54,158 nucleotides of DNA from a virus (IMGVR_UViG_3300022200_000061:1-54158); one strand, 5' to 3'. Positions 1 to 54,158 are shown, counted from the stretch's first letter. The notes: a model not told the origin generated them from the sequence alone. Numbers and translations: made by a program.

Positions 1-359
1 GGAATTGGCATCGCGACGGCTGGGCCAGCCGATCTTGCGCCAGCCGGTCAGCCAACTATTTATGCGAGTATAGGCGTCGAGAACGTCCTGAATGTCGGTG
101 TATTGCGTATCGTTCAGCCCGCCATCCCAGACAAACGTTGGGCGGTCAGGCTCGTTGACTGCATATAGCGCGGTTTCGATGTCGAAAATCGAGATGCCGC
201 CGCTACCGTATAGGGTTACGTCAGGATAGCCGCGCAGAATCCCGCCAGTCTTTGGGTCTGAGGCCACCGTTCCATTGGGGTAGCTATCGCCGCCAATGAC
301 CATAGGCTGGGGGGTGTAGCTTGAGCCCCCACCCGCTCTTAGGGTGTTTGGTAGCGCTA
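1..359. repeat. Left copy of SGNH-gene repeat (matches 51549-51907)
   Basis: Bases 1-114 are identical to 51549-51662. The first mismatch is C at 115 versus T at 51663. Similarity then falls gradually and ends near 359. A repeat that is perfect only at the contig edge is what a k-mer-sized assembly overlap looks like. Confidence 0.9.
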
Positions 360-510
360 GTCCAATACCAGACTTACCAATCATATCAGATAGTGTGCCT
401 GTGTAGCCAAGGCTACGTAGGTATTCAGCATGGAGGTCATTGTAGGAGCCACTGCCTGAGCTAGTGACCCCTTTCAAGAACTCGAATGCTTCATCATTAA
501 TTGTTTGCAT
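1..510 (-). CDS. Receptor-binding SGNH/GDSL hydrolase, 5' part (runs off window edge)
   Basis: Reading leftward from an ATG at 510 the frame stays open to base 1 (170 codons). The first ~55 residues (MQTINDEAFEFLKG onward) are likely the virion-attachment part. From LALPNTLRAGGGSSY on it matches the hydrolase at 50940-51932. SGNH-family signatures visible: GGDSYPNG (block I, nucleophile Ser) and GGLND (block III, Asn). Block V lies beyond the edge. The ATG overlaps the stop of the upstream gene (TAATG), so translation is probably coupled. SGNH hydrolases on phage tails usually deacetylate surface polysaccharide; that role is inferred. The hydrolase part has higher GC than neighbouring structural genes, which suggests a swapped-in receptor domain. 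If base 1 joins 51548, the protein continues in frame to 372 aa. Confidence 0.8.
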   Translation of the reverse strand, partial: MQTINDEAFEFLKGVTSSGSGSYNDLHAEYLRSLGYTGTLSDMIGKSGIGLALPNTLRAGGGSSYTPQPMVIGGDSYPNGTVASDPKTGGILRGYPDVTLYGSGGISIFDIETALYAVNEPDRPTFVWDGGLNDTQYTDIQDVLDAYTRINSWLTGWRKIGWPSRRDANS

Positions 511-2834
511 TAAATAGCTCTCCGATATCCAAGCAGCTTAGAGGCATCAAAGTTGTCAATGCTGACACTATCACCCTGATTACCGCCCAGCACCTTGATG
601 GTGCCATCTGCGTTCATGCCAGCATAGAAGCCAACATGTCCCTGCCAGCCATTAGGATCGCCACGGCTAAACACCACAACGTCACCAACCTGTGGCGTAC
701 TTACTGGCTTACCCCAATCGAGGTATGACCGAGCATTCAACTTACCAGTCCCAGCATTACCAGTACTAGCATGGAGGACAGCATCAACGAATGCAGCACA
801 CCAAGCAGTCTGTGCGGGATTGATCTTAATACCAGCCGTGTTCTGAATGAACGCTGACAGAATCTGCACGTCCTCTGCATTGTTCTCGTTCTTGCCAATA
901 AAGGCTTCAGCGAAAGCTACAGGGTTAGTTGCATCTACAACAGCAGGTGCATCGACAGCAGAAGTCTGTTCCACAGAACGTTCAGCATAAGCTCGTGCTT
1001 CTACTGGGTCAGGGTTAAAATCCTCAAGGGTTAGCTCGTGGGGATTAACCGAGGCAGCAGCGGCAAGGCCTTCAGTACTGGTGATAGGGTCAGCTACATT
1101 AGTTGCAGCCGGTGTAGGGGCCTTAGCGGGCTCTACAGGGGCATCAGGATCAACGAGTGGGTTGCCACTACCATCCTGATTAAAGATACGACCTGCAAAG
1201 TTCTGTTCCCATACAGTCTTAGCATCTACACCAGTCACGTTAGCCTGTGCATTGATGAGGTTGTTCAAAGGAACGCCCATCGAATTGTCACCGCTATTGG
1301 CCTGATCAGCAATAGACTGAACACGTGGATTACCTGCGTACTGATCACTAGGAACAAACTCCACAGCGGCACCATTCCACACAGGCTTCAGAAGCTGTGA
1401 CATTGGAATGTTTGTAACACCACCGGAGTTACCAGCACCGACACCGGCCTTGCTAGGATCGGATACGGGAACAGTTTCCCAGTACTGCTGGATTGCTGGG
1501 ACAAGCTCAGAGGCATAGTTCTCTTCGAGAATACCCACCAACTTATCTGCATGTTCCGCAGAGACACCCCCACCCAATTCAATTAGGTTTCGTACCTCTG
1601 GACTACCAAGCGTTTCGACAGTATCCTTGTAGCCAAGGGCACCCTCAGTGTTTGAACGCTCATTGACATAGGCACCATCAATGATGGCGTTAAGGTTGTC
1701 AGTAGTCTCCTGAATAACTTCAGGACTAGACGAGCTAGTCAGGCTACCAGCAATCTTACGGATGTTCTCAACGTATCGAGCAGACTCTGGAGAATTGTCA
1801 ATAATGCTAACAGCACCTCGCTTGTCAATCTCTTCGAGCTTCTTAATCGTCTCAACATCCCACATACCAATACCAAGGCTGGTGTTAGCTAGGCCAAGGT
1901 CGTTCAGCAATGCTGACTTGGCAATCTTGGCAGCGATCACAGGATCAGCGTTATACATCATCTGATACTGTAGGCCCACATTCTTGATAGCGCCTTCCAT
2001 GACAGAAGTTTCTACCGAGCCAGTAGACCACTCATTGAACGTAGTGAGAAGTTGCTCAATAGGCTCAACGATGTATGAAGCATCAGAGTTAAGCGCAGCG
2101 TCCTTGATACCAGCAATACTACCATTCAAAGACAGGTTAAGCTGAGCAGCAATGGCTGCCTTGTTCTCCGGGTTGGCACGAATTTGTTCCATGGCCTGAT
2201 TGATCTGTGTCTGGGCTGCAGGGAATGCACTATCTGCTAGGCCGATGATTGTGTTGGTTGCACGGTTCTTCATCGACTCAGTGACAATGCCACCCTCAGC
2301 CCTAATAATCTCAAGCGACTGATTAAGGGCCGTAGCCTCACGAGAACGAGCCTGAAACACCTTATACTCTTGTGGCGTGTAACCAAGCTGTGCAGCTTCT
2401 TTGTTGGCTGCATCAATACCCTGTTGCTCAATAGTACCCTCAACCACAACGTGGCCAAGACCGTTGGCACCAGCGAAGTTGGACCACACCTTATCAAACT
2501 CAGCCTGTAGGGCTGGGGCGTTGCTAAGATACTGGCGACGCAGGTTACGTGCCTTTAGCATACCCTCTTCTTTACCCATCACACCCTGATCAATTGCATC
2601 AGCAATGTCAAGAAGCTCAGTCTCATATCCTGTCAGTACCTTCGTTGACGCATCAACTTGGCTCTGTTTAAAGATGGAGCCAGCGATAGCGCCGATAGTA
2701 CCAAACGCATCGCCTAGTCCATTGGCAAGGACTTCACCACTACGGTCTGGGGCTGGGGCTTGCACAGGAGCTTGAACACGGACGGACGGCTCAATGCCGC
2801 CCTCCATGATCGTATTCCCAAAGTCAATTGCCAT
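510..2834 (-). CDS. Virion-associated peptidoglycan hydrolase / internal virion protein (774 aa)
   Basis: Long Ala/Gln-rich, mostly helical protein with a lytic domain in the last ~115 residues. That domain carries WCAAFV (catalytic Cys), a PQVGDVVVFSRG segment, GHVGFYAG (catalytic His) and VLGGNQGDSVSI, the pattern of phage CHAP/NlpC-P60-like amidases and endopeptidases. It lies directly downstream of the giant internal virion protein and overlaps it by 11 bases, so it is probably an ejected virion protein that opens the cell wall during DNA entry rather than the lysis endolysin (a separate one is at 50292). Start chosen at ATG 2834 with GGAG upstream. The stop overlaps the start of the receptor-binding gene. 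The fold of the first ~600 residues is not recognised. Confidence 0.75.
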   Translation of the reverse strand: MAIDFGNTIMEGGIEPSVRVQAPVQAPAPDRSGEVLANGLGDAFGTIGAIAGSIFKQSQVDASTKVLTGYETELLDIADAIDQGVMGKEEGMLKARNLRRQYLSNAPALQAEFDKVWSNFAGANGLGHVVVEGTIEQQGIDAANKEAAQLGYTPQEYKVFQARSREATALNQSLEIIRAEGGIVTESMKNRATNTIIGLADSAFPAAQTQINQAMEQIRANPENKAAIAAQLNLSLNGSIAGIKDAALNSDASYIVEPIEQLLTTFNEWSTGSVETSVMEGAIKNVGLQYQMMYNADPVIAAKIAKSALLNDLGLANTSLGIGMWDVETIKKLEEIDKRGAVSIIDNSPESARYVENIRKIAGSLTSSSSPEVIQETTDNLNAIIDGAYVNERSNTEGALGYKDTVETLGSPEVRNLIELGGGVSAEHADKLVGILEENYASELVPAIQQYWETVPVSDPSKAGVGAGNSGGVTNIPMSQLLKPVWNGAAVEFVPSDQYAGNPRVQSIADQANSGDNSMGVPLNNLINAQANVTGVDAKTVWEQNFAGRIFNQDGSGNPLVDPDAPVEPAKAPTPAATNVADPITSTEGLAAAASVNPHELTLEDFNPDPVEARAYAERSVEQTSAVDAPAVVDATNPVAFAEAFIGKNENNAEDVQILSAFIQNTAGIKINPAQTAWCAAFVDAVLHASTGNAGTGKLNARSYLDWGKPVSTPQVGDVVVFSRGDPNGWQGHVGFYAGMNADGTIKVLGGNQGDSVSIDNFDASKLLGYRRAI

Positions 2835-5800
2835 AAGATTCTCCTGCTATATCATACATTTCCAGAAGCACATCCACTTGTTCCTGTGACATGTTGCTGG
2901 CGTTAATCATTCTGATAGCATCATCTGGGTCGTAGAGGCCCGAGCCCTTAAAGAGCTTCTCAAACAATACATCAGGGTTTTGCCCTGCTTTGAAGGCATA
3001 GTAGTCGGCTACCTTATCCATGTAGTTGGGGTTATTCCCAAACACACGGGATGCCTCAGACAAGACACGCATCTGGATTTCAATGTCAGCGACATCCTCG
3101 CCCTGACGTGTATAGACCATGAACAACTTGTCCACAATCTCCTTGATATCCTCATCAATCTTATCACTCACTTCCCACTCAATCTTGTTAGACTCCCAAT
3201 AGCGAGCCTCGTCAAGAGTGGCAAAGCCAGCAGCCTTAGCCAACACTTCCATGAAGGAAATGTCGTCATCAACTACCTGACCAGTGCGAGTTGTGATCTT
3301 CCCAAGCTCCATCATATACTGAGCCTTCATCGTATTCGATAGGCCAGTGAACATTTGCATGAACGTCAGACCAATCTGCTTATACTCATCAACGCTCTCA
3401 TATTGACCGGGAACGAAGGGAGCAGCAACAGCCTTGATGAACTCACCTACACGACCACCATCAGCGATAAGCGATGGAGCAGCGGAGCCAGTGATCATCT
3501 CAGGAATAGATGTAGACAGGATGCCCTGCGCGAACTCAATCATCGGAGTGATAGAGAAAGGCTGCAACCTACCAGCGAAGTCGATACCAACATCAGTGCC
3601 AGTCATTGACGACAGCATTCTGTTGAGGACAAGGTTGGACAAGCCACCCTTCACAACTTCTTTAAGTTCAGTCTGTTCAGGAGGCATGAGCTTATCCACC
3701 ATCGTATTGATGATGGGGATACCCGGAACACCAAAGGCTACAGTGTAACCAGTGGCCAGCTTGATACGATCAGTCTTACTTAGGGCCTTATGGCCCAAGA
3801 TCAAGCCAGACGAGATTTTATGAGGCGACTGCAAGAACTGCATGATGACCGACAACGTATTCGAGTTGTATGGCATTTCACCGCCACGGTTCATGTCACC
3901 AGTCAATGCCCGTACCCGTACCGAAAGGTTTTCCCGTTCAGCAGCAGTGAGCTTGTTACGGCCCAGCTTACGAGTGAGTACATCTCGTTCAGACAACCAG
4001 ATCAATGACATCAGTGTTTGTTCACCAAAGTCAAAGCCGACAGCCTGTGAAATCTGGAGAGGCTTGCCAGCCACAGACATAGCCTTCTGAGCTATGTTAC
4101 GATCAGCAAGACGGCCCATCTGTTCAGAGATGTACGAGTGAGCGTTAACAGCAGCACTCATCCCACTAAGCTCATAATCCTTGAGGATTTCACGCATGTC
4201 CTCGGGCTTAACGCCAGAGAACTTACCAACCTTCATGGAAGTTGAAAGATCAACACCACGATGGAATGCACCAAGGATACCCATCTGCTGAACCACACGA
4301 CCCCAACCCAGAGGGTTAAGGCTAGAGATCACAGGGATGGCAGGAGCGAACTGTAGGATAAACTGTCCATGCGGGTTAGAGGCAAGGAACAGTCGGAATG
4401 CAGTCAGTCGGGCTGCGGACGATGGAGAAGCCTGTGCTGCCTTGCGAGCAAGCTTGTCTACCCACTGCCAACCCTTCTCACCAGCCACATCACTAGCGGC
4501 TGCGAAGAAGCGCTTAGAACCCTCATCAATCATATTCACATACCCATCCTGTAGACCAGAGATGTAGCGGTATGCGTTACGTGCTTCGTTGCTACCCTTA
4601 CCACCACGGATATCATTGATATCTGAGGGGAAGTGCATCTTGTCTTTAGGCAGGAGGTCTTTGAACTGTGACATCCAACGACGCTTATCTGCTTCAAGTA
4701 CCTGACGGAAGCTAGTGCGATTAGACACACTGGCGATGGAGCGGGTCAGGCTGTCGATAGGGGACTCAAGCCCCATATCGCCAATGGTCTTATCCGTACC
4801 AACTCGTTCTAGACGCTTGCCACGAAGGCGCTGCGTTGAACGGCCAGCAGAGAACTGAACATCAAGATTGTTGTCGAAGCTCTCATCAACAGACGTTTTA
4901 CTGTCTGCCTTCCAATCGTATTCAAATCCGTCATTCGTATCAGACAGACGGGCTGCTTCTAGTTCAGCTTCACGACGAGACTGGGCACGAGCAATAGTCT
5001 TACGTGCCTTGGTCTTTGGATCGAAACGCGTCACATAGTAGGGATCAGTGTACCGAACATGGTAGTACCCATCGCGGTAAGCAAGAGTCCTATCATCATC
5101 TCGAATACGGCGATTATAACCACTATTAGGATTATTCCCAACAATGATGTTCTCGACCTGTTCCCCATCAAACTCTTCTGCCTTACGTAGTTTAGCAGTT
5201 GTTCCACCTTGTTCATAAAGCTCATCTAGTTCCTTGTTGGTCAGTGTTTTAGTCCGGCCAGTTGCAGGATCATAGTAGCGAGTTACGTTGTCACTAGCGT
5301 TGCGGCTAGTTGGTTCGACAATAAGTTTGGTGTCACTTGGACGGTGTTCAAAGACTTCAAAGCCACGGTTACGGAGCGTACGATTAACGTCAGTGTTCTC
5401 AAGAGCCCACTGCGTATCCTGTACAGTCTTCCAATCAACCAGCACATCAACACCTGCATCATCAATACCACGTGCCTTAATGGCTGAGGTGTTGAATGGC
5501 AGCTCTTGATCGTTAGCATCACGGATGTACTTGTCCACAGCTTCCTGCTGCTTCTTACCAAGCTTCTTCCACTTCTGTAGCATCCTCTTTTGATACGCCA
5601 GAAGCTGTTGGCCCAGACCAGCAGACTTGTCAGCAGCAGAGACACCAGCACCATAGGCACGTTCGTCAATGTTCACTGCCTTCGGAATGATCTGTTGTAG
5701 CACACCACCCTGACCAGTCTCAACACTGCCCAGCTTAATGTCAGGCAACCGAAGCCAACCCCACAGTGGGGAGACATCGAAACCATCGAAGCCAATGTCC

Positions 5801-7806
5801 TTGGGATCGAATGAGTAGTCATGCTTCACTTGAACAAGGAAGTCACCATTCTTCAAGTCCTGCTTAGGAACTGCAGGGGCGTACGTACCATCCTTCTGTC
5901 GTGCCAGTACAGTGATCTCATCATCTGAAATACCGTACTTACGCAGGGCTGCCTTCACAGTGTCAACACCATGAATAGCGTTGGTGAAACCACCCTGCTT
6001 AGGACCAAACACCTGATTGAACAGGATGCCACTACTCTTACCTTCGATAGAAGGCTTGAGGTCAGCAAGGGAGGCCATAGCACTACGGTTCGAGAGACCT
6101 ACGACATTCTTCCAGTCACGTGTGGCCTGAGACTGCGTAGCAGCCTTCTCAGCGTCACTTGCCCAGATAGCGCCATCAGCCTCCTTGACATTCTCAATGA
6201 TCTGCTTGTCAGGCTGTGGCAGAGCTTCATCGAACTCCTGCTTACTACGCAGACGACCTTCACCACCAATCTCTGGCAGCAAGTCATTACCGATGGCACT
6301 GTTACGATCCGTACCATAAAGGATACGAGCAGCATTGCCAGTGGTGTCCTGAGACAAAGCCTTGTGGGCGATGTCGGCCTTAGACGGGTTGGTGTCCTTA
6401 TACACCTGAGAGATAGATGTGGGCTGGACGTTGCTAGAGATATGAGCCTTCTGTGCTTCAACAAACGATGGGTCTGGCTTTGGCACAACAGTATTCAAAT
6501 CCTTAACACGCTTATCACGAATAGTGCTGAGGTTCTGACGCAACGTGTTGATCTCGGTGGTATTCAGGTTATCAGTGAAGGTGATTTGATCAATAACATT
6601 GTCGATACTAAACCCATCGGGATTACCAATCTCATTCATCACAGCTTCACGAAGCTCGTTGATCTGTGCAGAGTTAGGTTCACCGGGGAGGTTATCAACC
6701 ACATTGTTGATATCGTCACCATAAGACGTTGGGGATGGCTTGTATTCAATGAGCAACTGCTCAGGAGCCGAGTCAATCACACCACCTGCTTCAGCAGCCG
6801 CAGCACGTTCACCACGGGCAATAGTCTCAGCAGCAGCCTCACTACCCTTGACAGCACGGCCAAGTGCCTTAGCACCGCCCGCTACCTTAGCCAGAGGGGA
6901 AAGGAGGATGGTGTCGTCAAGAACGGAGAAGATATTGTCAACCCACCGATCAGTGTTGTCGTAACCACCGGGGGTCAGCATCTGTTCCATCATCTGGATT
7001 TGACGCATGGCCGAGGTGTTGTTACCAAGACTGCCAGTGTTAGCCTTAATGGCAGCGACAATCTTTTCAACCACAGGACGGCGTTCTTCCCTTGGGAGAC
7101 GCTCAAGAGTATCACGGAGACGTTCCTTACCCTCACCGAGAGCCAGCAGTGTCTGAGTGGTATTCAATGCACCGCCAGTACCTTCAACGTCCACAAGGCC
7201 CTCAAAGAAAGCCTGATCTGCCGCATCGGCAAATGGGATGATGGAGGTAATGAACGAGGTGACTTTCTCACCCCAACCGGGGTTGTTATCGTTGTTCAGT
7301 GAGTTGATGCTCTTCTGAACCCATGCGTTATACTGGTCCACCTCGTTATAGGCAGTGGCCAGCTTGACACGAATCTCTTCCTGCTCACCATTCTCACCGG
7401 GGCTATCAGAGATAGCAGCAGCCGTAGCCACTCGCCCAGCGATACTGGTGTTCTTAGGGATGTTCTGGAAGTTGGTAATAGCACCCTGCTTCTGCTCATC
7501 CGTATATGCTGGATCAATCAGCACATCCTTCATTACCTCAAGGTCCTCAGCCTGACTACGCTCGTCCCACTTACGAAGGATGGCGTCCAAAGTACTGGAA
7601 CTGGTGGAGTATGAAAGCTGTGTACTGATCGAGCTATACGTAGCATCAATGTTGCCATCAGGGGCCATAGCAGCACCATAGGATGCAACCGTATTAATGG
7701 TTGCTGGATTAGCCGATGGAGAGGGCTGCTTAGCTGGCTGGAAGGCATTCATACGCAACTCTTTAGTGGTGCTGCCCTTATTGAAGTCTCGTAGCGTAGG
7801 TGCCAT
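2824..7806 (-). CDS. Giant internal virion (DNA-ejection) protein, 1660 aa
   Basis: Largest gene in the window. It sits at the position of T7 gp16, after the gp14-like gene and before a lytic virion protein. The sequence is mostly polar and helical, with a hydrophobic stretch near residues 1220-1260 (RLFLASNPHGQFILQFAPAI) and another near TGYTVAFGVPGIPIINTM, which could insert in a membrane during ejection. No catalytic motif is recognised. Start chosen at ATG 7806, preceded by AAGGAAAAG at normal spacing. By position it is expected in the inner core of the capsid and in the channel through the host envelope. Function rests on length, place and composition, not on a recognised domain. Confidence 0.65.
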   Translation of the reverse strand: MAPTLRDFNKGSTTKELRMNAFQPAKQPSPSANPATINTVASYGAAMAPDGNIDATYSSISTQLSYSTSSSTLDAILRKWDERSQAEDLEVMKDVLIDPAYTDEQKQGAITNFQNIPKNTSIAGRVATAAAISDSPGENGEQEEIRVKLATAYNEVDQYNAWVQKSINSLNNDNNPGWGEKVTSFITSIIPFADAADQAFFEGLVDVEGTGGALNTTQTLLALGEGKERLRDTLERLPREERRPVVEKIVAAIKANTGSLGNNTSAMRQIQMMEQMLTPGGYDNTDRWVDNIFSVLDDTILLSPLAKVAGGAKALGRAVKGSEAAAETIARGERAAAAEAGGVIDSAPEQLLIEYKPSPTSYGDDINNVVDNLPGEPNSAQINELREAVMNEIGNPDGFSIDNVIDQITFTDNLNTTEINTLRQNLSTIRDKRVKDLNTVVPKPDPSFVEAQKAHISSNVQPTSISQVYKDTNPSKADIAHKALSQDTTGNAARILYGTDRNSAIGNDLLPEIGGEGRLRSKQEFDEALPQPDKQIIENVKEADGAIWASDAEKAATQSQATRDWKNVVGLSNRSAMASLADLKPSIEGKSSGILFNQVFGPKQGGFTNAIHGVDTVKAALRKYGISDDEITVLARQKDGTYAPAVPKQDLKNGDFLVQVKHDYSFDPKDIGFDGFDVSPLWGWLRLPDIKLGSVETGQGGVLQQIIPKAVNIDERAYGAGVSAADKSAGLGQQLLAYQKRMLQKWKKLGKKQQEAVDKYIRDANDQELPFNTSAIKARGIDDAGVDVLVDWKTVQDTQWALENTDVNRTLRNRGFEVFEHRPSDTKLIVEPTSRNASDNVTRYYDPATGRTKTLTNKELDELYEQGGTTAKLRKAEEFDGEQVENIIVGNNPNSGYNRRIRDDDRTLAYRDGYYHVRYTDPYYVTRFDPKTKARKTIARAQSRREAELEAARLSDTNDGFEYDWKADSKTSVDESFDNNLDVQFSAGRSTQRLRGKRLERVGTDKTIGDMGLESPIDSLTRSIASVSNRTSFRQVLEADKRRWMSQFKDLLPKDKMHFPSDINDIRGGKGSNEARNAYRYISGLQDGYVNMIDEGSKRFFAAASDVAGEKGWQWVDKLARKAAQASPSSAARLTAFRLFLASNPHGQFILQFAPAIPVISSLNPLGWGRVVQQMGILGAFHRGVDLSTSMKVGKFSGVKPEDMREILKDYELSGMSAAVNAHSYISEQMGRLADRNIAQKAMSVAGKPLQISQAVGFDFGEQTLMSLIWLSERDVLTRKLGRNKLTAAERENLSVRVRALTGDMNRGGEMPYNSNTLSVIMQFLQSPHKISSGLILGHKALSKTDRIKLATGYTVAFGVPGIPIINTMVDKLMPPEQTELKEVVKGGLSNLVLNRMLSSMTGTDVGIDFAGRLQPFSITPMIEFAQGILSTSIPEMITGSAAPSLIADGGRVGEFIKAVAAPFVPGQYESVDEYKQIGLTFMQMFTGLSNTMKAQYMMELGKITTRTGQVVDDDISFMEVLAKAAGFATLDEARYWESNKIEWEVSDKIDEDIKEIVDKLFMVYTRQGEDVADIEIQMRVLSEASRVFGNNPNYMDKVADYYAFKAGQNPDVLFEKLFKGSGLYDPDDAIRMINASNMSQEQVDVLLEMYDIAGESYGN

Positions 7807-7817
7807 TACTTTTCCTT

Positions 7818-8297
7818 TTAATCAAAAATACTAGAGAAACCACCGATGCCCTTTTGGATAGCACCAGTCCATGCGCCAATAGTGTTACCACGCTGGGTGG
7901 CTTCATTAGCTTGCCCAATAAAATCAGCACTGCGCTGATTAGCGGCATTAATACCTGTAGCTGCAGCGGCTGTGCCGAGGCTAGAGCCCAGCATACCACT
8001 AAGGTTAGTTGACAGTGCGCCAACAGCACCCACCTGACCACTGGACTTAGAAGTCCCTTGGTTTTCAGAAGCAGCGATAATCTGCGCCCGCCTGATGCGA
8101 GCCTCTCTTACCTTCTGCCTCCGGCTGGTAAGAGCATTGTTTTGATCGTTTGCTGCACTAATGCTGTTAGCTTCTTTTTGCTGGTCGGCGGCCTGACGTT
8201 GCAGAGCGGCAGACTGACTGGCAGCACTTGTAGCACCGATAGCCCCAAAAATACCGACAACAGCAGTGACACCAGCAAGAATTAGTTCAAGTCCCAT
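7818..8297 (-). CDS. Internal virion protein, T7 gp14-like
   Basis: About 159 aa. The N-terminus is hydrophobic (LELILAGVTAVVGIFGAIGA), followed by an Ala/Gln/Arg-rich helix (SQSAALQRQAADQQKEAN) and a Gly/Ala/Ser-rich C-terminus. This composition and the place just before the giant internal protein fit the membrane-inserted gp14-type ejection protein. I chose ATG 8297 over the in-frame GTG at 8303 because GAGGT lies 6 bases upstream of the ATG but touches the GTG. It overlaps the upstream gene by 16 bases. Confidence 0.6.
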   Translation of the reverse strand: MGLELILAGVTAVVGIFGAIGATSAASQSAALQRQAADQQKEANSISAANDQNNALTSRRQKVREARIRRAQIIAASENQGTSKSSGQVGAVGALSTNLSGMLGSSLGTAAAATGINAANQRSADFIGQANEATQRGNTIGAWTGAIQKGIGGFSSIFD

Positions 8298-8587
8298 TCC
8301 CACACCTCATAACCATTGCTCACATCAATCAATGTGGCATTACCGATATAATCAATAATACGCCTGTCTTTCGTATAGGCATAAAGTTTATCATATCCAG
8401 CCGCATACGTTTTTGTAGCAACATCAAACCACTGTTTTTTAATTTCTCGAATGACGGAAGGCCGAGCTTTATAAATGGCCACATGTACTACCACGCAGCC
8501 ATGAATCTCTTCAAGGTAGACCTTATAGTCTTCCGTCTCTTTATATGTACGACGCTGGAATCCAGCTTCTTGGAGTTGTTTGTTCAT
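8282..8587 (-). CDS. Small virion-region protein (gp13-like position)
   Basis: 101 aa, starting MNKQLQEAGFQRRTYKET and ending YEVWEWDLN. It lies between tail tubular protein B and the gp14-like protein, the place of T7 gp13, a GNAT-like virion assembly protein. The alternating charged and hydrophobic sequence could be a small alpha/beta fold, but no acetyl-CoA loop is clear. Its start overlaps the end of the upstream gene, so it is in the same late transcript. Function unknown; the gp13 comparison is positional. Confidence 0.55.
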   Translation of the reverse strand: MNKQLQEAGFQRRTYKETEDYKVYLEEIHGCVVVHVAIYKARPSVIREIKKQWFDVATKTYAAGYDKLYAYTKDRRIIDYIGNATLIDVSNGYEVWEWDLN

Positions 8588-10908
8588 TACACATTCTGTG
8601 ACATATCAAAGAGCATCGACCAACCGTATAGGTGGAAATCTCGCTCTGGCTCTGATCGGAACTTAAGACTAAGCACCTTGCCACTGCCTCTCAACTTGTT
8701 TTTGGTAACAACTGTTTCAAACCCGTTGTCGAAATCGTCATCTGATCCTGTTGGGATATATAGACGCCGATACCGATATGCCTGAAACTCTCTGCCCCAT
8801 TTACCAGATGAGGTGCTATTAGACCAATCCCACCTAGCCTGTACCAAGATAGATGACCGACCCACAGGGATAAGATCATCTCCATCTTCCTGATAACCAC
8901 TCTCCGTGCGTTTGGAGTGAATGGTGATATAAGGAACTTGTTTTTCTCGTTGGAAGTCTGTGCCTGACAGGTAGCTGGTAACTACATGAGCGTCAGCATC
9001 AACACCAACCCCATCAACTGAGAACCAATCCTTGAAGTCTGTGTTACGGTAGATTGCAAACGTATATTCCACCACAGGCGAAACACTTGTCACTACAACA
9101 TAACCAATTTCTCGCTGAGCAATGCCCTCTTTAGTATTAACAGTGAGGACAACAGGGTCAGTGCCAACGACAACATCGTCAAGACCTGCAACCAAGTTAA
9201 CCTCGCTACCAACAACTTGATATGGCAATGCAACAAAGATTGTGGCGGCACGTGGGAAGACTTCCCCATCCAATTGCTTGATAGTGTTTGTGTAGTATGC
9301 CTGAAGCTGGAGGTCTAGGACCAACTCTTTTGTAGGCTCATCGTCTGCAGTACGGTTGTAGTACAGCCACCGAACCTTACGCTCGTAGCCATCATACTCA
9401 CCCTTGGCTGCTCGTTTGTCCTCAATATTAATACTGTCGTACAACTTTTGAATACGACCAAATGTAATATTATTGGCAACAAGCCCACCAAACTGATCTG
9501 GAGCTACGTGATAGATTGCATCATCACCCCAGTACATAAAGGTGTTGTCGATTACAGCGATAGAGTCTTTAGCAGTACAGCCTCGGTCACTAATCTTTTC
9601 CACAATATAGTTCGTGGCAGTGAAGCCTTTGTCAGTACCACCAACGATACGCCAGACGCCATTAGCTGCAACAACAATAAGGGCAGAGCCCAGATTGATG
9701 AGACGCTTGATGCCGTAGGCTTCATTGATACGAATAAATCCACCATCCGTATCCACGATGTCAGGGTTGTTTTTGGACGTAGGATCGCCCTCTTGATAAC
9801 AAAGGTTCAGGTCAGCGGTGCTATCCACAACCTTACTAAACAACACATAAGAGGACATCTTTGGGGAGTGCCTGTCTCCATCAATAACGTCACCGGGGAA
9901 ACCACTGTAGAACACACGACCTGCAAATTCTGTAATTGTTGACGCTCCACCGGGAGTCTCATCACTTGGCAACGTGTCAACAGGGAGAGAAGTCAGTTCA
10001 GAATAACGGGCTCGGTTAGCTGCTTCTTCTGTATTACGGCTACTACCACGATCAAGAGCATCAATAATAAAATACCCTTGAGCAGCTCTTGTTGTACCCA
10101 ATGGGTTACTGACCAAGTTCGCTGCAAAGAATCTTTCAACAGTACGGTTGTCACTATCCCCAGCATCTGGGTACAGGGCTTCTGTGATAGTATCTGAGTT
10201 AGCCGGATAAAGACCGGTGGACTGCTCAAAGAAATACAGTACAGGATCACCCATATCCTCAGTGTTACCACTGACGCGGGGGATGCCCCAAGACTGGTTT
10301 CTCAGATTGTACAGATGAGCGTCATCCAAAGTTATTGGGCGGTTCTGCACATCAGAGCCACGAGTAATATCAACACCATCGAAAACATCAGCGATGCCAA
10401 AGAAGTCCCGAACGAGTAGCCGAGAAGTGGTTACTGTGATTCCGTCTGGGGCAGTGTATTCCAGAGAATAAATCTCTTTTTCACCAGTGGACACAACCAG
10501 AATACCGTCAACCACTGTGAAAGAAAAGATAAAATCAGTAGGCGCTGTTATAAGCAACTCGGTGTGGAAAAGTCCCTTAGACACTGAAGAGGCGTTGAGG
10601 TCAAAGAACTTCAACTCATTGCCGACCTGCACAACCTCTACAGATTTTTCAGGGTCACCACCAGCGTTGTCCCAACGATAGGATGAGATGCCCACCTTAG
10701 TGTCACCGGCATCTTCGATTGTGGTAGTGATGATGTCGTAATCACTCTCATAGTCCATTCCAAGACGACGAGAACGAGAGCCGTCAATGTTCAGCACCAT
10801 GTTATCCTCTTCAAGAGAGGAGTTATCTGGTGTTGTTAGCGGACTCGCATCTGTGATGAGGCCAGCATTAAACTTGTTTACTTCTACGGCTGATACGCTT
10901 CTTGCCAA
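8587..10908 (-). CDS. Tail tubular protein B / nozzle protein (773 aa)
   Basis: Begins ARSVSAVEVNKFNAGLI, followed by PDNSSLEEDNMVLNIDGSRSRRLG, the usual opening of T7 gp12-like tail tubular B proteins (a short Asn-rich segment, then an R-R-G stretch). The length of 773 aa fits the family (about 790 in T7). It is rich in beta-strand residues throughout, as expected of the nozzle's propeller domains. It forms the distal tail tube and holds the fibres in podoviruses. Preceded by the adaptor (gp11-like) and a 77-aa gene that it overlaps by 41 bases. Confident by family and order. Confidence 0.85.
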   Translation of the reverse strand: MARSVSAVEVNKFNAGLITDASPLTTPDNSSLEEDNMVLNIDGSRSRRLGMDYESDYDIITTTIEDAGDTKVGISSYRWDNAGGDPEKSVEVVQVGNELKFFDLNASSVSKGLFHTELLITAPTDFIFSFTVVDGILVVSTGEKEIYSLEYTAPDGITVTTSRLLVRDFFGIADVFDGVDITRGSDVQNRPITLDDAHLYNLRNQSWGIPRVSGNTEDMGDPVLYFFEQSTGLYPANSDTITEALYPDAGDSDNRTVERFFAANLVSNPLGTTRAAQGYFIIDALDRGSSRNTEEAANRARYSELTSLPVDTLPSDETPGGASTITEFAGRVFYSGFPGDVIDGDRHSPKMSSYVLFSKVVDSTADLNLCYQEGDPTSKNNPDIVDTDGGFIRINEAYGIKRLINLGSALIVVAANGVWRIVGGTDKGFTATNYIVEKISDRGCTAKDSIAVIDNTFMYWGDDAIYHVAPDQFGGLVANNITFGRIQKLYDSINIEDKRAAKGEYDGYERKVRWLYYNRTADDEPTKELVLDLQLQAYYTNTIKQLDGEVFPRAATIFVALPYQVVGSEVNLVAGLDDVVVGTDPVVLTVNTKEGIAQREIGYVVVTSVSPVVEYTFAIYRNTDFKDWFSVDGVGVDADAHVVTSYLSGTDFQREKQVPYITIHSKRTESGYQEDGDDLIPVGRSSILVQARWDWSNSTSSGKWGREFQAYRYRRLYIPTGSDDDFDNGFETVVTKNKLRGSGKVLSLKFRSEPERDFHLYGWSMLFDMSQNV

Positions 10909-11101
10909 TTGCTGGTTCCTCCTCTACACTTTCCACCTCGGTGGGCTTGGTTAACTCATAGGCGTCAATAACTTTTTTGGCAATACCCTCTGAAGTGAAC
11001 CGCCCTCTAAGAGACAAATGGACACTACCACGGCCAATAGGCTCGATCCGCTTCGACATAAATTCAGGATCGTTAACAATATTATAGCCTTTGTATTCCA
11101 T
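10868..11101 (-). CDS. Hypothetical 77-aa protein in tail operon
   Basis: MEYKGYNIVNDPEFMSKR start; the C-terminus is strongly basic (IGKKRISRRSKQV) after an acidic run (VESVEEEP). Its stop lies 41 bases inside the next gene and its ATG abuts the stop of the adaptor gene, so it is probably translationally coupled to both. Real by coding context; no family recognised. Confidence 0.55.
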   Translation of the reverse strand: MEYKGYNIVNDPEFMSKRIEPIGRGSVHLSLRGRFTSEGIAKKVIDAYELTKPTEVESVEEEPAIGKKRISRRSKQV

Positions 11102-11889
11102 TAGTTATTCCTAAAAGTTGGGTCCCGATATCGTCCACGACGGCCACGACCATAGTTATTTGGATAGATATCCTTCTCATGAACCTTCCAAGCCTTTTGT
11201 GAAAGCCAGCGGTTCTGACGACCTGCCTCTTGCTCTGCCTTAACATCCTGCATTTGCTTGAGCTTAAACATAGCTTTGCTCTTAGCCTCTTCAATGAGAG
11301 CAGAGAATGCTTCATCAGGAAGGTCAGGAACAAATTCGTTAGTCAGTTCAAATGGAGGGATACTGTATGCACGAGCTTGAGTTTTGTTAGACTGGATAGT
11401 AGTATCCACCAACATGTCATAAGAGTCAAACACCATAGTGTTGTCATCAAACGATGTGTAATACTCTGGAGCCTTGTTCTTCATCAAAATCAGCTTAACC
11501 CCGGTAGGGTCATTGATTACTGAAGCATTGGCTGAGTCACTATTACGAGCATTGGTGTATCGCAGAAAGTCATCTGGGTCAAGGTACTTTAGCTGACGGT
11601 ACTGGAGACGCGTCTCGCCGACCTTACGTACGTCATAGAATACAGACACCAATTCTTTCACATTGTCAGGCATAGTCATGTGGGTTGGAAGCGTGTTGTC
11701 AGCAGGAGCTGTCAAGTTCAACATACCCAGCGTATGTGGCCAATTCCTATTAGACATCATAGCCTGATAGGTGGTCTTAACGATCTGGGCTACCTGTGCA
11801 GCTTCATCAGTATCATTAATGTCGCTGACAAAATCACTATCCATGTCATTAAGGATATCAGATACAATCTCTAGTAGGTTATATTTCAC
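11101..11889 (-). CDS. Tail tubular protein A / head-tail adaptor (262 aa)
   Basis: Begins MKYNLLEIVSDILNDMDSDF, with the conserved-looking MMSNRNWPHTLGMLNLT segment near residue 40, typical of the T7 gp11-like adaptor that sits between portal and nozzle. The C-terminal third is helical (AFSALIEEAKSKAMFKLKQM) and ends in a basic RGRRGRYRD tail. It lies directly upstream of the tail tubular B gene, as in T7. The start overlaps the stop of the upstream gene by 4 bases. Confidence 0.8.
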   Translation of the reverse strand: MKYNLLEIVSDILNDMDSDFVSDINDTDEAAQVAQIVKTTYQAMMSNRNWPHTLGMLNLTAPADNTLPTHMTMPDNVKELVSVFYDVRKVGETRLQYRQLKYLDPDDFLRYTNARNSDSANASVINDPTGVKLILMKNKAPEYYTSFDDNTMVFDSYDMLVDTTIQSNKTQARAYSIPPFELTNEFVPDLPDEAFSALIEEAKSKAMFKLKQMQDVKAEQEAGRQNRWLSQKAWKVHEKDIYPNNYGRGRRGRYRDPTFRNN

Positions 11890-12494
11890 AGCGTATCTCC
11901 CGGCTTAATAACCCGGACATACCAGCCGTTGATAACAACAGTAGAGCCTGTGGCATCAGCCCGAACACGAAGACGTGCTGGGTTGCCTTGTGTTAGTGCG
12001 CTGCCAAGGAATGTACCAAAGGTTGTAGTGATTTGATATGTAGCGGCAACTTTAAAGTTGCGGGTGAATATAGGGATGGTGATTGGGGAGCCTGAGCCAG
12101 TAGCCAGCTCCAAAACCAAATCCACACCGGTATTACTTGCCCCCGTAGTGACAACCAAATCCACTCGGATGTCAAGAGTATCCCCCACTTCAAGATCAGT
12201 GAAATCAAATCGGTTGGTACTAGTATTCCAAACATCATCCACACCGGGCAGCTTTTGGAAACTGTAGGTGTTAGGACCAGCCCCGTCATTAATCAGGTCG
12301 TAGTAGGTAGCAGCAGCAGTGATGGCTACTGAGGCACCATCGTGATCGTAGTTATACCAACCCATCATCATGGGGGCACGAAATGATGTAGTGGTATCGC
12401 CATCAGAGCTTAGTACATGATTGATTGTGGCGGTACTAGCGCCCTTCGGTTCATGTCGTTCAGCGTCCGACACATTCTTATGTTGAATAGCCAT
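11886..12494 (-). CDS. Probable head decoration or fibre protein (202 aa)
   Basis: No family recognised. The protein is rich in Thr, Gly and beta-branched residues (DLVLELATGSGSPITIPIF; RLRVRADATGSTVVINGWYV), which suggests a beta-sandwich or jelly-roll virion surface protein. It has a strong ribosome site (AAGGAGGAATAG). It is the first gene after the terminator at 12511-12547 and is followed by the adaptor gene. A role as capsid decoration or head fibre is inferred from place and composition. Confidence 0.5.
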   Translation of the reverse strand: MAIQHKNVSDAERHEPKGASTATINHVLSSDGDTTTSFRAPMMMGWYNYDHDGASVAITAAATYYDLINDGAGPNTYSFQKLPGVDDVWNTSTNRFDFTDLEVGDTLDIRVDLVVTTGASNTGVDLVLELATGSGSPITIPIFTRNFKVAATYQITTTFGTFLGSALTQGNPARLRVRADATGSTVVINGWYVRVIKPGDTL

Positions 12495-12510
12495 CTATTC
12501 CTCCTTATAA

Positions 12511-12547
12511 AAGAAAAGGGGCAAGCGGCATATAGCCACTGCCCCTT
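12511..12547 (-). terminator. Intrinsic terminator after coat/decoration genes
   Basis: On the minus strand GGGGCAGtGGC pairs with GCCgcTTGCCCC around a short AT loop and is followed by TTTTCTTTT. It lies just after the 175-aa decoration gene and before the next gene's ribosome site, so it ends or attenuates the scaffold-coat-decoration transcript. Confidence 0.85.
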
Positions 12548-12561
12548 GATAATTCGGAAGA

Positions 12562-13089
12562 TTAGCTTGCGAGAGCAGGCGACACCGAACGATTAACCCG
12601 ATCAAACAGGATAGTAATTCGAGCCTTACCGGCATCAGTAACAGCAGGCGTAGTACCCGAGAGGGCAAAGCCAATCACTGTATTAGCTGCAAGAGGTACT
12701 TCAGCATCCCACGTACCCGAGAGGGCAGAGGTAAGATTGACCGAAGCGGTAGCCTCAAGCTGGGCTTCCGTAATAGTAAAGCCGTTGGTTGCTTCAGAAC
12801 CATTCGTACCGACTTCAAGAGCGGGCGTGGTGCCAGTGACTACGAAAGCCTCTTCAACATCCAGATATACCGACTTGACCACTGCACCAGCAGGGAGTAC
12901 GAAAGGCACAAGGCCATCAGGTAGGTCATTAAATCGCTCGCCAGTGAAATCAATCACAAGCTGTTCACTAATGCCTTCGACCTTATTTACACCAATGGTG
13001 CCGCCGACTTCTCGGGGGCCAAAGTTGTTATGCACGTTGGAGACGGTGTTCGTGACACCATCACCGAAAGGGGTTACGTAAGTAGCCAT
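12562..13089 (-). CDS. Probable capsid decoration protein (175 aa)
   Basis: Starts MATYVTPFGDGVTNTVSN. Small, Thr/Val/Ala-rich, predicted all-beta (AVVKSVYLDVEEAFVVTG; ANTVIGFALSGTTPAVTDAG). It is encoded right after the major coat protein, with AAAGGAGAAT as ribosome site, and ahead of a strong terminator. Genes in this place in podoviruses are often head decoration or stabilisation proteins. No family is recognised with certainty. Confidence 0.5.
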   Translation of the reverse strand: MATYVTPFGDGVTNTVSNVHNNFGPREVGGTIGVNKVEGISEQLVIDFTGERFNDLPDGLVPFVLPAGAVVKSVYLDVEEAFVVTGTTPALEVGTNGSEATNGFTITEAQLEATASVNLTSALSGTWDAEVPLAANTVIGFALSGTTPAVTDAGKARITILFDRVNRSVSPALAS

Positions 13090-13102
13090 GTTCTATTCTC
13101 CT

Positions 13103-14050
13103 TTAAGCTGCGACGCGGTTGGTACGGTGAGTAGCCAGAACGCCAACAGTGTCAAGGCGCTGGATACCCAGACCATAACGGGAGCGAACAACAAATTCAT
13201 CACGAGCCCGATCCTTGTTACGCTCGCCTTCGGCCTTGGGGGCACGACGGAGGGCATACATGATAGGCTTGGTCTGATCATCTGCGACACACATGAACAG
13301 GTTCCAGACAGCATCAGTAATGGACGTAGTGCCATCATTAGCCGTGCCGGTGTACAGGCGGTTCGAGGTAATCACGTTCCAACCATAAATCTGGGTGGTA
13401 AAGCGCTGACCACGTGCGAGGCCCATCTCAAGGATTTCCTTCGGCCATGCCGTGATATCCGAGGTGAGGGTTACGAGGCCGGACAGGGTAGCTTCTACGA
13501 TTGGATCAACAATCGCTACTCGACCTTCAGCGGGTACGTTAGCCTTGTCGAAGGCCAGACGGAACGCGAGGAAGTGATCGAGGGTGGCAACACCATTACC
13601 ATCAGCCGACACAACCTTATGGGCAAAGCCATTCACATTGTATGGGTCAGAGGCAGACATAGCCAGAGGGGCGGTTTCTAGGAAACGCGTCTCAAAGTTT
13701 TCCTGAAAGGCACGGGTCGATTCAGAGCCACGCTGAGCCATGAGCATGTCGATGTTCGTGCCGTCTTCACGGAGGTCATCGGTCACATACCAAGCATCAC
13801 CAACGTAGTCGGTGAGTCGCATCGTGATTTCACCAGTTTCAATTGGATTGTAGACCAGTGGAGTGTCTTCGGCAGCTTCCTGAAGGGTCACAGTACCGAC
13901 GGTCTTAATATGGAGGGTATCACCCGAACCAAAGTCAGAAACGTTACGATAGAAGGACTCGGGCAGGAGGCCATCGTGGAGATTCAGAAGGATGAACGAA
14001 GAATACTGTTCGGCTTCAATAAAAGCCCGAGTATTGGTAGTCAGTTGCAT
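13103..14050 (-). CDS. Major capsid protein (315 aa)
   Basis: Follows the scaffold gene and precedes decoration genes. Begins MQLTTNTRAFIEAEQYSS. The central part (TMRLTDYVGDAWYVTDDLRE; FETRFLETAPLAM) and the C-terminal RSRYGLGIQRLDTVGVLATH fit HK97-fold podovirus coat proteins, which commonly end in a strand of this type. Length fits that class (T7 gp10A has 345 aa). Ribosome site AAGGAAT. Probably the most heavily expressed gene of the late unit that starts at the promoter-like element at 14934-14965. Confidence 0.85.
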   Translation of the reverse strand: MQLTTNTRAFIEAEQYSSFILLNLHDGLLPESFYRNVSDFGSGDTLHIKTVGTVTLQEAAEDTPLVYNPIETGEITMRLTDYVGDAWYVTDDLREDGTNIDMLMAQRGSESTRAFQENFETRFLETAPLAMSASDPYNVNGFAHKVVSADGNGVATLDHFLAFRLAFDKANVPAEGRVAIVDPIVEATLSGLVTLTSDITAWPKEILEMGLARGQRFTTQIYGWNVITSNRLYTGTANDGTTSITDAVWNLFMCVADDQTKPIMYALRRAPKAEGERNKDRARDEFVVRSRYGLGIQRLDTVGVLATHRTNRVAA

Positions 14051-14060
14051 TTTCTATTCC

Positions 14061-14819
14061 TTATGTAGAAATGCCATGCTTCTTGTAAACGTTAGCACGA
14101 ATCTTCGCCATGATGTCAGCACGATTGCGGTCTGTAGCCGCTGGTCCAGAAAGCAAGCTTTTCTCAGGACGTTGGATTTCATCATCGGGTGCTGGCTTGT
14201 AGCCTAGATTCAGTGTGCCGGAGTTAACCGAAGGAGTGGCACTTGGCGTATTGCCAAAAAGTTCAAGGACCATCTTAGGGTCCGTAGCTGATAGTTCTTT
14301 AAGCTTGGCATTCGTAGTACCGAGGGATTTCACTTTAGCAGCGATCATCTCCACGGCCTTAGCCTCACCATACTTCTTAACGAGTGTATCTTGAACAAGC
14401 TTAACGTTGTTCACTGCCGTAGTCACCTGATCGCGTTCAGCGAGACTTTGGTTCAGTAGACGCTTAACTAGTTCTTCAGCCGCTTCTGGACTCTGGCCAC
14501 CATTGGCAGGGGGTGTACCTGCCGGTTTTTCTTCGTTCATTTTATTACTCTCCAAACGCGTAAGTGTTTCTTTAAGCGTCTCAGCTTCAGCGGCCTTAGC
14601 GGCCAGCTCTGCTTTTTCACGCTCAATCTTGCTGATATGTTCCTGTGATGCCTTCAACGCATCAAGGGCAGCTTCAACACTTTCGTACTTGGGAGTGCCA
14701 TCTTCACGCTGGATACCACCGAGTTTCTCAACCCAGATATCAAGCTGTGGGACTGGCGCAGCTCCATTTTCGATAGTAGGGGTGTTACCATCGTTATTCT
14801 TATCTTCAAAGACATCCAT
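14061..14819 (-). CDS. Scaffolding protein (252 aa)
   Basis: Acidic, Glu/Ala/Lys-rich coiled-coil protein (AALDALKASQEHISKIEREK; AAKAAEAETLKETLTRLE) with Pro/Asn-rich ends and a basic C-terminal helix (RADIMAKIRANVYKKHG), the usual build of an internal scaffold that binds coat through its C-terminus. It sits immediately upstream of the coat gene. It is the first gene after the AT-rich island with the shared promoter-like element; its ATG at 14819 has AAAGGATC upstream. Confidence 0.8.
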   Translation of the reverse strand: MDVFEDKNNDGNTPTIENGAAPVPQLDIWVEKLGGIQREDGTPKYESVEAALDALKASQEHISKIEREKAELAAKAAEAETLKETLTRLESNKMNEEKPAGTPPANGGQSPEAAEELVKRLLNQSLAERDQVTTAVNNVKLVQDTLVKKYGEAKAVEMIAAKVKSLGTTNAKLKELSATDPKMVLELFGNTPSATPSVNSGTLNLGYKPAPDDEIQRPEKSLLSGPAATDRNRADIMAKIRANVYKKHGIST

Positions 14820-14933
14820 GGGTATAGATGATCCTTTCTGTATACTAATAGCTATTACTATAACCTTAAGCTTACTTATCTTAATTAATATGGGTATATT
14901 AAATTGTAGTAAATACTTAAGAGGTTTATATCT

Positions 14934-14965
14934 ATATATACCGCCTATCGGCCCTGTTTGTGAGA
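14934..14965 (-). promoter_or_regulatory. Putative phage late promoter (element copy 1)
   Basis: On the minus strand: TCTCACAAACAGG, ten bases, then GGTATATAT. The same arrangement with the same spacing occurs at 25548-25580 (minus) and 47312-47344 (plus). It lies in an AT-rich island (14820-14979) about 105 bases upstream of the scaffold ATG. TATATA would be a -10 and CACAAA is placed about right for a -35. Together with the terminator at 12511 it would bracket scaffold, coat and decoration genes as one unit. Confidence 0.6.
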
Positions 14966-14979
14966 GACGGTGTTAAATT

Positions 14980-15219
14980 TTATTCGATAAGAGAGATAAT
15001 TTCTGCGAGTGCGCGTTCATATCCAATCGAATCAGCAACGTAATTAGCCCAATTAGGCTTATCGTAGTTAGCATCTTTACGAACTCCTACTCGTTTGGTT
15101 TCAATCTTATCCTCAAGAATCTTCTTCATGCGCTTACGTAGAAGATGGGAGGACGTAAAGTCCCCCTTCATCTCTAGCGTGGCGTCTGGCTCTAGGCCAT
15201 CAACCCAAATTGATTTCAT
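14980..15219 (-). CDS. Hypothetical 79-aa protein after portal
   Basis: MKSIWVDGLEPDATLEMK start, then a basic middle (LLRKRMKKILEDK) and a helical C-terminus (ERALAEIISLIE). Ribosome site AAGGAAT. It lies between portal and the AT-rich island with the putative late promoter, so it is the last gene of the packaging-portal transcript. No family recognised. Confidence 0.6.
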   Translation of the reverse strand: MKSIWVDGLEPDATLEMKGDFTSSHLLRKRMKKILEDKIETKRVGVRKDANYDKPNWANYVADSIGYERALAEIISLIE

Positions 15220-15228
15220 TACTATTCC

Positions 15229-16998
15229 TTAGAGGTCAGTTGGAATTGATTCAGGATCGGCTGGCGTTTGCTGCTGTACTTCCATATCCTCGGAAGCCTG
15301 GTCCATCAGTGAAGCAGTTTCCTGCTGTTCAGCCACTGCAACGTTCGGACGGAAGATATCGTAACCACGCATGTTCGTAGTATCCTTGATAAACTCCGTA
15401 AGAGCGATAGCGGACGTGTGTGGCATGACTTGCTGCCAGATGGGGGTCTGACTAAGGCCAATGATGTTTTGCAGCTCAGTGGCTTGCTGTGCGAAGTGAC
15501 GGGCACCTACAGGACGGATAACACCGCTTGCAGTAATGTCTTCCTTCGTGATCTCAAAGAACTTCTGACTACCAAGTGCTGTGTCAAGTACACGAACAGT
15601 CTCGACAGCATCAAAGTTACGACGAGCAGCTTCAAGCATACCGTTCAGTGCGGGCTCAAGGAACTCAAGCTCAAAGTTCGTGATCTTCTCTTGGAAGATA
15701 CGAGCAGAGGCATTATCCAGAAGCTGTACCTCAAAGGCGGTCTTCTCACCGGGACTACGGACACCCATTGCTTCACGCGGAGCGCCAGCAAAGAGTTCCA
15801 TCTGATCCATGATTGCCTGAATCTCATTGTTGGCAACGATGATGGAGTTGAGGTTCTGACCAAGCTCCTGAACGTCACCGTTCTCATCAATATGGATAGG
15901 GACACCCGGACCCCAAGTAAACTGCTCAACCTCACCAATGATCTTCAGAGGCGGGTGAATAGTCAGGTCCATAGCGTCGGCCTTCAGGTTCTCAAGGTGG
16001 TCAATGCGATACTGCATGCCAACAAGATTGTCCAGCGGACCCATTGCCCAGAGGTTATCTGGACGGAAGCGCCAACCAACGTGGAAGATGGGGGCTGTGC
16101 CACCATACGTAGGCATCTCAACATTACGAAGCTCAACAGAGCGGTCAGCAATAGTGATCAGCCGGTTGGTCTGCAGTTCGCCTGTGTCAGCGTTATGAGA
16201 GTCGCCATAGAACTCAAGAAGCTCAACATACTCGCCCATATAGTATTCGTACAGACTGCCGAAGCCATCTACCTGATACTGAGAGGCTGTGTTGAAATCC
16301 TCGCGCTTATAGCCACCAACCAGTTTACGCACAGCGTCACGATGCTCAAGCACCTTATTCAGATACGCATCATCAGGGTTGGTCATAGCTCGCTTCTTCA
16401 GCTCACCAAGAGTGGTGGTGGAGCGTACGATCTTAAACGTATCCTTAAACGACGTTGCAAGGGGGTTGAAGACGATGTTCTCTGGGGAGATGCGCATAAG
16501 CCGGGGGCCAATGTAAACAGGCGTCTGATCCCCTGTCTCGTCAGTGAACACTCGGTTCTCATAAACCACAGTACCAAAGGCATTGCCATAGTCGATGTAG
16601 TCATAGAGAAGCTTGCTTACCTCAGTACGGAACTTACTCTCACGAGTCTTGTTTTCCATATAGGCGGTGATGTTACGAGACTTCTCTTTCTTAGCAGCAT
16701 CCTTGGTGTATGCTTGCCAAGACAACCACTTATCATTCGGGAATGCCGAGGTGAGATAGTTGGAGTGGAGGTTATCACGAATCTGTGTTAGCTTTGGCAG
16801 CGTAGTGCTGTTCTTCCAAGGCAATGTCTGATTACTAGTGCTACTAGTATCGGTGGCAAACAAGTACTGCTTAAGCTCCAACCATTCTGCCATCTTGTTA
16901 GATCGCTGGTTGTTGTACGTGTCCCACATATTAGAAATCCATCCAGCCGAGGGCTGTGGAGCAAGCACGGCTTGAATTTCTGCTACTGCGTCTGACAT
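15229..16998 (-). CDS. Portal (head-tail connector) protein, 589 aa
   Basis: Length and place (after the large terminase, before scaffold and coat) match podovirus portals. Visible features: N-terminal WISNMWDTYNNQRSNKMAEW; the wing/stem region GPRLMRISPENIVFNPLATS; YRIDHLENLKADAMDL followed by a LAGAPREAMGVRSPGEKTAF segment, a typical portal crown/tunnel-loop neighbourhood; and a Gln-rich acidic tail. It forms the dodecameric DNA gate and binds terminase and adaptor. Ribosome site AAAGGAATA. Family assignment is by order and overall pattern. Confidence 0.85.
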   Translation of the reverse strand: MSDAVAEIQAVLAPQPSAGWISNMWDTYNNQRSNKMAEWLELKQYLFATDTSSTSNQTLPWKNSTTLPKLTQIRDNLHSNYLTSAFPNDKWLSWQAYTKDAAKKEKSRNITAYMENKTRESKFRTEVSKLLYDYIDYGNAFGTVVYENRVFTDETGDQTPVYIGPRLMRISPENIVFNPLATSFKDTFKIVRSTTTLGELKKRAMTNPDDAYLNKVLEHRDAVRKLVGGYKREDFNTASQYQVDGFGSLYEYYMGEYVELLEFYGDSHNADTGELQTNRLITIADRSVELRNVEMPTYGGTAPIFHVGWRFRPDNLWAMGPLDNLVGMQYRIDHLENLKADAMDLTIHPPLKIIGEVEQFTWGPGVPIHIDENGDVQELGQNLNSIIVANNEIQAIMDQMELFAGAPREAMGVRSPGEKTAFEVQLLDNASARIFQEKITNFELEFLEPALNGMLEAARRNFDAVETVRVLDTALGSQKFFEITKEDITASGVIRPVGARHFAQQATELQNIIGLSQTPIWQQVMPHTSAIALTEFIKDTTNMRGYDIFRPNVAVAEQQETASLMDQASEDMEVQQQTPADPESIPTDL

Positions 16999-17007
16999 AT
17001 TATTCCT

Positions 17008-18612
17008 TTATCTAAATGCTACGCCGCCGAAGCGGGATTGCTTGGGGCCACTAAGCAAGAAGTCGGCAACTGCCGCCCCTGAGTTCCTCTGTGGCTTTAC
17101 GGCTATACTGACGGCTGATGCTAGGGCATCCTTCACGTCATCATGAGATGGACGGGCCTGAACAAGCTCTTCTTCGAGAACTGGTGTCCAACCACCCTCA
17201 AAATGCCACATCTTGTCGTCGTCGTAGCGAGGCTCTAGGGCTGCAGCAATACGCTGTTCCTTCGTACCCTCTTGACGGGTTGGTCGGTATTCTACAATGG
17301 AGAGGGACATGCCCTTCCGTTTAACGTGGTCCTTGATCGCTTCCACAATGACAACCTGTGCCACCGTGACTTCGGCCTGAAGTTTCTGGAACTTCCATTT
17401 GGCATGAAGCGTTGCGATATGCTCGAAGTACTCGATAATCTTCTTCGTCTTGAAACGTTCGATGTCTAGGACATAGATGTTGGACTCAGAGTCGATACCA
17501 ATCACTACAATAGCTGTCCAGTCGGCTGCGCGGTTCAGAGAGAAGGCAAAGTCAACTGCAGCATAGATGTTAAGGCGATTGCCATTGTACCGCCAGCGAC
17601 CCCCTTCTAGGCGAAGGAAACGTGGATTGAAATACTGGAATTTGTTCCGATCAATTCGGTTGGAGCTACTGTCGTTTGGATTGTTGTAGTACTGTGCATA
17701 GAATTGTGTCTGATCACTGTACTCAGCCTTAATACGAGCCAGCGTACCACGGTCAAAGCCGAATGCCTTGTTATCCGAAGGACGTACCATACGTGGCCAC
17801 AAGAACAAACCATCCGTCTCAACAACGTATTCCTGAATTTCCCACACATTCTTCTTATCGAGCAGTAAGCCCTCGTCGTCATACACTTCGTATGACTGTT
17901 CCTTCCACAACGCGTAAACGTCATTCGGATGGTAGCGAGTGCCACAAGCTAGGGTGAAGCCACCGGGATTACGAATGGAAGTAAACTGTGAAGCTTTCTT
18001 CGACACGTTATCTCGGCCATCTTCTGTGTAGGCATTCTCAGGCACAACCAAGTCATCGCCCAGAATGATGTCAGCATGCCACCCAGTCGTGTTGGTAGTC
18101 AAACCAGCAGTGGAGATGGTGGCATCTCGGATACCCTGCTTACGACGCTCTACGTGGTCTACAGACATCTTCTTGACTGACCACTTCTCTCGCAGACCCT
18201 CCTGCGGGTTAATGTACTCAGGGTAGAACCGTTGGTACACTGTGGAGCCAAGGATATTCTGAATAGCAAAGAGCTGCGTTTCAGCTAGTTCCGCGGTAGC
18301 GGAAAGGTATAGCATTGTTACTTCAGGATGACGAGTGATGATCCAAGCTGCCCATGTAGCCACCATGTGGGACTTAAGATGTCCACGAGGAAGCATGATA
18401 AGCTTATTGCTAGTAAGGTCATTACTTCGACCAAACAGATTGTACTCCTGCATCCAACGGAAGATTTCACGATGAATCTCTCCATACATATAGCCGGGGT
18501 TCACTAGTTTGGCGAAGTAATACAAGTCTTCTTTGGCACGTTCACGGATATCCAAAGCTTGCTTCGGCATACGCTCAATCTGACTATAGGCGTCTACAAG
18601 CCATTGGTCCAT
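17008..18612 (-). CDS. terL: Terminase large subunit (534 aa)
   Basis: ATPase half: PRGHLKSH near residues 75-82 is the Walker A-like loop and DIILGDDL near residue 185 the Walker B acidic pair. Nuclease half: AAVDFAFSLNRAADW near residue 355 gives the first metal-binding Asp of the RNase H-like fold, and HDDVKDALA near the C-terminus a later one. It pumps and cuts DNA at the portal. The gene overlaps the small terminase stop by one base. The type looks closest to T7-like terminases; the packaging strategy (pac or terminal repeats) cannot be told from here. Confidence 0.92.
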   Translation of the reverse strand: MDQWLVDAYSQIERMPKQALDIRERAKEDLYYFAKLVNPGYMYGEIHREIFRWMQEYNLFGRSNDLTSNKLIMLPRGHLKSHMVATWAAWIITRHPEVTMLYLSATAELAETQLFAIQNILGSTVYQRFYPEYINPQEGLREKWSVKKMSVDHVERRKQGIRDATISTAGLTTNTTGWHADIILGDDLVVPENAYTEDGRDNVSKKASQFTSIRNPGGFTLACGTRYHPNDVYALWKEQSYEVYDDEGLLLDKKNVWEIQEYVVETDGLFLWPRMVRPSDNKAFGFDRGTLARIKAEYSDQTQFYAQYYNNPNDSSSNRIDRNKFQYFNPRFLRLEGGRWRYNGNRLNIYAAVDFAFSLNRAADWTAIVVIGIDSESNIYVLDIERFKTKKIIEYFEHIATLHAKWKFQKLQAEVTVAQVVIVEAIKDHVKRKGMSLSIVEYRPTRQEGTKEQRIAAALEPRYDDDKMWHFEGGWTPVLEEELVQARPSHDDVKDALASAVSIAVKPQRNSGAAVADFLLSGPKQSRFGGVAFR

Positions 18613-19115
18613 TACACCACCTCATTCATACGGATAACATCTGCAGTGAGTTCTTCGTTGATCTTGTTGTCAATCCGATTCTCACGATCCTGCTGGGCCT
18701 TAGAAGGTCGGCCAGCACCACGCTTATCCCAACCACGATCAGCAAGCCACTTGGCTGCCTGAAAGTTGCTACCATCTGCAGTCATGTCTCGGATCGCCTG
18801 AATAGCGTCACAACGCATGACAACTTCCAACTCTTCACGCCACTCATCGAACTGCTCTCGGAGCATCTTGTTCTCGTTAAGGCGTTTCCAGTGGGACCAG
18901 TTAAGAAGGTACTTCTTAGCGAACTGGTACTCGGTGGGGTCTTCTGTCTCTAGGTAGAGCTTCTTGAGCGAGGGATACACTCGCCCATCATATGTCTTAT
19001 CCTCGTCATTGAAGGTGAATACAGCATACTGGACATTGTACCCACATTCTAGAAAGAGAGACTGCGTTAGCGGCCTCCCCATCGTATCCAATAGTTTTGT
19101 CTTATCAATTTTCAT
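18612..19115 (-). CDS. terS: Terminase small subunit (probable, 167 aa)
   Basis: Immediately upstream of terL and overlapping it by one base. Helical and charged, with RLNENKMLREQFDEWREELE and a C-terminal basic patch (RGWDKRGAGRPSKAQQDREN) that resembles small terminases, which often carry a W-D-K-R-x-x-G-R-P segment near the end. It would recognise viral DNA and recruit TerL. No clear helix-turn-helix is seen, so the call rests on place and the C-terminal motif. Confidence 0.75.
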   Translation of the reverse strand: MKIDKTKLLDTMGRPLTQSLFLECGYNVQYAVFTFNDEDKTYDGRVYPSLKKLYLETEDPTEYQFAKKYLLNWSHWKRLNENKMLREQFDEWREELEVVMRCDAIQAIRDMTADGSNFQAAKWLADRGWDKRGAGRPSKAQQDRENRIDNKINEELTADVIRMNEVV

Positions 19116-19117
19116 AA

Positions 19118-20782
19118 TTACTCCACGACACTGCTTGTGCCATCATTCGTTACAAAGTCAGTCGATGGACCACACCCTACAGTACCACCAGTGTCAGTGT
19201 CGGTATAGTTGATGCAGGTACGAGTATCTACATGAACGCCCACAGACCCAGTACGAATTAGGATAGGTGGCACAGTGTTGCCAGTGGACTCTAGGTAGAT
19301 GTTAGAGATAAACCAACGGCGACCAACAACGTCAATAGCACGACTAGTACCACTGCCCCAACGCTGGATAACATTGTCTCGGATGACACCACGGGCACCA
19401 CCATACGAGTTCACAACGATTGGCAGAGTACAGTCACTGATCTCGTTGTTTACAATACGCAGGGCTTCGGGACCGGGGTTATTCACAGTACCAAGGCCAG
19501 ACTGAATACCACGGCCCATCCAGTAGATGTAGTTGCCCTCAATATTGAAAACGTCTCCACCGATCTGGCGAACAGTATTTGTATTGATCTTAATGGCGAT
19601 AGTCCCAGAGAGAACAGACTGATTGAGGTTCCCCTGTTCATCACCATGCGTCTGGCGAGTAAACATACAGCCACGAATATTACCACGACCAGAGTGCGCC
19701 ACATTGAGTGCAACTTGGTTGGCAGCAGTTAGAACGAAACGAATATCCAGAATCTCGATATGAGTGGATCGCTCGTTGTTAGCATCAGCTTCACTGAATG
19801 GGCGAGTGAACATTGTACCAGCCACCGCAGTAGCCTTTAGGATCGTGACACCATGGCCCTGTCCCTTAATACGCAGGTAGTCGGAAAGCTCAAGCTCAGC
19901 GTCACCATCAATGATGAAAAGACCGGCTGGGATATTTAGCTGTGCTACCACATTCTCTGGAGAGCCAGTAGCCCACCAATTGGCCTGAATGTACGCCATA
20001 GCATTAGTGAACGCTGTAGTGTCATTGGTAGTACCATCACCCTTAGCGCCCCACCACTTGACATTAAAGCCCTGTGCTGTGTCTCGACGAACCCATACGC
20101 CAACAGTTGCTGCAATGGCTGTAGCCTTCACGTAGATTGCTTCTGATGTATCGGCAGCTACTTCCGCACTATAGTCGCCAGACGCCCAGACGAACCAGCC
20201 ATCCTTACCGCTCTCAAGCACGAGTACGCCATTGTAGTCTGAAGTGTCCACAGCCTTCAGAGCTGTGATAGTGGCAGCGGCTGTTACTGAACTCCCGACA
20301 GGGAATACAATAGCGCCAATCATATCTGCTACCAACTTATTCGTTGGGAGTACAGTGTCGTCAGTAGGCGCTGTGCCTTCTACGCTGGTCTGTACGAGAG
20401 CAGGGGCGAGTTTAGCTAGTGTGACTGCACCGTCTGCAATCTCAGTGTTGCCCACTGCGTTGTCGGCAATATTATCTGAATCAACGGCGTTAGCATTGAT
20501 TGTCCATACACCACCACCACTAACTGTGATGTCACCCTTATCGCCAGAAGGGATACCTGTTACTGAAGATGTGATAGCAACGCCATCAATGTTCACAGCG
20601 TTGAAGTAACCGACATTCGCATTTAGGATGTCATTGCTATCCATGTCAAGATCAGCACCCATACTATTAGGCACAGTACCGGCTGTACTAACAGCTTCCT
20701 GCAGGGCAGCTTCAACACGAGTGAAGTTGGTGGTGATGTTGTCTAGGCTATTACTATTTAGGAGGCTTACGTCAATTGCCAT
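19118..20782 (-). CDS. Tail spike with beta-helix depolymerase domain (554 aa)
   Basis: The N-terminal ~130 residues (MAIDVSLLNSNSLDNITTNF; then DGAVTLAKLAPALVQ) are of the short repeat type that anchors fibres to podovirus tails. FNVKWWGAKGDGTTNDTTAF near residue 240 is the classic opening of pectate-lyase-3-type right-handed beta-helix spikes. After it come beta-helix-like repeats (IRIVNNEISDCTLPIVVNSY; GVIRDNVIQRWGSGTSR). Such spikes bind and often cleave capsule or O-antigen. Together with the SGNH hydrolase the virion would carry two polysaccharide-active proteins. Unusually, it is the second gene of the late arm, ahead of terminase. Confidence 0.8.
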   Translation of the reverse strand: MAIDVSLLNSNSLDNITTNFTRVEAALQEAVSTAGTVPNSMGADLDMDSNDILNANVGYFNAVNIDGVAITSSVTGIPSGDKGDITVSGGGVWTINANAVDSDNIADNAVGNTEIADGAVTLAKLAPALVQTSVEGTAPTDDTVLPTNKLVADMIGAIVFPVGSSVTAAATITALKAVDTSDYNGVLVLESGKDGWFVWASGDYSAEVAADTSEAIYVKATAIAATVGVWVRRDTAQGFNVKWWGAKGDGTTNDTTAFTNAMAYIQANWWATGSPENVVAQLNIPAGLFIIDGDAELELSDYLRIKGQGHGVTILKATAVAGTMFTRPFSEADANNERSTHIEILDIRFVLTAANQVALNVAHSGRGNIRGCMFTRQTHGDEQGNLNQSVLSGTIAIKINTNTVRQIGGDVFNIEGNYIYWMGRGIQSGLGTVNNPGPEALRIVNNEISDCTLPIVVNSYGGARGVIRDNVIQRWGSGTSRAIDVVGRRWFISNIYLESTGNTVPPILIRTGSVGVHVDTRTCINYTDTDTGGTVGCGPSTDFVTNDGTSSVVE

Positions 20783-20985
20783 TACTTACGTCCCGTCTTT
20801 CTACTTGGTTTCTTTGTAAACTTATTATATGAGTTGGTATAAGAACTGGCTTTACCCACCCCAGCAAAACTCTGTGTCTTGAATGAAGTGCTTGACGGTC
20901 CTTTAGGTGTAGCAATGCTCTGTGTTCCGAAATATGCTCGAACGTCCATCACATTCCCACTTTGCTTTCTGCCTGATGTTTTCAT
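20782..20985 (-). CDS. Small basic protein at head of late arm (67 aa)
   Basis: MKTSGRKQSGNVMDVRAYFG start and a KKPSRKTGRK end. Very rich in Lys, Ser, Gly and Thr and lacking an obvious hydrophobic core, so probably an unfolded nucleic-acid-binding or virion-packed peptide. Ribosome site GGTAGGACA. Overlaps the tail spike start by one base. No family recognised. Confidence 0.5.
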   Translation of the reverse strand: MKTSGRKQSGNVMDVRAYFGTQSIATPKGPSSTSFKTQSFAGVGKASSYTNSYNKFTKKPSRKTGRK

Positions 20986-21956
20986 TGTCCTACCTATGTC
21001 GATATCTTATTGATGAATTGTAATGAACTGTTATCGACTCACTGCGTTCGTCACAAATACTGATGGGGTTTCCAACTCTGTGGATTTCCCGGAGAAAGTT
21101 TGGAGGTGTAATGCACTATAATCACACCCCCCACACACCCCCTTGTACCCCCTACGGTATTATTGTACCGCTTGGCCCCGGTGTGTGTTGCATTGACCCT
21201 CCCTCCCTCTGACCACATTCCTATCTACTCCTAACCCGTTGATATTAAAGGGGTTATTGTTATTAAACGCCTACGGCACACGACTCTGTTCCTATTTGTG
21301 TATGACGATAGGTGTGTAGTCCTATGAGTGGTGATGTTGGCACGGTTATTGATAGATGCATATATCATGCCATGTTGTGTTAGTGGTTGGCATGGTACTT
21401 GCTACAGGTGTGTGCGTTTCCATGTTTGGACTGTTATGTAGTGCCATTGACTGCTATTTCATGGCGTAACCTATTGAGATATATACATAAACCAAAATAG
21501 TTTGATGAATATGCGTTTTCTTGTTGCAACGGATGATAGCCTATGACATTGTTGGTTCATCGAAAGGGGCACAGCGTCCTTTAGATCACCGGGGCGTCAT
21601 ATGCTAGCGGTGGGATAGGTTACACAGACCTTGTAGTTAGGGTATTGGGCCGGTCTATTGGTTATCGCCGTCGGTGATGATCGGGTAGAACGCCGCTAAC
21701 ACAAGCAAGTGGTTGGCCGCGGGAACGTTGATAGCCTTGCCATATGCAAGGTGTTATCATCGGCAAGTCAGCACGACTTCGCAGCACTTCCAAAAGCAAC
21801 AGAACATATGTGTGTGTTGAATGAGCGTTGGCGTTAGTTGACAATCGTTTGGCCTTGACATGGTGGGCGGTCTGACAACCTGCCCTTGATTGATTATGTA
21901 TGTTCTGCCCTCACCTTTAGCATATGACGCTTATACTATCACGAAAGGAAACCGTA
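20986..21956. other. ~970-base noncoding region between the two divergent arms
   Basis: No convincing gene on either strand. Contents seen: pyrimidine/C-rich tracts near 21120-21235 (runs of CCCCC and CCCTCC); a small hairpin CGGTA/TACCG at 21155-21170; CCATG/CATGG inverted repeats near 21373-21400; two TTGACA hexamers near 21838 and 21856 without a good -10 partner; and TATACT near 21936 just ahead of the first early gene. Leftward late genes and rightward early genes both start from here, so it should hold early promoters and perhaps an origin. I cannot place either. Confidence 0.5.
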
Positions 21957-22142
21957 GTGTTCACTCATAAAGAATGCCCCCAAGGCTTGGTTACTGCCAA
22001 GCGTGTGCCTTTTGTCCATGTCAATGGTCGCATGACCCGTGACAATCGTGGGCGTGAGGTAGAGCTATCTTGCACTGTCAAAGGCTCAAGCACGGAACGT
22101 TTCAACACTGGCTATCCTATTGGCTTTCATAAGTGGTATTAG
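21957..22142 (+). CDS. First early protein, 61 aa, hypothetical
   Basis: Likely GTG start at 21957 because AAAGGAAA lies 7 bases upstream; the in-frame ATG at 21924 has no ribosome site and overlaps a TATACT promoter-like box. Sequence FTHKECPQGLVTAKRVPF, mixed basic/acidic, ends PIGFHKWY. As the first gene of the early arm it may act in host takeover, but no family is recognised. Confidence 0.5.
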   Translation: MFTHKECPQGLVTAKRVPFVHVNGRMTRDNRGREVELSCTVKGSSTERFNTGYPIGFHKWY

Positions 22143-22154
22143 CTAATCACTACG

Positions 22155-22205
22155 TTTGGCACTTCTCATAATGCAGGTATCTCAACTGTGTTAAGAAGTG
22201 CCAAA
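22155..22205. repeat. 12-bp perfect inverted repeat around 27-base loop
   Basis: TTTGGCACTTCT (22155-22166) pairs perfectly with AGAAGTGCCAAA (22194-22205). It lies in the short gap between the first two early genes. The right arm carries GAAGTGCC, the core of the intergenic repeat family seen at four other early sites. There is no T-run, so not a classic terminator. Confidence 0.8.
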
Positions 22206-22230
22206 GGCGGCGATTAGTGCCGAAAACAGG
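22195..22230 (+). repeat. Early intergenic repeat, copy 1
   Basis: GAAGTGCC, then a gap, then CGATTAGTGCCGAAAAC, aligned without gaps to the copies at 23128, 23889, 27159 and 33510. This copy is the least like the others in its second half. It sits just upstream of the 196-aa gene's ribosome site. Confidence 0.45.
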
Positions 22231-22242
22231 AAAGGTATTGAT

Positions 22243-22833
22243 ATGACCAAACTCTCACTCTCGAAGATGGGCCTTGATGGCAAGGCAACTATGGCTTTTG
22301 TTGTGGACACAAACAAGCAATACACAGCTCTGTCAGTCCGCCTTCACCAGACCGCTTGTGTGGCTCTCTATCGTGCTGCCCAATTCGGTGATCCCGATGC
22401 GCTCAACATGTTCTATTCCGACCTTCGTGTGAACGATCAGACCGCATTGCGTGTTTGGGTTGGTCAGCACTCAAGCTATGTGGACCTTGACCTTGGCAGC
22501 ACTCGCAATTGGATCAAGTTTGATACCAAGAAGGGCTTCACTCTCGTCAAGGATGTGGAAAGCCATCGCAAGGACATGTTTACCGTCGAAACCAATGAGG
22601 GTGGTAAGCAGATGCTTCTTGCCCTCAAGCCCTTCTATGACAAGAATGTCAAGGACAAGGACGCCATCACTCTTGAAGTGTTGATGAACATGATGAAACG
22701 CACTGCCGACCAGATGACCAAGAAGGCCGATGCTGAAGGCATCAAGCTGCCAGCCGACGTTCTCAAGCTCACCACGTCGATGAAGAATACTGCCGCCAAG
22801 GAATTGGCCGCTATCGAACGTGTTACCGAATAG
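22243..22833 (+). CDS. Early hypothetical protein, 196 aa
   Basis: Start ATG 22243 with AGGAAAGG upstream; a longer in-frame reading from 22198 would run through the intergenic repeat. Sequence MTKLSLSKMGLDGKATMAFV; the middle has RVWVGQHSSYVDLDLGSTRN; the C-terminal half is Lys-rich and helical (NMMKRTADQMTKKADAEGIK). Soluble, no membrane segment. No family recognised. Largest gene of the first early block and likely strongly expressed, given its ribosome site. Confidence 0.6.
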   Translation: MTKLSLSKMGLDGKATMAFVVDTNKQYTALSVRLHQTACVALYRAAQFGDPDALNMFYSDLRVNDQTALRVWVGQHSSYVDLDLGSTRNWIKFDTKKGFTLVKDVESHRKDMFTVETNEGGKQMLLALKPFYDKNVKDKDAITLEVLMNMMKRTADQMTKKADAEGIKLPADVLKLTTSMKNTAAKELAAIERVTE

Positions 22834-22860
22834 CATCAACGTCTAACGTTTGATACTTAG

Positions 22861-22917
22861 GACACACGCAACAGGCTGTTAGACCGGCACACAACACCGG
22901 CTTGATGAGCGTGTGTC
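22861..22917 (+). ncRNA. Possible structured RNA between early genes
   Basis: GACACACGC (22861-22869) pairs perfectly with GCGTGTGTC (22909-22917). The enclosed 39 bases can form a second hairpin CCGG-CACACAACA-CCGG and a short AACAG/CTGTT element, so a branched fold is possible. It lies in the gap before the 55-aa gene and could be a leader structure or a processing site. No known RNA family recognised. Confidence 0.35.
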
Positions 22918-22955
22918 TCTATGTGTCAATCATGGCACGAATAGGAGATAATACC

Positions 22956-23123
22956 ATGAATGCTTTTACCGCTCGCAAGGTCACTGAAGGCCGTCGTCTG
23001 TATGAAGCTATGTGCAAGGGCAAGGTTGCCATGCGCGGCATCCACAAGGTTCGTAATGGCCGCAAGTGTGCGCCTATCGTCCCTTCAGGCTTTCCCTATC
23101 ACGGTCACGTGAGCTTCAACTAG
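22956..23123 (+). CDS. Small basic early protein, 55 aa
   Basis: ATG 22956 with AGGAGATAA upstream. MNAFTARKVTEGRRLYEAMC, followed by KGKVAMRGIHKVRNGRK: strongly basic, probably nucleic-acid or ribosome/polymerase binding. Followed directly by intergenic repeat copy 2. No family recognised. Confidence 0.55.
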   Translation: MNAFTARKVTEGRRLYEAMCKGKVAMRGIHKVRNGRKCAPIVPSGFPYHGHVSFN

Positions 23124-23127
23124 TTTT

Positions 23128-23161
23128 GAAGTGCCGTAACCCGTAATTTCCTGTGAAAGTG
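23128..23161 (+). repeat. Early intergenic repeat, copy 2
   Basis: GAAGTGCC, seven bases, then CGTAATTTCCTGTGAAAG. It begins a few bases after a stop codon. TTTC-CTGT-GAAA can form a small hairpin. It shares AACCCGTAATT with the copy at 33510. Confidence 0.55.
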
Positions 23162-23167
23162 TATGAC

Positions 23168-23515
23168 ATGATTGGAAAGTATTCTGTGTCTCAATCAGCC
23201 GCACGTGAAAATGCCGATAGGAGTATCTCCGTACATGGCGTCACTCTCCGACTGACCACTGAATTGGTCAATCCGTTTTATATGGCCCGACTACCTCACT
23301 ACAGGTTTGCGACATTCTGGTCCCGGATCAGTAATGAGCGGATCGAGGACAAACCCGTACGTTTTGAAACTGACGGTTTTGAAATCTTCAAACTTGAACG
23401 TGCAGGCCACAGCATTGTTTATGTTGTGTCTTGTTCCATCGAACATGGCGACAAGCTGGTCCTGTCACAAGTTGCCATTCCCAAATTGATTGATCAGCCC
23501 GCTATTGCTGGCTAA
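23168..23515 (+). CDS. Early hypothetical protein, 115 aa
   Basis: ATG 23168 chosen; an in-frame GTG at 23153 lies inside the intergenic repeat. The leader AGTGTATGACATG before this gene recurs before the next gene at 23533, pointing to a shared translation signal or a duplicated leader. Mixed alpha/beta sequence (ISVHGVTLRLTTELVNPFYM; IVYVVSCSIEHGDKLVLSQV). No family recognised. Confidence 0.5.
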   Translation: MIGKYSVSQSAARENADRSISVHGVTLRLTTELVNPFYMARLPHYRFATFWSRISNERIEDKPVRFETDGFEIFKLERAGHSIVYVVSCSIEHGDKLVLSQVAIPKLIDQPAIAG

Positions 23516-23532
23516 TAACAAGAGTGTATGAC

Positions 23533-23661
23533 ATGCGTACAATCAAGCTCATGATGCGCTATCGTCCAAAGTCCACAATAGGGCTTTTCGGATTGGCTAT
23601 GTTAATACTGGCCATCATCGTGTTCGGACATATGCCATGCACCACCATTCCATATTGTTAG
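23533..23661 (+). CDS. Single-pass membrane peptide, 42 aa
   Basis: MRTIKLMMRYRPKSTIGLFG, a basic N-terminus followed by a hydrophobic segment GLAMLILAIIVFG. Likely inserted in the inner membrane with the N-terminus inside. It starts at ATG after the repeated leader GTGTATGACATG and ends at TAG 23661, just before the next gene's AGGAGA. One of several tiny membrane proteins in this arm. Confidence 0.5.
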   Translation: MRTIKLMMRYRPKSTIGLFGLAMLILAIIVFGHMPCTTIPYC

Positions 23662-23671
23662 GAGAACAAAC

Positions 23672-23884
23672 ATGGCTAAGGCAAACGAAAAGATGTACGT
23701 CATTGGTGACAAGGACAATTTCACTGATGGGAATGAAGCCGGTATCATTGTCTCAACTGAAGAGAACTTAAGCCAAGCTGTGTCCGATTGGCTTGCCGAA
23801 ACCTTTACATCTGAAGAAGATGTCCTGCTATACGAGGTCGGTCGTAAAGGCATCCTGCCCAAACGTGAAATTCAGTTTGTGTAG
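23672..23884 (+). CDS. Acidic early protein, 70 aa
   Basis: MAKANEKMYVIGDKDNFTDG, then ENLSQAVSDWLAETFTSEED. Acidic, small, with a good ribosome site (TTAGGAGAAC). Acidic small early proteins often mimic DNA or block host enzymes, but nothing here proves it. No family recognised. Confidence 0.6.
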   Translation: MAKANEKMYVIGDKDNFTDGNEAGIIVSTEENLSQAVSDWLAETFTSEEDVLLYEVGRKGILPKREIQFV

Positions 23885-23888
23885 TTAA

Positions 23889-23923
23889 GAAGTGCCGATG
23901 ATGTGAATTTGTTATGAAAATTG
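23889..23923 (+). repeat. Early intergenic repeat, copy 3
   Basis: GAAGTGCC, then GATGATGTGAATTTGTTATG and AAAATT. AATTT and AAATT can pair. Begins four bases after the stop of the 70-aa gene and ends about 25 bases before the tRNA-like gene. Confidence 0.5.
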
Positions 23924-23948
23924 ATGGGGCTTACGAGCCCTGTCTTAT

Positions 23949-24014
23949 GGGTGGGTCGTCTAATTGGTTAGGACAACTCCGGAGATAATGCAGGTTCGAC
24001 TCCTGTCCCACCCT
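23949..24014 (+). tRNA. tRNA-like gene lacking the anticodon loop
   Basis: A tRNA cloverleaf can be laid out almost fully: acceptor GGGTGGG/CCCACCC (7 bp, perfect); bases TC; D stem GTCT/GGAC with loop AATTGGTTA; T arm GCAGG-TTCGACT-CCTGT with canonical TTCGA; discriminator T; no encoded CCA. Where the anticodon arm should be there is ACTCC followed directly by GGAGA, i.e. both stem strands with the 7-base loop missing, then TAAT as variable loop. Total 66 bases, exactly 7 short of the standard 73. The TCGTCTAATTGGTTAGGAC D-arm region resembles tRNA-Gln/Glu. It cannot decode. It may be a decay product, a tRNA mimic, or an amino-acid carrier or decoy. Confidence 0.65.
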
Positions 24015-24122
24015 TATAATTGCTTTGTGTGTGTCCCACTATTGTTGTGGACAGTTAAGCTGGCCACTCCTTGGGTCAGTGGGGGCACACTCATGGCAAT
24101 TATGCCCTAATGGAGAAGAAGA

Positions 24123-24302
24123 ATGAAGATCGTTCCCGGTGATACTGTTCGTACGGCTGATGGCAAGGTGTTGGATATCAGTGAGCGTACTCCTGACAAC
24201 TACCTGACCAGCGTTGATCGCATGGGCAATGCTCGTTTGTTCAAGCCCAATGGCCACTATGCTGGTGGTGATCGTGGCAAGAACGCTGTGGAGGTTCTGT
24301 AA
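24123..24302 (+). CDS. Hypothetical 59-aa early protein
   Basis: ATG 24123 with GGAGAAGA upstream. MKIVPGDTVRTADGKVLDIS opens like a small beta-barrel (KOW/SH3-like: V-x-G-D-x-V-R-x-x-D-G). Ends GKNAVEVL; its TAA overlaps the next ATG (TAATG), so the two are coupled. The next gene starts with a similar FNIGDKVRRTRH segment. No firm family. Confidence 0.6.
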   Translation: MKIVPGDTVRTADGKVLDISERTPDNYLTSVDRMGNARLFKPNGHYAGGDRGKNAVEVL

Positions 24303-24685
24303 TGGGTAAGTTTAATATTGGTGACAAGGTTCGGCGCACAAGACACTCTATGGTGTCCGAGAAGAAGTATGGACGAATGGGCGTGGTGTATACAATTGCG
24401 TCCGAGAGAACTGTGGGTATGGGGTACTTAACCGAGTGTGGTATCATAGCCTGTGAAGCTAATTTTGAGTTGGTTGGTCCCCTTGAAGAAGCCAAGGCCA
24501 CTCTCGAAGCTGCTGGCTATATTATCTCACCCCCACTACCAAAACTGACCGACAAGATCGCGATATGGCGTTTCAAATTCAGTAGACGAGACGACTATCA
24601 CGTCACCACATTATCCAAACATATCCCTATGTCCGACAAAGAGCTGATTGCTATTGTCGACTGGACAGAAGGAGATGGGCTATGA
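24302..24685 (+). CDS. Hypothetical 127-aa protein, paralogue of 27693-28103
   Basis: Starts MGKFNIGDKVRRTRHSMVSE, a small-barrel-like opening. The second half (EAKATLEAAGYIISPPLP and LIAIVDWTEGD) matches the layout of the 136-aa protein at 27693 (EAIKHLTSLGYKV-EEPTPP and IATVKWVEGE). The two look like duplicated early genes of a barrel plus an A-x-x-x-L-x-x-x-G-Y helix. Function unknown. Stop overlaps the next ATG. Confidence 0.6.
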   Translation: MGKFNIGDKVRRTRHSMVSEKKYGRMGVVYTIASERTVGMGYLTECGIIACEANFELVGPLEEAKATLEAAGYIISPPLPKLTDKIAIWRFKFSRRDDYHVTTLSKHIPMSDKELIAIVDWTEGDGL

Positions 24686-24804
24686 GTTTTGATACAGCAA
24701 ACCTTGTAATGTTCTTTGTCTTCGTCCTTCCAGTCGGTTTGTTTATGTGGATGGGCGTGGCCTACTGGGGCCTCCAAACATATAAAATGTGGAAGAATCG
24801 CTGA
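24682..24804 (+). CDS. Membrane peptide, 40 aa
   Basis: MSFDTANLVMFFVFVLPVGL then FMWMGVAYWGLQTYKMWKNR: one long hydrophobic helix with a basic end, probably inner membrane with the C-terminus inside. ATG overlaps the upstream stop and its own stop overlaps the next ATG (TGATG). Confidence 0.5.
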   Translation: MSFDTANLVMFFVFVLPVGLFMWMGVAYWGLQTYKMWKNR

Positions 24805-24932
24805 TGTATTTCATTGTAACGTTCGCCGGGTCCAAGGTGATTGGGCCTTTCACATGTGAGAAAGCCGCTCTCGAATATAAGCGCCAGTACCCTAAGTTTG
24901 CTGGTGTTGTACGAGACGTACAGAAACCATAG
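24804..24932 (+). CDS. Hypothetical 42-aa protein
   Basis: MYFIVTFAGSKVIGPFTCEK, then KRQYPKFAGVVRDVQKP. Coupled to the upstream membrane peptide by TGATG. Short beta-hairpin-like sequence with one Cys. No family recognised. Confidence 0.45.
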   Translation: MYFIVTFAGSKVIGPFTCEKAALEYKRQYPKFAGVVRDVQKP

Positions 24933-24940
24933 GTAATGTC

Positions 24941-25105
24941 ATGCTTGAGAACTCTCTCTACTTCATTGGTGGCGTACTCGTCACTGTAATGTTGTTTCTC
25001 CTGTTCTCCATATACGGTTATGCCGTATGGACTTGGTTCACTTCACAGTTTAGGAGTGCCAAAGCCGAGGATTTCTTGGAAAAACATTTTAAGGATGATC
25101 TGTGA
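24941..25105 (+). CDS. Membrane protein, 54 aa
   Basis: MLENSLYFIGGVLVTVMLFL then LFSIYGYAVWTWF: one transmembrane helix, followed by a charged cytoplasmic tail (AKAEDFLEKHFKDDL). Similar build to the 40-aa peptide at 24682. Stop overlaps the next ATG. Confidence 0.5.
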   Translation: MLENSLYFIGGVLVTVMLFLLFSIYGYAVWTWFTSQFRSAKAEDFLEKHFKDDL

Positions 25106-25314
25106 TGAAGGTTTATTTAGTGATCACAGCCTATCAAGACGAGTACGAAATTCATGGGGCCTACCTTGATTCAAATCAAGCTTTGGTCCGGCAACAAGCT
25201 GAGCGTCGTAAGTTTCTAGAATACCTTGGCAGCTACAAGCCACGTCGTCTGGACGACATGCTTGAGGCCATCCATATCAAAGAAATGGAAATCAGTGATG
25301 CAAACGAACAGTGA
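25105..25314 (+). CDS. Hypothetical 69-aa protein
   Basis: ATG 25105 (TGATG with the upstream stop). MKVYLVITAYQDEYEIHGAY and a helical C-terminus (LDDMLEAIHIKEMEISDANE). The V-Y-L-V-I-T opening resembles the 42-aa protein at 24804 (MYFIVTF). No family recognised. Confidence 0.5.
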   Translation: MKVYLVITAYQDEYEIHGAYLDSNQALVRQQAERRKFLEYLGSYKPRRLDDMLEAIHIKEMEISDANEQ

Positions 25315-25444
25315 TAAGGTGCGTACCTTCCGTAATGAGGATAAGGAACCTCGTTTGGACCGTAAGCGTGACAAGATGAGCCCGAAAGAGCTTCGTAAAC
25401 AGGCAAGACGTGTCAAGCACGTTGGCCGTGATATTGAAGACTGA
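25298..25444 (+). CDS. Very basic 48-aa protein
   Basis: MQTNSDKVRTFRNEDKEPRL then KLRKQARRVKHVG-like basic run near the end. It starts inside the 3' end of the upstream gene in another frame (17-base overlap). Likely nucleic-acid binding. Last gene before the AT-rich island at 25445-25592. Confidence 0.5.
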   Translation: MQTNSDKVRTFRNEDKEPRLDRKRDKMSPKELRKQARRVKHVGRDIED

Positions 25445-25547
25445 TTGGTATTTGTAGTATCACTCTAACTTCTTCATATTATACTCTTCTAAACTTCGTT
25501 ATCTTCCGATTATCATCGGTATAGAGTATTATATAGATATCATATAG

Positions 25548-25580
25548 ATATATACCGGCTGAGAAGCCTGTTTGTGAGAA
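25548..25580 (-). promoter_or_regulatory. Putative phage late promoter (element copy 2), antisense to early genes
   Basis: Minus strand: TTCTCACAAACAGG, ten bases, GGTATATAT. It sits in an AT-rich island with further ATATAGATAT repeats and a CCGAT-TATC-ATCGG hairpin at 25506-25519. Transcription from here would run leftward, antisense across the early genes 25444 to 21957 and on toward the tail spike and terminase genes. The plus strand of the same site also supplies the AAAGGAAA ribosome site of the gene at 25593. Confidence 0.55.
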
Positions 25581-25592
25581 AGGAAATGAAAA

Positions 25593-26474
25593 ATGGATGC
25601 AAAAACACTTCGTCGTGTTAGTCCATTGGTTAAGGAATACGCCAAAACCCGGTTCGTTCATGACTATCAAGATAGGAACTCCAACGCTATCAATGCGCGT
25701 GTTTCAATTGGTCTTTCAGGTAAAGCTAAACTTGATCGTGGTGCGCCATATGTATGTTATGGCAATCTGAATCGTACTGTCGATCCTGATACGAAGGCCA
25801 TTCTTCTTCAGATTCAGCCCCGTAAAGAAGCTGTTACTGAAGAGGCATTCCGCCACTACATCCATTGGGTTATTAACCTCTCCCCTTGGCGTCATGCGTT
25901 CATCAGCAAGAACATTGATCGTGTCATGCGTGATGGTGTTGTTGTCGTTGATGCTACATACAAGGGCAACACTGTCTCTGGTGGCATGATTGCACTACGT
26001 CAGGCTTGGGAAAACTACAGTGCAAACTTCCGCCACAAGGGTGTTCAAGCATGGTATGAATTGCTTGGCCAGACTGACCCTGTTGTAGCATTTGCTGCAA
26101 GCTGTTTGTTCTCTTGGGTAAATGACCATGCTGTAATCCCAACGCCAACGTTTGCTGGGCATACCCCTCTCAATCAGGATGGGTCCAACCGCCTTGACTC
26201 GTTTGTTCGTGGTAACATGGTTGATAATTCTGAACCTTGGTGTGTTGGTGCTATCCATCGTCTAGCATCTGGTGCATGGCCACCAGCAACAATGACCCCC
26301 AAATCTTTCGCACCATTCGTTCACAAGCTTGTTGAACAAATTGATAGCAAGAAGACTAGCGCCAACCCTTTTGCTGCAAGAAATGAGACTAAGGTGTATG
26401 AGCGTAACAGGCTTATTACCTTCCTTGCTGAAAACCTCCAGCCTGAATGGGATAAGTTGAATGGCACGGCGTAG
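25593..26474 (+). CDS. Hypothetical 293-aa protein at head of amidoligase region
   Basis: ATG 25593 with AAAGGAAAT upstream. Soluble, Trp-rich (WVINLSPWRHAFI; QAWENYSANFRHKGVQAWYE), with GVVVVDATYKGNTVSGGM in the middle and MTPKSFAPFVHKLVEQI toward the end. I recognise no family. It is followed, with a 14-base overlap, by the class I amidotransferase-like gene, so it is probably part of the same pathway or at least the same transcript. Confidence 0.6.
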   Translation: MDAKTLRRVSPLVKEYAKTRFVHDYQDRNSNAINARVSIGLSGKAKLDRGAPYVCYGNLNRTVDPDTKAILLQIQPRKEAVTEEAFRHYIHWVINLSPWRHAFISKNIDRVMRDGVVVVDATYKGNTVSGGMIALRQAWENYSANFRHKGVQAWYELLGQTDPVVAFAASCLFSWVNDHAVIPTPTFAGHTPLNQDGSNRLDSFVRGNMVDNSEPWCVGAIHRLASGAWPPATMTPKSFAPFVHKLVEQIDSKKTSANPFAARNETKVYERNRLITFLAENLQPEWDKLNGTA

Positions 26475-27153
26475 TGTTTTAATCAGTAATGGCAGTGGTG
26501 CAGGTGCTGTACGTACAATGTTTATGGAAGAGGGATGGGATATCTGTAGTGATATCGACGATGCTGATTTGGTTCAGTTCGTTGGTGGTGCAGACGTTGA
26601 CCCTGCTCTCTATGGGCATCACAAGCATCGTACTACAACCATTGACGCCAATCGTGACCTCCGTGAACAAGAGCTATACACTATGGCCCTTGATCGTGGT
26701 ATTCCTATGGCTGGTATCTGTCGTGGTGGTCAGTTCCTCAATGTCATGAATGGTGGGCTGCTCTATCAGGATGTTGATGGACATGCTATGGGCACTACAC
26801 ATGAGGCATGGCTTAAGGGCGCGCCCTTGCCTGTCAAGGTAACATCAACCCATCACCAGATGATGGAGCCTAACTACGATGCTGATGTGCGTGTACTGAT
26901 GCAAGCCAAGGCTTCGTCCGTTAAGCGTATGATGTCGAACAAGAAGAATGGCATCTATGAAACCAAGATCGTCATGAAGGATGGGTGTCAGCCCTCTGAT
27001 GTTGAAGCCCTCTACTATCCGGGTACTCGTTGCCTGTGCTTCCAGCCTCATCCAGAGTTTACGGCAGCCTATGCTCGTGAGACTCGTGAGGTGTATTTCG
27101 TCTTTATGGCTGATTACATCACAGGTGATCCGAACGACCACGTTCCATATTGA
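26461..27153 (+). CDS. Class I glutamine amidotransferase / gamma-glutamyl hydrolase-like (peptidase C26)
   Basis: 230 aa. MAGICRGGQFLNVMNGG holds the nucleophilic elbow (Cys87). FQPHPEF near residue 197 gives the catalytic His and Glu. FVGGADVDPALYG near residue 40 and NRDLREQELYTMALDRGIPM fit PuuD/GGH-type members of the C26 family, which hydrolyse gamma-glutamyl bonds, rather than synthetase-linked domains. In phage amidoligase clusters such a peptidase may trim or recycle a gamma-glutamyl product (inference). All three catalytic residues are present. Confidence 0.85.
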   Translation: MARRSVLISNGSGAGAVRTMFMEEGWDICSDIDDADLVQFVGGADVDPALYGHHKHRTTTIDANRDLREQELYTMALDRGIPMAGICRGGQFLNVMNGGLLYQDVDGHAMGTTHEAWLKGAPLPVKVTSTHHQMMEPNYDADVRVLMQAKASSVKRMMSNKKNGIYETKIVMKDGCQPSDVEALYYPGTRCLCFQPHPEFTAAYARETREVYFVFMADYITGDPNDHVPY

Positions 27154-27158
27154 GTTAT

Positions 27159-27192
27159 GAAGTGTGGATAGTGGTAATTTTGTGAGAAAATA
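27159..27192 (+). repeat. Early intergenic repeat, copy 4
   Basis: GAAGTGTGGATAGTGGTAAT then TTTGTGAGAAAAT. ATTTT and AAAAT can pair around GTGAG. Begins 5 bases after a stop and ends just before the ribosome site of the membrane protein at 27207. Confidence 0.5.
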
Positions 27193-27206
27193 ACGGAGAT
27201 TTTGAA

Positions 27207-27596
27207 ATGAACATGCTGTCTGTATTCCTCCTTCTGTCTGATATCGTGCCACGTCTGGCTATTTTGGGCATTATCTTGATAGTTGCTGCTCTGGCCCTCC
27301 TGTTCGTCCTGCCCAAAAATGATGAGATCGAAATGTTCTCATACGAACATGCCCCGTTTCAGGGGCTAATGAGAAAAGAGCCGTACATTGTGGGTATTAT
27401 TGGTCTCGTCTTGCTCTTCTTCACTCCAAGCAAGGAAGCCTTTCGACTAATTGCTGCCAGTCAGGTTGGCGAACAGATTATTCAGCTTGAAGAGGTGCAG
27501 GAAATTGGTGGTGAGGTTGGTGGACTGGCCAAAGATGCCATTGAACTGCTGCGCCAGCAGGTGAATAACAATCTTCCACAGAAGCCTACTGAATAG
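27207..27596 (+). CDS. Two-helix membrane protein, 129 aa
   Basis: Transmembrane segments: LAILGIILIVAALALLFVLP (about residues 17-36) and PYIVGIIGLVLLFFTP (about 60-75), then a soluble, acidic, Gln-rich helical C-terminus (GEQIIQLEEVQEIGGEVGGL). ATG 27207 with ACGGAGAT upstream. It sits between the peptidase C26-like and class II amidotransferase genes. If the pathway acts on the envelope this could anchor it, but no family is recognised. Confidence 0.6.
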   Translation: MNMLSVFLLLSDIVPRLAILGIILIVAALALLFVLPKNDEIEMFSYEHAPFQGLMRKEPYIVGIIGLVLLFFTPSKEAFRLIAASQVGEQIIQLEEVQEIGGEVGGLAKDAIELLRQQVNNNLPQKPTE

Positions 27597-27648
27597 GTGT
27601 AAGTGTTTTAGGCCATGTTGGGTCATCTGACATAGCTAACCTCTCTCA

Positions 27649-27668
27649 GCGGCCTTCTCTGTGGCCGC
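27649..27668 (+). other. Perfect 6-bp GC hairpin before 27693 gene
   Basis: GCGGCC-TTCTCTGT-GGCCGC in the 96-base gap before the next ATG. No U-run follows, so not an intrinsic terminator; perhaps a processing or RNA-stability stem. Confidence 0.45.
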
Positions 27669-27692
27669 AATCAACCTTCTAGGAGCATATTA

Positions 27693-28103
27693 ATGACTGT
27701 TGATGTAAAAGTTGGCGATGTTGTACTAATTAAAATTGGTGTTGGGTTCAGCCTTAGTGGCAAAGCTGTCTCAATCTCTTCTGTGAACAATGAACACTTC
27801 ACTACACCTGTTGGCACTAGGCTTGGCCACTACAAGTACCCGCTCCATATTATCGAAAAGGTTGTCAAACCTCTTAACCCAACTGAAGAGGCTATCAAGC
27901 ATCTTACATCCCTTGGTTATAAGGTGGAAGAACCAACTCCGCCTCGTGAGGGTATTGGTGTTGTGTATAGTTTTCAGTTAGCTGCTCAAGACAAGGTTGT
28001 GACCGCTATTATGGACCAAAATGCGTGGGGCACCTACTACGAAAAAGATGAAAAGTATACAAAGATTGCCACAGTGAAGTGGGTTGAAGGAGAATACGTC
28101 TAA
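27693..28103 (+). CDS. Hypothetical 136-aa protein, paralogue of 24302-24685
   Basis: MTVDVKVGDVVLIKIGVGFS, a small-barrel-like opening, then a helix with LTSLGYKVEEPTPP, and IATVKWVEGEYV at the end. Same order of parts as the 127-aa protein at 24302. Its stop overlaps the ATG of the class II amidotransferase gene (TAATG), tying it to the amidoligase cluster. Function unknown. Confidence 0.6.
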   Translation: MTVDVKVGDVVLIKIGVGFSLSGKAVSISSVNNEHFTTPVGTRLGHYKYPLHIIEKVVKPLNPTEEAIKHLTSLGYKVEEPTPPREGIGVVYSFQLAAQDKVVTAIMDQNAWGTYYEKDEKYTKIATVKWVEGEYV

Positions 28104-29530
28104 TGTGCGGTTTGGTAGGTATGGCGGGTAACATTGTCGATGGGGACAAGAAGGTGTTGAAGCATCTTCTCATCTTCGATGTTCTCCGTGGTGACGATAG
28201 CACTGGTCTTGCTGTTGTCTCTGAAAAAGATGATAGTATCTCTCTTGTCAAGGAAGTGGGGGCTCCCCATAACTTGTTCCGTAAGAGCGAGTTCGATAGC
28301 AAGGGTGTGTACACCAGCCAGCGTGGTAAGGTGTTCATTGGTCACAATCGTGCAGCCACCAAGGGTGCTGTGACTAAGAAGAATGCTCATCCATTCCACC
28401 ATGGCAATGTTGTTGGTGCGCACAATGGCACACTGCGTGGTGCCTTTCGTCTTGAAAACAGCGCCAAGTTTGATGTTGATAGTGAAGCTATCTTCTACAA
28501 CCTCGCGAAGTACACTATCGAATCCACGATGGGTAATGTCGATGGTGCCTATGCACTGACTTGGTACGACAAGGACGACAACAAGGTGTATGTCATTCGT
28601 AACAACGAACGGCCCCTGTACTGGACACGTCGCACTGATTTGGACGTTATTTATTGGGCATCTGAGCCTTGGATGCTTGAGGTTGCTCTTGGTCGTTGCA
28701 GCATCAAGCATGGCGACATCGTAGAGTTTGAAAAGAATACGCTCTACAGCCTTGACGTATCCAACGTTATGCCTAGCACCTTCCGTAAGGTTGAGTGGGT
28801 TGAGAAGAAGAATGTTGAGGGCTATAAGTATAAGCCTGTGGTTCGTCATAACAACCATAACAATGGCTCTCACATCTTTAACAACCCAAGCAATGTCAAT
28901 CAGGGAGGCCGCAGTAATGTCATCCCTTTCTCTCCCACGTCGAACGGTGGCTCGACTCAATCTGCTGGCCGGACGGCGACTGAACTATCTGTCATGAAGC
29001 AGATGGAAGGACAGACAATCCGGTTTCGTCTTTCCGGGGTTAAGGTGGGGGTAAGCAAAAGTCGCTATCTCTCTGCATTTCCTGACAACCCTCTTGCTGA
29101 TTGGGATATTCGCATCTATGGCCACAAGAATAGTTTGTGGGGCAATTGGGTGGATGCAGCTAAGGGCAAGAACCTCTTCTCGGGCAAAATCAAGAAGGTT
29201 GTTGACACGTGGCACTCGGGTGGCAAGCGTGAGACCTACCTCCTTATCGACCTCCGCTCAATTGAGAAACAGGTTGAGACAGAGGTTGAAGAGGAACTCC
29301 CGAAGAGTAACACGGTAAGTGATACTGATTGGTACGAAGGTTTTGGTGGCCGTTTCCTTACTCGTGATGAGTGGGATAACGCTACTAAGGATGGTTGTGC
29401 CAACTGTACAGCCGATGCTGATCCCGACGACCAACTCCTGACATTCTTTAGCCACAATGAACATTTCTGTGGCAAGTGTGCGGATGCTAATACCAAGGCT
29501 GAATCTAACCCACGTTCTAATCTCAACTAA
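28103..29530 (+). CDS. Class II glutamine amidotransferase (Ntn) with C-terminal zinc ribbon, 475 aa
   Basis: MCGLVGMAG: Cys2 becomes the N-terminal nucleophile once Met is removed. HNRAATKG (81-88), NAHPFHHG (94-101) and GAHNGTL (105-111) are the glutamine-binding and oxyanion motifs of GlmS/PurF-type glutaminase domains. The domain ends near residue 230. The C-terminal half is not a known synthetase; it ends with a CANC...CGKC cluster (about 431-460) like a zinc ribbon. The likely role is release of ammonia from glutamine for a partner ligase; the two ligases encoded next door are obvious candidates. Phage clusters of this kind were predicted by Iyer, Aravind and co-workers. Confidence 0.88.
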   Translation: MCGLVGMAGNIVDGDKKVLKHLLIFDVLRGDDSTGLAVVSEKDDSISLVKEVGAPHNLFRKSEFDSKGVYTSQRGKVFIGHNRAATKGAVTKKNAHPFHHGNVVGAHNGTLRGAFRLENSAKFDVDSEAIFYNLAKYTIESTMGNVDGAYALTWYDKDDNKVYVIRNNERPLYWTRRTDLDVIYWASEPWMLEVALGRCSIKHGDIVEFEKNTLYSLDVSNVMPSTFRKVEWVEKKNVEGYKYKPVVRHNNHNNGSHIFNNPSNVNQGGRSNVIPFSPTSNGGSTQSAGRTATELSVMKQMEGQTIRFRLSGVKVGVSKSRYLSAFPDNPLADWDIRIYGHKNSLWGNWVDAAKGKNLFSGKIKKVVDTWHSGGKRETYLLIDLRSIEKQVETEVEEELPKSNTVSDTDWYEGFGGRFLTRDEWDNATKDGCANCTADADPDDQLLTFFSHNEHFCGKCADANTKAESNPRSNLN

Positions 29531-29547
29531 ACATTACGGAGTGTTAA

Positions 29548-30633
29548 ATGACTGAATTTCTTATCGGCGCTGATCCAGAATTGTTTGTTCGTGATCGTAA
29601 GGGCGAGCTTGTCTCCGCTCATGGTATGATCCCCGGCACTAAAGCCAATCCCCATCAGGTTGAGGGCGGTGCGGTTCAGGTTGATGGTATGGCTTTGGAG
29701 TTCAATATCAATCCAGCCAGCACCTATCAGGAATGGGAAGCCAACATCACTGGTGTAATGGCCCAGCTTAAGGAAATGATCCCAACGGGCTACACCTTTG
29801 ACTTCTCCCCTGTCGCTGAATTTGGTGCTGACTTCATCAAGACACAGCCTGAAGAGGCTCGTGACCTTGGTTGTGACCCTGATTTTAACCCATACAATAG
29901 TAATCAGCCATTCCCCCGCCCTGATGCCAGCACTTCGTTCCGTACTGCGTCTGGTCATGTCCATATTGGTTGGACAAAAGATCAGTCAATTGATGACCCC
30001 GATCATTGGGAAGCTTGCAGTATGATGGCACGTCAGCTTGACCTTGCCCTTCTTCCTCACTCGTTCATCTGGGATCGGGATACGAAGCGTAGCTCACTTT
30101 ATGGCAAGCCCGGTGCTTTCCGCCCTAAGTCTTATGGTGTTGAGTATCGTTCTCTGTCCAATGTCTGGGTGGACAATGCTGACACTCGCTACATTGTGTA
30201 CCATCGTACACTGAACGCTGCTCAGATGCTGTTGTCTGGTCGTCGTATGTATGACTATGACAGCCATCGTGATCCTGTCATTTATCACAAGAAGGGTGAT
30301 CTCAAGTCTGTGAAGATGTGGTCGGACCATCTGCATGCTGCTTTTGATCGGTATGACCCTGATGGGATTATTCGTGCCAAGATGGCTACCATCTACAATC
30401 AGAACAAAACCCCTGTAAAAAGCTCGATAGTCAAGCCTAAGACTAAGACAAATGATGCGGAGTTTAATCCAGCGCTCCAGTGGAATCTGGCTGTGCGAGA
30501 GGCACGAGAACGTATCCGTGAACGTGCAGCCATTGGTGTCCCCGTAGCTGCTGGCATTGGTCGTGGCCCTCGTCGTCGTGGCGCAGGTCAGATGGCTGTA
30601 CCTGCCGCGATTCTTGATGACGATTTCCTGTAA
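29548..30633 (+). CDS. COOH-NH2 ligase type 2 (phiEco32-like amidoligase), 361 aa
   Basis: FLIGADPELFVRD (residues 5-17) is the signature opening of the phiEco32-like COOH-NH2 ligase type 2 family, a glutamine-synthetase-fold group. ALEFNINPAS (49-58) and GHVHIGW (near 133) add the metal-binding Glu/Asn and His residues. These enzymes are predicted to join a carboxylate to an amine using ATP. The C-terminus is basic and Gly/Arg-rich (GRGPRRRGAG), perhaps for binding RNA or a polyanion. It starts 18 bases after the amidotransferase gene. The substrate is unknown. Confidence 0.85.
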   Translation: MTEFLIGADPELFVRDRKGELVSAHGMIPGTKANPHQVEGGAVQVDGMALEFNINPASTYQEWEANITGVMAQLKEMIPTGYTFDFSPVAEFGADFIKTQPEEARDLGCDPDFNPYNSNQPFPRPDASTSFRTASGHVHIGWTKDQSIDDPDHWEACSMMARQLDLALLPHSFIWDRDTKRSSLYGKPGAFRPKSYGVEYRSLSNVWVDNADTRYIVYHRTLNAAQMLLSGRRMYDYDSHRDPVIYHKKGDLKSVKMWSDHLHAAFDRYDPDGIIRAKMATIYNQNKTPVKSSIVKPKTKTNDAEFNPALQWNLAVREARERIRERAAIGVPVAAGIGRGPRRRGAGQMAVPAAILDDDFL

Positions 30634-30642
30634 GGAGTAGCT

Positions 30643-31224
30643 ATGAAACACTACGACACTGTAGAGTATGCCCAGTCACGATTGGTTGATACTATCGTAC
30701 GTCTTGGCAACAAGCCAATTTTGGTACGGGCTGTTGGCGGTAATAACCGCAACATCATCGTTCACTACGAAGAGGTGTTGACTACTGTTGGTGGTATGAA
30801 AGAGGTGGCTCTTACTGAGTTGAACCTTGACCCTGTACCACTGGGCTATGTTAACTTCGATGGCCTTGCTCACTACCTTACACGAGCCCCAATGCGTCGT
30901 GACTGGCGGCAGGGCCTTCGTATGCTCAACATTATGGTCCCCAATGGGGGGCAGCCTCGTGCTATCCCCTATCGCACAATCGCCAACACAATCATTGGCA
31001 AGTACCCCACCTTCAACTCAGCTCTTGATAAGCTGAACAAAACCACTAATTCCTCACGGGCATTGGCATTCTGTCGTGACTTTGCTATGACACGAGAGAA
31101 GCTGTGCTATAAGGGCGTCTTTGATGTTGGTAGTGTCAACATGGACAATGGCAACATTGAAATCAATCGCAAGTTCGATTGGGTCCGAGAGGCCCTTGAA
31201 CAGAATATGGAGAAAGCAGCATGA
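30643..31224 (+). CDS. Hypothetical 193-aa protein inside amidoligase cluster
   Basis: ATG 30643 with AAGGAGTAG. Soluble, mixed alpha/beta; MKHYDTVEYAQSRLVDTIVR, NGGQPRAIPYRTIANTIIGK, C-terminal basic-acidic helix. It lies between the two amidoligase-fold genes and its stop overlaps the next ATG (ATGA), so it should be made with them. Could be a carrier, substrate or subunit. No family recognised. Confidence 0.6.
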   Translation: MKHYDTVEYAQSRLVDTIVRLGNKPILVRAVGGNNRNIIVHYEEVLTTVGGMKEVALTELNLDPVPLGYVNFDGLAHYLTRAPMRRDWRQGLRMLNIMVPNGGQPRAIPYRTIANTIIGKYPTFNSALDKLNKTTNSSRALAFCRDFAMTREKLCYKGVFDVGSVNMDNGNIEINRKFDWVREALEQNMEKAA

Positions 31225-32075
31225 AGCCAATGAAGCAAGTCCTACGGTTGGACCCTTCAACATACCGTGATGCCTTGTATGGTGTAGAGATTGAGGTGGA
31301 GGGGAACAACCTCCCCACCCGCCTCAGCAGCTCTGTGTGGCGTATTGAGCGGGATGGCAGCCTCAAGTCTGCGGAAGCCTACGAGTATGTGACACCACAC
31401 CCACTGTCATTGGCAGGTGTACGGTCCTCGTTGGACTATCTTGGTGCTGCTTACGCAACGTCCCGCACTTCTGTTGACGAAAGCATTCGTGCTGGTGTAC
31501 ATGTCCATATGAATGTGCAGGACTGGAACATCAAACAGTTGTTCACCTTCACCACCATGTACTATGTCCTCGAAGACATCCTTACTCGTTGGTGCGGCCC
31601 GGCCCGTGAGGGCAATCTGTTCTGCCTTCGTTCTAAGGACGCTGAGTTTGTTCTGTTCCGTGTCCTTGAGGCATTGAACAACAAGAACCTTCGTCTGTTG
31701 AAGGACGATACCATCCGCTATTCCTCCCTCAACTACTGCTCACTGTTCAAGTATGGCAGTATTGAGTTCCGTGGGATGCGTGGTACAGGTGATCTGGATG
31801 CCATCTACAACTGGGTTCAGATCATTAACGACCTCCGTGAATCGTCTTTGAAGTTTGACGATCCGGTGTCTGTCATCTCCACGATGAGTGGTGATGGTGG
31901 TCGGGCATTCCTCGACCGTGTTCTCCCCAACACTGCCAAGTTGCTTGGGGATGTCAACGACGCTGATGAGTTGATCAGTGAGTCTACCCGTCGTGTTCAG
32001 ATGCTTGCTTTTGGTGTCAACTGGGCATCAATGGGTGGCAAAAGTGTAAACATCTTTAAGGAAGAGGTTTGGTAA
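31221..32075 (+). CDS. Amidoligase (glutamine-synthetase fold), 284 aa
   Basis: YGVEIEVEGNN (20-30), RIERDGSLKS (41-50), EYVTPHPLS (55-63) and GVHVHMNVQDW (near 93) are the characteristic motifs of the amidoligase family (GVE[IL]E, DGSL, E-x-V/T-P, H-x-H), whose acidic and His residues bind Mg-ATP. FRGMRG further on gives the conserved Arg. Second, distinct GS-like ligase of the cluster. Predicted to form an amide or peptide bond, probably with an alpha- or gamma-carboxylate. Overlaps the neighbours on both sides by 1-4 bases. Confidence 0.85.
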   Translation: MKPMKQVLRLDPSTYRDALYGVEIEVEGNNLPTRLSSSVWRIERDGSLKSAEAYEYVTPHPLSLAGVRSSLDYLGAAYATSRTSVDESIRAGVHVHMNVQDWNIKQLFTFTTMYYVLEDILTRWCGPAREGNLFCLRSKDAEFVLFRVLEALNNKNLRLLKDDTIRYSSLNYCSLFKYGSIEFRGMRGTGDLDAIYNWVQIINDLRESSLKFDDPVSVISTMSGDGGRAFLDRVLPNTAKLLGDVNDADELISESTRRVQMLAFGVNWASMGGKSVNIFKEEVW

Positions 32076-32470
32076 TGACTTATGTATTTGTATATGGTAC
32101 GCTGAAGCAGCGTCATGGTAATCATCGTGTCCTTGGTGACGCTGTGTTTATTGGCGAAGGTGCAACAGTAAGTGATGAGTTCACTATGTTCAACGGAGGT
32201 TTCCCTTTTGTATCCACTGGTTTTGATGAACATCGTGGCCGTGTATTCGGTGAACTTTATGAAACGGATGATGAAGGCATCCTTCGTAACCTCGACCGAC
32301 TTGAAGGCGTCCCTTATCTATACATCAAGAGGGAGGTTGATGTTACGACAGTGGACGGACAGCAGCACCGGGCAACGCTCTACGTGGCGTCGGAAGAGTC
32401 TAACCGTCGAATGAGTCATCGTGAACAGATTGTACCACGTGGCGGTACTAAGATTCTGGAGTGGAATTGA
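32075..32470 (+). CDS. Gamma-glutamylcyclotransferase-like (GGCT/AIG2) protein, 131 aa
   Basis: FVYGTLKQRHGNH (4-16) is the YGTL signature of the GGCT/AIG2 fold; FGELYETDDEGILRNLDRLE carries the usual G-x-L-Y/W-x-(5-10)-L-D-x-x-E pattern with the catalytic Glu. These enzymes release 5-oxoproline from gamma-glutamyl-amines or amino acids. ATG 32075 overlaps the amidoligase stop (TAATG). In an amidoligase cluster it may edit or release gamma-glutamyl products. Confidence 0.85.
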   Translation: MTYVFVYGTLKQRHGNHRVLGDAVFIGEGATVSDEFTMFNGGFPFVSTGFDEHRGRVFGELYETDDEGILRNLDRLEGVPYLYIKREVDVTTVDGQQHRATLYVASEESNRRMSHREQIVPRGGTKILEWN

Positions 32471-33225
32471 TGCACGTATATTCTTACAATCAGTATAGCG
32501 CAGGTGCTACAGCCCTAGCACGTGCTGCAGGAGCTAAGAAGGTGAAGCATGAGGGTAGCCGTTTTGTTGGCGGGCCTCATAAGACTGTCATCAATTGGGG
32601 CAGTAGCTCTGTACCCCCAGAGGTTGGCCGTTGTCGTGTGATTAACCTGCCTGAGATTATTGGGCGTGTTACAAACAAGCTTACATTCTTTACCAACTTC
32701 AACATCCCTGAGCTTGTCCCTTACACCACCAGTGTTGATCAGGTACGTGAATGGTTGAACGAGGGTAAGACTGTGGTGGCCCGTAAGAAGCTCACAGGGC
32801 ACTCAGGAGAGGGTATTGTCATTCTTGAAGGGACTGATGCCGAAATTGTACCAGCCCCGCTGTACACCCTCTACAAGCCAAAGAAGGATGAGTACCGTAT
32901 CCACGTAGTTCGTACTGCGAATGGGTATCAGGTGTTTGATCGCCAGCGTAAGGCTCGTGATCGTTCTAACGACAATCCTAACTGGAAGGTACGGAATCAT
33001 GAAAACGGTTTTGTATATGCTCGTGATGGCATTGATCCTCCACGATGTGTTGAGGAAAGCGCTATCAAGATTCTTGAAGAGACAGGTCTTGACTTCGGTG
33101 CAGTGGACATCATCTATAACGACAAGGAAAAGAAAGCCTACGTCCTAGAAATCAACACAGCACCGGGCCTTACAGGCACTACACTGGAACGCTATACAGC
33201 TATGGTGAAGGAGAATTTTGAATGA
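32470..33225 (+). CDS. ATP-grasp ligase (RimK/COOH-NH2 ligase type), 251 aa
   Basis: VVARKKLTGHSGEGIVIL (about 105-122) is the ATP-binding Lys and glycine-rich loop; YRIHVV near residue 145 and DFGAVDIIYN then VLEINTAPGLTG near the C-terminus give the Mg-binding Asp/Glu/Asn set. ATP-grasp enzymes make a peptide bond through an acyl phosphate. It starts at ATG 32470, overlapping the GGCT stop (TGATG). Third ligase of the cluster, with a fold unrelated to the other two. Confidence 0.88.
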   Translation: MHVYSYNQYSAGATALARAAGAKKVKHEGSRFVGGPHKTVINWGSSSVPPEVGRCRVINLPEIIGRVTNKLTFFTNFNIPELVPYTTSVDQVREWLNEGKTVVARKKLTGHSGEGIVILEGTDAEIVPAPLYTLYKPKKDEYRIHVVRTANGYQVFDRQRKARDRSNDNPNWKVRNHENGFVYARDGIDPPRCVEESAIKILEETGLDFGAVDIIYNDKEKKAYVLEINTAPGLTGTTLERYTAMVKENFE

Positions 33226-33410
33226 GCCTAGTCCCTCGTCTATTCGTGACATTGCTTGCTGCACTAGCCCCTTGGGCTGTCTGGGCACTCATTGCTCAAG
33301 ACTACACCCATATGTTTGATCATTGGGCTAGGCGTGGCTTTTGGATTTACATCACCGTAGCTTGTGCCTTTAGCGTGTTCTTCTTTACTAACACTAAGGA
33401 CTCACGATGA
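33222..33410 (+). CDS. Two-helix membrane protein, 62 aa
   Basis: LFVTLLAALAPWAVWALIA (about 7-25) and FWIYITVACAFSVFFF (about 40-55) are hydrophobic; the ends are charged. Overlaps the ATP-grasp stop (ATGA), so co-translated with it. Small size and two helices also fit a holin-like or inhibitor protein. No family recognised. Confidence 0.55.
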   Translation: MSLVPRLFVTLLAALAPWAVWALIAQDYTHMFDHWARRGFWIYITVACAFSVFFFTNTKDSR

Positions 33411-33511
33411 TTAAGAAGATTGTAGTTATTGCTGGTGTACGATACTTGTACACACAACCTGCTTGGACCAAGGGGTATCGCCCAACTGGTACGTATTCCC
33501 TGCTTTATTGA
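33407..33511 (+). CDS. Hypothetical 34-aa peptide
   Basis: MIKKIVVIAGVRYLYTQPAW then TKGYRPTGTYSLLY. Starts on an ATG overlapping the upstream TGA, ends in TGA 33511 where intergenic repeat copy 5 begins. Support is position only. Confidence 0.35.
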   Translation: MIKKIVVIAGVRYLYTQPAWTKGYRPTGTYSLLY

Positions 33512-33543
33512 GTTCCAAAACCCGTAATTAACCTGCAAAATTT
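33510..33543 (+). repeat. Early intergenic repeat, copy 5
   Basis: GAGTTCCAAAACCCGTAATT then AACCTGCAAAATTT. It shares AACCCGTAATT and the CTG-AAAA tail with copy 2, but not GAAGTGCC exactly. It lies between a stop and the glutaredoxin ribosome site. Confidence 0.45.
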
Positions 33544-33568
33544 GACAGCCTTTCTACAGGAGATAAAA

Positions 33569-33814
33569 ATGGAAATCACTATCTACGGACAGCCTAATTG
33601 CTCTGGTTGTACAGCAGCTAAGACATTGCTAGACGTTAAGGGCTGGAAGTATACGTATCACAGCCTACCTTCAATGGAACCTAACGCTGCTCGCCTCGTT
33701 GTTGATGAAAGCCATATGCGATCAGTCCCTATTGTCAAGATTGACAACACATATATTGGCGGACTCAATGCCCTTGAAGGCTATATCCGTGGTGTGGAGG
33801 AGCGTAAGGTATGA
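33569..33814 (+). CDS. Glutaredoxin-like protein, 81 aa
   Basis: ITIYGQPNCSGCTAAKTLL: the thioredoxin-fold CxxC (Cys10, Cys13). SVPIVKIDNTYIGGLNAL carries the cis-Pro (VP) and the I-G-G loop typical of NrdH/glutaredoxins. ATG 33569 with ACAGGAGAT upstream. It likely reduces the Cys pair of the phage ribonucleotide reductase (exons at 46120-47235 and 47869-48798) or host thiols. Confidence 0.88.
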   Translation: MEITIYGQPNCSGCTAAKTLLDVKGWKYTYHSLPSMEPNAARLVVDESHMRSVPIVKIDNTYIGGLNALEGYIRGVEERKV

Positions 33815-34038
33815 CAGAGACAACAGGTCGCCTAGAGAAGTGGTGTGTTGATAAGGTGTACCCCTCTATCATTTGGGGCAATCTTTATGATGATCGGCAC
33901 AAACGTTGGCGTCAGGGCCAACGCATCCACACGTCAAGCATTATTACACCTCCAGAAGAGTGGAAAGAGGGGGCTGTAATCACTACAATGAACTCTACAT
34001 ACCTTCTTGGGGAGAAATTGCATCAGTATGACAAGTAA
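33811..34038 (+). CDS. Hypothetical 75-aa protein
   Basis: MTETTGRLEKWCVDKVYPSI; Trp-rich and charged (RHKRWRQGQRIHTSSIITPP). ATGA overlap with glutaredoxin. Soluble, no family recognised. Confidence 0.55.
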   Translation: MTETTGRLEKWCVDKVYPSIIWGNLYDDRHKRWRQGQRIHTSSIITPPEEWKEGAVITTMNSTYLLGEKLHQYDK

Positions 34039-34201
34039 ATCTTTGATTGGCATCCGTGTTAAGGTGCTTGCTGGGTATCCTTGGTGTAGTGTTGGCAAGA
34101 TTGTTCGAGAACACACCAACCATCGTGGGTATTTCGATGTGAAGTCAGATCGTGATGGTCATATGTATTGTTTGCATGTAAGTACGTTTCGTAAGGAGTA
34201 G
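34028..34201 (+). CDS. Hypothetical 57-aa protein
   Basis: ATG 34028 inside the end of the upstream gene. IGIRVKVLAGYPWCSVGKIV resembles a KOW/SH3-like small barrel; ends HVSTFRKE. Followed after two bases by the RNA ligase-like gene. No firm family. Confidence 0.5.
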   Translation: MTSKSLIGIRVKVLAGYPWCSVGKIVREHTNHRGYFDVKSDRDGHMYCLHVSTFRKE

Positions 34202-34203
34202 AG

Positions 34204-34779
34204 ATGGTTGAGTTTAAAGAATGGCCCAAGATTCCACGTGGTGGTAAGGGTAATGAGAAGATTACAATCACTGAAAAGATTGATGGCTCTAATGGCTGCA
34301 TTATTATTGAAAATGGCGTGATTGTAGGTGTCCAAAGCCGCAATCGTATGCTGGCGAGTCTCAAGGACGGTACACTGACCCGTGAGGGGGATGATAATTT
34401 CGGATTTGCCCACTGGGTGATCCAAAATCAAAATGAATTGCTCTCTCTCGAAGATGGCTACCACTATGGCGAGTGGGCAGGGCCGGGTATTCAGAATAAC
34501 CCGCACAAGCTTGAAAATAAGACGTTCTTCTTGTTCAACGCCCTTCGTTGGAACCCAAATAATCCCAATACCCCTGCGATTACTCGCACTGTGCCTGTTC
34601 TTTATCAAGGGCTGGACAAACAAGGGCTGATTGATGAGGTTATGCTCGCTTTGAAGGCAGGGGCGGCTGAAAAAGACTACAAGGCTGAGGGTATTGTGGT
34701 GTACTATCAAAATACCAAGCGTCTTGAGAAGTATACGTTTGAGTTTTCAGAAGGGAAGTGGAAGAATGAATCTAATTAA
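34204..34779 (+). CDS. RNA ligase-like nucleotidyltransferase, 191 aa
   Basis: TITEKIDGSNGCIII: motif I K-x-D-G with Lys25 as the adenylated residue. GVQSRNRML is motif Ia-like; GEWAGPGIQ is motif III (Y/W-G-E-W); AEGIVVYY is motif IV (E-G-x-V) and KKY-like Lys pair near the C-terminus (KRLEKYTFE) motif V. It matches the catalytic core of Rnl2-type RNA ligases without a C-terminal domain. It could repair nicked tRNA or mRNA; a target in the odd tRNA-like gene at 23949 is possible but unproven. Ribosome site AAGGAGTAG. Confidence 0.8.
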   Translation: MVEFKEWPKIPRGGKGNEKITITEKIDGSNGCIIIENGVIVGVQSRNRMLASLKDGTLTREGDDNFGFAHWVIQNQNELLSLEDGYHYGEWAGPGIQNNPHKLENKTFFLFNALRWNPNNPNTPAITRTVPVLYQGLDKQGLIDEVMLALKAGAAEKDYKAEGIVVYYQNTKRLEKYTFEFSEGKWKNESN

Positions 34780-35041
34780 GTATCAAGAAGCAGCAGTGGC
34801 CACACTAGGCCCTGATCGTAACCCACTCCTACTTGCACTTGGTGTAGGTGGTGAGGCTGGTGAGGTACAGGAAATCATTAAGAAGGGCCATCGTCCGGGC
34901 AAGGAAATTGATATTCCGCACCTCAAGGAAGAGATTGGTGATGTGTTGTGGTATCTGGCAGTCCTTGCGGACTTCTATGGCCTAGACTTTGGTGAAATTG
35001 CAATGGAAAACATTGCTAAACTGCAAAAGAGGTATGGCTAA
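34766..35041 (+). CDS. MazG-like nucleotide pyrophosphohydrolase, 91 aa
   Basis: GVGGEAGEVQEIIKK and EEIGDVLWYLAVLADFYG are the two helices with the E-x-x-E and E-x-x-D Mg-binding motifs of the all-alpha NTP-PPase family. ATG 34766 lies in the last codons of the ligase gene with AAGGGAAG upstream. It would hydrolyse dNTPs or (p)ppGpp-like nucleotides; which one is unknown. Confidence 0.85.
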   Translation: MNLIKYQEAAVATLGPDRNPLLLALGVGGEAGEVQEIIKKGHRPGKEIDIPHLKEEIGDVLWYLAVLADFYGLDFGEIAMENIAKLQKRYG

Positions 35042-35256
35042 TGATCACTCGTGTAGTGTTTTATGACGACGAGGCTGAAACATCTAATACTATTGAGCTG
35101 AAAAGCGATGGCCCACATACAAATTGGAAGTACGACCGATGCGTACCGAAGGACGGGGGTGGCTACACTGTGGTAAAAGAAGGTGGGGTGGTGTTTAATC
35201 AGCCTGATGGCCTTGAAGTTGTGAAAACAGTACTTACATCATTGGAGAAGCTATAG
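35041..35256 (+). CDS. Hypothetical 71-aa protein
   Basis: MITRVVFYDDEAETSNTIEL; acidic, beta-rich, ends TVLTSLEKL. TAATG overlap with the MazG-like gene and 15 bases before the primase-helicase. No family recognised. Confidence 0.55.
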   Translation: MITRVVFYDDEAETSNTIELKSDGPHTNWKYDRCVPKDGGGYTVVKEGGVVFNQPDGLEVVKTVLTSLEKL

Positions 35257-35271
35257 TAGATAGGAGAGTTA

Positions 35272-36984
35272 ATGGCCGGTCAGTGCCTAGACAAACTCCC
35301 GCACTCATGCGGGTCACGTAAGGGCCTTCAAGTCTTCGCTGGTGATGATGGTAACGTCAATGGTTGGTGTTTCAGTTGTGGTACGTTTGTAGCTCATCCG
35401 TATGGTGAGCCACGAGCTACCTCAGATGTACCAGCCCCCAAGGTGAAGACTGAAGAGGAAATTAAGGAAGAGATTGGTGATATTGGGAACTATCCATCCC
35501 TCACTGTTGAATCTCGTAAGCTCCGAGCGGATGTCTTGGAGAAATTTGGTGTAAAGACATCTGTGTCAGAGTCAGATGGTAAAACACCTACAGCTTTGTA
35601 CTATCCCTACTACCGAAATGGCAAGGTAGTTGGCTATAAGATTAAGACACTTGGCGAGAAGCATATCTGGTCTGTTGGCGACCTTAAGAATGTTGCACCC
35701 TTTGGGTGGGAAGTTGCCAAGGTTACTGGTGCCAAACGTTTGATCATTACAGAGGGTGAGGATGACACACTTGCGCTTTCCAAAATCATCGAAAGAAATA
35801 CGAAAGAGGCGTATCGTGATTATATGCCTGCTGTTATCTCTATTCCTCATGGCGCGGGTAATGCTGGGCGTGATCTAACTAAGTTCAAGACCGAAATCCA
35901 ACGGTACTTCCGAGAGATTGTCCTCTGTTTCGATAACGATGAAGCAGGTGAGAAGGCTATCCGTGAAGCCAAGCTGGTGTTTCCTAATGCTAAGGTTGCT
36001 GTGCTTCCATGTAAGGATGCGCAGGAATGTCTCGCTAAGGGACATAGTAAGGCAGCATACAATGCTGTGACGTTTAAGATTGAGGAAATCAAGACAAGTA
36101 AGCTGATCTTTGGTGATCAACTGCATGATGAGGGCCGTAAAGTTCCAACATGGGGTGATCTATCTTGGCCTTGGGACCACCTCAATCAGTCCACTCGTGG
36201 TATTCGTTTCGGCGAGACAATCTACCTTGGTGCTGGCGTTAAGATGGGTAAGAGTGAGATTGTGAATGCTCTAGCAGCTCACTTCATCACTGAATGTAAC
36301 GTGAAAATCTTTATGGCCAAGCCGGAGGAAGGTAATGTTAAATCATATAAGCTCTTGGCTGGTAAGGTCGTTGGGCGGGTCTTCCACGACCCTAAACGTG
36401 AGTTTGACTTTGAGGCTTACGATAGAGCAGGTGAAATTATTCGGGACAAGGTGGCGATGGTCAACCTTTACCAGCATTTCGGATGGGAGAGTCTTAAATC
36501 GGACATCATCTCTGCAGTTGAGTGGGGCGCTAAGGTTGTATTCATTGACCCTATCACGAACCTCACTAATGGGGAGAATGCTGGCGACGCTAACAGTAAG
36601 CTCCAAGAAATCGCACAAGAGTTGGCGTCTATGGCCGTGGATTATAACATCGTCATCTTCATCTTCTGCCACCTCAAGGCACCAGAGGGGAACATCACTA
36701 AGGAAAAGCGAGAGAAGCTATACCACGATAGAAAATTTATCGGGCTTGGTAACTGCCCTCATGAGTTTGGCGGCGATATTTATTCCTCTCAGTTCGCTGG
36801 TAGCCGCGCTATGATGCGTTCATGTAACCTTATGCTAGGTATCGAGGGCAACAAAGACCCTGAACTAGACGATGAGGTTCGGAACATTCGTAACATTAAG
36901 CTTCTTGAAGACCGAGAGTTCGGTGAGACAGGGACTTATCCCATATATTGGAACAGAGAAACGTCTTTGTTCAAGGAGTGTTAA
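35272..36984 (+). CDS. Primase-helicase, T7 gp4-like (570 aa)
   Basis: N-terminal zinc-binding set CLDKLPHSCG...CFSCG (Cys5, 13, 33, 36). TOPRIM primase core: ITEGEDDTLAL near residue 160 and CFDNDEAGEKAI near 220. RecA/DnaB-type helicase: LGAGVKMGKSE (Walker A, near 322), VVFIDPITNL (Walker B), IFIFCHLKAP (H-loop). It unwinds the fork and makes primers for the polymerase at 37724. Length equals T7 gp4 (566 aa). Begins the replication block; ATG 35272 with GATAGGAGAG upstream. Confidence 0.93.
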   Translation: MAGQCLDKLPHSCGSRKGLQVFAGDDGNVNGWCFSCGTFVAHPYGEPRATSDVPAPKVKTEEEIKEEIGDIGNYPSLTVESRKLRADVLEKFGVKTSVSESDGKTPTALYYPYYRNGKVVGYKIKTLGEKHIWSVGDLKNVAPFGWEVAKVTGAKRLIITEGEDDTLALSKIIERNTKEAYRDYMPAVISIPHGAGNAGRDLTKFKTEIQRYFREIVLCFDNDEAGEKAIREAKLVFPNAKVAVLPCKDAQECLAKGHSKAAYNAVTFKIEEIKTSKLIFGDQLHDEGRKVPTWGDLSWPWDHLNQSTRGIRFGETIYLGAGVKMGKSEIVNALAAHFITECNVKIFMAKPEEGNVKSYKLLAGKVVGRVFHDPKREFDFEAYDRAGEIIRDKVAMVNLYQHFGWESLKSDIISAVEWGAKVVFIDPITNLTNGENAGDANSKLQEIAQELASMAVDYNIVIFIFCHLKAPEGNITKEKREKLYHDRKFIGLGNCPHEFGGDIYSSQFAGSRAMMRSCNLMLGIEGNKDPELDDEVRNIRNIKLLEDREFGETGTYPIYWNRETSLFKEC

Positions 36985-37166
36985 TGCTATCTTTCTATGG
37001 AAATGTTAAAATCGAAGGGCCTCCTGAAGAGGTTGATTTTCTTCACCGTCTTATTCAAAAGGCGGAGGCAGCACAAGTTCGTCGATCTGCCACAGTACCT
37101 TACTGTGAGGACTTCGGACGTTGTAATTGTGTGAAAGGGCAGTGTGACAAAGGGCTCGTGACATGA
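36984..37166 (+). CDS. Hypothetical Cys-rich 60-aa protein
   Basis: ATG 36984 overlaps the helicase stop (TAATG). MLSFYGNVKIEGPPEEVDFL; near the C-terminus CEDFGRCNCVKGQC gives four Cys that could bind zinc. Overlaps the sigma factor gene start. No family recognised. Confidence 0.55.
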   Translation: MLSFYGNVKIEGPPEEVDFLHRLIQKAEAAQVRRSATVPYCEDFGRCNCVKGQCDKGLVT

Positions 37167-37624
37167 GTATTGTAGAAACACACTACCGAGAGAGCTACAG
37201 TAAGTTGGTTAAGATTGCCCGTGGACGTGTGGGAGACTACTCCCTACCACTGGCAGAGGAAGCGGTACAGGAGGCGTTTACTAGAGCGCTGAAGTACCTC
37301 CCAGCATATAACCCAAGGGTGCCGTTTGATAAATGGTTTATGAGCATTCTCTATAATGCTATCAACAACATCAAACGTCAGGAAATGGATGCAGGTATGG
37401 TATACGAAGAAGAAGAAGAAGTAAATTACCATAACGCTAATGACATCCTATTCACCAAGGAGATCAGTGATGCACTAAGCCGATGTAGTATTCGTGATCA
37501 GGAAATCCTGAACGCATACTTCTTCTATGGCTTTAAGTCACGAGAGGTAGCCGAGATTACCGGCACGAACCATTCAGTTGTTCGTGATGTGGTTCGGACC
37601 TTTCGCAAGAAGGTGAGAGATTAG
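37163..37624 (+). CDS. ECF-like RNA polymerase sigma factor, 153 aa
   Basis: Region 2: AEEAVQEAFTRALKYLPAYN then FDKWFMSILYNAINNIKRQE, the usual helix pair that binds core polymerase and the -10. Region 4: LSRCSIRDQEILNAYFFYGF and SREVAEITGTNHSVVRDVV, a helix-turn-helix for the -35. Between them an acidic linker (YEEEEEVNYHN). No phage RNA polymerase was found, so this protein probably redirects host polymerase to middle/late promoters. The three-copy element at 14934, 25548 and 47312 is a candidate target. Overlaps both neighbours by 1-4 bases. Confidence 0.82.
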   Translation: MSIVETHYRESYSKLVKIARGRVGDYSLPLAEEAVQEAFTRALKYLPAYNPRVPFDKWFMSILYNAINNIKRQEMDAGMVYEEEEEVNYHNANDILFTKEISDALSRCSIRDQEILNAYFFYGFKSREVAEITGTNHSVVRDVVRTFRKKVRD

Positions 37625-37731
37625 TGCTTAAGTACCTGTGGCAATACCCACGGGCCATCCTCAAGTTTGCAGCACCATACCTTCTAGTGATATTTGTGTT
37701 GTTCTGTTTGAAGGGGAGTAGTATTGGTTGA
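37624..37731 (+). CDS. Membrane peptide, 35 aa
   Basis: GTG start at 37624 overlapping the sigma gene's TAG. LKYLWQYPRAILKFAAPYLL then VIFVLFCLKG: one transmembrane helix with a basic amphipathic start. Could hold something (perhaps an anti-sigma role by place) but nothing proves it. Overlaps the polymerase start. Confidence 0.45.
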   Translation: MLKYLWQYPRAILKFAAPYLLVIFVLFCLKGSSIG

Positions 37732-39589
37732 CGTAAGCATATTTGATATTGAGGGAGATGGTCTAGTCCCTACTAAAATCCACTGCCTATCCATCAATAA
37801 CAAGGATGGCAGTAAGTCTACCACAAACTATAACAATATGAGGAAGTTCTTTACGAAGGCTGAGGTACTTGTTGGTCACAACATTACCCTGTGGGACATA
37901 CCACAAGTAGAAAGACTTCTGAATATCAAAGTAACAGCTTTGTTAGTAGATACACTGGCGTTGTCATGGTATCTATACCCAAAGATGGTGAAGCACGGCC
38001 TCGAATTTTGGGGCGAAGAGTTTGGTGTTCCTAAACCGCCCATCACTGATTGGGATAACCTGAGCATCGAAGAATATATCCATCGTTGTGAAGAAGATGT
38101 TAAGATTAACAAGCTTCTTTGGGATAAAATGTGGAGGTATCTGAATGACATCTATGACACTGAAGAAGAAATCTGGGAGTTCATTCGTTACCTAGCCGCT
38201 AAGATGGATTGTGCTAGAGAGCAGGAGAGTAGTAAATGGAAGCTCGACGTTGAGCAATGCACTACAGCGCTTGAAAGCCTACTATCAATTCAGGCTGAAA
38301 CTACTGCAAAGCTTGTCTCTGCAATGCCAAAAGTTGAGAAGTATGCCAGTAAATCTCGTCCAGCACGACCTTTTAAGAAAGACGGAAGCTATTCATCAAC
38401 AGGAGCGAGATGGTTTGCTCTTGTTAGACGACGCTATCCAGAACTTTCAGAAGAAGACGTTGTTACATGGGACGGAGAAATAAAAGAACTGATAGCCACT
38501 GAGGATGGTAATCCTAACAGCCATGTGCAAGTTAAGGATTGGTTGTTCTCACTTGGCTGGAAGCCGGAGACATTTAAGTATGATCGAGATAAAGACACAG
38601 GGGATATTCGCAAGATTCCTCAGATCAATTTGGAGCAAGGTGCTGGTCTATGTCCTAGCGTTAGCAAGCTGGATGATGATGGTATTCAGTACCTCGATGG
38701 ACTCGGTGTTGTTTCTCATCGGATTTCCATCCTTCGTGGTTTTCTTTCTTCTTGCAATGAAGATGGATATATTGCAGCTTCAATCGCTGGATTAACAAAC
38801 ACTCTAAGGTTCAAACATAAAACTGTTGTCAACCTTCCAAAAGTTGGCAAGGCATATGGTGATATTATTCGTGGTGTGTTGACCGCTCCCGATGGCTATG
38901 AGCTGTGTGGGAGCGATATGGCGTCTCTTGAAGATCGTCTTAAGCAACACTACCTATACGATTACGATCCAGATTATGTAAATGAAATGAACCGAGAGGG
39001 GTATGACCCTCACCTAAGCCTAGCTGTATTGGCTAAGGCTATTAACGAAGAACAGATGGAAGCCTATATCAATGGGACGGATAAGTCTATCAAACCTATT
39101 CGTGACATCTTCAAGAGCGGTAACTACGCATGTCAGTATGGGGCAGGGCCACCAAGGCTTGCTCTTACAGCAGACATTAAGATCAGCGTAGCCAAGATGG
39201 TACATAAAGCATACTGGGATAAGAACTGGGCGATTAAGGAAGTGGCTAAGAACCAACGTGTTCGTACAGTCAAGGGCCAAATGTGGCTACAAAATCCAAT
39301 CAGTAAATTCTGGTATGCTCTACGAACCGAGAAGGATATCTTCTCTACACTAGTACAAGGGAGTGCCTCATATGTTTTCGACCTTTGGGTCGCTACTTTC
39401 CGCCGCCATCGGCCTCAGCTCACAGCTCAATTCCACGATGAGGTTGTCCTCTGCGTACGAAAAGGAAGCCAAGATAAAGCTACAGCACTACTACGCGGTG
39501 CAATTGATGAGACGAATGAACGGCTCAAACTCAACAGGGAGCTTGGGATTGATGTCCAATTTGGCTCCCGGTACTCTGAAATCCATTAG
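37724..39589 (+). CDS. DNA polymerase, family A (T7 gp5-like), 621 aa
   Basis: 3'-5' exonuclease: FDIEGDG (7-13), VGHNITLWDIPQ and EEDVKINKLLW, with the DEDD residues present. Polymerase: motif A GSDMASLEDRL near 393, motif B RDIFKSGNYACQYGAG near 465, motif C QFHDEVVL near 568. TTG start at 37724 with AAGGGGAG at good spacing; no ATG or GTG gives the exonuclease Asp near the N-terminus. 621 aa is shorter than T7 gp5 (704), and no clear thioredoxin-binding insertion is seen. Confidence 0.93.
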   Translation: MVDVSIFDIEGDGLVPTKIHCLSINNKDGSKSTTNYNNMRKFFTKAEVLVGHNITLWDIPQVERLLNIKVTALLVDTLALSWYLYPKMVKHGLEFWGEEFGVPKPPITDWDNLSIEEYIHRCEEDVKINKLLWDKMWRYLNDIYDTEEEIWEFIRYLAAKMDCAREQESSKWKLDVEQCTTALESLLSIQAETTAKLVSAMPKVEKYASKSRPARPFKKDGSYSSTGARWFALVRRRYPELSEEDVVTWDGEIKELIATEDGNPNSHVQVKDWLFSLGWKPETFKYDRDKDTGDIRKIPQINLEQGAGLCPSVSKLDDDGIQYLDGLGVVSHRISILRGFLSSCNEDGYIAASIAGLTNTLRFKHKTVVNLPKVGKAYGDIIRGVLTAPDGYELCGSDMASLEDRLKQHYLYDYDPDYVNEMNREGYDPHLSLAVLAKAINEEQMEAYINGTDKSIKPIRDIFKSGNYACQYGAGPPRLALTADIKISVAKMVHKAYWDKNWAIKEVAKNQRVRTVKGQMWLQNPISKFWYALRTEKDIFSTLVQGSASYVFDLWVATFRRHRPQLTAQFHDEVVLCVRKGSQDKATALLRGAIDETNERLKLNRELGIDVQFGSRYSEIH

Positions 39590-39603
39590 TAAAGGAAAAT
39601 TTA

Positions 39604-40296
39604 ATGGCACTTAATGCACGTAAAGTAAAGAATACTTCTGGCCCCAAGGCCCCACTGCTTGATGAGGGTGCATATCCTGCACGTCTTGTTCAGGTAATTG
39701 ACCTTGGCCTACAGCCACAGGAATATAAGGGCGAGACTAAGCCCCCTAAGAATGAAATGTGGCACACATATGAACTCTCTGATGAGTTTATGCCCGGTGA
39801 AGATGGTGAACCAGATGAGACGAAGCCACGTTGGTTGTCTGAACGTCTGCCACTGAACAGCCTTGGTAGTGATCTCGCTAAGTCCACTAAGCGTTACTAC
39901 GCTCTGGACCCCAAGGAAGAACACGATGGTGATTGGACTGCACTGCTTGGTAGCCCAGCTATCCTTGCTGTCACTGTCAACGGTGAATACAATAACATCG
40001 GTGGCACCTCCACTATGCGTCCCAAGGAAGCGGCCAAGTGTCCTGAGCTGGTGAACGATACGAAGGTGTTCTCTATGGATGATCCTGATGTTGAGGTATT
40101 CCTCAGCCTTCCAGACTTCCTGCAGAAGATCATCAAGGATGGCCTTGAGTTTGAAGGCAGTAAGCTTGATGGCCTTCTGGCTAAGCATAAGGGTGGTGAT
40201 AAGCCAGTATCCAAGACGAAGGAGGTAGTCGAAGATGATAACATCCCTTTTGATAATGAGCCTGAAGCTGACACCGATGATGGAGACGAATGGTAA
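39604..40296 (+). CDS. Single-stranded DNA-binding protein (probable), 230 aa
   Basis: Follows the polymerase, as gp2.5 genes often lie near it. The body is beta-rich (GAYPARLVQVIDLGLQPQEY; LLGSPAILAVTVNGEYNN), compatible with an OB fold. The C-terminus is very acidic and ends in an aromatic residue (DNEPEADTDDGDEW), the hallmark of phage and bacterial SSBs that contact polymerase and helicase. No sequence motif fixes the family. Ribosome site AAAGGAAA. Confidence 0.75.
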   Translation: MALNARKVKNTSGPKAPLLDEGAYPARLVQVIDLGLQPQEYKGETKPPKNEMWHTYELSDEFMPGEDGEPDETKPRWLSERLPLNSLGSDLAKSTKRYYALDPKEEHDGDWTALLGSPAILAVTVNGEYNNIGGTSTMRPKEAAKCPELVNDTKVFSMDDPDVEVFLSLPDFLQKIIKDGLEFEGSKLDGLLAKHKGGDKPVSKTKEVVEDDNIPFDNEPEADTDDGDEW

Positions 40297-40610
40297 TGGT
40301 TGATAAGAAAGACTACATCCACCCCATGTCCTTTGTATTTGTCAACACTGACAAGTTCGAGGCTGAAGAAGGTGGTGTGAAGAAGGGTGACGTTCTCTTT
40401 GTGGTGGGCACACGTGCCCTTCCACTGTCCAAGGAAGACCCTTACACCCAGCGTGTGTTCATTATGGCTCAGCCAGTTGTTGATGATTACATTGATACCA
40501 CTGGTAAGGTGTACATCCTCGATCCTCTCAGCGTAACTAACGTTGAAGAGGGAGAGGCTAAGCGCCTTATGGAACTCGCTCAGGAACGTGCTAATGCGAC
40601 TCTTCAGTAA
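40296..40610 (+). CDS. Hypothetical 104-aa protein
   Basis: MVDKKDYIHPMSFVFVNTDK, then VLFVVGTRALPLSKEDPYTQ and a helical acidic C-terminus (EEGEAKRLMELAQERANATL). Coupled to the SSB by TAATG. Probably replication-associated by place; no family recognised. Confidence 0.6.
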   Translation: MVDKKDYIHPMSFVFVNTDKFEAEEGGVKKGDVLFVVGTRALPLSKEDPYTQRVFIMAQPVVDDYIDTTGKVYILDPLSVTNVEEGEAKRLMELAQERANATLQ

Positions 40611-40713
40611 GGTTGGTTGGTGGGTGTTTGATAACATTCCACTTGGTAATCTGGCACCCTATTGGTTTGGAATGTTGATTGGCCGTTGGCCCCACCGCGT
40701 AAAGGATAAGTGA
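40594..40713 (+). CDS. Hypothetical 39-aa peptide, hydrophobic/aromatic
   Basis: MRLFSKVGWWVFDNIPLGNL then APYWFGMLIGRWPHRVKDK. Trp-rich, possibly membrane-associated. Overlaps the upstream gene by 17 bases and the next ATG by one (TGATG). Confidence 0.45.
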   Translation: MRLFSKVGWWVFDNIPLGNLAPYWFGMLIGRWPHRVKDK

Positions 40714-40874
40714 TGTATACAGTCTACCTTAAGGGCAAGTACTCTCCACACGGCACTGACTGGATGCACGGGGAGAGCGTCCGACACACTTCCACTGGCA
40801 TCTGGGTTTACCCAAGCTTCTACGACAGCAAGCCTACATTCTTTCCGTGGTCTAGTGTAGAACGGGTAGGATAA
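40713..40874 (+). CDS. Hypothetical 53-aa protein
   Basis: MYTVYLKGKYSPHGTDWMHG, ends WSSVERVG; aromatic-rich, probably a small beta domain. TGATG and TAATG overlaps tie it to both neighbours. No family recognised. Confidence 0.5.
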   Translation: MYTVYLKGKYSPHGTDWMHGESVRHTSTGIWVYPSFYDSKPTFFPWSSVERVG

Positions 40875-41785
40875 TGGTTCAGCCACTGATCGACGGTGAC
40901 ATCTTCTGTTACGAAATCGGTAGCGTGGGTCAGTACTTCCACGAGACTGAAACAAATGAAGATGGTACACCTAAATTGGTCATCCGGTCCTTTGACTGGG
41001 TGGCTGAGACACTAGACCAACGGATAAAGGACATTTGCGAGGCCGTAGGAGCCACTACAGCGCCTTTAGTGTACCTCACTGGGGATGAACGCCTCTGGAA
41101 GATGAAACGCCGTGTACGGCCTTCTCTGCCAGAGTATGCTCCCAACTTCCGTATTGCTGGTGCAGTCAGTAAGGAGTATAAGGGTGGACGAAAAGTTGAT
41201 AAGCCTTATCATTACAACAATATTCGTGCTTACCTCATGGTTCATTATCAAGCTTACGTGGCCAATGGTATGGAAGCTGATGATGCAATGGCGATTGAAC
41301 AAACGAAGAGGTATGATCCATCCCACGCGGACGATTATTCTTCCGCACAAACCATCATCTGTACCCGAGATAAAGACCTCCGACAAGTTCCCGGATGGCA
41401 CTACGGTTGGGAGTGTGGTAAACAGGCTGAATTTGGACCCCACCATTATGACAGCCTTGGAACGATCGAGCTTGATCGCTCAAAGAAGCCACCAAAAATC
41501 ATTGGTGGAGGATTTGCATTCTTTTGTTCACAGCTCATCACAGGAGATGTCGTTGACAACATCGGAGGGCTACCAAAACGCGGGCCTGTTGCCGTGGTTA
41601 ATATATTGGGAGGCAAAGAGACATCTTCCGAACTGCTCAATGCAGTGGTCAACGAGTACAAGATCGTTTATCCTGACGCGTGGAAGGAACGACTAAGGGA
41701 GCAGTGCAATCTGTTGTGGATGGTGCGTGGGTATAGTGAGGATGGCACATTGAAAATGTTTAACCCAAAGGATATCGGCGAATGA
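40874..41785 (+). CDS. 5'-3' exonuclease (T7 gp6 / FEN-like), 303 aa
   Basis: PLIDGDIFCYEIG (4-16) gives the first metal-binding Asp of the PIN/FEN fold. GMEADDAMAIEQ near 136 and ICTRDKDLRQVPG near 160 give the next acidic cluster. QLITGDVVDNIGGLPKRGPV near 222 holds two more Asp and a helix-hairpin-helix DNA-binding element. It removes RNA primers and probably degrades host DNA. Same place after the SSB-like gene as in several T7-like phages. Confidence 0.88.
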   Translation: MVQPLIDGDIFCYEIGSVGQYFHETETNEDGTPKLVIRSFDWVAETLDQRIKDICEAVGATTAPLVYLTGDERLWKMKRRVRPSLPEYAPNFRIAGAVSKEYKGGRKVDKPYHYNNIRAYLMVHYQAYVANGMEADDAMAIEQTKRYDPSHADDYSSAQTIICTRDKDLRQVPGWHYGWECGKQAEFGPHHYDSLGTIELDRSKKPPKIIGGGFAFFCSQLITGDVVDNIGGLPKRGPVAVVNILGGKETSSELLNAVVNEYKIVYPDAWKERLREQCNLLWMVRGYSEDGTLKMFNPKDIGE

Positions 41786-41952
41786 AGTTGTATGTTGTGT
41801 CGGGCCAAACTGAAAGTGGTGACGACTATGTTTTCATTTGGCAAAATGAGCCTACTAAAGAGCAGATTGAAGCAGTTGGTTGGCCAGAAGAGATGGAGGC
41901 TGGCACTATGAATTTGCCATCATCTGCACAAGGTTACGAAACGGAGGATTAA
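41782..41952 (+). CDS. Hypothetical 56-aa acidic protein
   Basis: MKLYVVSGQTESGDDYVFIW, then KEQIEAVGWPEEMEAGTMN. ATGA overlap with the exonuclease gene and TAATG with the next. Small acidic alpha/beta protein; no family recognised. Confidence 0.5.
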   Translation: MKLYVVSGQTESGDDYVFIWQNEPTKEQIEAVGWPEEMEAGTMNLPSSAQGYETED

Positions 41953-42170
41953 TGGCTAACATCACCTTGCCTAGAGGAAGTAGAAACCGTTGGTATTTCG
42001 TTATTGTTATGCCACTAGATAAGAACGGCTACGGCCCAAGTTCGGACAAGGCTTGCCATAAAATAACATGGGAGGTGTGGGATCAGGTGTGCGATACCTT
42101 TGGGTCGTACGATTATTTGTCTGATGCTATTGACCGAGCTGAAGAACTTAACGAGGAATATTATGGCTAA
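41952..42170 (+). CDS. Hypothetical 72-aa protein
   Basis: ATG 41952. MANITLPRGSRNRWYFVIVM, acidic helical C-terminus (YLSDAIDRAEELNEEYYG). Coupled to neighbours. No family recognised. Confidence 0.5.
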   Translation: MANITLPRGSRNRWYFVIVMPLDKNGYGPSSDKACHKITWEVWDQVCDTFGSYDYLSDAIDRAEELNEEYYG

Positions 42171-42339
42171 GTATGTTGAATACAAATCCAAGAAATTCAA
42201 ACTCCAGAAGGATGGGATTGCTTGGGCTAAGAAGATTAAGGCAAGCTTCAAGGGCGCTAAGACCATGAAGGTTGAGACTAACTATAACGCTAACAATGAA
42301 CTTGAACCGTGGACAGCCATCGTGCTGATGAAGCAGTAA
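42163..42339 (+). CDS. Hypothetical basic 58-aa protein
   Basis: ATG 42163. MAKYVEYKSKKFKLQKDGIA, then KKIKASFKGAKTMKVETNY: Lys-rich, probably nucleic-acid binding. Ends TAATG into the HNH gene. No family recognised. Confidence 0.5.
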   Translation: MAKYVEYKSKKFKLQKDGIAWAKKIKASFKGAKTMKVETNYNANNELEPWTAIVLMKQ

Positions 42340-42755
42340 TGGCAAGGCCATCAGGCCCTAAGACACGATGTAATGGTACATGGACTGAAGCTAAATTTCG
42401 TTCGTTCATTCGTGGCAATCTGCGGCGGGTGTCCATGAAATGGGCTCCAATTCAAACAACACTAGGCAAAGCACGGGTGAGTAGAGGTTTCTACCAGTGT
42501 GCTGGCCCTTGTCAGGAGATAGTCCCCGCTACTACTAAGGTAGATGGTAAGCGTGTGAAGAATGTTCACGTGGATCATATCGAACCAGTTATCGACCCAG
42601 TAGTTGGGTGGGTATCATGGGATAGCCTTATTGAACGTATGTTCGTAGAGGAAGAAAACCTACAAGTACTATGTGATGCTTGCCATAAGGCAAAGACAGA
42701 TGAAGAAAAAGCTGCAGCAAAGCAGCGTAGAGACGGAGAAAAAGACTTTGAGTAA
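42339..42755 (+). CDS. HNH endonuclease, 138 aa
   Basis: MARPSGPKTRCNGTWTEAKF start at 42339 (TAATG). CAGPCQEIV (zinc Cys pair), VHVDHIEPV (H-N-H first His with D-H), ENLQVLCDACHKAKTDEE (Asn, second Cys pair and His) make a full HNH finger. Such genes near the replication block may process DNA during replication or packaging, or be free-standing homing genes. Overlaps the next gene. Confidence 0.85.
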   Translation: MARPSGPKTRCNGTWTEAKFRSFIRGNLRRVSMKWAPIQTTLGKARVSRGFYQCAGPCQEIVPATTKVDGKRVKNVHVDHIEPVIDPVVGWVSWDSLIERMFVEEENLQVLCDACHKAKTDEEKAAAKQRRDGEKDFE

Positions 42756-42990
42756 TACTTTCAATGGCTACGGGTTGTTCAACGATGTACTTAACCCAAC
42801 CCTAAAGACTTGGAACCAAGCTAATGTGTTCATGAATGTTCGTCAGAACCATGGCCCAGAGGTTGGTATGAGTTACCTCCGTAAACTTAAGCGTAAGGAT
42901 CAGGTAGCCTTGCATCAGCTTATGTCCCACATTCAAGCTCACGGCTACGAACAGACCCGTCGTGACATTATGCGAAAGAACAATGCCTAA
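42748..42990 (+). CDS. Hypothetical 80-aa protein
   Basis: TTG 42748 is preferred: GACGGAGA lies 9 bases upstream, and the overlap with the HNH stop is short. SNTFNGYGLFNDVLNPTLKT, helical, basic C-terminus (YEQTRRDIMRKNNA). Ends TAATG into the HAD-like gene. No family recognised. Confidence 0.5.
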   Translation: MSNTFNGYGLFNDVLNPTLKTWNQANVFMNVRQNHGPEVGMSYLRKLKRKDQVALHQLMSHIQAHGYEQTRRDIMRKNNA

Positions 42991-43337
42991 TGAAGATTGC
43001 AATAGATTACGACAATACATACACCGAAGACCCAGAGTTTTGGTATGAGTTTATGTCTAACGCTCGTGCCAAGGGTTATGAGGCGTTCATCGTGACATAT
43101 CGAGATGAGCGATATGATATGACTGATGGGCTTGAGTTTCTTATTGAAGATGACTTTGAAGTCTACTTCACCCGTGGTGTTGCTAAGAAGTGGTGGATGC
43201 AGCAATTCGCTAAATGGGAACATAAGAGCGTCAGTGTTTGGATTGACGACAAGCCAGAAGCCATCCTTAACAACTCTTCCCTCGACGTTGAAGGTTTAGC
43301 AGCATGGCGTGAGGAGAATGCTCGTGTCAGTGCTTAA
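42990..43337 (+). CDS. HAD-like phosphatase, 115 aa
   Basis: IAIDYDNTYTEDPEF: motif I D-x-D-x-T with the nucleophile Asp. FIVTYRD is motif II (T). KKWWMQQ may supply the Lys, and SVWIDDKPEAI the motif IV D-D. Compact, no cap domain. Possibly a nucleotide or polynucleotide 5'/3' phosphatase that would fit with the RNA ligase at 34204, as in end-healing pairs (inference). Confidence 0.75.
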   Translation: MKIAIDYDNTYTEDPEFWYEFMSNARAKGYEAFIVTYRDERYDMTDGLEFLIEDDFEVYFTRGVAKKWWMQQFAKWEHKSVSVWIDDKPEAILNNSSLDVEGLAAWREENARVSA

Positions 43338-43653
43338 GACGGATAGCGCATCCCGTAAGAAGTACCCAATGGCCCGTGGGTTGTTGGACTATTTCCCAGA
43401 CGCGCTGGCTGAAGTATCCAAGGTGAGCTATCTTGGTAATGAGAAACACAATCCCGGAGAGGAGATGCACCATGCACGAGGCAAGTCTATGGATCACGCT
43501 GACTGTATCGTTCGTCATCTCGTTGGTCGGGGCGGTTTTGATGGGGAGGTGCGGGAGTCCGCAGCCTTGGCTTGGCGAGCCCTCGCCCTCCTACAAGAAG
43601 AACTAGAGAATGAATTGAATCTTCCACTACCTCGTGGAGCCAAGAAGGAGTAA
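43318..43653 (+). CDS. dATP/dGTP diphosphohydrolase-like (DUF5664 type), 111 aa
   Basis: KKYPMARGLLDYFPDALAEV, KVSYLGNEKHNPGEEMHHAR, GKSMDHADCIVRHLVGRGGF and AALAWRALALLQEELENE are the ordered motifs of the phage family once called DUF5664, linked to dATP/dGTP diphosphohydrolase activity; H-x3-R-x6-D-H-x-D residues would hold metal. Start ATG 43318 or the in-frame GTG 43324, both just after GAGGAG. Last TAA sits next to the non-AUG start of the exonuclease gene. Confidence 0.75.
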   Translation: MLVSVLKTDSASRKKYPMARGLLDYFPDALAEVSKVSYLGNEKHNPGEEMHHARGKSMDHADCIVRHLVGRGGFDGEVRESAALAWRALALLQEELENELNLPLPRGAKKE

Positions 43654-43658
43654 TTGTA

Positions 43659-44432
43659 ATCGCACGTATTCTAATCCTAGATATTGAGACAAGCCCCAAC
43701 ATTGCTTACGTATGGCGCTTCTTTAAGGAGAACGTCGGTGCTAAGCAGGTGTTGGAGAATGGCACAGTGCTGTCCTTCGCTGCTAAGTGGCTTGACAGTA
43801 ATGAAATCTACTATCAGGACGTAAGTAACGATAGTGAACTGAATATGATGAAGGTGTTGTTCAAGCTTCTGGATGAAGCAGACATTGTTATTGCCCACAA
43901 TGGTGATAAGTTTGATCTGCCACACATTCAGGGACGTGGTGTTGTCCTTGGCCTTAAGCCGCCCGCACCATACAAGACTGTAGATACAGTGAAGGTGGCT
44001 CGCTATGAGTTCAACTTCCCATCCAATTCTCTTGAGTACTTGGCCAAGGTGCTTAAGCTCAAGAACAAGAAGGATGGGCACCAGAAGTTCCCCGGCTTTG
44101 AGCTGTGGCTTGGTGTACTTGCCAACAACCCTGAAGCATGGGCTGAGATGCGAGAGTATAATGTTCAGGACATTCTCGTCCTAGAAGAACTGTACCTCAA
44201 GATGCGTCCTTGGATGCGTCGTCATCCCAACGTTGGTGTGTTTGAAGACAATGAAAAGGTTGTATGTCCGAAGTGTGGTGGTGATCATCTCCAGTATCGT
44301 GGGTATGCTCATACTAGTGTGGGACGCTTCCGTCGGTTCCAATGTAATGGCTGTGGTGGTTGGGGTCGTACCCGAACTTCTGTCTATCCGAAAGAACTAA
44401 GGGAGAACCTTGTTGTCAACGTGGCTAACTAA
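43659..44432 (+). CDS. DEDD 3'-5' exonuclease with zinc ribbon, non-AUG (ATC) start, 257 aa
   Basis: RILILDIETSPNIAYVW gives the D-x-E motif; DIVIAHNGDKFDLPHI the second Asp; YNVQDILVLEELY the third; an RNase H-like exonuclease. The C-terminus VVCPKCGG...FQCNGCGG is a zinc ribbon fused on. Between the upstream in-frame TGA and the first internal Met (43749, after the D-x-E motif) there is no ATG, GTG or TTG. ATC 43659 sits 8 bases after AAGGAG exactly where homologues would start M-A-R-I-L; ATT 43653 overlaps the upstream TAA. Either a rare start or a G-to-C change. Confidence 0.8.
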   Translation: MARILILDIETSPNIAYVWRFFKENVGAKQVLENGTVLSFAAKWLDSNEIYYQDVSNDSELNMMKVLFKLLDEADIVIAHNGDKFDLPHIQGRGVVLGLKPPAPYKTVDTVKVARYEFNFPSNSLEYLAKVLKLKNKKDGHQKFPGFELWLGVLANNPEAWAEMREYNVQDILVLEELYLKMRPWMRRHPNVGVFEDNEKVVCPKCGGDHLQYRGYAHTSVGRFRRFQCNGCGGWGRTRTSVYPKELRENLVVNVAN

Positions 44433-44607
44433 TTTCGCTATCTACTACCTAGCTGTCGGCTATGTGGTGAATAATATTATTGGCCTTATGGCCATCTATG
44501 GCAGTGGTGGACGAATGGGTGTCGATATTGGGGCATTCATTCTAACCATCCCCACTTGGCCCTACACATTGTATCAGGCTATTGGTGGCCTGTTCGGAGA
44601 GGAGTAA
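44410..44607 (+). CDS. Two-helix membrane protein, 65 aa
   Basis: TTG start at 44410 or 44413 after GGGAGAAC. NFAIYYLAVGYVVNNIIGLM and GVDIGAFILTIPTWPYTLYQ are hydrophobic. Ends FGEE. Overlaps the exonuclease end by 23 bases. No family recognised. Confidence 0.5.
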   Translation: MLSTWLTNFAIYYLAVGYVVNNIIGLMAIYGSGGRMGVDIGAFILTIPTWPYTLYQAIGGLFGEE

Positions 44608-44608
44608 T

Positions 44609-44788
44609 ATGACTGAGATTGTACTGGCTTTTCTAATGGTGTTCACAGGCAATGGCACGTATGTGCTAGAGACTGTAACCTCTATGCCTCTGAGCCAATG
44701 TCTTGATGAAGCTGGCAAGGTCAACTTTGACGACACACATAACTATGTGATGTTCTGTGGACCAGCAGGAGAGACTGTTGAAGGTTGA
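44609..44788 (+). CDS. Possible secreted 59-aa protein
   Basis: ATG 44609 with GGAGAGGAG. MTEIVLAFLMVFTGNGTYVL is signal-peptide-like; the remainder has two Cys that could form a disulfide (SQCLDEAG; VMFCGPAG). If exported it would act in the periplasm, e.g. against superinfection, but no family is recognised. Overlaps the thyX start. Confidence 0.5.
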   Translation: MTEIVLAFLMVFTGNGTYVLETVTSMPLSQCLDEAGKVNFDDTHNYVMFCGPAGETVEG

Positions 44789-45452
44789 TCTTATTGATGT
44801 GATGGGTGACGATCTCCGAGTGGTTAATTCCGCTCGGGTGTCGTTCGATAAGGAGAGTGGTCTAGATTACTCTATCGAAGATGAGGGGGAGCTAAGTTCT
44901 AAAGATATCAAGCTCCTTAACTATCTAGCCAAGCATGGACACTGGACACCATTCAGCCATGTACAGATCACTATGCGTGAGACTGTCCCTATCTTCATCG
45001 CTCGTCAGCGGTTCAAGCATATGGTGGGGTTCACTTACAATGAAGTATCTCGAAGGTACGTCTCTGACGAGCCGTCCTTCTTCGTACCGGAGTCGTGGCG
45101 TAAGGCTGCTGATAATGTAAAGCAGGGCAGTAGTGACGAGACTGTAGAGCGCCATCCGTTGGCGGCTTACACTATTGCTGAAGCTTACGAGCAAGCAGTA
45201 GGGGCTTGTCAATCGTGCTACAATACAATGCTTGAAGCAGGTGTAGCCCCTGAGCAAGCCCGTATGGTGTTGCCTCAGTCTATGTACACCAGTTACTATG
45301 TGACGGGCTCTCTTGCAGCCTGGGCTCGGGCCTACAAGCAGCGTATTGACTCTCACGCACAGAAGGAAATCCAAGACCTTGCTCGTGAATGGGGTCGTGC
45401 TTTTGAACAACTGCCCCAGCTAAAACATTCGTGGGAGGCGCTAGTAGCATGA
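44778..45452 (+). CDS. thyX: FAD-dependent thymidylate synthase, 224 aa
   Basis: TTG 44778 chosen: CAGGAGAGA lies upstream and MKVDLIDVMGDDLRVVNSAR is the standard ThyX opening. WTPFSHVQITMRETVPIFIA and ARQRFKHMVGFTYNEVSRRY carry the flavin- and dUMP-binding signature, but the usual R-H-R triplet reads K-H-M here. QARMVLPQSMYTSYYVTGSL is the second substrate motif. It makes dTMP from dUMP with methylene-folate and NADPH. Fits with RNR, MazG and DUF5664 as a nucleotide supply set. Confidence 0.92.
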   Translation: MKVDLIDVMGDDLRVVNSARVSFDKESGLDYSIEDEGELSSKDIKLLNYLAKHGHWTPFSHVQITMRETVPIFIARQRFKHMVGFTYNEVSRRYVSDEPSFFVPESWRKAADNVKQGSSDETVERHPLAAYTIAEAYEQAVGACQSCYNTMLEAGVAPEQARMVLPQSMYTSYYVTGSLAAWARAYKQRIDSHAQKEIQDLAREWGRAFEQLPQLKHSWEALVA

Positions 45453-45643
45453 AGGTCAAATTTGATGTAGATGAGGAAGGTAGGTCAACTATGGTCTACC
45501 TTTCTGATGATGGAAAACACTCCTGTGACGCTGTGTATATGACCAACGGGCTGACCTTGCCAATTGAACAGTTGGAAAGCCGTATAGAAAGAGCCAAGGA
45601 AGCCGAGAAAAACTATTTGGAAAATTTCCTCACAAACAACTAA
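45449..45643 (+). CDS. Hypothetical 64-aa protein
   Basis: MKVKFDVDEEGRSTMVYLSD then a C-terminal coiled-coil-like helix (ESRIERAKEAEKNYLENF). ATGA overlap with thyX. No family recognised. Confidence 0.55.
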   Translation: MKVKFDVDEEGRSTMVYLSDDGKHSCDAVYMTNGLTLPIEQLESRIERAKEAEKNYLENFLTNN

Positions 45644-45686
45644 GATAGTCGGTATACATAACTACCACTAAACAAAAGGATGGTAG

Positions 45687-46145
45687 ATGAAAATTCAGGG
45701 ATCACCCTGTCCCATATGTAACCGAGCTAGAGAATATGTGTCGGAGGTAAACGCTGCCAAAGGAAAGGGTAAGCCATGTCGATCTTGTGCCAACTCAATT
45801 AAGGGTGGTGGGGTCGGATGGAGTCCTCTTTGTGCAGACTGTGGGATAAGGGCTAAAACAGGTAAACACAACTCGCAGTGTAAAGAGTGCCATAATAAAC
45901 GTAGTAGTAAGTATCACAAAGAAGTTTATCGTTGGGCTAAGTACGGCCTGAATGGGCCAATAGCCATGGCCGAATGTGAAATTTGCAAAGCAGTTGAAGA
46001 CCTAGTTATTGATCATTGCCATGACACACAAGTAGTAAGGGGTGTGCTGTGTCGTACATGCAATATGGCTCTAGGGCTGCTTAAAGAAAATAAAAACAAT
46101 GTAAGGAGTGCCTTAAAATATGCAGAACGAACATTCAACAATTGA
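45687..46145 (+). CDS. Recombination endonuclease VII-like HNH protein, 152 aa
   Basis: C-terminal half: CEICKAVEDLVIDHCHDT, RGVLCRTCNMALGLLKEN is the T4 endonuclease VII family core (two zinc Cys pairs around D-H-x-H and Asn). N-terminal half adds three more Cys pairs (CPIC, CRSC, CADC/CKEC), like extra DNA-binding zinc fingers. Endo VII-type enzymes trim branched DNA before packaging, but in T7-like phages free-standing copies beside RNR genes can be homing enzymes. It lies in a small gap-flanked island (45644-45686) and overlaps the RNR start, which keeps both readings open. Confidence 0.8.
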   Translation: MKIQGSPCPICNRAREYVSEVNAAKGKGKPCRSCANSIKGGGVGWSPLCADCGIRAKTGKHNSQCKECHNKRSSKYHKEVYRWAKYGLNGPIAMAECEICKAVEDLVIDHCHDTQVVRGVLCRTCNMALGLLKENKNNVRSALKYAERTFNN

Positions 46146-47235
46146 TTTGCCCAAAGACATTTTGAGTCAGGTCACTATTTTTGGCAAGTATGCCCGACAC
46201 ATCCCATCACTCAACCGTCGTGAGACTTGGGCTGAGATTATTGAACGAAACAAGCTGATGCATCAGCAGAAGTATCCCAACATTGCTGACCTGATTGATG
46301 AGGTATATGATCGCTCGGTACTGACGAAACACATCCTTCCTTCTATGCGGTCCCTACAGTTCGCAGGAGTCCCTATTGAACGTAATCCTTCTCGCATTTA
46401 CAATTGTGCGTATCTCCCTATTGAGGACACTGATGCGTTTGCTGAGATCATGTTTCTACTTCTTGGTGGAACAGGGGTCGGCTATTCTGTACAAGATCGA
46501 CATGTATCGAAACTACCTGTTGTCTGCGGACCTAAGGGCAAGCCACGTCGCTATGTCATCGGAGATTCAATCGAAGGCTGGGCAGATGCTGTTAAAGTTC
46601 TTATTGAAGCATATTTCAATGGCAAGGCCGGAGTAAATTTTGACTATGGAGACATCCGAGAAAAAGGAAGTGAGCTTGTCACCTCAGGAGGCAAAGCTCC
46701 GGGACCAGAACCACTACGAGAATGCCTCAACCGAGTACGAGATGTTCTTGAGGGAAGTATCGGACGGAAACTCAGCCCAATCAATGCTCATGACATCGCT
46801 TGTTATCTCGCTGATGCTGTACTTGCTGGGGGTATCCGTCGGGCTGCTATGATTAGCCTGTTCTCGATTGACGATGAAGAAATGATTGGAGCTAAGAGTA
46901 GTTCGGTTGTATCCAACCTCATAAGTCGAGAGGATGTAGATAATAAAACCATAAAGCTTTGTATCGAACAAGGTGGTATTGTCTATAACGATATTCTTGT
47001 CAAGCGGGCCAAGGAAACAGATAAGTATTGGGACATTGAGCAGTATGAGCGAGACGGAACATTCGGATGGTGGGTCACGAACCCACAGCGATCACGAGCT
47101 AATAACAGCGTTGTCCTCCTACGAGGGCACGTCAGTGAGGGACGTTTTAAAGAGCTTTGGGACCGAGTTCGAGCTTCGGGTGCGGGTGAGCCGGGGTTCT
47201 ACTGGACGAACAATCTCGATTGGGGCACTAACCCT
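46120..47235 (+). CDS. nrdJ: Ribonucleotide reductase class II, exon 1 (372 codons)
   Basis: Adenosylcobalamin-dependent, monomeric RTPR-like enzyme. HIPSLNRRETWAEIIERN opens; SRIYNCAYLPIEDTDAF and LLLGGTGVGYSVQDRH hold the N-terminal redox Cys and the Gly loop. Exon 1 ends exactly after codon CCT of ...DWGTNP; the intron follows and the catalytic Cys is the first codon of exon 2. Unspliced, a stop arrives three codons on (47242-47244). Reduces ribonucleotides to deoxyribonucleotides for phage DNA synthesis, with electrons probably from the glutaredoxin at 33569. Confidence 0.93.
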
Positions 47236-47311
47236 GGTTTCTAAACAGGGGTTATAAAACGAATTGAATTCAGGGGATATCCAGAACGGACAATCCTGAG
47301 CTAAGCTTTTA

Positions 47312-47344
47312 TTCTCACAAACAGGTGATTTCTAAGGTATATGT
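47312..47344 (+). promoter_or_regulatory. Putative promoter for the intron HNH gene (element copy 3)
   Basis: TTCTCACAAACAGG, ten bases, GGTATATGT; same parts and spacing as the minus-strand copies at 14934 and 25548. The HNH ATG is 29 bases after it, with ACAGGAGCT as ribosome site. T4 intron endonucleases are likewise expressed from promoters within the intron (known for I-TevI). Confidence 0.6.
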
Positions 47345-47372
47345 ATGTAGGGACTAACCAACAGGAGCTACA

Positions 47373-47702
47373 ATGAATACCTATAACTACGAAATTAACG
47401 AAGACGGGTCTATTATATCCAAGCACACTGGCAATCAAATCTATGTGGCTACGTGCAAGAAGGGGTATAGCAGAGTGAGGTTGAAACATGCTGATGGTGG
47501 TAAGCCACACTTGGTGCATAGGCTTATTGCCTTAAAGTTTATACCTAATCCCGACAACCTTCCTCAAGTTAATCACAAAGACGGTAACAAAAGTAATAAC
47601 CGCGCTGATAACTTAGAGTGGGTGACTAATAAACGTAACTGCGAACATGCTGTAGCCAACGGGCTTTATCATGTCACCAGAAAAGCGTGTGAGAATAATT
47701 GA
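47373..47702 (+). CDS. Intron-encoded HNH homing endonuclease (I-HmuI type), 109 aa
   Basis: HLVHRLIALKFIPNPDNLPQ, VNHKDGNKSNNRADNLEWVT is the HNH_3 core (V-N-H-x-D-G, N, N-L-E-W-V); TNKRNCEHAVANGL is the NUMOD-like DNA-binding helix. Small but complete catalytic core. It would cut intron-less RNR alleles at the active-site codons so that repair copies the intron. Confidence 0.9.
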   Translation: MNTYNYEINEDGSIISKHTGNQIYVATCKKGYSRVRLKHADGGKPHLVHRLIALKFIPNPDNLPQVNHKDGNKSNNRADNLEWVTNKRNCEHAVANGLYHVTRKACENN

Positions 47703-47868
47703 AAGTGCAACGACTATCCCGAAAGGGAGTAGGATCAAGTGATCCGAAGCGGTTCGCTCGGCATAGCCGATGATGATATAGTCTGATCTGCATAGGAATA
47801 TGCAGCAGCTTCGTAACTAACAGGGCAACGAAGCGGGGTAAGTTTAACGAACTTATCTGAACACCATG

Positions 47869-48798
47869 TGTTGTGAAATCGCACTCAAGCCCTACCAATT
47901 CTGTAACCTTACTGAAATCAATACCTCTAACATCGTTGATCAGGATGACTTTAACCAACGAGCCAGCGATGCAGCATTCCTTGGCACTCTTCAAGCAGGG
48001 TACACAAACTTCCACTACTTGCGTTCTATCTGGAAGCGAACGACTGAAGAGGATGCTCTTGTCGGTGTCGGACTAACAGGTATTGCCTCTAACGCCATTA
48101 AGGAACTTGATGAGCTTGAGGCTGCTGATAAGGCCATGATGACTAACCGTCTGGTCGCATCTATGATTGGAGTTAATGTTGCCTCACGAGTTCTTACAGT
48201 TAAGCCAAGTGGAACAAGTTCTCTGGTGGTTGGCAGTAGTAGCGGTATTCATGCTTGGCATGATGATTACTATGTCCGCCGTATGCGGTTCAACAAAGAT
48301 GAAGCGATCTTTAAGTATCTCGCCCGAACAATCCCAGCTCTGGTTGAGGATGAACACTTCAACCCCGAAAAGATGGGCGTGGTTGGTATCCCACAGGCAG
48401 CTCCTAAAGGTGCTACGGTTCGTACAGAGTCTGCTCTGGATTTGTTGGAACGCACTCGTCGCTACAATGTTAATTGGGTGGGGGCTGGTCATCGCTCTGG
48501 TGATAACCGAAACAACGTCTCTGTAACCGTGTCCCTAAAGGACAATGAATGGGGTGAAGTCGGTCAGTGGATGTGGGACAATAAGGATACCTACAATGGT
48601 ATCAGCGTTCTTCCATATGATGGTGGCTCATACATTCAGGCCCCGTTTGAAACTATCACTGAGGAACAGTACAACGAGATGGTAAAGCATCTTACAGCTA
48701 TTGACCTTACCAAAGTTAATGAGGTACATGATGAGACAAACCTTGCCGCTGAAGCAGCCTGCGCTGGCGGAGCTTGTGAGATTGGCGATTTTGTATGA
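47869..48798 (+). CDS. nrdJ: Ribonucleotide reductase class II, exon 2 (309 aa)
   Basis: Starts CCEIALKPYQFCNL. The first Cys (residue 373 of the spliced protein) is the thiyl-radical Cys, Glu two residues on is the catalytic Glu, and Cys eleven residues on is its redox partner, the same spacing as in Lactobacillus RTPR (Cys408, Glu410, Cys419). TVKPSGTSSLVVGSSSGIHA is the phosphate-binding loop. The C-terminus CAGGAC is the Cx4C shuttle pair. Spliced protein about 681 aa. An NPCC replaces the usual NPCG. Confidence 0.93.
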   Translation, partial: CCEIALKPYQFCNLTEINTSNIVDQDDFNQRASDAAFLGTLQAGYTNFHYLRSIWKRTTEEDALVGVGLTGIASNAIKELDELEAADKAMMTNRLVASMIGVNVASRVLTVKPSGTSSLVVGSSSGIHAWHDDYYVRRMRFNKDEAIFKYLARTIPALVEDEHFNPEKMGVVGIPQAAPKGATVRTESALDLLERTRRYNVNWVGAGHRSGDNRNNVSVTVSLKDNEWGEVGQWMWDNKDTYNGISVLPYDGGSYIQAPFETITEEQYNEMVKHLTAIDLTKVNEVHDETNLAAEAACAGGACEIGDFV

Positions 48799-48880
48799 GT
48801 GCGTGTATGGTTGTAGTTACACACTCTACACCAAGGACAGTGTTGAAGTAATTCACCCATCAAGAATTAAGTATGTATAG
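48731..48880 (+). CDS. Possible 49-aa overlapping protein
   Basis: ATG 48731 in another frame inside the RNR end: MRQTLPLKQPALAELVRLAI, ends VIHPSRIKYV at TAG 48880. Fills the gap before the terminator. Little support beyond the open frame. Confidence 0.25.
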   Translation: MRQTLPLKQPALAELVRLAILYECVYGCSYTLYTKDSVEVIHPSRIKYV

Positions 48881-48884
48881 ATAC

Positions 48885-48928
48885 AACAAACCCCCAACTC
48901 GGTTTCACGCCGGGAAGGGGGTTTTCTA
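48885..48928. terminator. Terminator between convergent early and late transcripts
   Basis: CCCCC (48891-48895) pairs with GGGGG (48917-48921), with an inner CGG/CCG stem, followed by TTTTC on the plus strand. On the minus strand GGGGG is followed by TTTGTTGT, weaker but usable. Ends the rightward RNR transcript and the leftward-encoded gene group from 49519. Confidence 0.85.
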
Positions 48929-49519
48929 TTAACTAGCGCCTTTAGAGACTCTAGTTACAATAACTCTGATGTCATAGATATCGAACGTGTTGTTACCACG
49001 AATGTAGAGCGTTGCTCCATTCGCCTCCCAAGTGTCGAGGGTGTATACAGCAGTACTAAGAACGACCTGTCGCTCAACACCATTCCCTTTAGGGAATGTA
49101 ATGGGCCGACGATAAAGTTCTCCGACACTACCCCCAATATCAAACCATGTTTCAAGATAGGTGGAGCCAACGTTAGTTGGTTTAGCTGTGAAGTCTACAG
49201 TGATGATAAGACTGTCGCCCTGCTTACCCTGCACCTTACCACCGACCATCATAGTCGTATAGTCTGATGGCATATACGTCTCAATCTTACTGGCTGCATC
49301 GTTAGGCAGAACAGTGTCGGTATCAGCAGCCAATTCTAGTGGACTGCCCTCAGTGTATGTACCATCGTTGTACGAAGCCCAGCCAGTGGGATTAGTCCTA
49401 GCTGCAAAGGCTGCGATGCCATCTACAACACTCTTGCGGAAGGATCGTTCATTACTAATCCCACCGCCTGTAAACCCTAGTGCTGATAGTACAGCTCTAC
49501 GGAAATCAAATTCATCCAT
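48929..49519 (-). CDS. Probable virion protein, 196 aa
   Basis: MDEFDFRRAVLSALGFTGGG opening, then beta-rich sequence (IITVDFTAKPTNVGSTYLET; ATLYIRGNNTFDIYDIRVIV) like a small jelly-roll. Last gene of the late transcript. The N-terminal helix could anchor it to the virion, in the manner of the first residues of the SGNH protein. Ribosome site AAGGAGAAAG. No family recognised. Confidence 0.5.
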   Translation of the reverse strand: MDEFDFRRAVLSALGFTGGGISNERSFRKSVVDGIAAFAARTNPTGWASYNDGTYTEGSPLELAADTDTVLPNDAASKIETYMPSDYTTMMVGGKVQGKQGDSLIITVDFTAKPTNVGSTYLETWFDIGGSVGELYRRPITFPKGNGVERQVVLSTAVYTLDTWEANGATLYIRGNNTFDIYDIRVIVTRVSKGAS

Positions 49520-49755
49520 TAGTCTTTCTCCTTACTAACTTTCATGAGGGTCTTAATATCAGACCTAATTTCCACAAGCTGACTATCAATCTTATCATCA
49601 CGTCGTTCCAAGGAAGCGTGTTGTAGAATTAGCTGCTGTTTAAGCAACTGGATTTGGGTGTTGTTTGTAAACACCATGCGTACAAGGTAAATAATACCCG
49701 CAACCATCGAGGTAATAATACCGTACAGCCACATGTTGAAGTGATCCCAATTCAT
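49519..49755 (-). CDS. Membrane-anchored coiled-coil protein (holin/spanin-type), 78 aa
   Basis: MWLYGIITSMVAGIIYLVRM is one transmembrane helix; QIQLLKQQLILQHASLERRD and onward is a coiled coil ending in a charged tail. Such proteins beside endolysin genes are often XhlA-like lysis factors or inner-membrane spanins. No lipoprotein partner was found. ATG overlaps the upstream stop. Confidence 0.55.
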   Translation of the reverse strand: MNWDHFNMWLYGIITSMVAGIIYLVRMVFTNNTQIQLLKQQLILQHASLERRDDKIDSQLVEIRSDIKTLMKVSKEKD

Positions 49756-50108
49756 CGTTTTAACACCCTCCCTACAACTTCTGAGACGAAGTAGAAAGCT
49801 ACCACCGTGTTAGTTGTATCGAGAACAAACGTTCCCGGCTTCGTCACTCCCCAACCTAGTACGCTATCCCATAGGAACAGCTTGGCTAGGAATACTACAA
49901 TGATGTAGCCAATGAGGGTACGAGGGCTCCACCACTTATCATGGATAGTGGCAGCGACCTGTACATCTCTCTTGGCTTCGAGCCGAGCAATCTCTTGCTC
50001 AGCCCTAATCCGTTCGCCATCATTCTTGGCGTTCTCTTTTGCTGTTTGCCATTTTACTAACGCGTCAGTGATTGTGTAGAATGGGTTCAGCCAATCAAGC
50101 AAACCCAT
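49752..50108 (-). CDS. Holin-like protein, 118 aa
   Basis: ATG 50108 with AAAGGATT upstream. MGLLDWLNPFYTITDALVKW is amphipathic, then a charged helix (AKNDGERIRAEQEIARLEAK), then hydrophobic segments TLIGYIIVVFLAKLFLWDSV and NTVVAFYFVSEVVG. The layout recalls phage 3TM-type holin family proteins. Likely forms the lysis pore. Confidence 0.6.
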   Translation of the reverse strand: MGLLDWLNPFYTITDALVKWQTAKENAKNDGERIRAEQEIARLEAKRDVQVAATIHDKWWSPRTLIGYIIVVFLAKLFLWDSVLGWGVTKPGTFVLDTTNTVVAFYFVSEVVGRVLKR

Positions 50109-50110
50109 GA

Positions 50111-50290
50111 TCAATCCTTTGTGTTAGCTAGTTGGTAAACACCAAACGAACTTGCTGTACCAATGATGACATCCAGTACCACGGAATCTAGTCCCGGAAT
50201 ACGGATATCATAATAGTGCAGGGCTACTAGAGCAGCTACGCCTAGTACAGAAGCAAAGAGCTTCTTATAATTTCCCCAATTAATTTTCAT
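50111..50290 (-). CDS. Small membrane protein, possible holin, 59 aa
   Basis: ATG 50290 (MKINWGNYKKLFASVLGVAA) chosen with GAAAGAAGTG upstream; helices LFASVLGVAALVALHYY and VVLDVIIGTASSFGVYQL. Two helices, small, next to endolysin: class II holin build. With the 118-aa protein it could be a holin/antiholin pair. Confidence 0.55.
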   Translation of the reverse strand: MKINWGNYKKLFASVLGVAALVALHYYDIRIPGLDSVVLDVIIGTASSFGVYQLANTKD

Positions 50291-50291
50291 A

Positions 50292-50909
50292 TCACTTCTT
50301 TCCGAATATAGACATAAACACACCAAGGATGGCTTTAAGCACAATTGCTAGGGCACTGGCCCCTGCACTATCCTTACCGCTCTCCACGGGCTTCTCTGTG
50401 GACTGTAGGCCATAATTAGCCTGCCTTAGTTCCTTCTCATACTTCTCAGCCAACACGGCAATGTCATTCGCCTTGTCGGTGCCATTCACTACACGACGTG
50501 CTGCCCAAAACTCAAGGAAATCTTCCTTGTCACTCTCGTCAATACCATCAATGTAGTCGTCCATGGCTTTGCCAGTGAACCAACCCTCTTTCATTCCTAC
50601 GACACAGATTTCTGCCGAGAGGTTTGGCTCCATAGCTTTATCGGGATTGTTGATTAGATCAACGTGGAAATGATCACCTGCCTTCCTGTAATTGAAATCC
50701 CATGTGAGCTGTACGAACCCACGACCATAATAAGGGTAGTAGCGGAGGTTACGCTTACGCCAACTCTCCGCATTCTTCACCCAATAAGCTTCACGAACAG
50801 GTAGGAATGTCCCATTCGTTTCCCAATGTACTGTACCTAGTACGTAGGCTACTTCGTCACGATTAAGCTCGTGCTTAAGGCAGGTGTCAATAATCAATTG
50901 TTTATGCAT
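50292..50909 (-). CDS. Endolysin, GH19 chitinase-like muramidase, 205 aa
   Basis: HELNRDEVAYVLGTVHWETN (catalytic Glu near residue 31), YPYYGRGFVQLTWDFNYRKA (substrate cleft motif Y-G-R-G-x-x-Q-x-T), then NPDKAMEPNLSAEICVVGMK. This is the GH19-type lysozyme pattern seen in many phage endolysins. After the catalytic part there is a Ser/Gly linker and a hydrophobic C-terminus (ALAIVLKAILGVFMSIFGKK) that may hold it at the membrane. It degrades peptidoglycan at the end of infection. Confidence 0.85.
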   Translation of the reverse strand: MHKQLIIDTCLKHELNRDEVAYVLGTVHWETNGTFLPVREAYWVKNAESWRKRNLRYYPYYGRGFVQLTWDFNYRKAGDHFHVDLINNPDKAMEPNLSAEICVVGMKEGWFTGKAMDDYIDGIDESDKEDFLEFWAARRVVNGTDKANDIAVLAEKYEKELRQANYGLQSTEKPVESGKDSAGASALAIVLKAILGVFMSIFGKK

Positions 50910-50939
50910 AAGCCATACTGGCCTCCTATTGGATTGGGG

Positions 50940-51932
50940 TTATGCTGTGGGGGAAACAGTGGCCAGAGAAACGGTCAGATTGCTCGTTCCCGCAAACGTG
51001 AGCTGGTAAGTCGTGTTGCCCAGAGCGTCGATAACCTGCGTGGTATCGCCGTTGGTCGTCACGTTGGAAAGGGTTGTGGTGCCGCCCTCGTTAAAGCGAC
51101 GGCCACAGTTGCCAGCGGTGCGGCCCTCAATCACAACGCGGCAATTGTAGGAAGCCGCAGGGGCCTCAACGTTCCATGTGGCAACCCGCGTTCCGCTGCC
51201 TGGAACGACCACGATCTTGCCATCGACAACGCTGATACCGTCACCAGTGAATGTGATCAGCTCGCTCGAAATACCGCCAAGGAGGTCAGTTGGCGCGGTG
51301 TAGGCATCGGTCGCGCCATCGGCCACAGCCAGAGACAGAATGTTCTGCTCAATGGCAATCTTGCTGGCCTGATAGAAGTGGGTTCCGTCCTTGAGCAGAT
51401 ACTCTGGAACCTTATCGGCTGCTACCGAGGCAATAGCCGCAGGGCTGCCGTCGCTGATCTGGAGGAATGGGCGCCAGTCCCAGAACGCCCCGGCATTGAT
51501 GGATTTGATATGCGCCTCAATCAGCAGGGCGTCGGATAGCTCTTGCGTGGAATTGGCATCGCGACGGCTGGGCCAGCCGATCTTGCGCCAGCCGGTCAGC
51601 CAACTATTTATGCGAGTATAGGCGTCGAGAACGTCCTGAATGTCGGTGTATTGCGTATCGTTTAGCCCGCCATCCCAGACAAACGTTGGGCGGTCAGGCT
51701 CGTTGACTGCATATAGCGCGGTTTCAATATCGAAGATGGAAAGACCGCCACTGCCGTATTGGGTGATGCCAGGATAGCCGAGCAGGATTGCGCCGGTCTT
51801 TGGATCTGATGCCACTGTGCCGTTGGGGTAGCTATCGCCGCCAATGACCATAGGTTGGGGGGTGTAGCTTGAGCCCCCACCCGCTCTTCGGGTGTTTGGT
51901 AGCGATAGCGAAAGGCCGAGCATTGTACCCAT
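50940..51932 (-). CDS. SGNH/GDSL hydrolase tail protein, second copy or chimera (330 aa)
   Basis: Full SGNH set: GGDSYPNG (block I Ser, about 31), DGGLND (block III, about 88), KDGTHF (block V Asp and His, about 182). The C-terminal ~110 residues are beta-rich (AYTAPTDLLGGISSELITF; ATWNVEAPAASYNCRVVIEG), probably a carbohydrate-binding or trimer domain. The N-terminus is short (MGTMLGLSLSLPNTRRAGGG) and lacks the ~55-residue anchor of the left copy. Bases 51549-51932 belong with the right-hand sequence; 50940-51548 fits in frame onto the left copy. GC is above that of the lysis genes. Confidence 0.8.
   Translation of the reverse strand: MGTMLGLSLSLPNTRRAGGGSSYTPQPMVIGGDSYPNGTVASDPKTGAILLGYPGITQYGSGGLSIFDIETALYAVNEPDRPTFVWDGGLNDTQYTDIQDVLDAYTRINSWLTGWRKIGWPSRRDANSTQELSDALLIEAHIKSINAGAFWDWRPFLQISDGSPAAIASVAADKVPEYLLKDGTHFYQASKIAIEQNILSLAVADGATDAYTAPTDLLGGISSELITFTGDGISVVDGKIVVVPGSGTRVATWNVEAPAASYNCRVVIEGRTAGNCGRRFNEGGTTTLSNVTTNGDTTQVIDALGNTTYQLTFAGTSNLTVSLATVSPTA
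51549..51907. repeat. Right copy of SGNH-gene repeat (matches 1-359)
   Basis: Identical to bases 1-114 over 51549-51662, then diverging. This is the junction between the phage genome and the right-hand 2.2 kb. Confidence 0.9.
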
Positions 51933-52039
51933 TAGAGGGGCATCCAGGCGTCATTAATCAGAACGAAGCGCTTGCCGTCCTCGGGGGTCACTGTTGGCAA
52001 AGACAGGGCAAATGCCAGAATGCGGCGGATGGGGTGCAT
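51932..52039 (-). CDS. Small 35-aa protein upstream of SGNH gene
   Basis: MHPIRRILAFALSLPTVTPE then DGKRFVLINDAWMPL. Its TAA overlaps the hydrolase ATG (TAATG), so translation is coupled. High GC, like the right-hand segment. May be part of the tail cassette; no family recognised. Confidence 0.5.
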   Translation of the reverse strand: MHPIRRILAFALSLPTVTPEDGKRFVLINDAWMPL

Positions 52040-52094
52040 ACTGTCTCTCCATATGAGAAAAGCCCTCGGCTGGTGGGCCAAGGGCTGGAATGAG

Positions 52095-52328
52095 TTAGGC
52101 AGATGGCGCCGAAAGTTCTGGGTATTTCATCCGCTCATCGCCTTCCGGCCAACCGAGTTTCTGATGCTCAGCCCCAGCAAGCGAGCAGGCGATCTCAAAC
52201 GCCAGTATCTCGCTGTCAAATTCGCCCTTGGTTTCGCTGCCGGAGGACCGTTCGCCTTGCTCGTAACGAGTGACGACGAAGCGCTCGACCTTGCGGATGC
52301 GATATTCAACCTTGGTTAGTTCAGTCAT
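52095..52328 (-). CDS. Hypothetical 77-aa protein (right-hand segment)
   Basis: MTELTKVEYRIRKVERFVVT, then acidic (GEFDSEILAFEIACSLAGAE). ATG 52328 with AAAGGAAAC. Small beta-alpha protein, Glu/Arg-rich. GC-rich third positions, unlike the early and late genes to the left. No family recognised. Confidence 0.55.
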   Translation of the reverse strand: MTELTKVEYRIRKVERFVVTRYEQGERSSGSETKGEFDSEILAFEIACSLAGAEHQKLGWPEGDERMKYPELSAPSA

Positions 52329-52387
52329 AGCAGTTTCCTTTGGAAAGCGATGGCCGCAGCCACCTATTCAGCAGGATTGCCGAATGC

Positions 52388-52414
52388 AAAAAATCCCCTC
52401 CTGTTAGGGAGAGG
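52388..52414 (-). terminator. Intrinsic terminator (right-hand segment)
   Basis: Minus strand CCTCTCC-CTAACA-GGAGGGG followed by ATTTTTT: a 7-bp stem with a U-run. It would end an RNA coming from the hairpin-rich stretch just upstream, or attenuate reading into the 77-aa gene. Confidence 0.75.
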
Positions 52415-52431
52415 CTGGGGAGGATTGGTGT

Positions 52432-52530
52432 CGAGCGGGCCGGGACCCGAACCCGGATGGCAGGAACTACCCCTGCCGCCGTTTCTGGCTTGCCTGCGCC
52501 GTCAGCCGCCGCTCGATTTCGTTGCCCATT
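52432..52530 (-). ncRNA. Hairpin-rich, tRNA-3'-half-like stretch
   Basis: Minus strand: CGAGCGG near 52527 can pair with CCGCTCG near 52435; GGCAGG/CCTGCC forms a hairpin; CCGGG-TTCGGGT-CCCGG looks like a T arm (with G in place of A58); CACCA follows. The D and anticodon arms do not fit a normal tRNA. A terminator lies about 20 bases on, so a small RNA is possible. Confidence 0.3.
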
Positions 52531-52733
52531 GGGCTTGTTAGGTTGGCGGGGTAAGTCTTCACCCCGAGTGCGTTCCGGTCCACAGCTCCAGCGTTACGCC
52601 ATCGCCGCCCTACGCCATCTCTACCCGCCACGGGGCCTGGATCGTAAGCCCATCGGGCTAATTCCTTTGAGGCGGCTGGCCTTCCACCAACGTAAGGACG
52701 GACTATACGTCACCGTAATCCGCGCCTCAAACT

Positions 52734-52919
52734 CTAATTCCTCTCCGCACCTGCCAAGGCTATTGCAGCCTCTAGTAGATCGCGGGCATTGTCTCCGCCT
52801 ATGGCATCAACGGCTAGTTCGCAGAATGCAGCGAACATGGTTGCAACCTCGGCGGGGTCGTCCTCGTCTAGCTCGACAAGCTCAAGCTCGTCCATATCAA
52901 ATTCGCGCGTCTGGCTCAT
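52734..52919 (-). CDS. Acidic 61-aa protein (right-hand segment)
   Basis: MSQTREFDMDELELVELDED; strongly acidic first half, then AAFCELAVDAIGGDNARDLL, helical. ATG 52919 with GCGAGGC just upstream. Could be a DNA mimic or regulator; no family recognised. Confidence 0.5.
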   Translation of the reverse strand: MSQTREFDMDELELVELDEDDPAEVATMFAAFCELAVDAIGGDNARDLLEAAIALAGAERN

Positions 52920-53028
52920 GGAAGCCTCGCAGAATTTAGGGCGCAAAAAAGAAAGCGCCGAACTTTGGGGGTTGGCAGGGTCCGACCGGCGAATACCGCG
53001 CAGAACATCGGATCATCCGCCAACCACT

Positions 53029-53640
53029 CTAGGCTGCTTCGCTTTGGTCGTCAACCACAATCAGGTTATCAACATCAGTGAATTCCACCGGTGTTTCTCG
53101 CCCATTGTCGCCAAGCACTACAGCCTTAACCGTACCCTTCTTGGTCACAGACAGGATGCGGGCAAGGACGCGCTGGTCTGCCGTCATTGGCGCCGTGATA
53201 TGACGCCCGACCTGCATTGAGCCGAGCTTGGCCCGACGCTCAGCCTGGCGCACATTTGGCCGCCCCTTGCGCAGTTCAGTCCGAACCGAGCGAGTGTTGC
53301 CATCCTCGTATGCCATAGAACGCTCAGCGCGCATGATTGAGGCCACTTTCTCCCTCGCGAGGGTATAGGGCCGCCCATCGACGTAAAGCACGCCCTTAAC
53401 CCCGTTGCACTGGCGGAGCGCATACCAGTTTTCAGGGCCAGCAAAGCGCATGAAAATGTACCCGGTCAAAAGCGGGCGGCGCGTGATGATTGGTTCCTTG
53501 GTCCGGTGGTGGGTCCGCACCTTCGCCAGCCGTGGCATATGAGCCCGAAAGCCGTGGCGCCGGATTTCCGCAACCGCCTTGCGCTCGCAGTTTGGGTTTG
53601 TCTGTACGATGTACCAATGGTTTTGCGTTTGCCCGTTCAT
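53029..53640 (-). CDS. NusG-like transcription elongation/antitermination factor, 203 aa
   Basis: NHWYIVQTNPNCERKAVAEI is the NGN-domain opening (W-Y-x-V-x-T), LTGYIFMRF and WYALRQCNGVKGVLYVDGRP its core strands. The C-terminus GTVKAVVLGDNGRETPVEFT is KOW-like. It binds host RNA polymerase and would suppress pausing or termination for the phage. ATG 53640 (MNGQTQN) chosen because the NGN domain starts right after it. Such phage/prophage genes suggest the right-hand segment is from a different phage with another control strategy. Confidence 0.8.
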   Translation of the reverse strand: MNGQTQNHWYIVQTNPNCERKAVAEIRRHGFRAHMPRLAKVRTHHRTKEPIITRRPLLTGYIFMRFAGPENWYALRQCNGVKGVLYVDGRPYTLAREKVASIMRAERSMAYEDGNTRSVRTELRKGRPNVRQAERRAKLGSMQVGRHITAPMTADQRVLARILSVTKKGTVKAVVLGDNGRETPVEFTDVDNLIVVDDQSEAA

Positions 53641-53665
53641 AGTAGCCCCTATGGTTGGAAATGGA

Positions 53666-54037
53666 TTAGGCGGAATGCTTCTTCTTGAGAACTCGTGCCT
53701 CGCCCATGCCAAGGCGGCGCTGGACTTCTTCGACAGAGATTTTCGCGTTTGCGTCCCGCACCGACTGAATGCGCTTTCCCTCAAAGTCTGGCAGCGGCAC
53801 CGGAAAATTACAGACCCACTCCCCGAACAAGCCGATAGCGCGCATGGCTATGAACGGCAGAAGGATCAGAAACACCGGCGTGTAAAACCAGATGCCGACC
53901 ATCAGCCAAAAGGCATTCCGGTTTATCTCGCCCGCTATCTCTGGGCAGGCATGGGCAATTCGGATGTTGCGAATGTAGGTTCTGCGGATCACGATAAACC
54001 GCCAAGGGATGCCGTCAGTTAGCCAGTGCCAGCTCAT
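53666..54037 (-). CDS. Membrane protein, 123 aa (right-hand segment)
   Basis: FWLMVGIWFYTPVFLILLPF with IAMRAIGLFG gives one or two membrane helices; the C-terminus is soluble and basic (SVEEVQRRLGMGEARVLKKK). ATG 54037 lies just after the stop of the upstream gene. No family recognised. Confidence 0.55.
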   Translation of the reverse strand: MSWHWLTDGIPWRFIVIRRTYIRNIRIAHACPEIAGEINRNAFWLMVGIWFYTPVFLILLPFIAMRAIGLFGEWVCNFPVPLPDFEGKRIQSVRDANAKISVEEVQRRLGMGEARVLKKKHSA

Positions 54038-54038
54038 C

Positions 54039-54158
54039 TCACTGCCCCTTGTGATCGGATGGGGGGAGAGACTTCTTGCGCGGGTAAACGAGCATCGCCA
54101 TCAAGAACGCTAGAATGCCGGTCCAGATGATTTCGCCTCGATAGGCGTCTATCCAGAT
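54039..54158 (-). CDS. Membrane protein, 3' end only (runs off window)
   Basis: Frame open from the right edge: IWIDAYRGEIIWTGILAFLM then AMLVYPRKKSLPP, stop TGA at 54039-54041. One membrane helix with a basic cytoplasmic end. Start lies outside the window. Confidence 0.5.
   Translation of the reverse strand: MWIDAYRGEIIWTGILAFLMAMLVYPRKKSLPPSDHKGQ

Follow-up and report, generated by a model that had tools for sequence, protein, structure and literature searches.

A bipartite DNA element that occurs in four copies in the window (the whole stretch of 54,158 nucleotides analyzed here, a virus contig with the Zobellviridae gene order of a podophage) is very probably a -35/-10 promoter recognized by the ECF-type sigma factor that this phage encodes, which would act together with the host core RNA polymerase. 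We favor this reading because the window holds four strong sites with nothing close behind, because the element recurs within single genomes, and because its positions are conserved. It is further favored because the left boxes follow region 4 of the sigma factor, with the residue aligned to R588 of sigma70 tracking the box type, and because SIO1 and VpV262, for which no sigma gene was detected, also have no promoter gap.

In this reading, sigma region 4.2 would recognize the left box TCTCACAAACAGG, the core of which is probably CACAAAC, as the -35 element, and region 2 would recognize the right box GGTATATAT as the -10 element. Bound to the host core RNA polymerase, the sigma protein would start transcripts a few bases past the TATA box. 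The scaffold and capsid genes would be transcribed from P1, and the remaining late operon (tail spike, terminase, portal) from P2, whose transcript would first cross early genes in antisense. The fourth element and P4 would provide endonuclease VII and the intron HNH gene with promoters of their own inside the replication operon.

Copies of the element in the window

The order of genes on the minus strand is terminase, portal, a small gene (phrog_8956), scaffold, and capsid. On the plus strand, early genes are followed by genes for amidotransferase, primase-helicase, sigma factor, DNA polymerase, and nucleotide metabolism (selected features in Table 1). As the preliminary description had proposed, no RNA polymerase was found among the 30 main proteins (PHROGs) or the long unassigned proteins (Pfam) of the window, and it is this assignment of the long proteins on which the gene is called absent. 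A direct repeat of 360 bases (1-360 vs. 51549-51908, 92.5% identical) is located near the record ends. A 37-base repeat starting with GTTAAGAAGTGCC or a similar sequence is present three times in the early region (22190, 23884, 25048), at or near gene starts.

Table 1. Elements and selected genes of the window.
Feature	Position	Strand	Description
Major capsid protein gene	13103..14050	-	phrog_267 major head protein, 7.5e-47; second gene after P1
Scaffold protein gene	14061..14819	-	tblastn to relatives annotated as scaffold; phrog_7931; first gene after P1
P1 (copy 1)	14934..14966	-	left box CTCTCACAAACAGG, spacer GCCGATAGGC, right box GGTATATAT
P2 (copy 2)	25548..25580	-	left box TTCTCACAAACAGG, spacer CTTCTCAGCC, right box GGTATATAT
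ECF-type sigma factor gene, 153 aa	37163..37624	+	PHROG sigma factor, 2e-18; proposed reader of the element
Fourth, weaker element	45627..45659	+	TCCTCACAAACAAC, spacer TAAGATAGTC, GGTATACAT
Endonuclease VII-like gene	45687..46145	+	Pfam Endonuclease_7, 8.6e-14; after the fourth element
Probable group I intron	47226..47805	+	Rfam RF00028; splits the ribonucleotide reductase gene
P4 (copy 3)	47312..47344	+	left box TTCTCACAAACAGG, spacer TGATTTCTAA, right box GGTATATGT
HNH homing endonuclease gene	47373..47702	+	phrog_59, 8.6e-37; inside the intron

The gapped consensus TCTCACAAACAGG-N10-GGTATATRT matched three sites of the window without mismatch, at 14934-14965 (-), 25548-25579 (-), and 47313-47344 (+). 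The same three sites were the only ones when up to three mismatches were allowed, and there were none in each of 100 dinucleotide shuffles. This agrees with the earlier account of a three-copy element with unrelated spacers of exactly 10 bases and a 14-base left half that is identical in two copies and shares 13 of 14 bases with the third; the deviating base, a C, precedes the left 13-mer of copy 1, where copies 2 and 3 have T. The left 13-mer alone was no rarer than chance (18 sites with up to three mismatches vs. 17.9 expected), so the evidence lies in the exact left half together with the fixed gap. A weight matrix derived from four copies, the fourth being our addition, detected exactly four strong sites in the window (40.4, 39.0, 39.0, and 34.6 bits). 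The next independent site scored 9.2 bits.

P1 heads the scaffold and major capsid genes, as had been stated, with 114 bases to the scaffold ATG (14819), and its location is conserved in relatives. P2 is directed toward the late minus-strand operon beginning near 20985 and is antisense to the early plus-strand genes at 22.2-25.4 kb; it does not serve the adjoining gene, which has the opposite direction. The fourth element is separated by 27 bases from the endonuclease VII ATG, and P4, for which a role as head of the intron HNH gene had also been proposed, ends 28 bases 5' of the HNH ATG. Two features were unexpected: copy 3 is located in a probable group I intron, as in T4, and copy 2 is directed backwards through early genes. 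The intron matched the full RF00028 model with 39.5 bits (E 2e-8), below the gathering score of 50, and the pieces of the ribonucleotide reductase (46120-47244 and 47866-48798) are consecutive in phrog_367.

The weight-matrix scan showed no copy upstream of the primase-helicase/sigma operon of the window, which counts against the sigma-promoter reading. Sigma70-like early promoters between 20.7 and 25.7 kb were no commoner than in shuffles.

The element in related phages

The gap between the small gene and the scaffold gene was read directly in 18 sequenced relatives, and most of these gaps harbored a GTATATA- or CTATATA-like box with a left box upstream. Conservation ahead of the scaffold genes of relatives had been set as a test beforehand. 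It was observed in distinct metagenomic gaps: [AG]GTATA[TC] was present 15-65 bases past the preceding stop codon in 42 of 55, compared to a mean of 4.9 and a maximum of 11 in shuffles. The remainder of the same gaps contained 0.17 such motifs per search window. When metagenomic and sequenced gaps were taken together, an anchor TATA box was found 18-63 bases after the stop codon in 66 of 69; position -1 was G in 88%, and an A-rich stretch was conserved from -19 to -16. Since the anchor was picked as the first such TATA in the gap, its own columns are circular, and the count among the 55 metagenomic gaps is the independent figure.

In SIO1 and VpV262 just 4-13 bases precede the scaffold gene, which therefore leaves no room for a promoter. 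T2S1-k141_477764 counts against the reading, since it has a sigma gene, yet no scaffold gap and no recognizable element family. tRNA genes or tRNA-like stretches were seen between the scaffold promoter and the scaffold gene in LT986460.2 (42905-42976), L034, and L117; late transcription would therefore also yield tRNAs.

A motif search with the gapped consensus had been suggested for this genome and its relatives. It returned only the three sites in the window. With the window's left box as query, searches of relatives failed, because their left boxes differ and the scaffold-side element of each genome itself is needed. A scan of viral contigs with the exact gapped core gave 23 loci, two of which carry the window's own scaffold-side element; the others, by eye unrelated or repeated coding sequence, were taken as chance. 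The nearest relative, L109, showed no further copies, and its contig stops inside the scaffold gap.

For 15 genomes, we used the scaffold-side element as query against the genome that carries it, with 100 shuffles each. Its recurrence exceeded that of every shuffle in eleven genomes, of which three are near-identical Vibrio phages, and that of 99 shuffles in two more (13/15). For Klyazma, the level of recurrence was matched in 7 of 100 shuffles. PA11 and KZY1_1938105 have a scaffold-side box for which we found no recurrence elsewhere in the genome, and this counts against the reading. T4S1-k141_462158 harbors four copies, the scaffold-side element and three further ones. A search without known left boxes recovered the same elements in the window, T5S1, Asterion, V1.253, V1.264, CW02, KZY1_1027853, and T4S1_462158, and no such element family in VpV262 and SIO1.

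The left boxes vary between phages and recur within one phage. ACAAA-type boxes were present in the window, V1.253, Asterion, KZY1_1027853, and T4S1_462158, and GGG-type boxes in GP100, T4S1_776450, and the V1.264 group. Other left boxes were found in T2S2 (GACCCCATT) and Pecta (GAAACTTTTTC).

The phage sigma factor and its region 4

An ECF-like sigma factor had been proposed at 37163, and PHROG, Pfam, the SigW profile, and the predicted fold all agree with this assignment. Region 2 of the 153-aa protein was detected by Pfam (Sigma70_r2, 2e-7, 31.1 bits vs. a cut-off of 24). The match to region 4 was weak (Sigma70_r4_2, 19.3 bits vs. a cut-off of 25.7), and 6 of 11 relatives match this model. 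That region 4 is present is supported by the full-length profile match to SigW (PDB, 1.2e-15) and by the predicted fold, which matches ECF sigma factors and isolated -35-binding domains. The predicted fold consists of two helical domains with a low-confidence linker (84-91) and has no region 3.

Sigma genes of Zobellviridae were annotated by homology before, in the records of PA11, O4, and CW02, as was a sigma factor of Citrobacter phage CVT22 (PMC4505115). We found neither a target promoter reported for the annotated Zobellviridae sigma factors nor a Zobellviridae promoter of the present kind in the open literature, most subscription journals being outside this coverage. With the gene already annotated in some relatives, the new part is therefore its pairing with promoters.

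The sigma gene is located beside the primase-helicase gene in 17 of 19 relatives. T5S1_444551 was considered as an element-bearing phage without sigma gene and rejected, since the record does not comprise the stretch where the gene would be. PQ867842.1 is described as a complete circular record; joining its ends fuses the beginning of the primase-helicase to the end of the DNA polymerase, and the region in which the sigma gene would be expected is missing. In MG592629.1, MW824407.1, OX241436.1, and PQ867854.1, the stretch from primase-helicase to DNA polymerase encodes the sigma factor as two proteins, one with region 2 and one with region 4, whose genes meet in an ATGA stop/start overlap. IMG/VR G018:33167-33720 is a probable fifth case, derived from two separate matches. 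The overlap suggests that a two-polypeptide sigma factor may have been kept in a Vibrio phage clade.

We compared left boxes and sigma regions in 28 related phages having both the sigma protein and a scaffold-side box. Left-box similarity was related to region 4.2 (Mantel r 0.20, p 0.0008; p 0.0008 also in a partial test controlling for region 2) and showed no significant relation to region 2 (p 0.12; p 0.66 when controlling for region 4); these correlations are modest and Mantel tests leave some effect of relatedness, the main safeguard being the region 2 control. Position 141 was aligned by eye to R588 of sigma70, which we take to be a -35 contact. Arg at this position went with ACA-type boxes (8/12 vs. 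0/16, p 1.6e-4) and Asp, Glu, or Gly with GGG-type boxes (5/5 vs. 0/23, p 1e-5), in a test that was chosen after the first set had been seen. When all sigma columns were scanned against box class, three of the top four (150, 139, 141) were located in the last helix.

The TATATA boxes could serve host sigma70 too. Host sigma70 might read TATATA as -10 while a phage activator binds the left box, similar to MotA at the middle promoters of T4; the right boxes are indeed close to TATAAT, and the left boxes are phage-specific and not TTGACA. We consider this explanation unlikely, because an independent activator would leave unexplained that the left boxes track region 4 of the phage sigma factor.

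Positions of the elements and comparison with known systems

The recurring sites of relatives are located at the scaffold gene, where the late operon begins, upstream of primase-helicase, and, within introns, before HNH genes. The counterparts of P2 are on the late strand. They were found 490-530 bases before the first late gene, with no intervening gene, in V1.253 and V1.264. The P2-type site lies between early plus-strand genes in GP100, CW02, T2S2, and the window, and its distance to the late operon is about 4-5 kb in the latter three. In Klebsiella phage Asterion it overlaps a small annotated plus-strand gene (4563-4712). An early gene of this phage (PV891806.1, 3726-3938) matches the PHROG 'decoy of host sigma70' and also related nuclease families.

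Elements ahead of the primase-helicase/sigma/polymerase genes were present in V1.253, V1.264, PS32B1, 521E56, T4S1_776450, and T4S1_462158. These primase-helicase sites (P3), which have no equivalent in the window, were located near the gene in the Vibrio group and T4S1_462158, and about 1-1.5 kb off in CW02 and T2S2. The preliminary description had suggested a new sigma/promoter pair for late transcription. The relatives and the link to region 4 support such a pair; the regulon would not be late only, because many relatives have an element before primase-helicase/sigma.

An element ahead of an intron HNH gene was found in two phages. The counterpart of P4 is a copy in T4S1_462158 that precedes an HNH gene interrupting primase-helicase; of two group I intron matches around this gene, one is clear (E 1.4e-5) and the other marginal (E 0.48). 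KZY1_1938105 has a similar HNH gene with no visible element. By folding, we asked for two phages whether the long transcript hides the HNH ribosome-binding site, as for I-TevI; the site was unpaired at 36% vs. 53% and 34% vs. 57%, a weak difference in the expected direction on which we do not rely.

These positions also bear on the view that the element is bound for another purpose (replication origin iteron, packaging or recombination site) and is no promoter. In favor of such a site, copy 2 is directed away from the adjoining gene, and short G+C hairpins are possible in the spacers of copies 1 and 2. We regard this view as very improbable: many genomes have copies at a fixed short distance before the same genes, those at scaffold being on its coding strand, and several copies are directly ahead of the first genes of operons. 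The hairpins were dropped as a functional part because they are broken between the near relatives V1.264 and 521E56. The chance that the element is an RNA-level signal (processing site, terminator, or leader structure) is slimmer still, since, even if the gene upstream of scaffold could be trailed by a terminator or processing site and copy 3 lies within a folded intron, copy 2, antisense and flanked by early genes, would be part of no other known transcript, and what is conserved is a TATA box plus a left box co-varying with a DNA-reading domain, not a fold.

SIO1, VpV262, and their relatives are part of the T7 supergroup without RNA polymerase (PMC6775973), and we found no stated answer in the open literature to how late transcription works in such phages. 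A phage sigma factor with its own promoters would be a testable answer for most of the Zobellviridae, excluding SIO1 and VpV262. The presence of switches at the same genes in relatives, each in its own 'dialect', suggests how these T7-like phages may turn on late genes. More speculatively, and in our view possible rather than probable, the family may have swapped the T7-type RNA polymerase for a fast-evolving ECF sigma factor, the -35 reader and the left boxes changing together to give each lineage a private promoter set; P2 would silence early genes by antisense transcription, and mobile introns would adopt the local promoter type. The naturally matched pairs of region 4 and left box should be useful for understanding -35 reading by ECF sigma factors and for orthogonal promoters.

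In T4, a late promoter inside the td intron drives I-TevI (PMC2988022). The window would share with T4 that a homing endonuclease gene, carried by an intron in a gene of nucleotide metabolism, has a promoter to itself; T4 uses gp55 and a different promoter, whereas the present case, known from its sequence alone, has an HNH gene and an ECF-type sigma factor. The promoters of phiEco32 gp36 have the sequence tAATGTAtA (PMC8948821). There too a phage sigma factor directs later transcription by the host core polymerase, but the promoters are single elements and the sigma factor lacks region 4. Salmonella phage 7-11 has the sigma factor SaPh711_gp47 and late promoters of the type GTAAtg-(16)-aCTA, and its authors predicted further sigma/promoter pairs (PMC8948821). 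It belongs to another family; the boxes of the window are of ACAAAC type and TATATA, relatives have other left boxes, and the system described here, so far read from genomes, is family-wide with left boxes co-varying with region 4. Like phage 7-11, these phages have a sigma factor with region 4, which would use the host core polymerase, and two boxes with fixed spacing at several sites, ahead of late genes and conserved in relatives.
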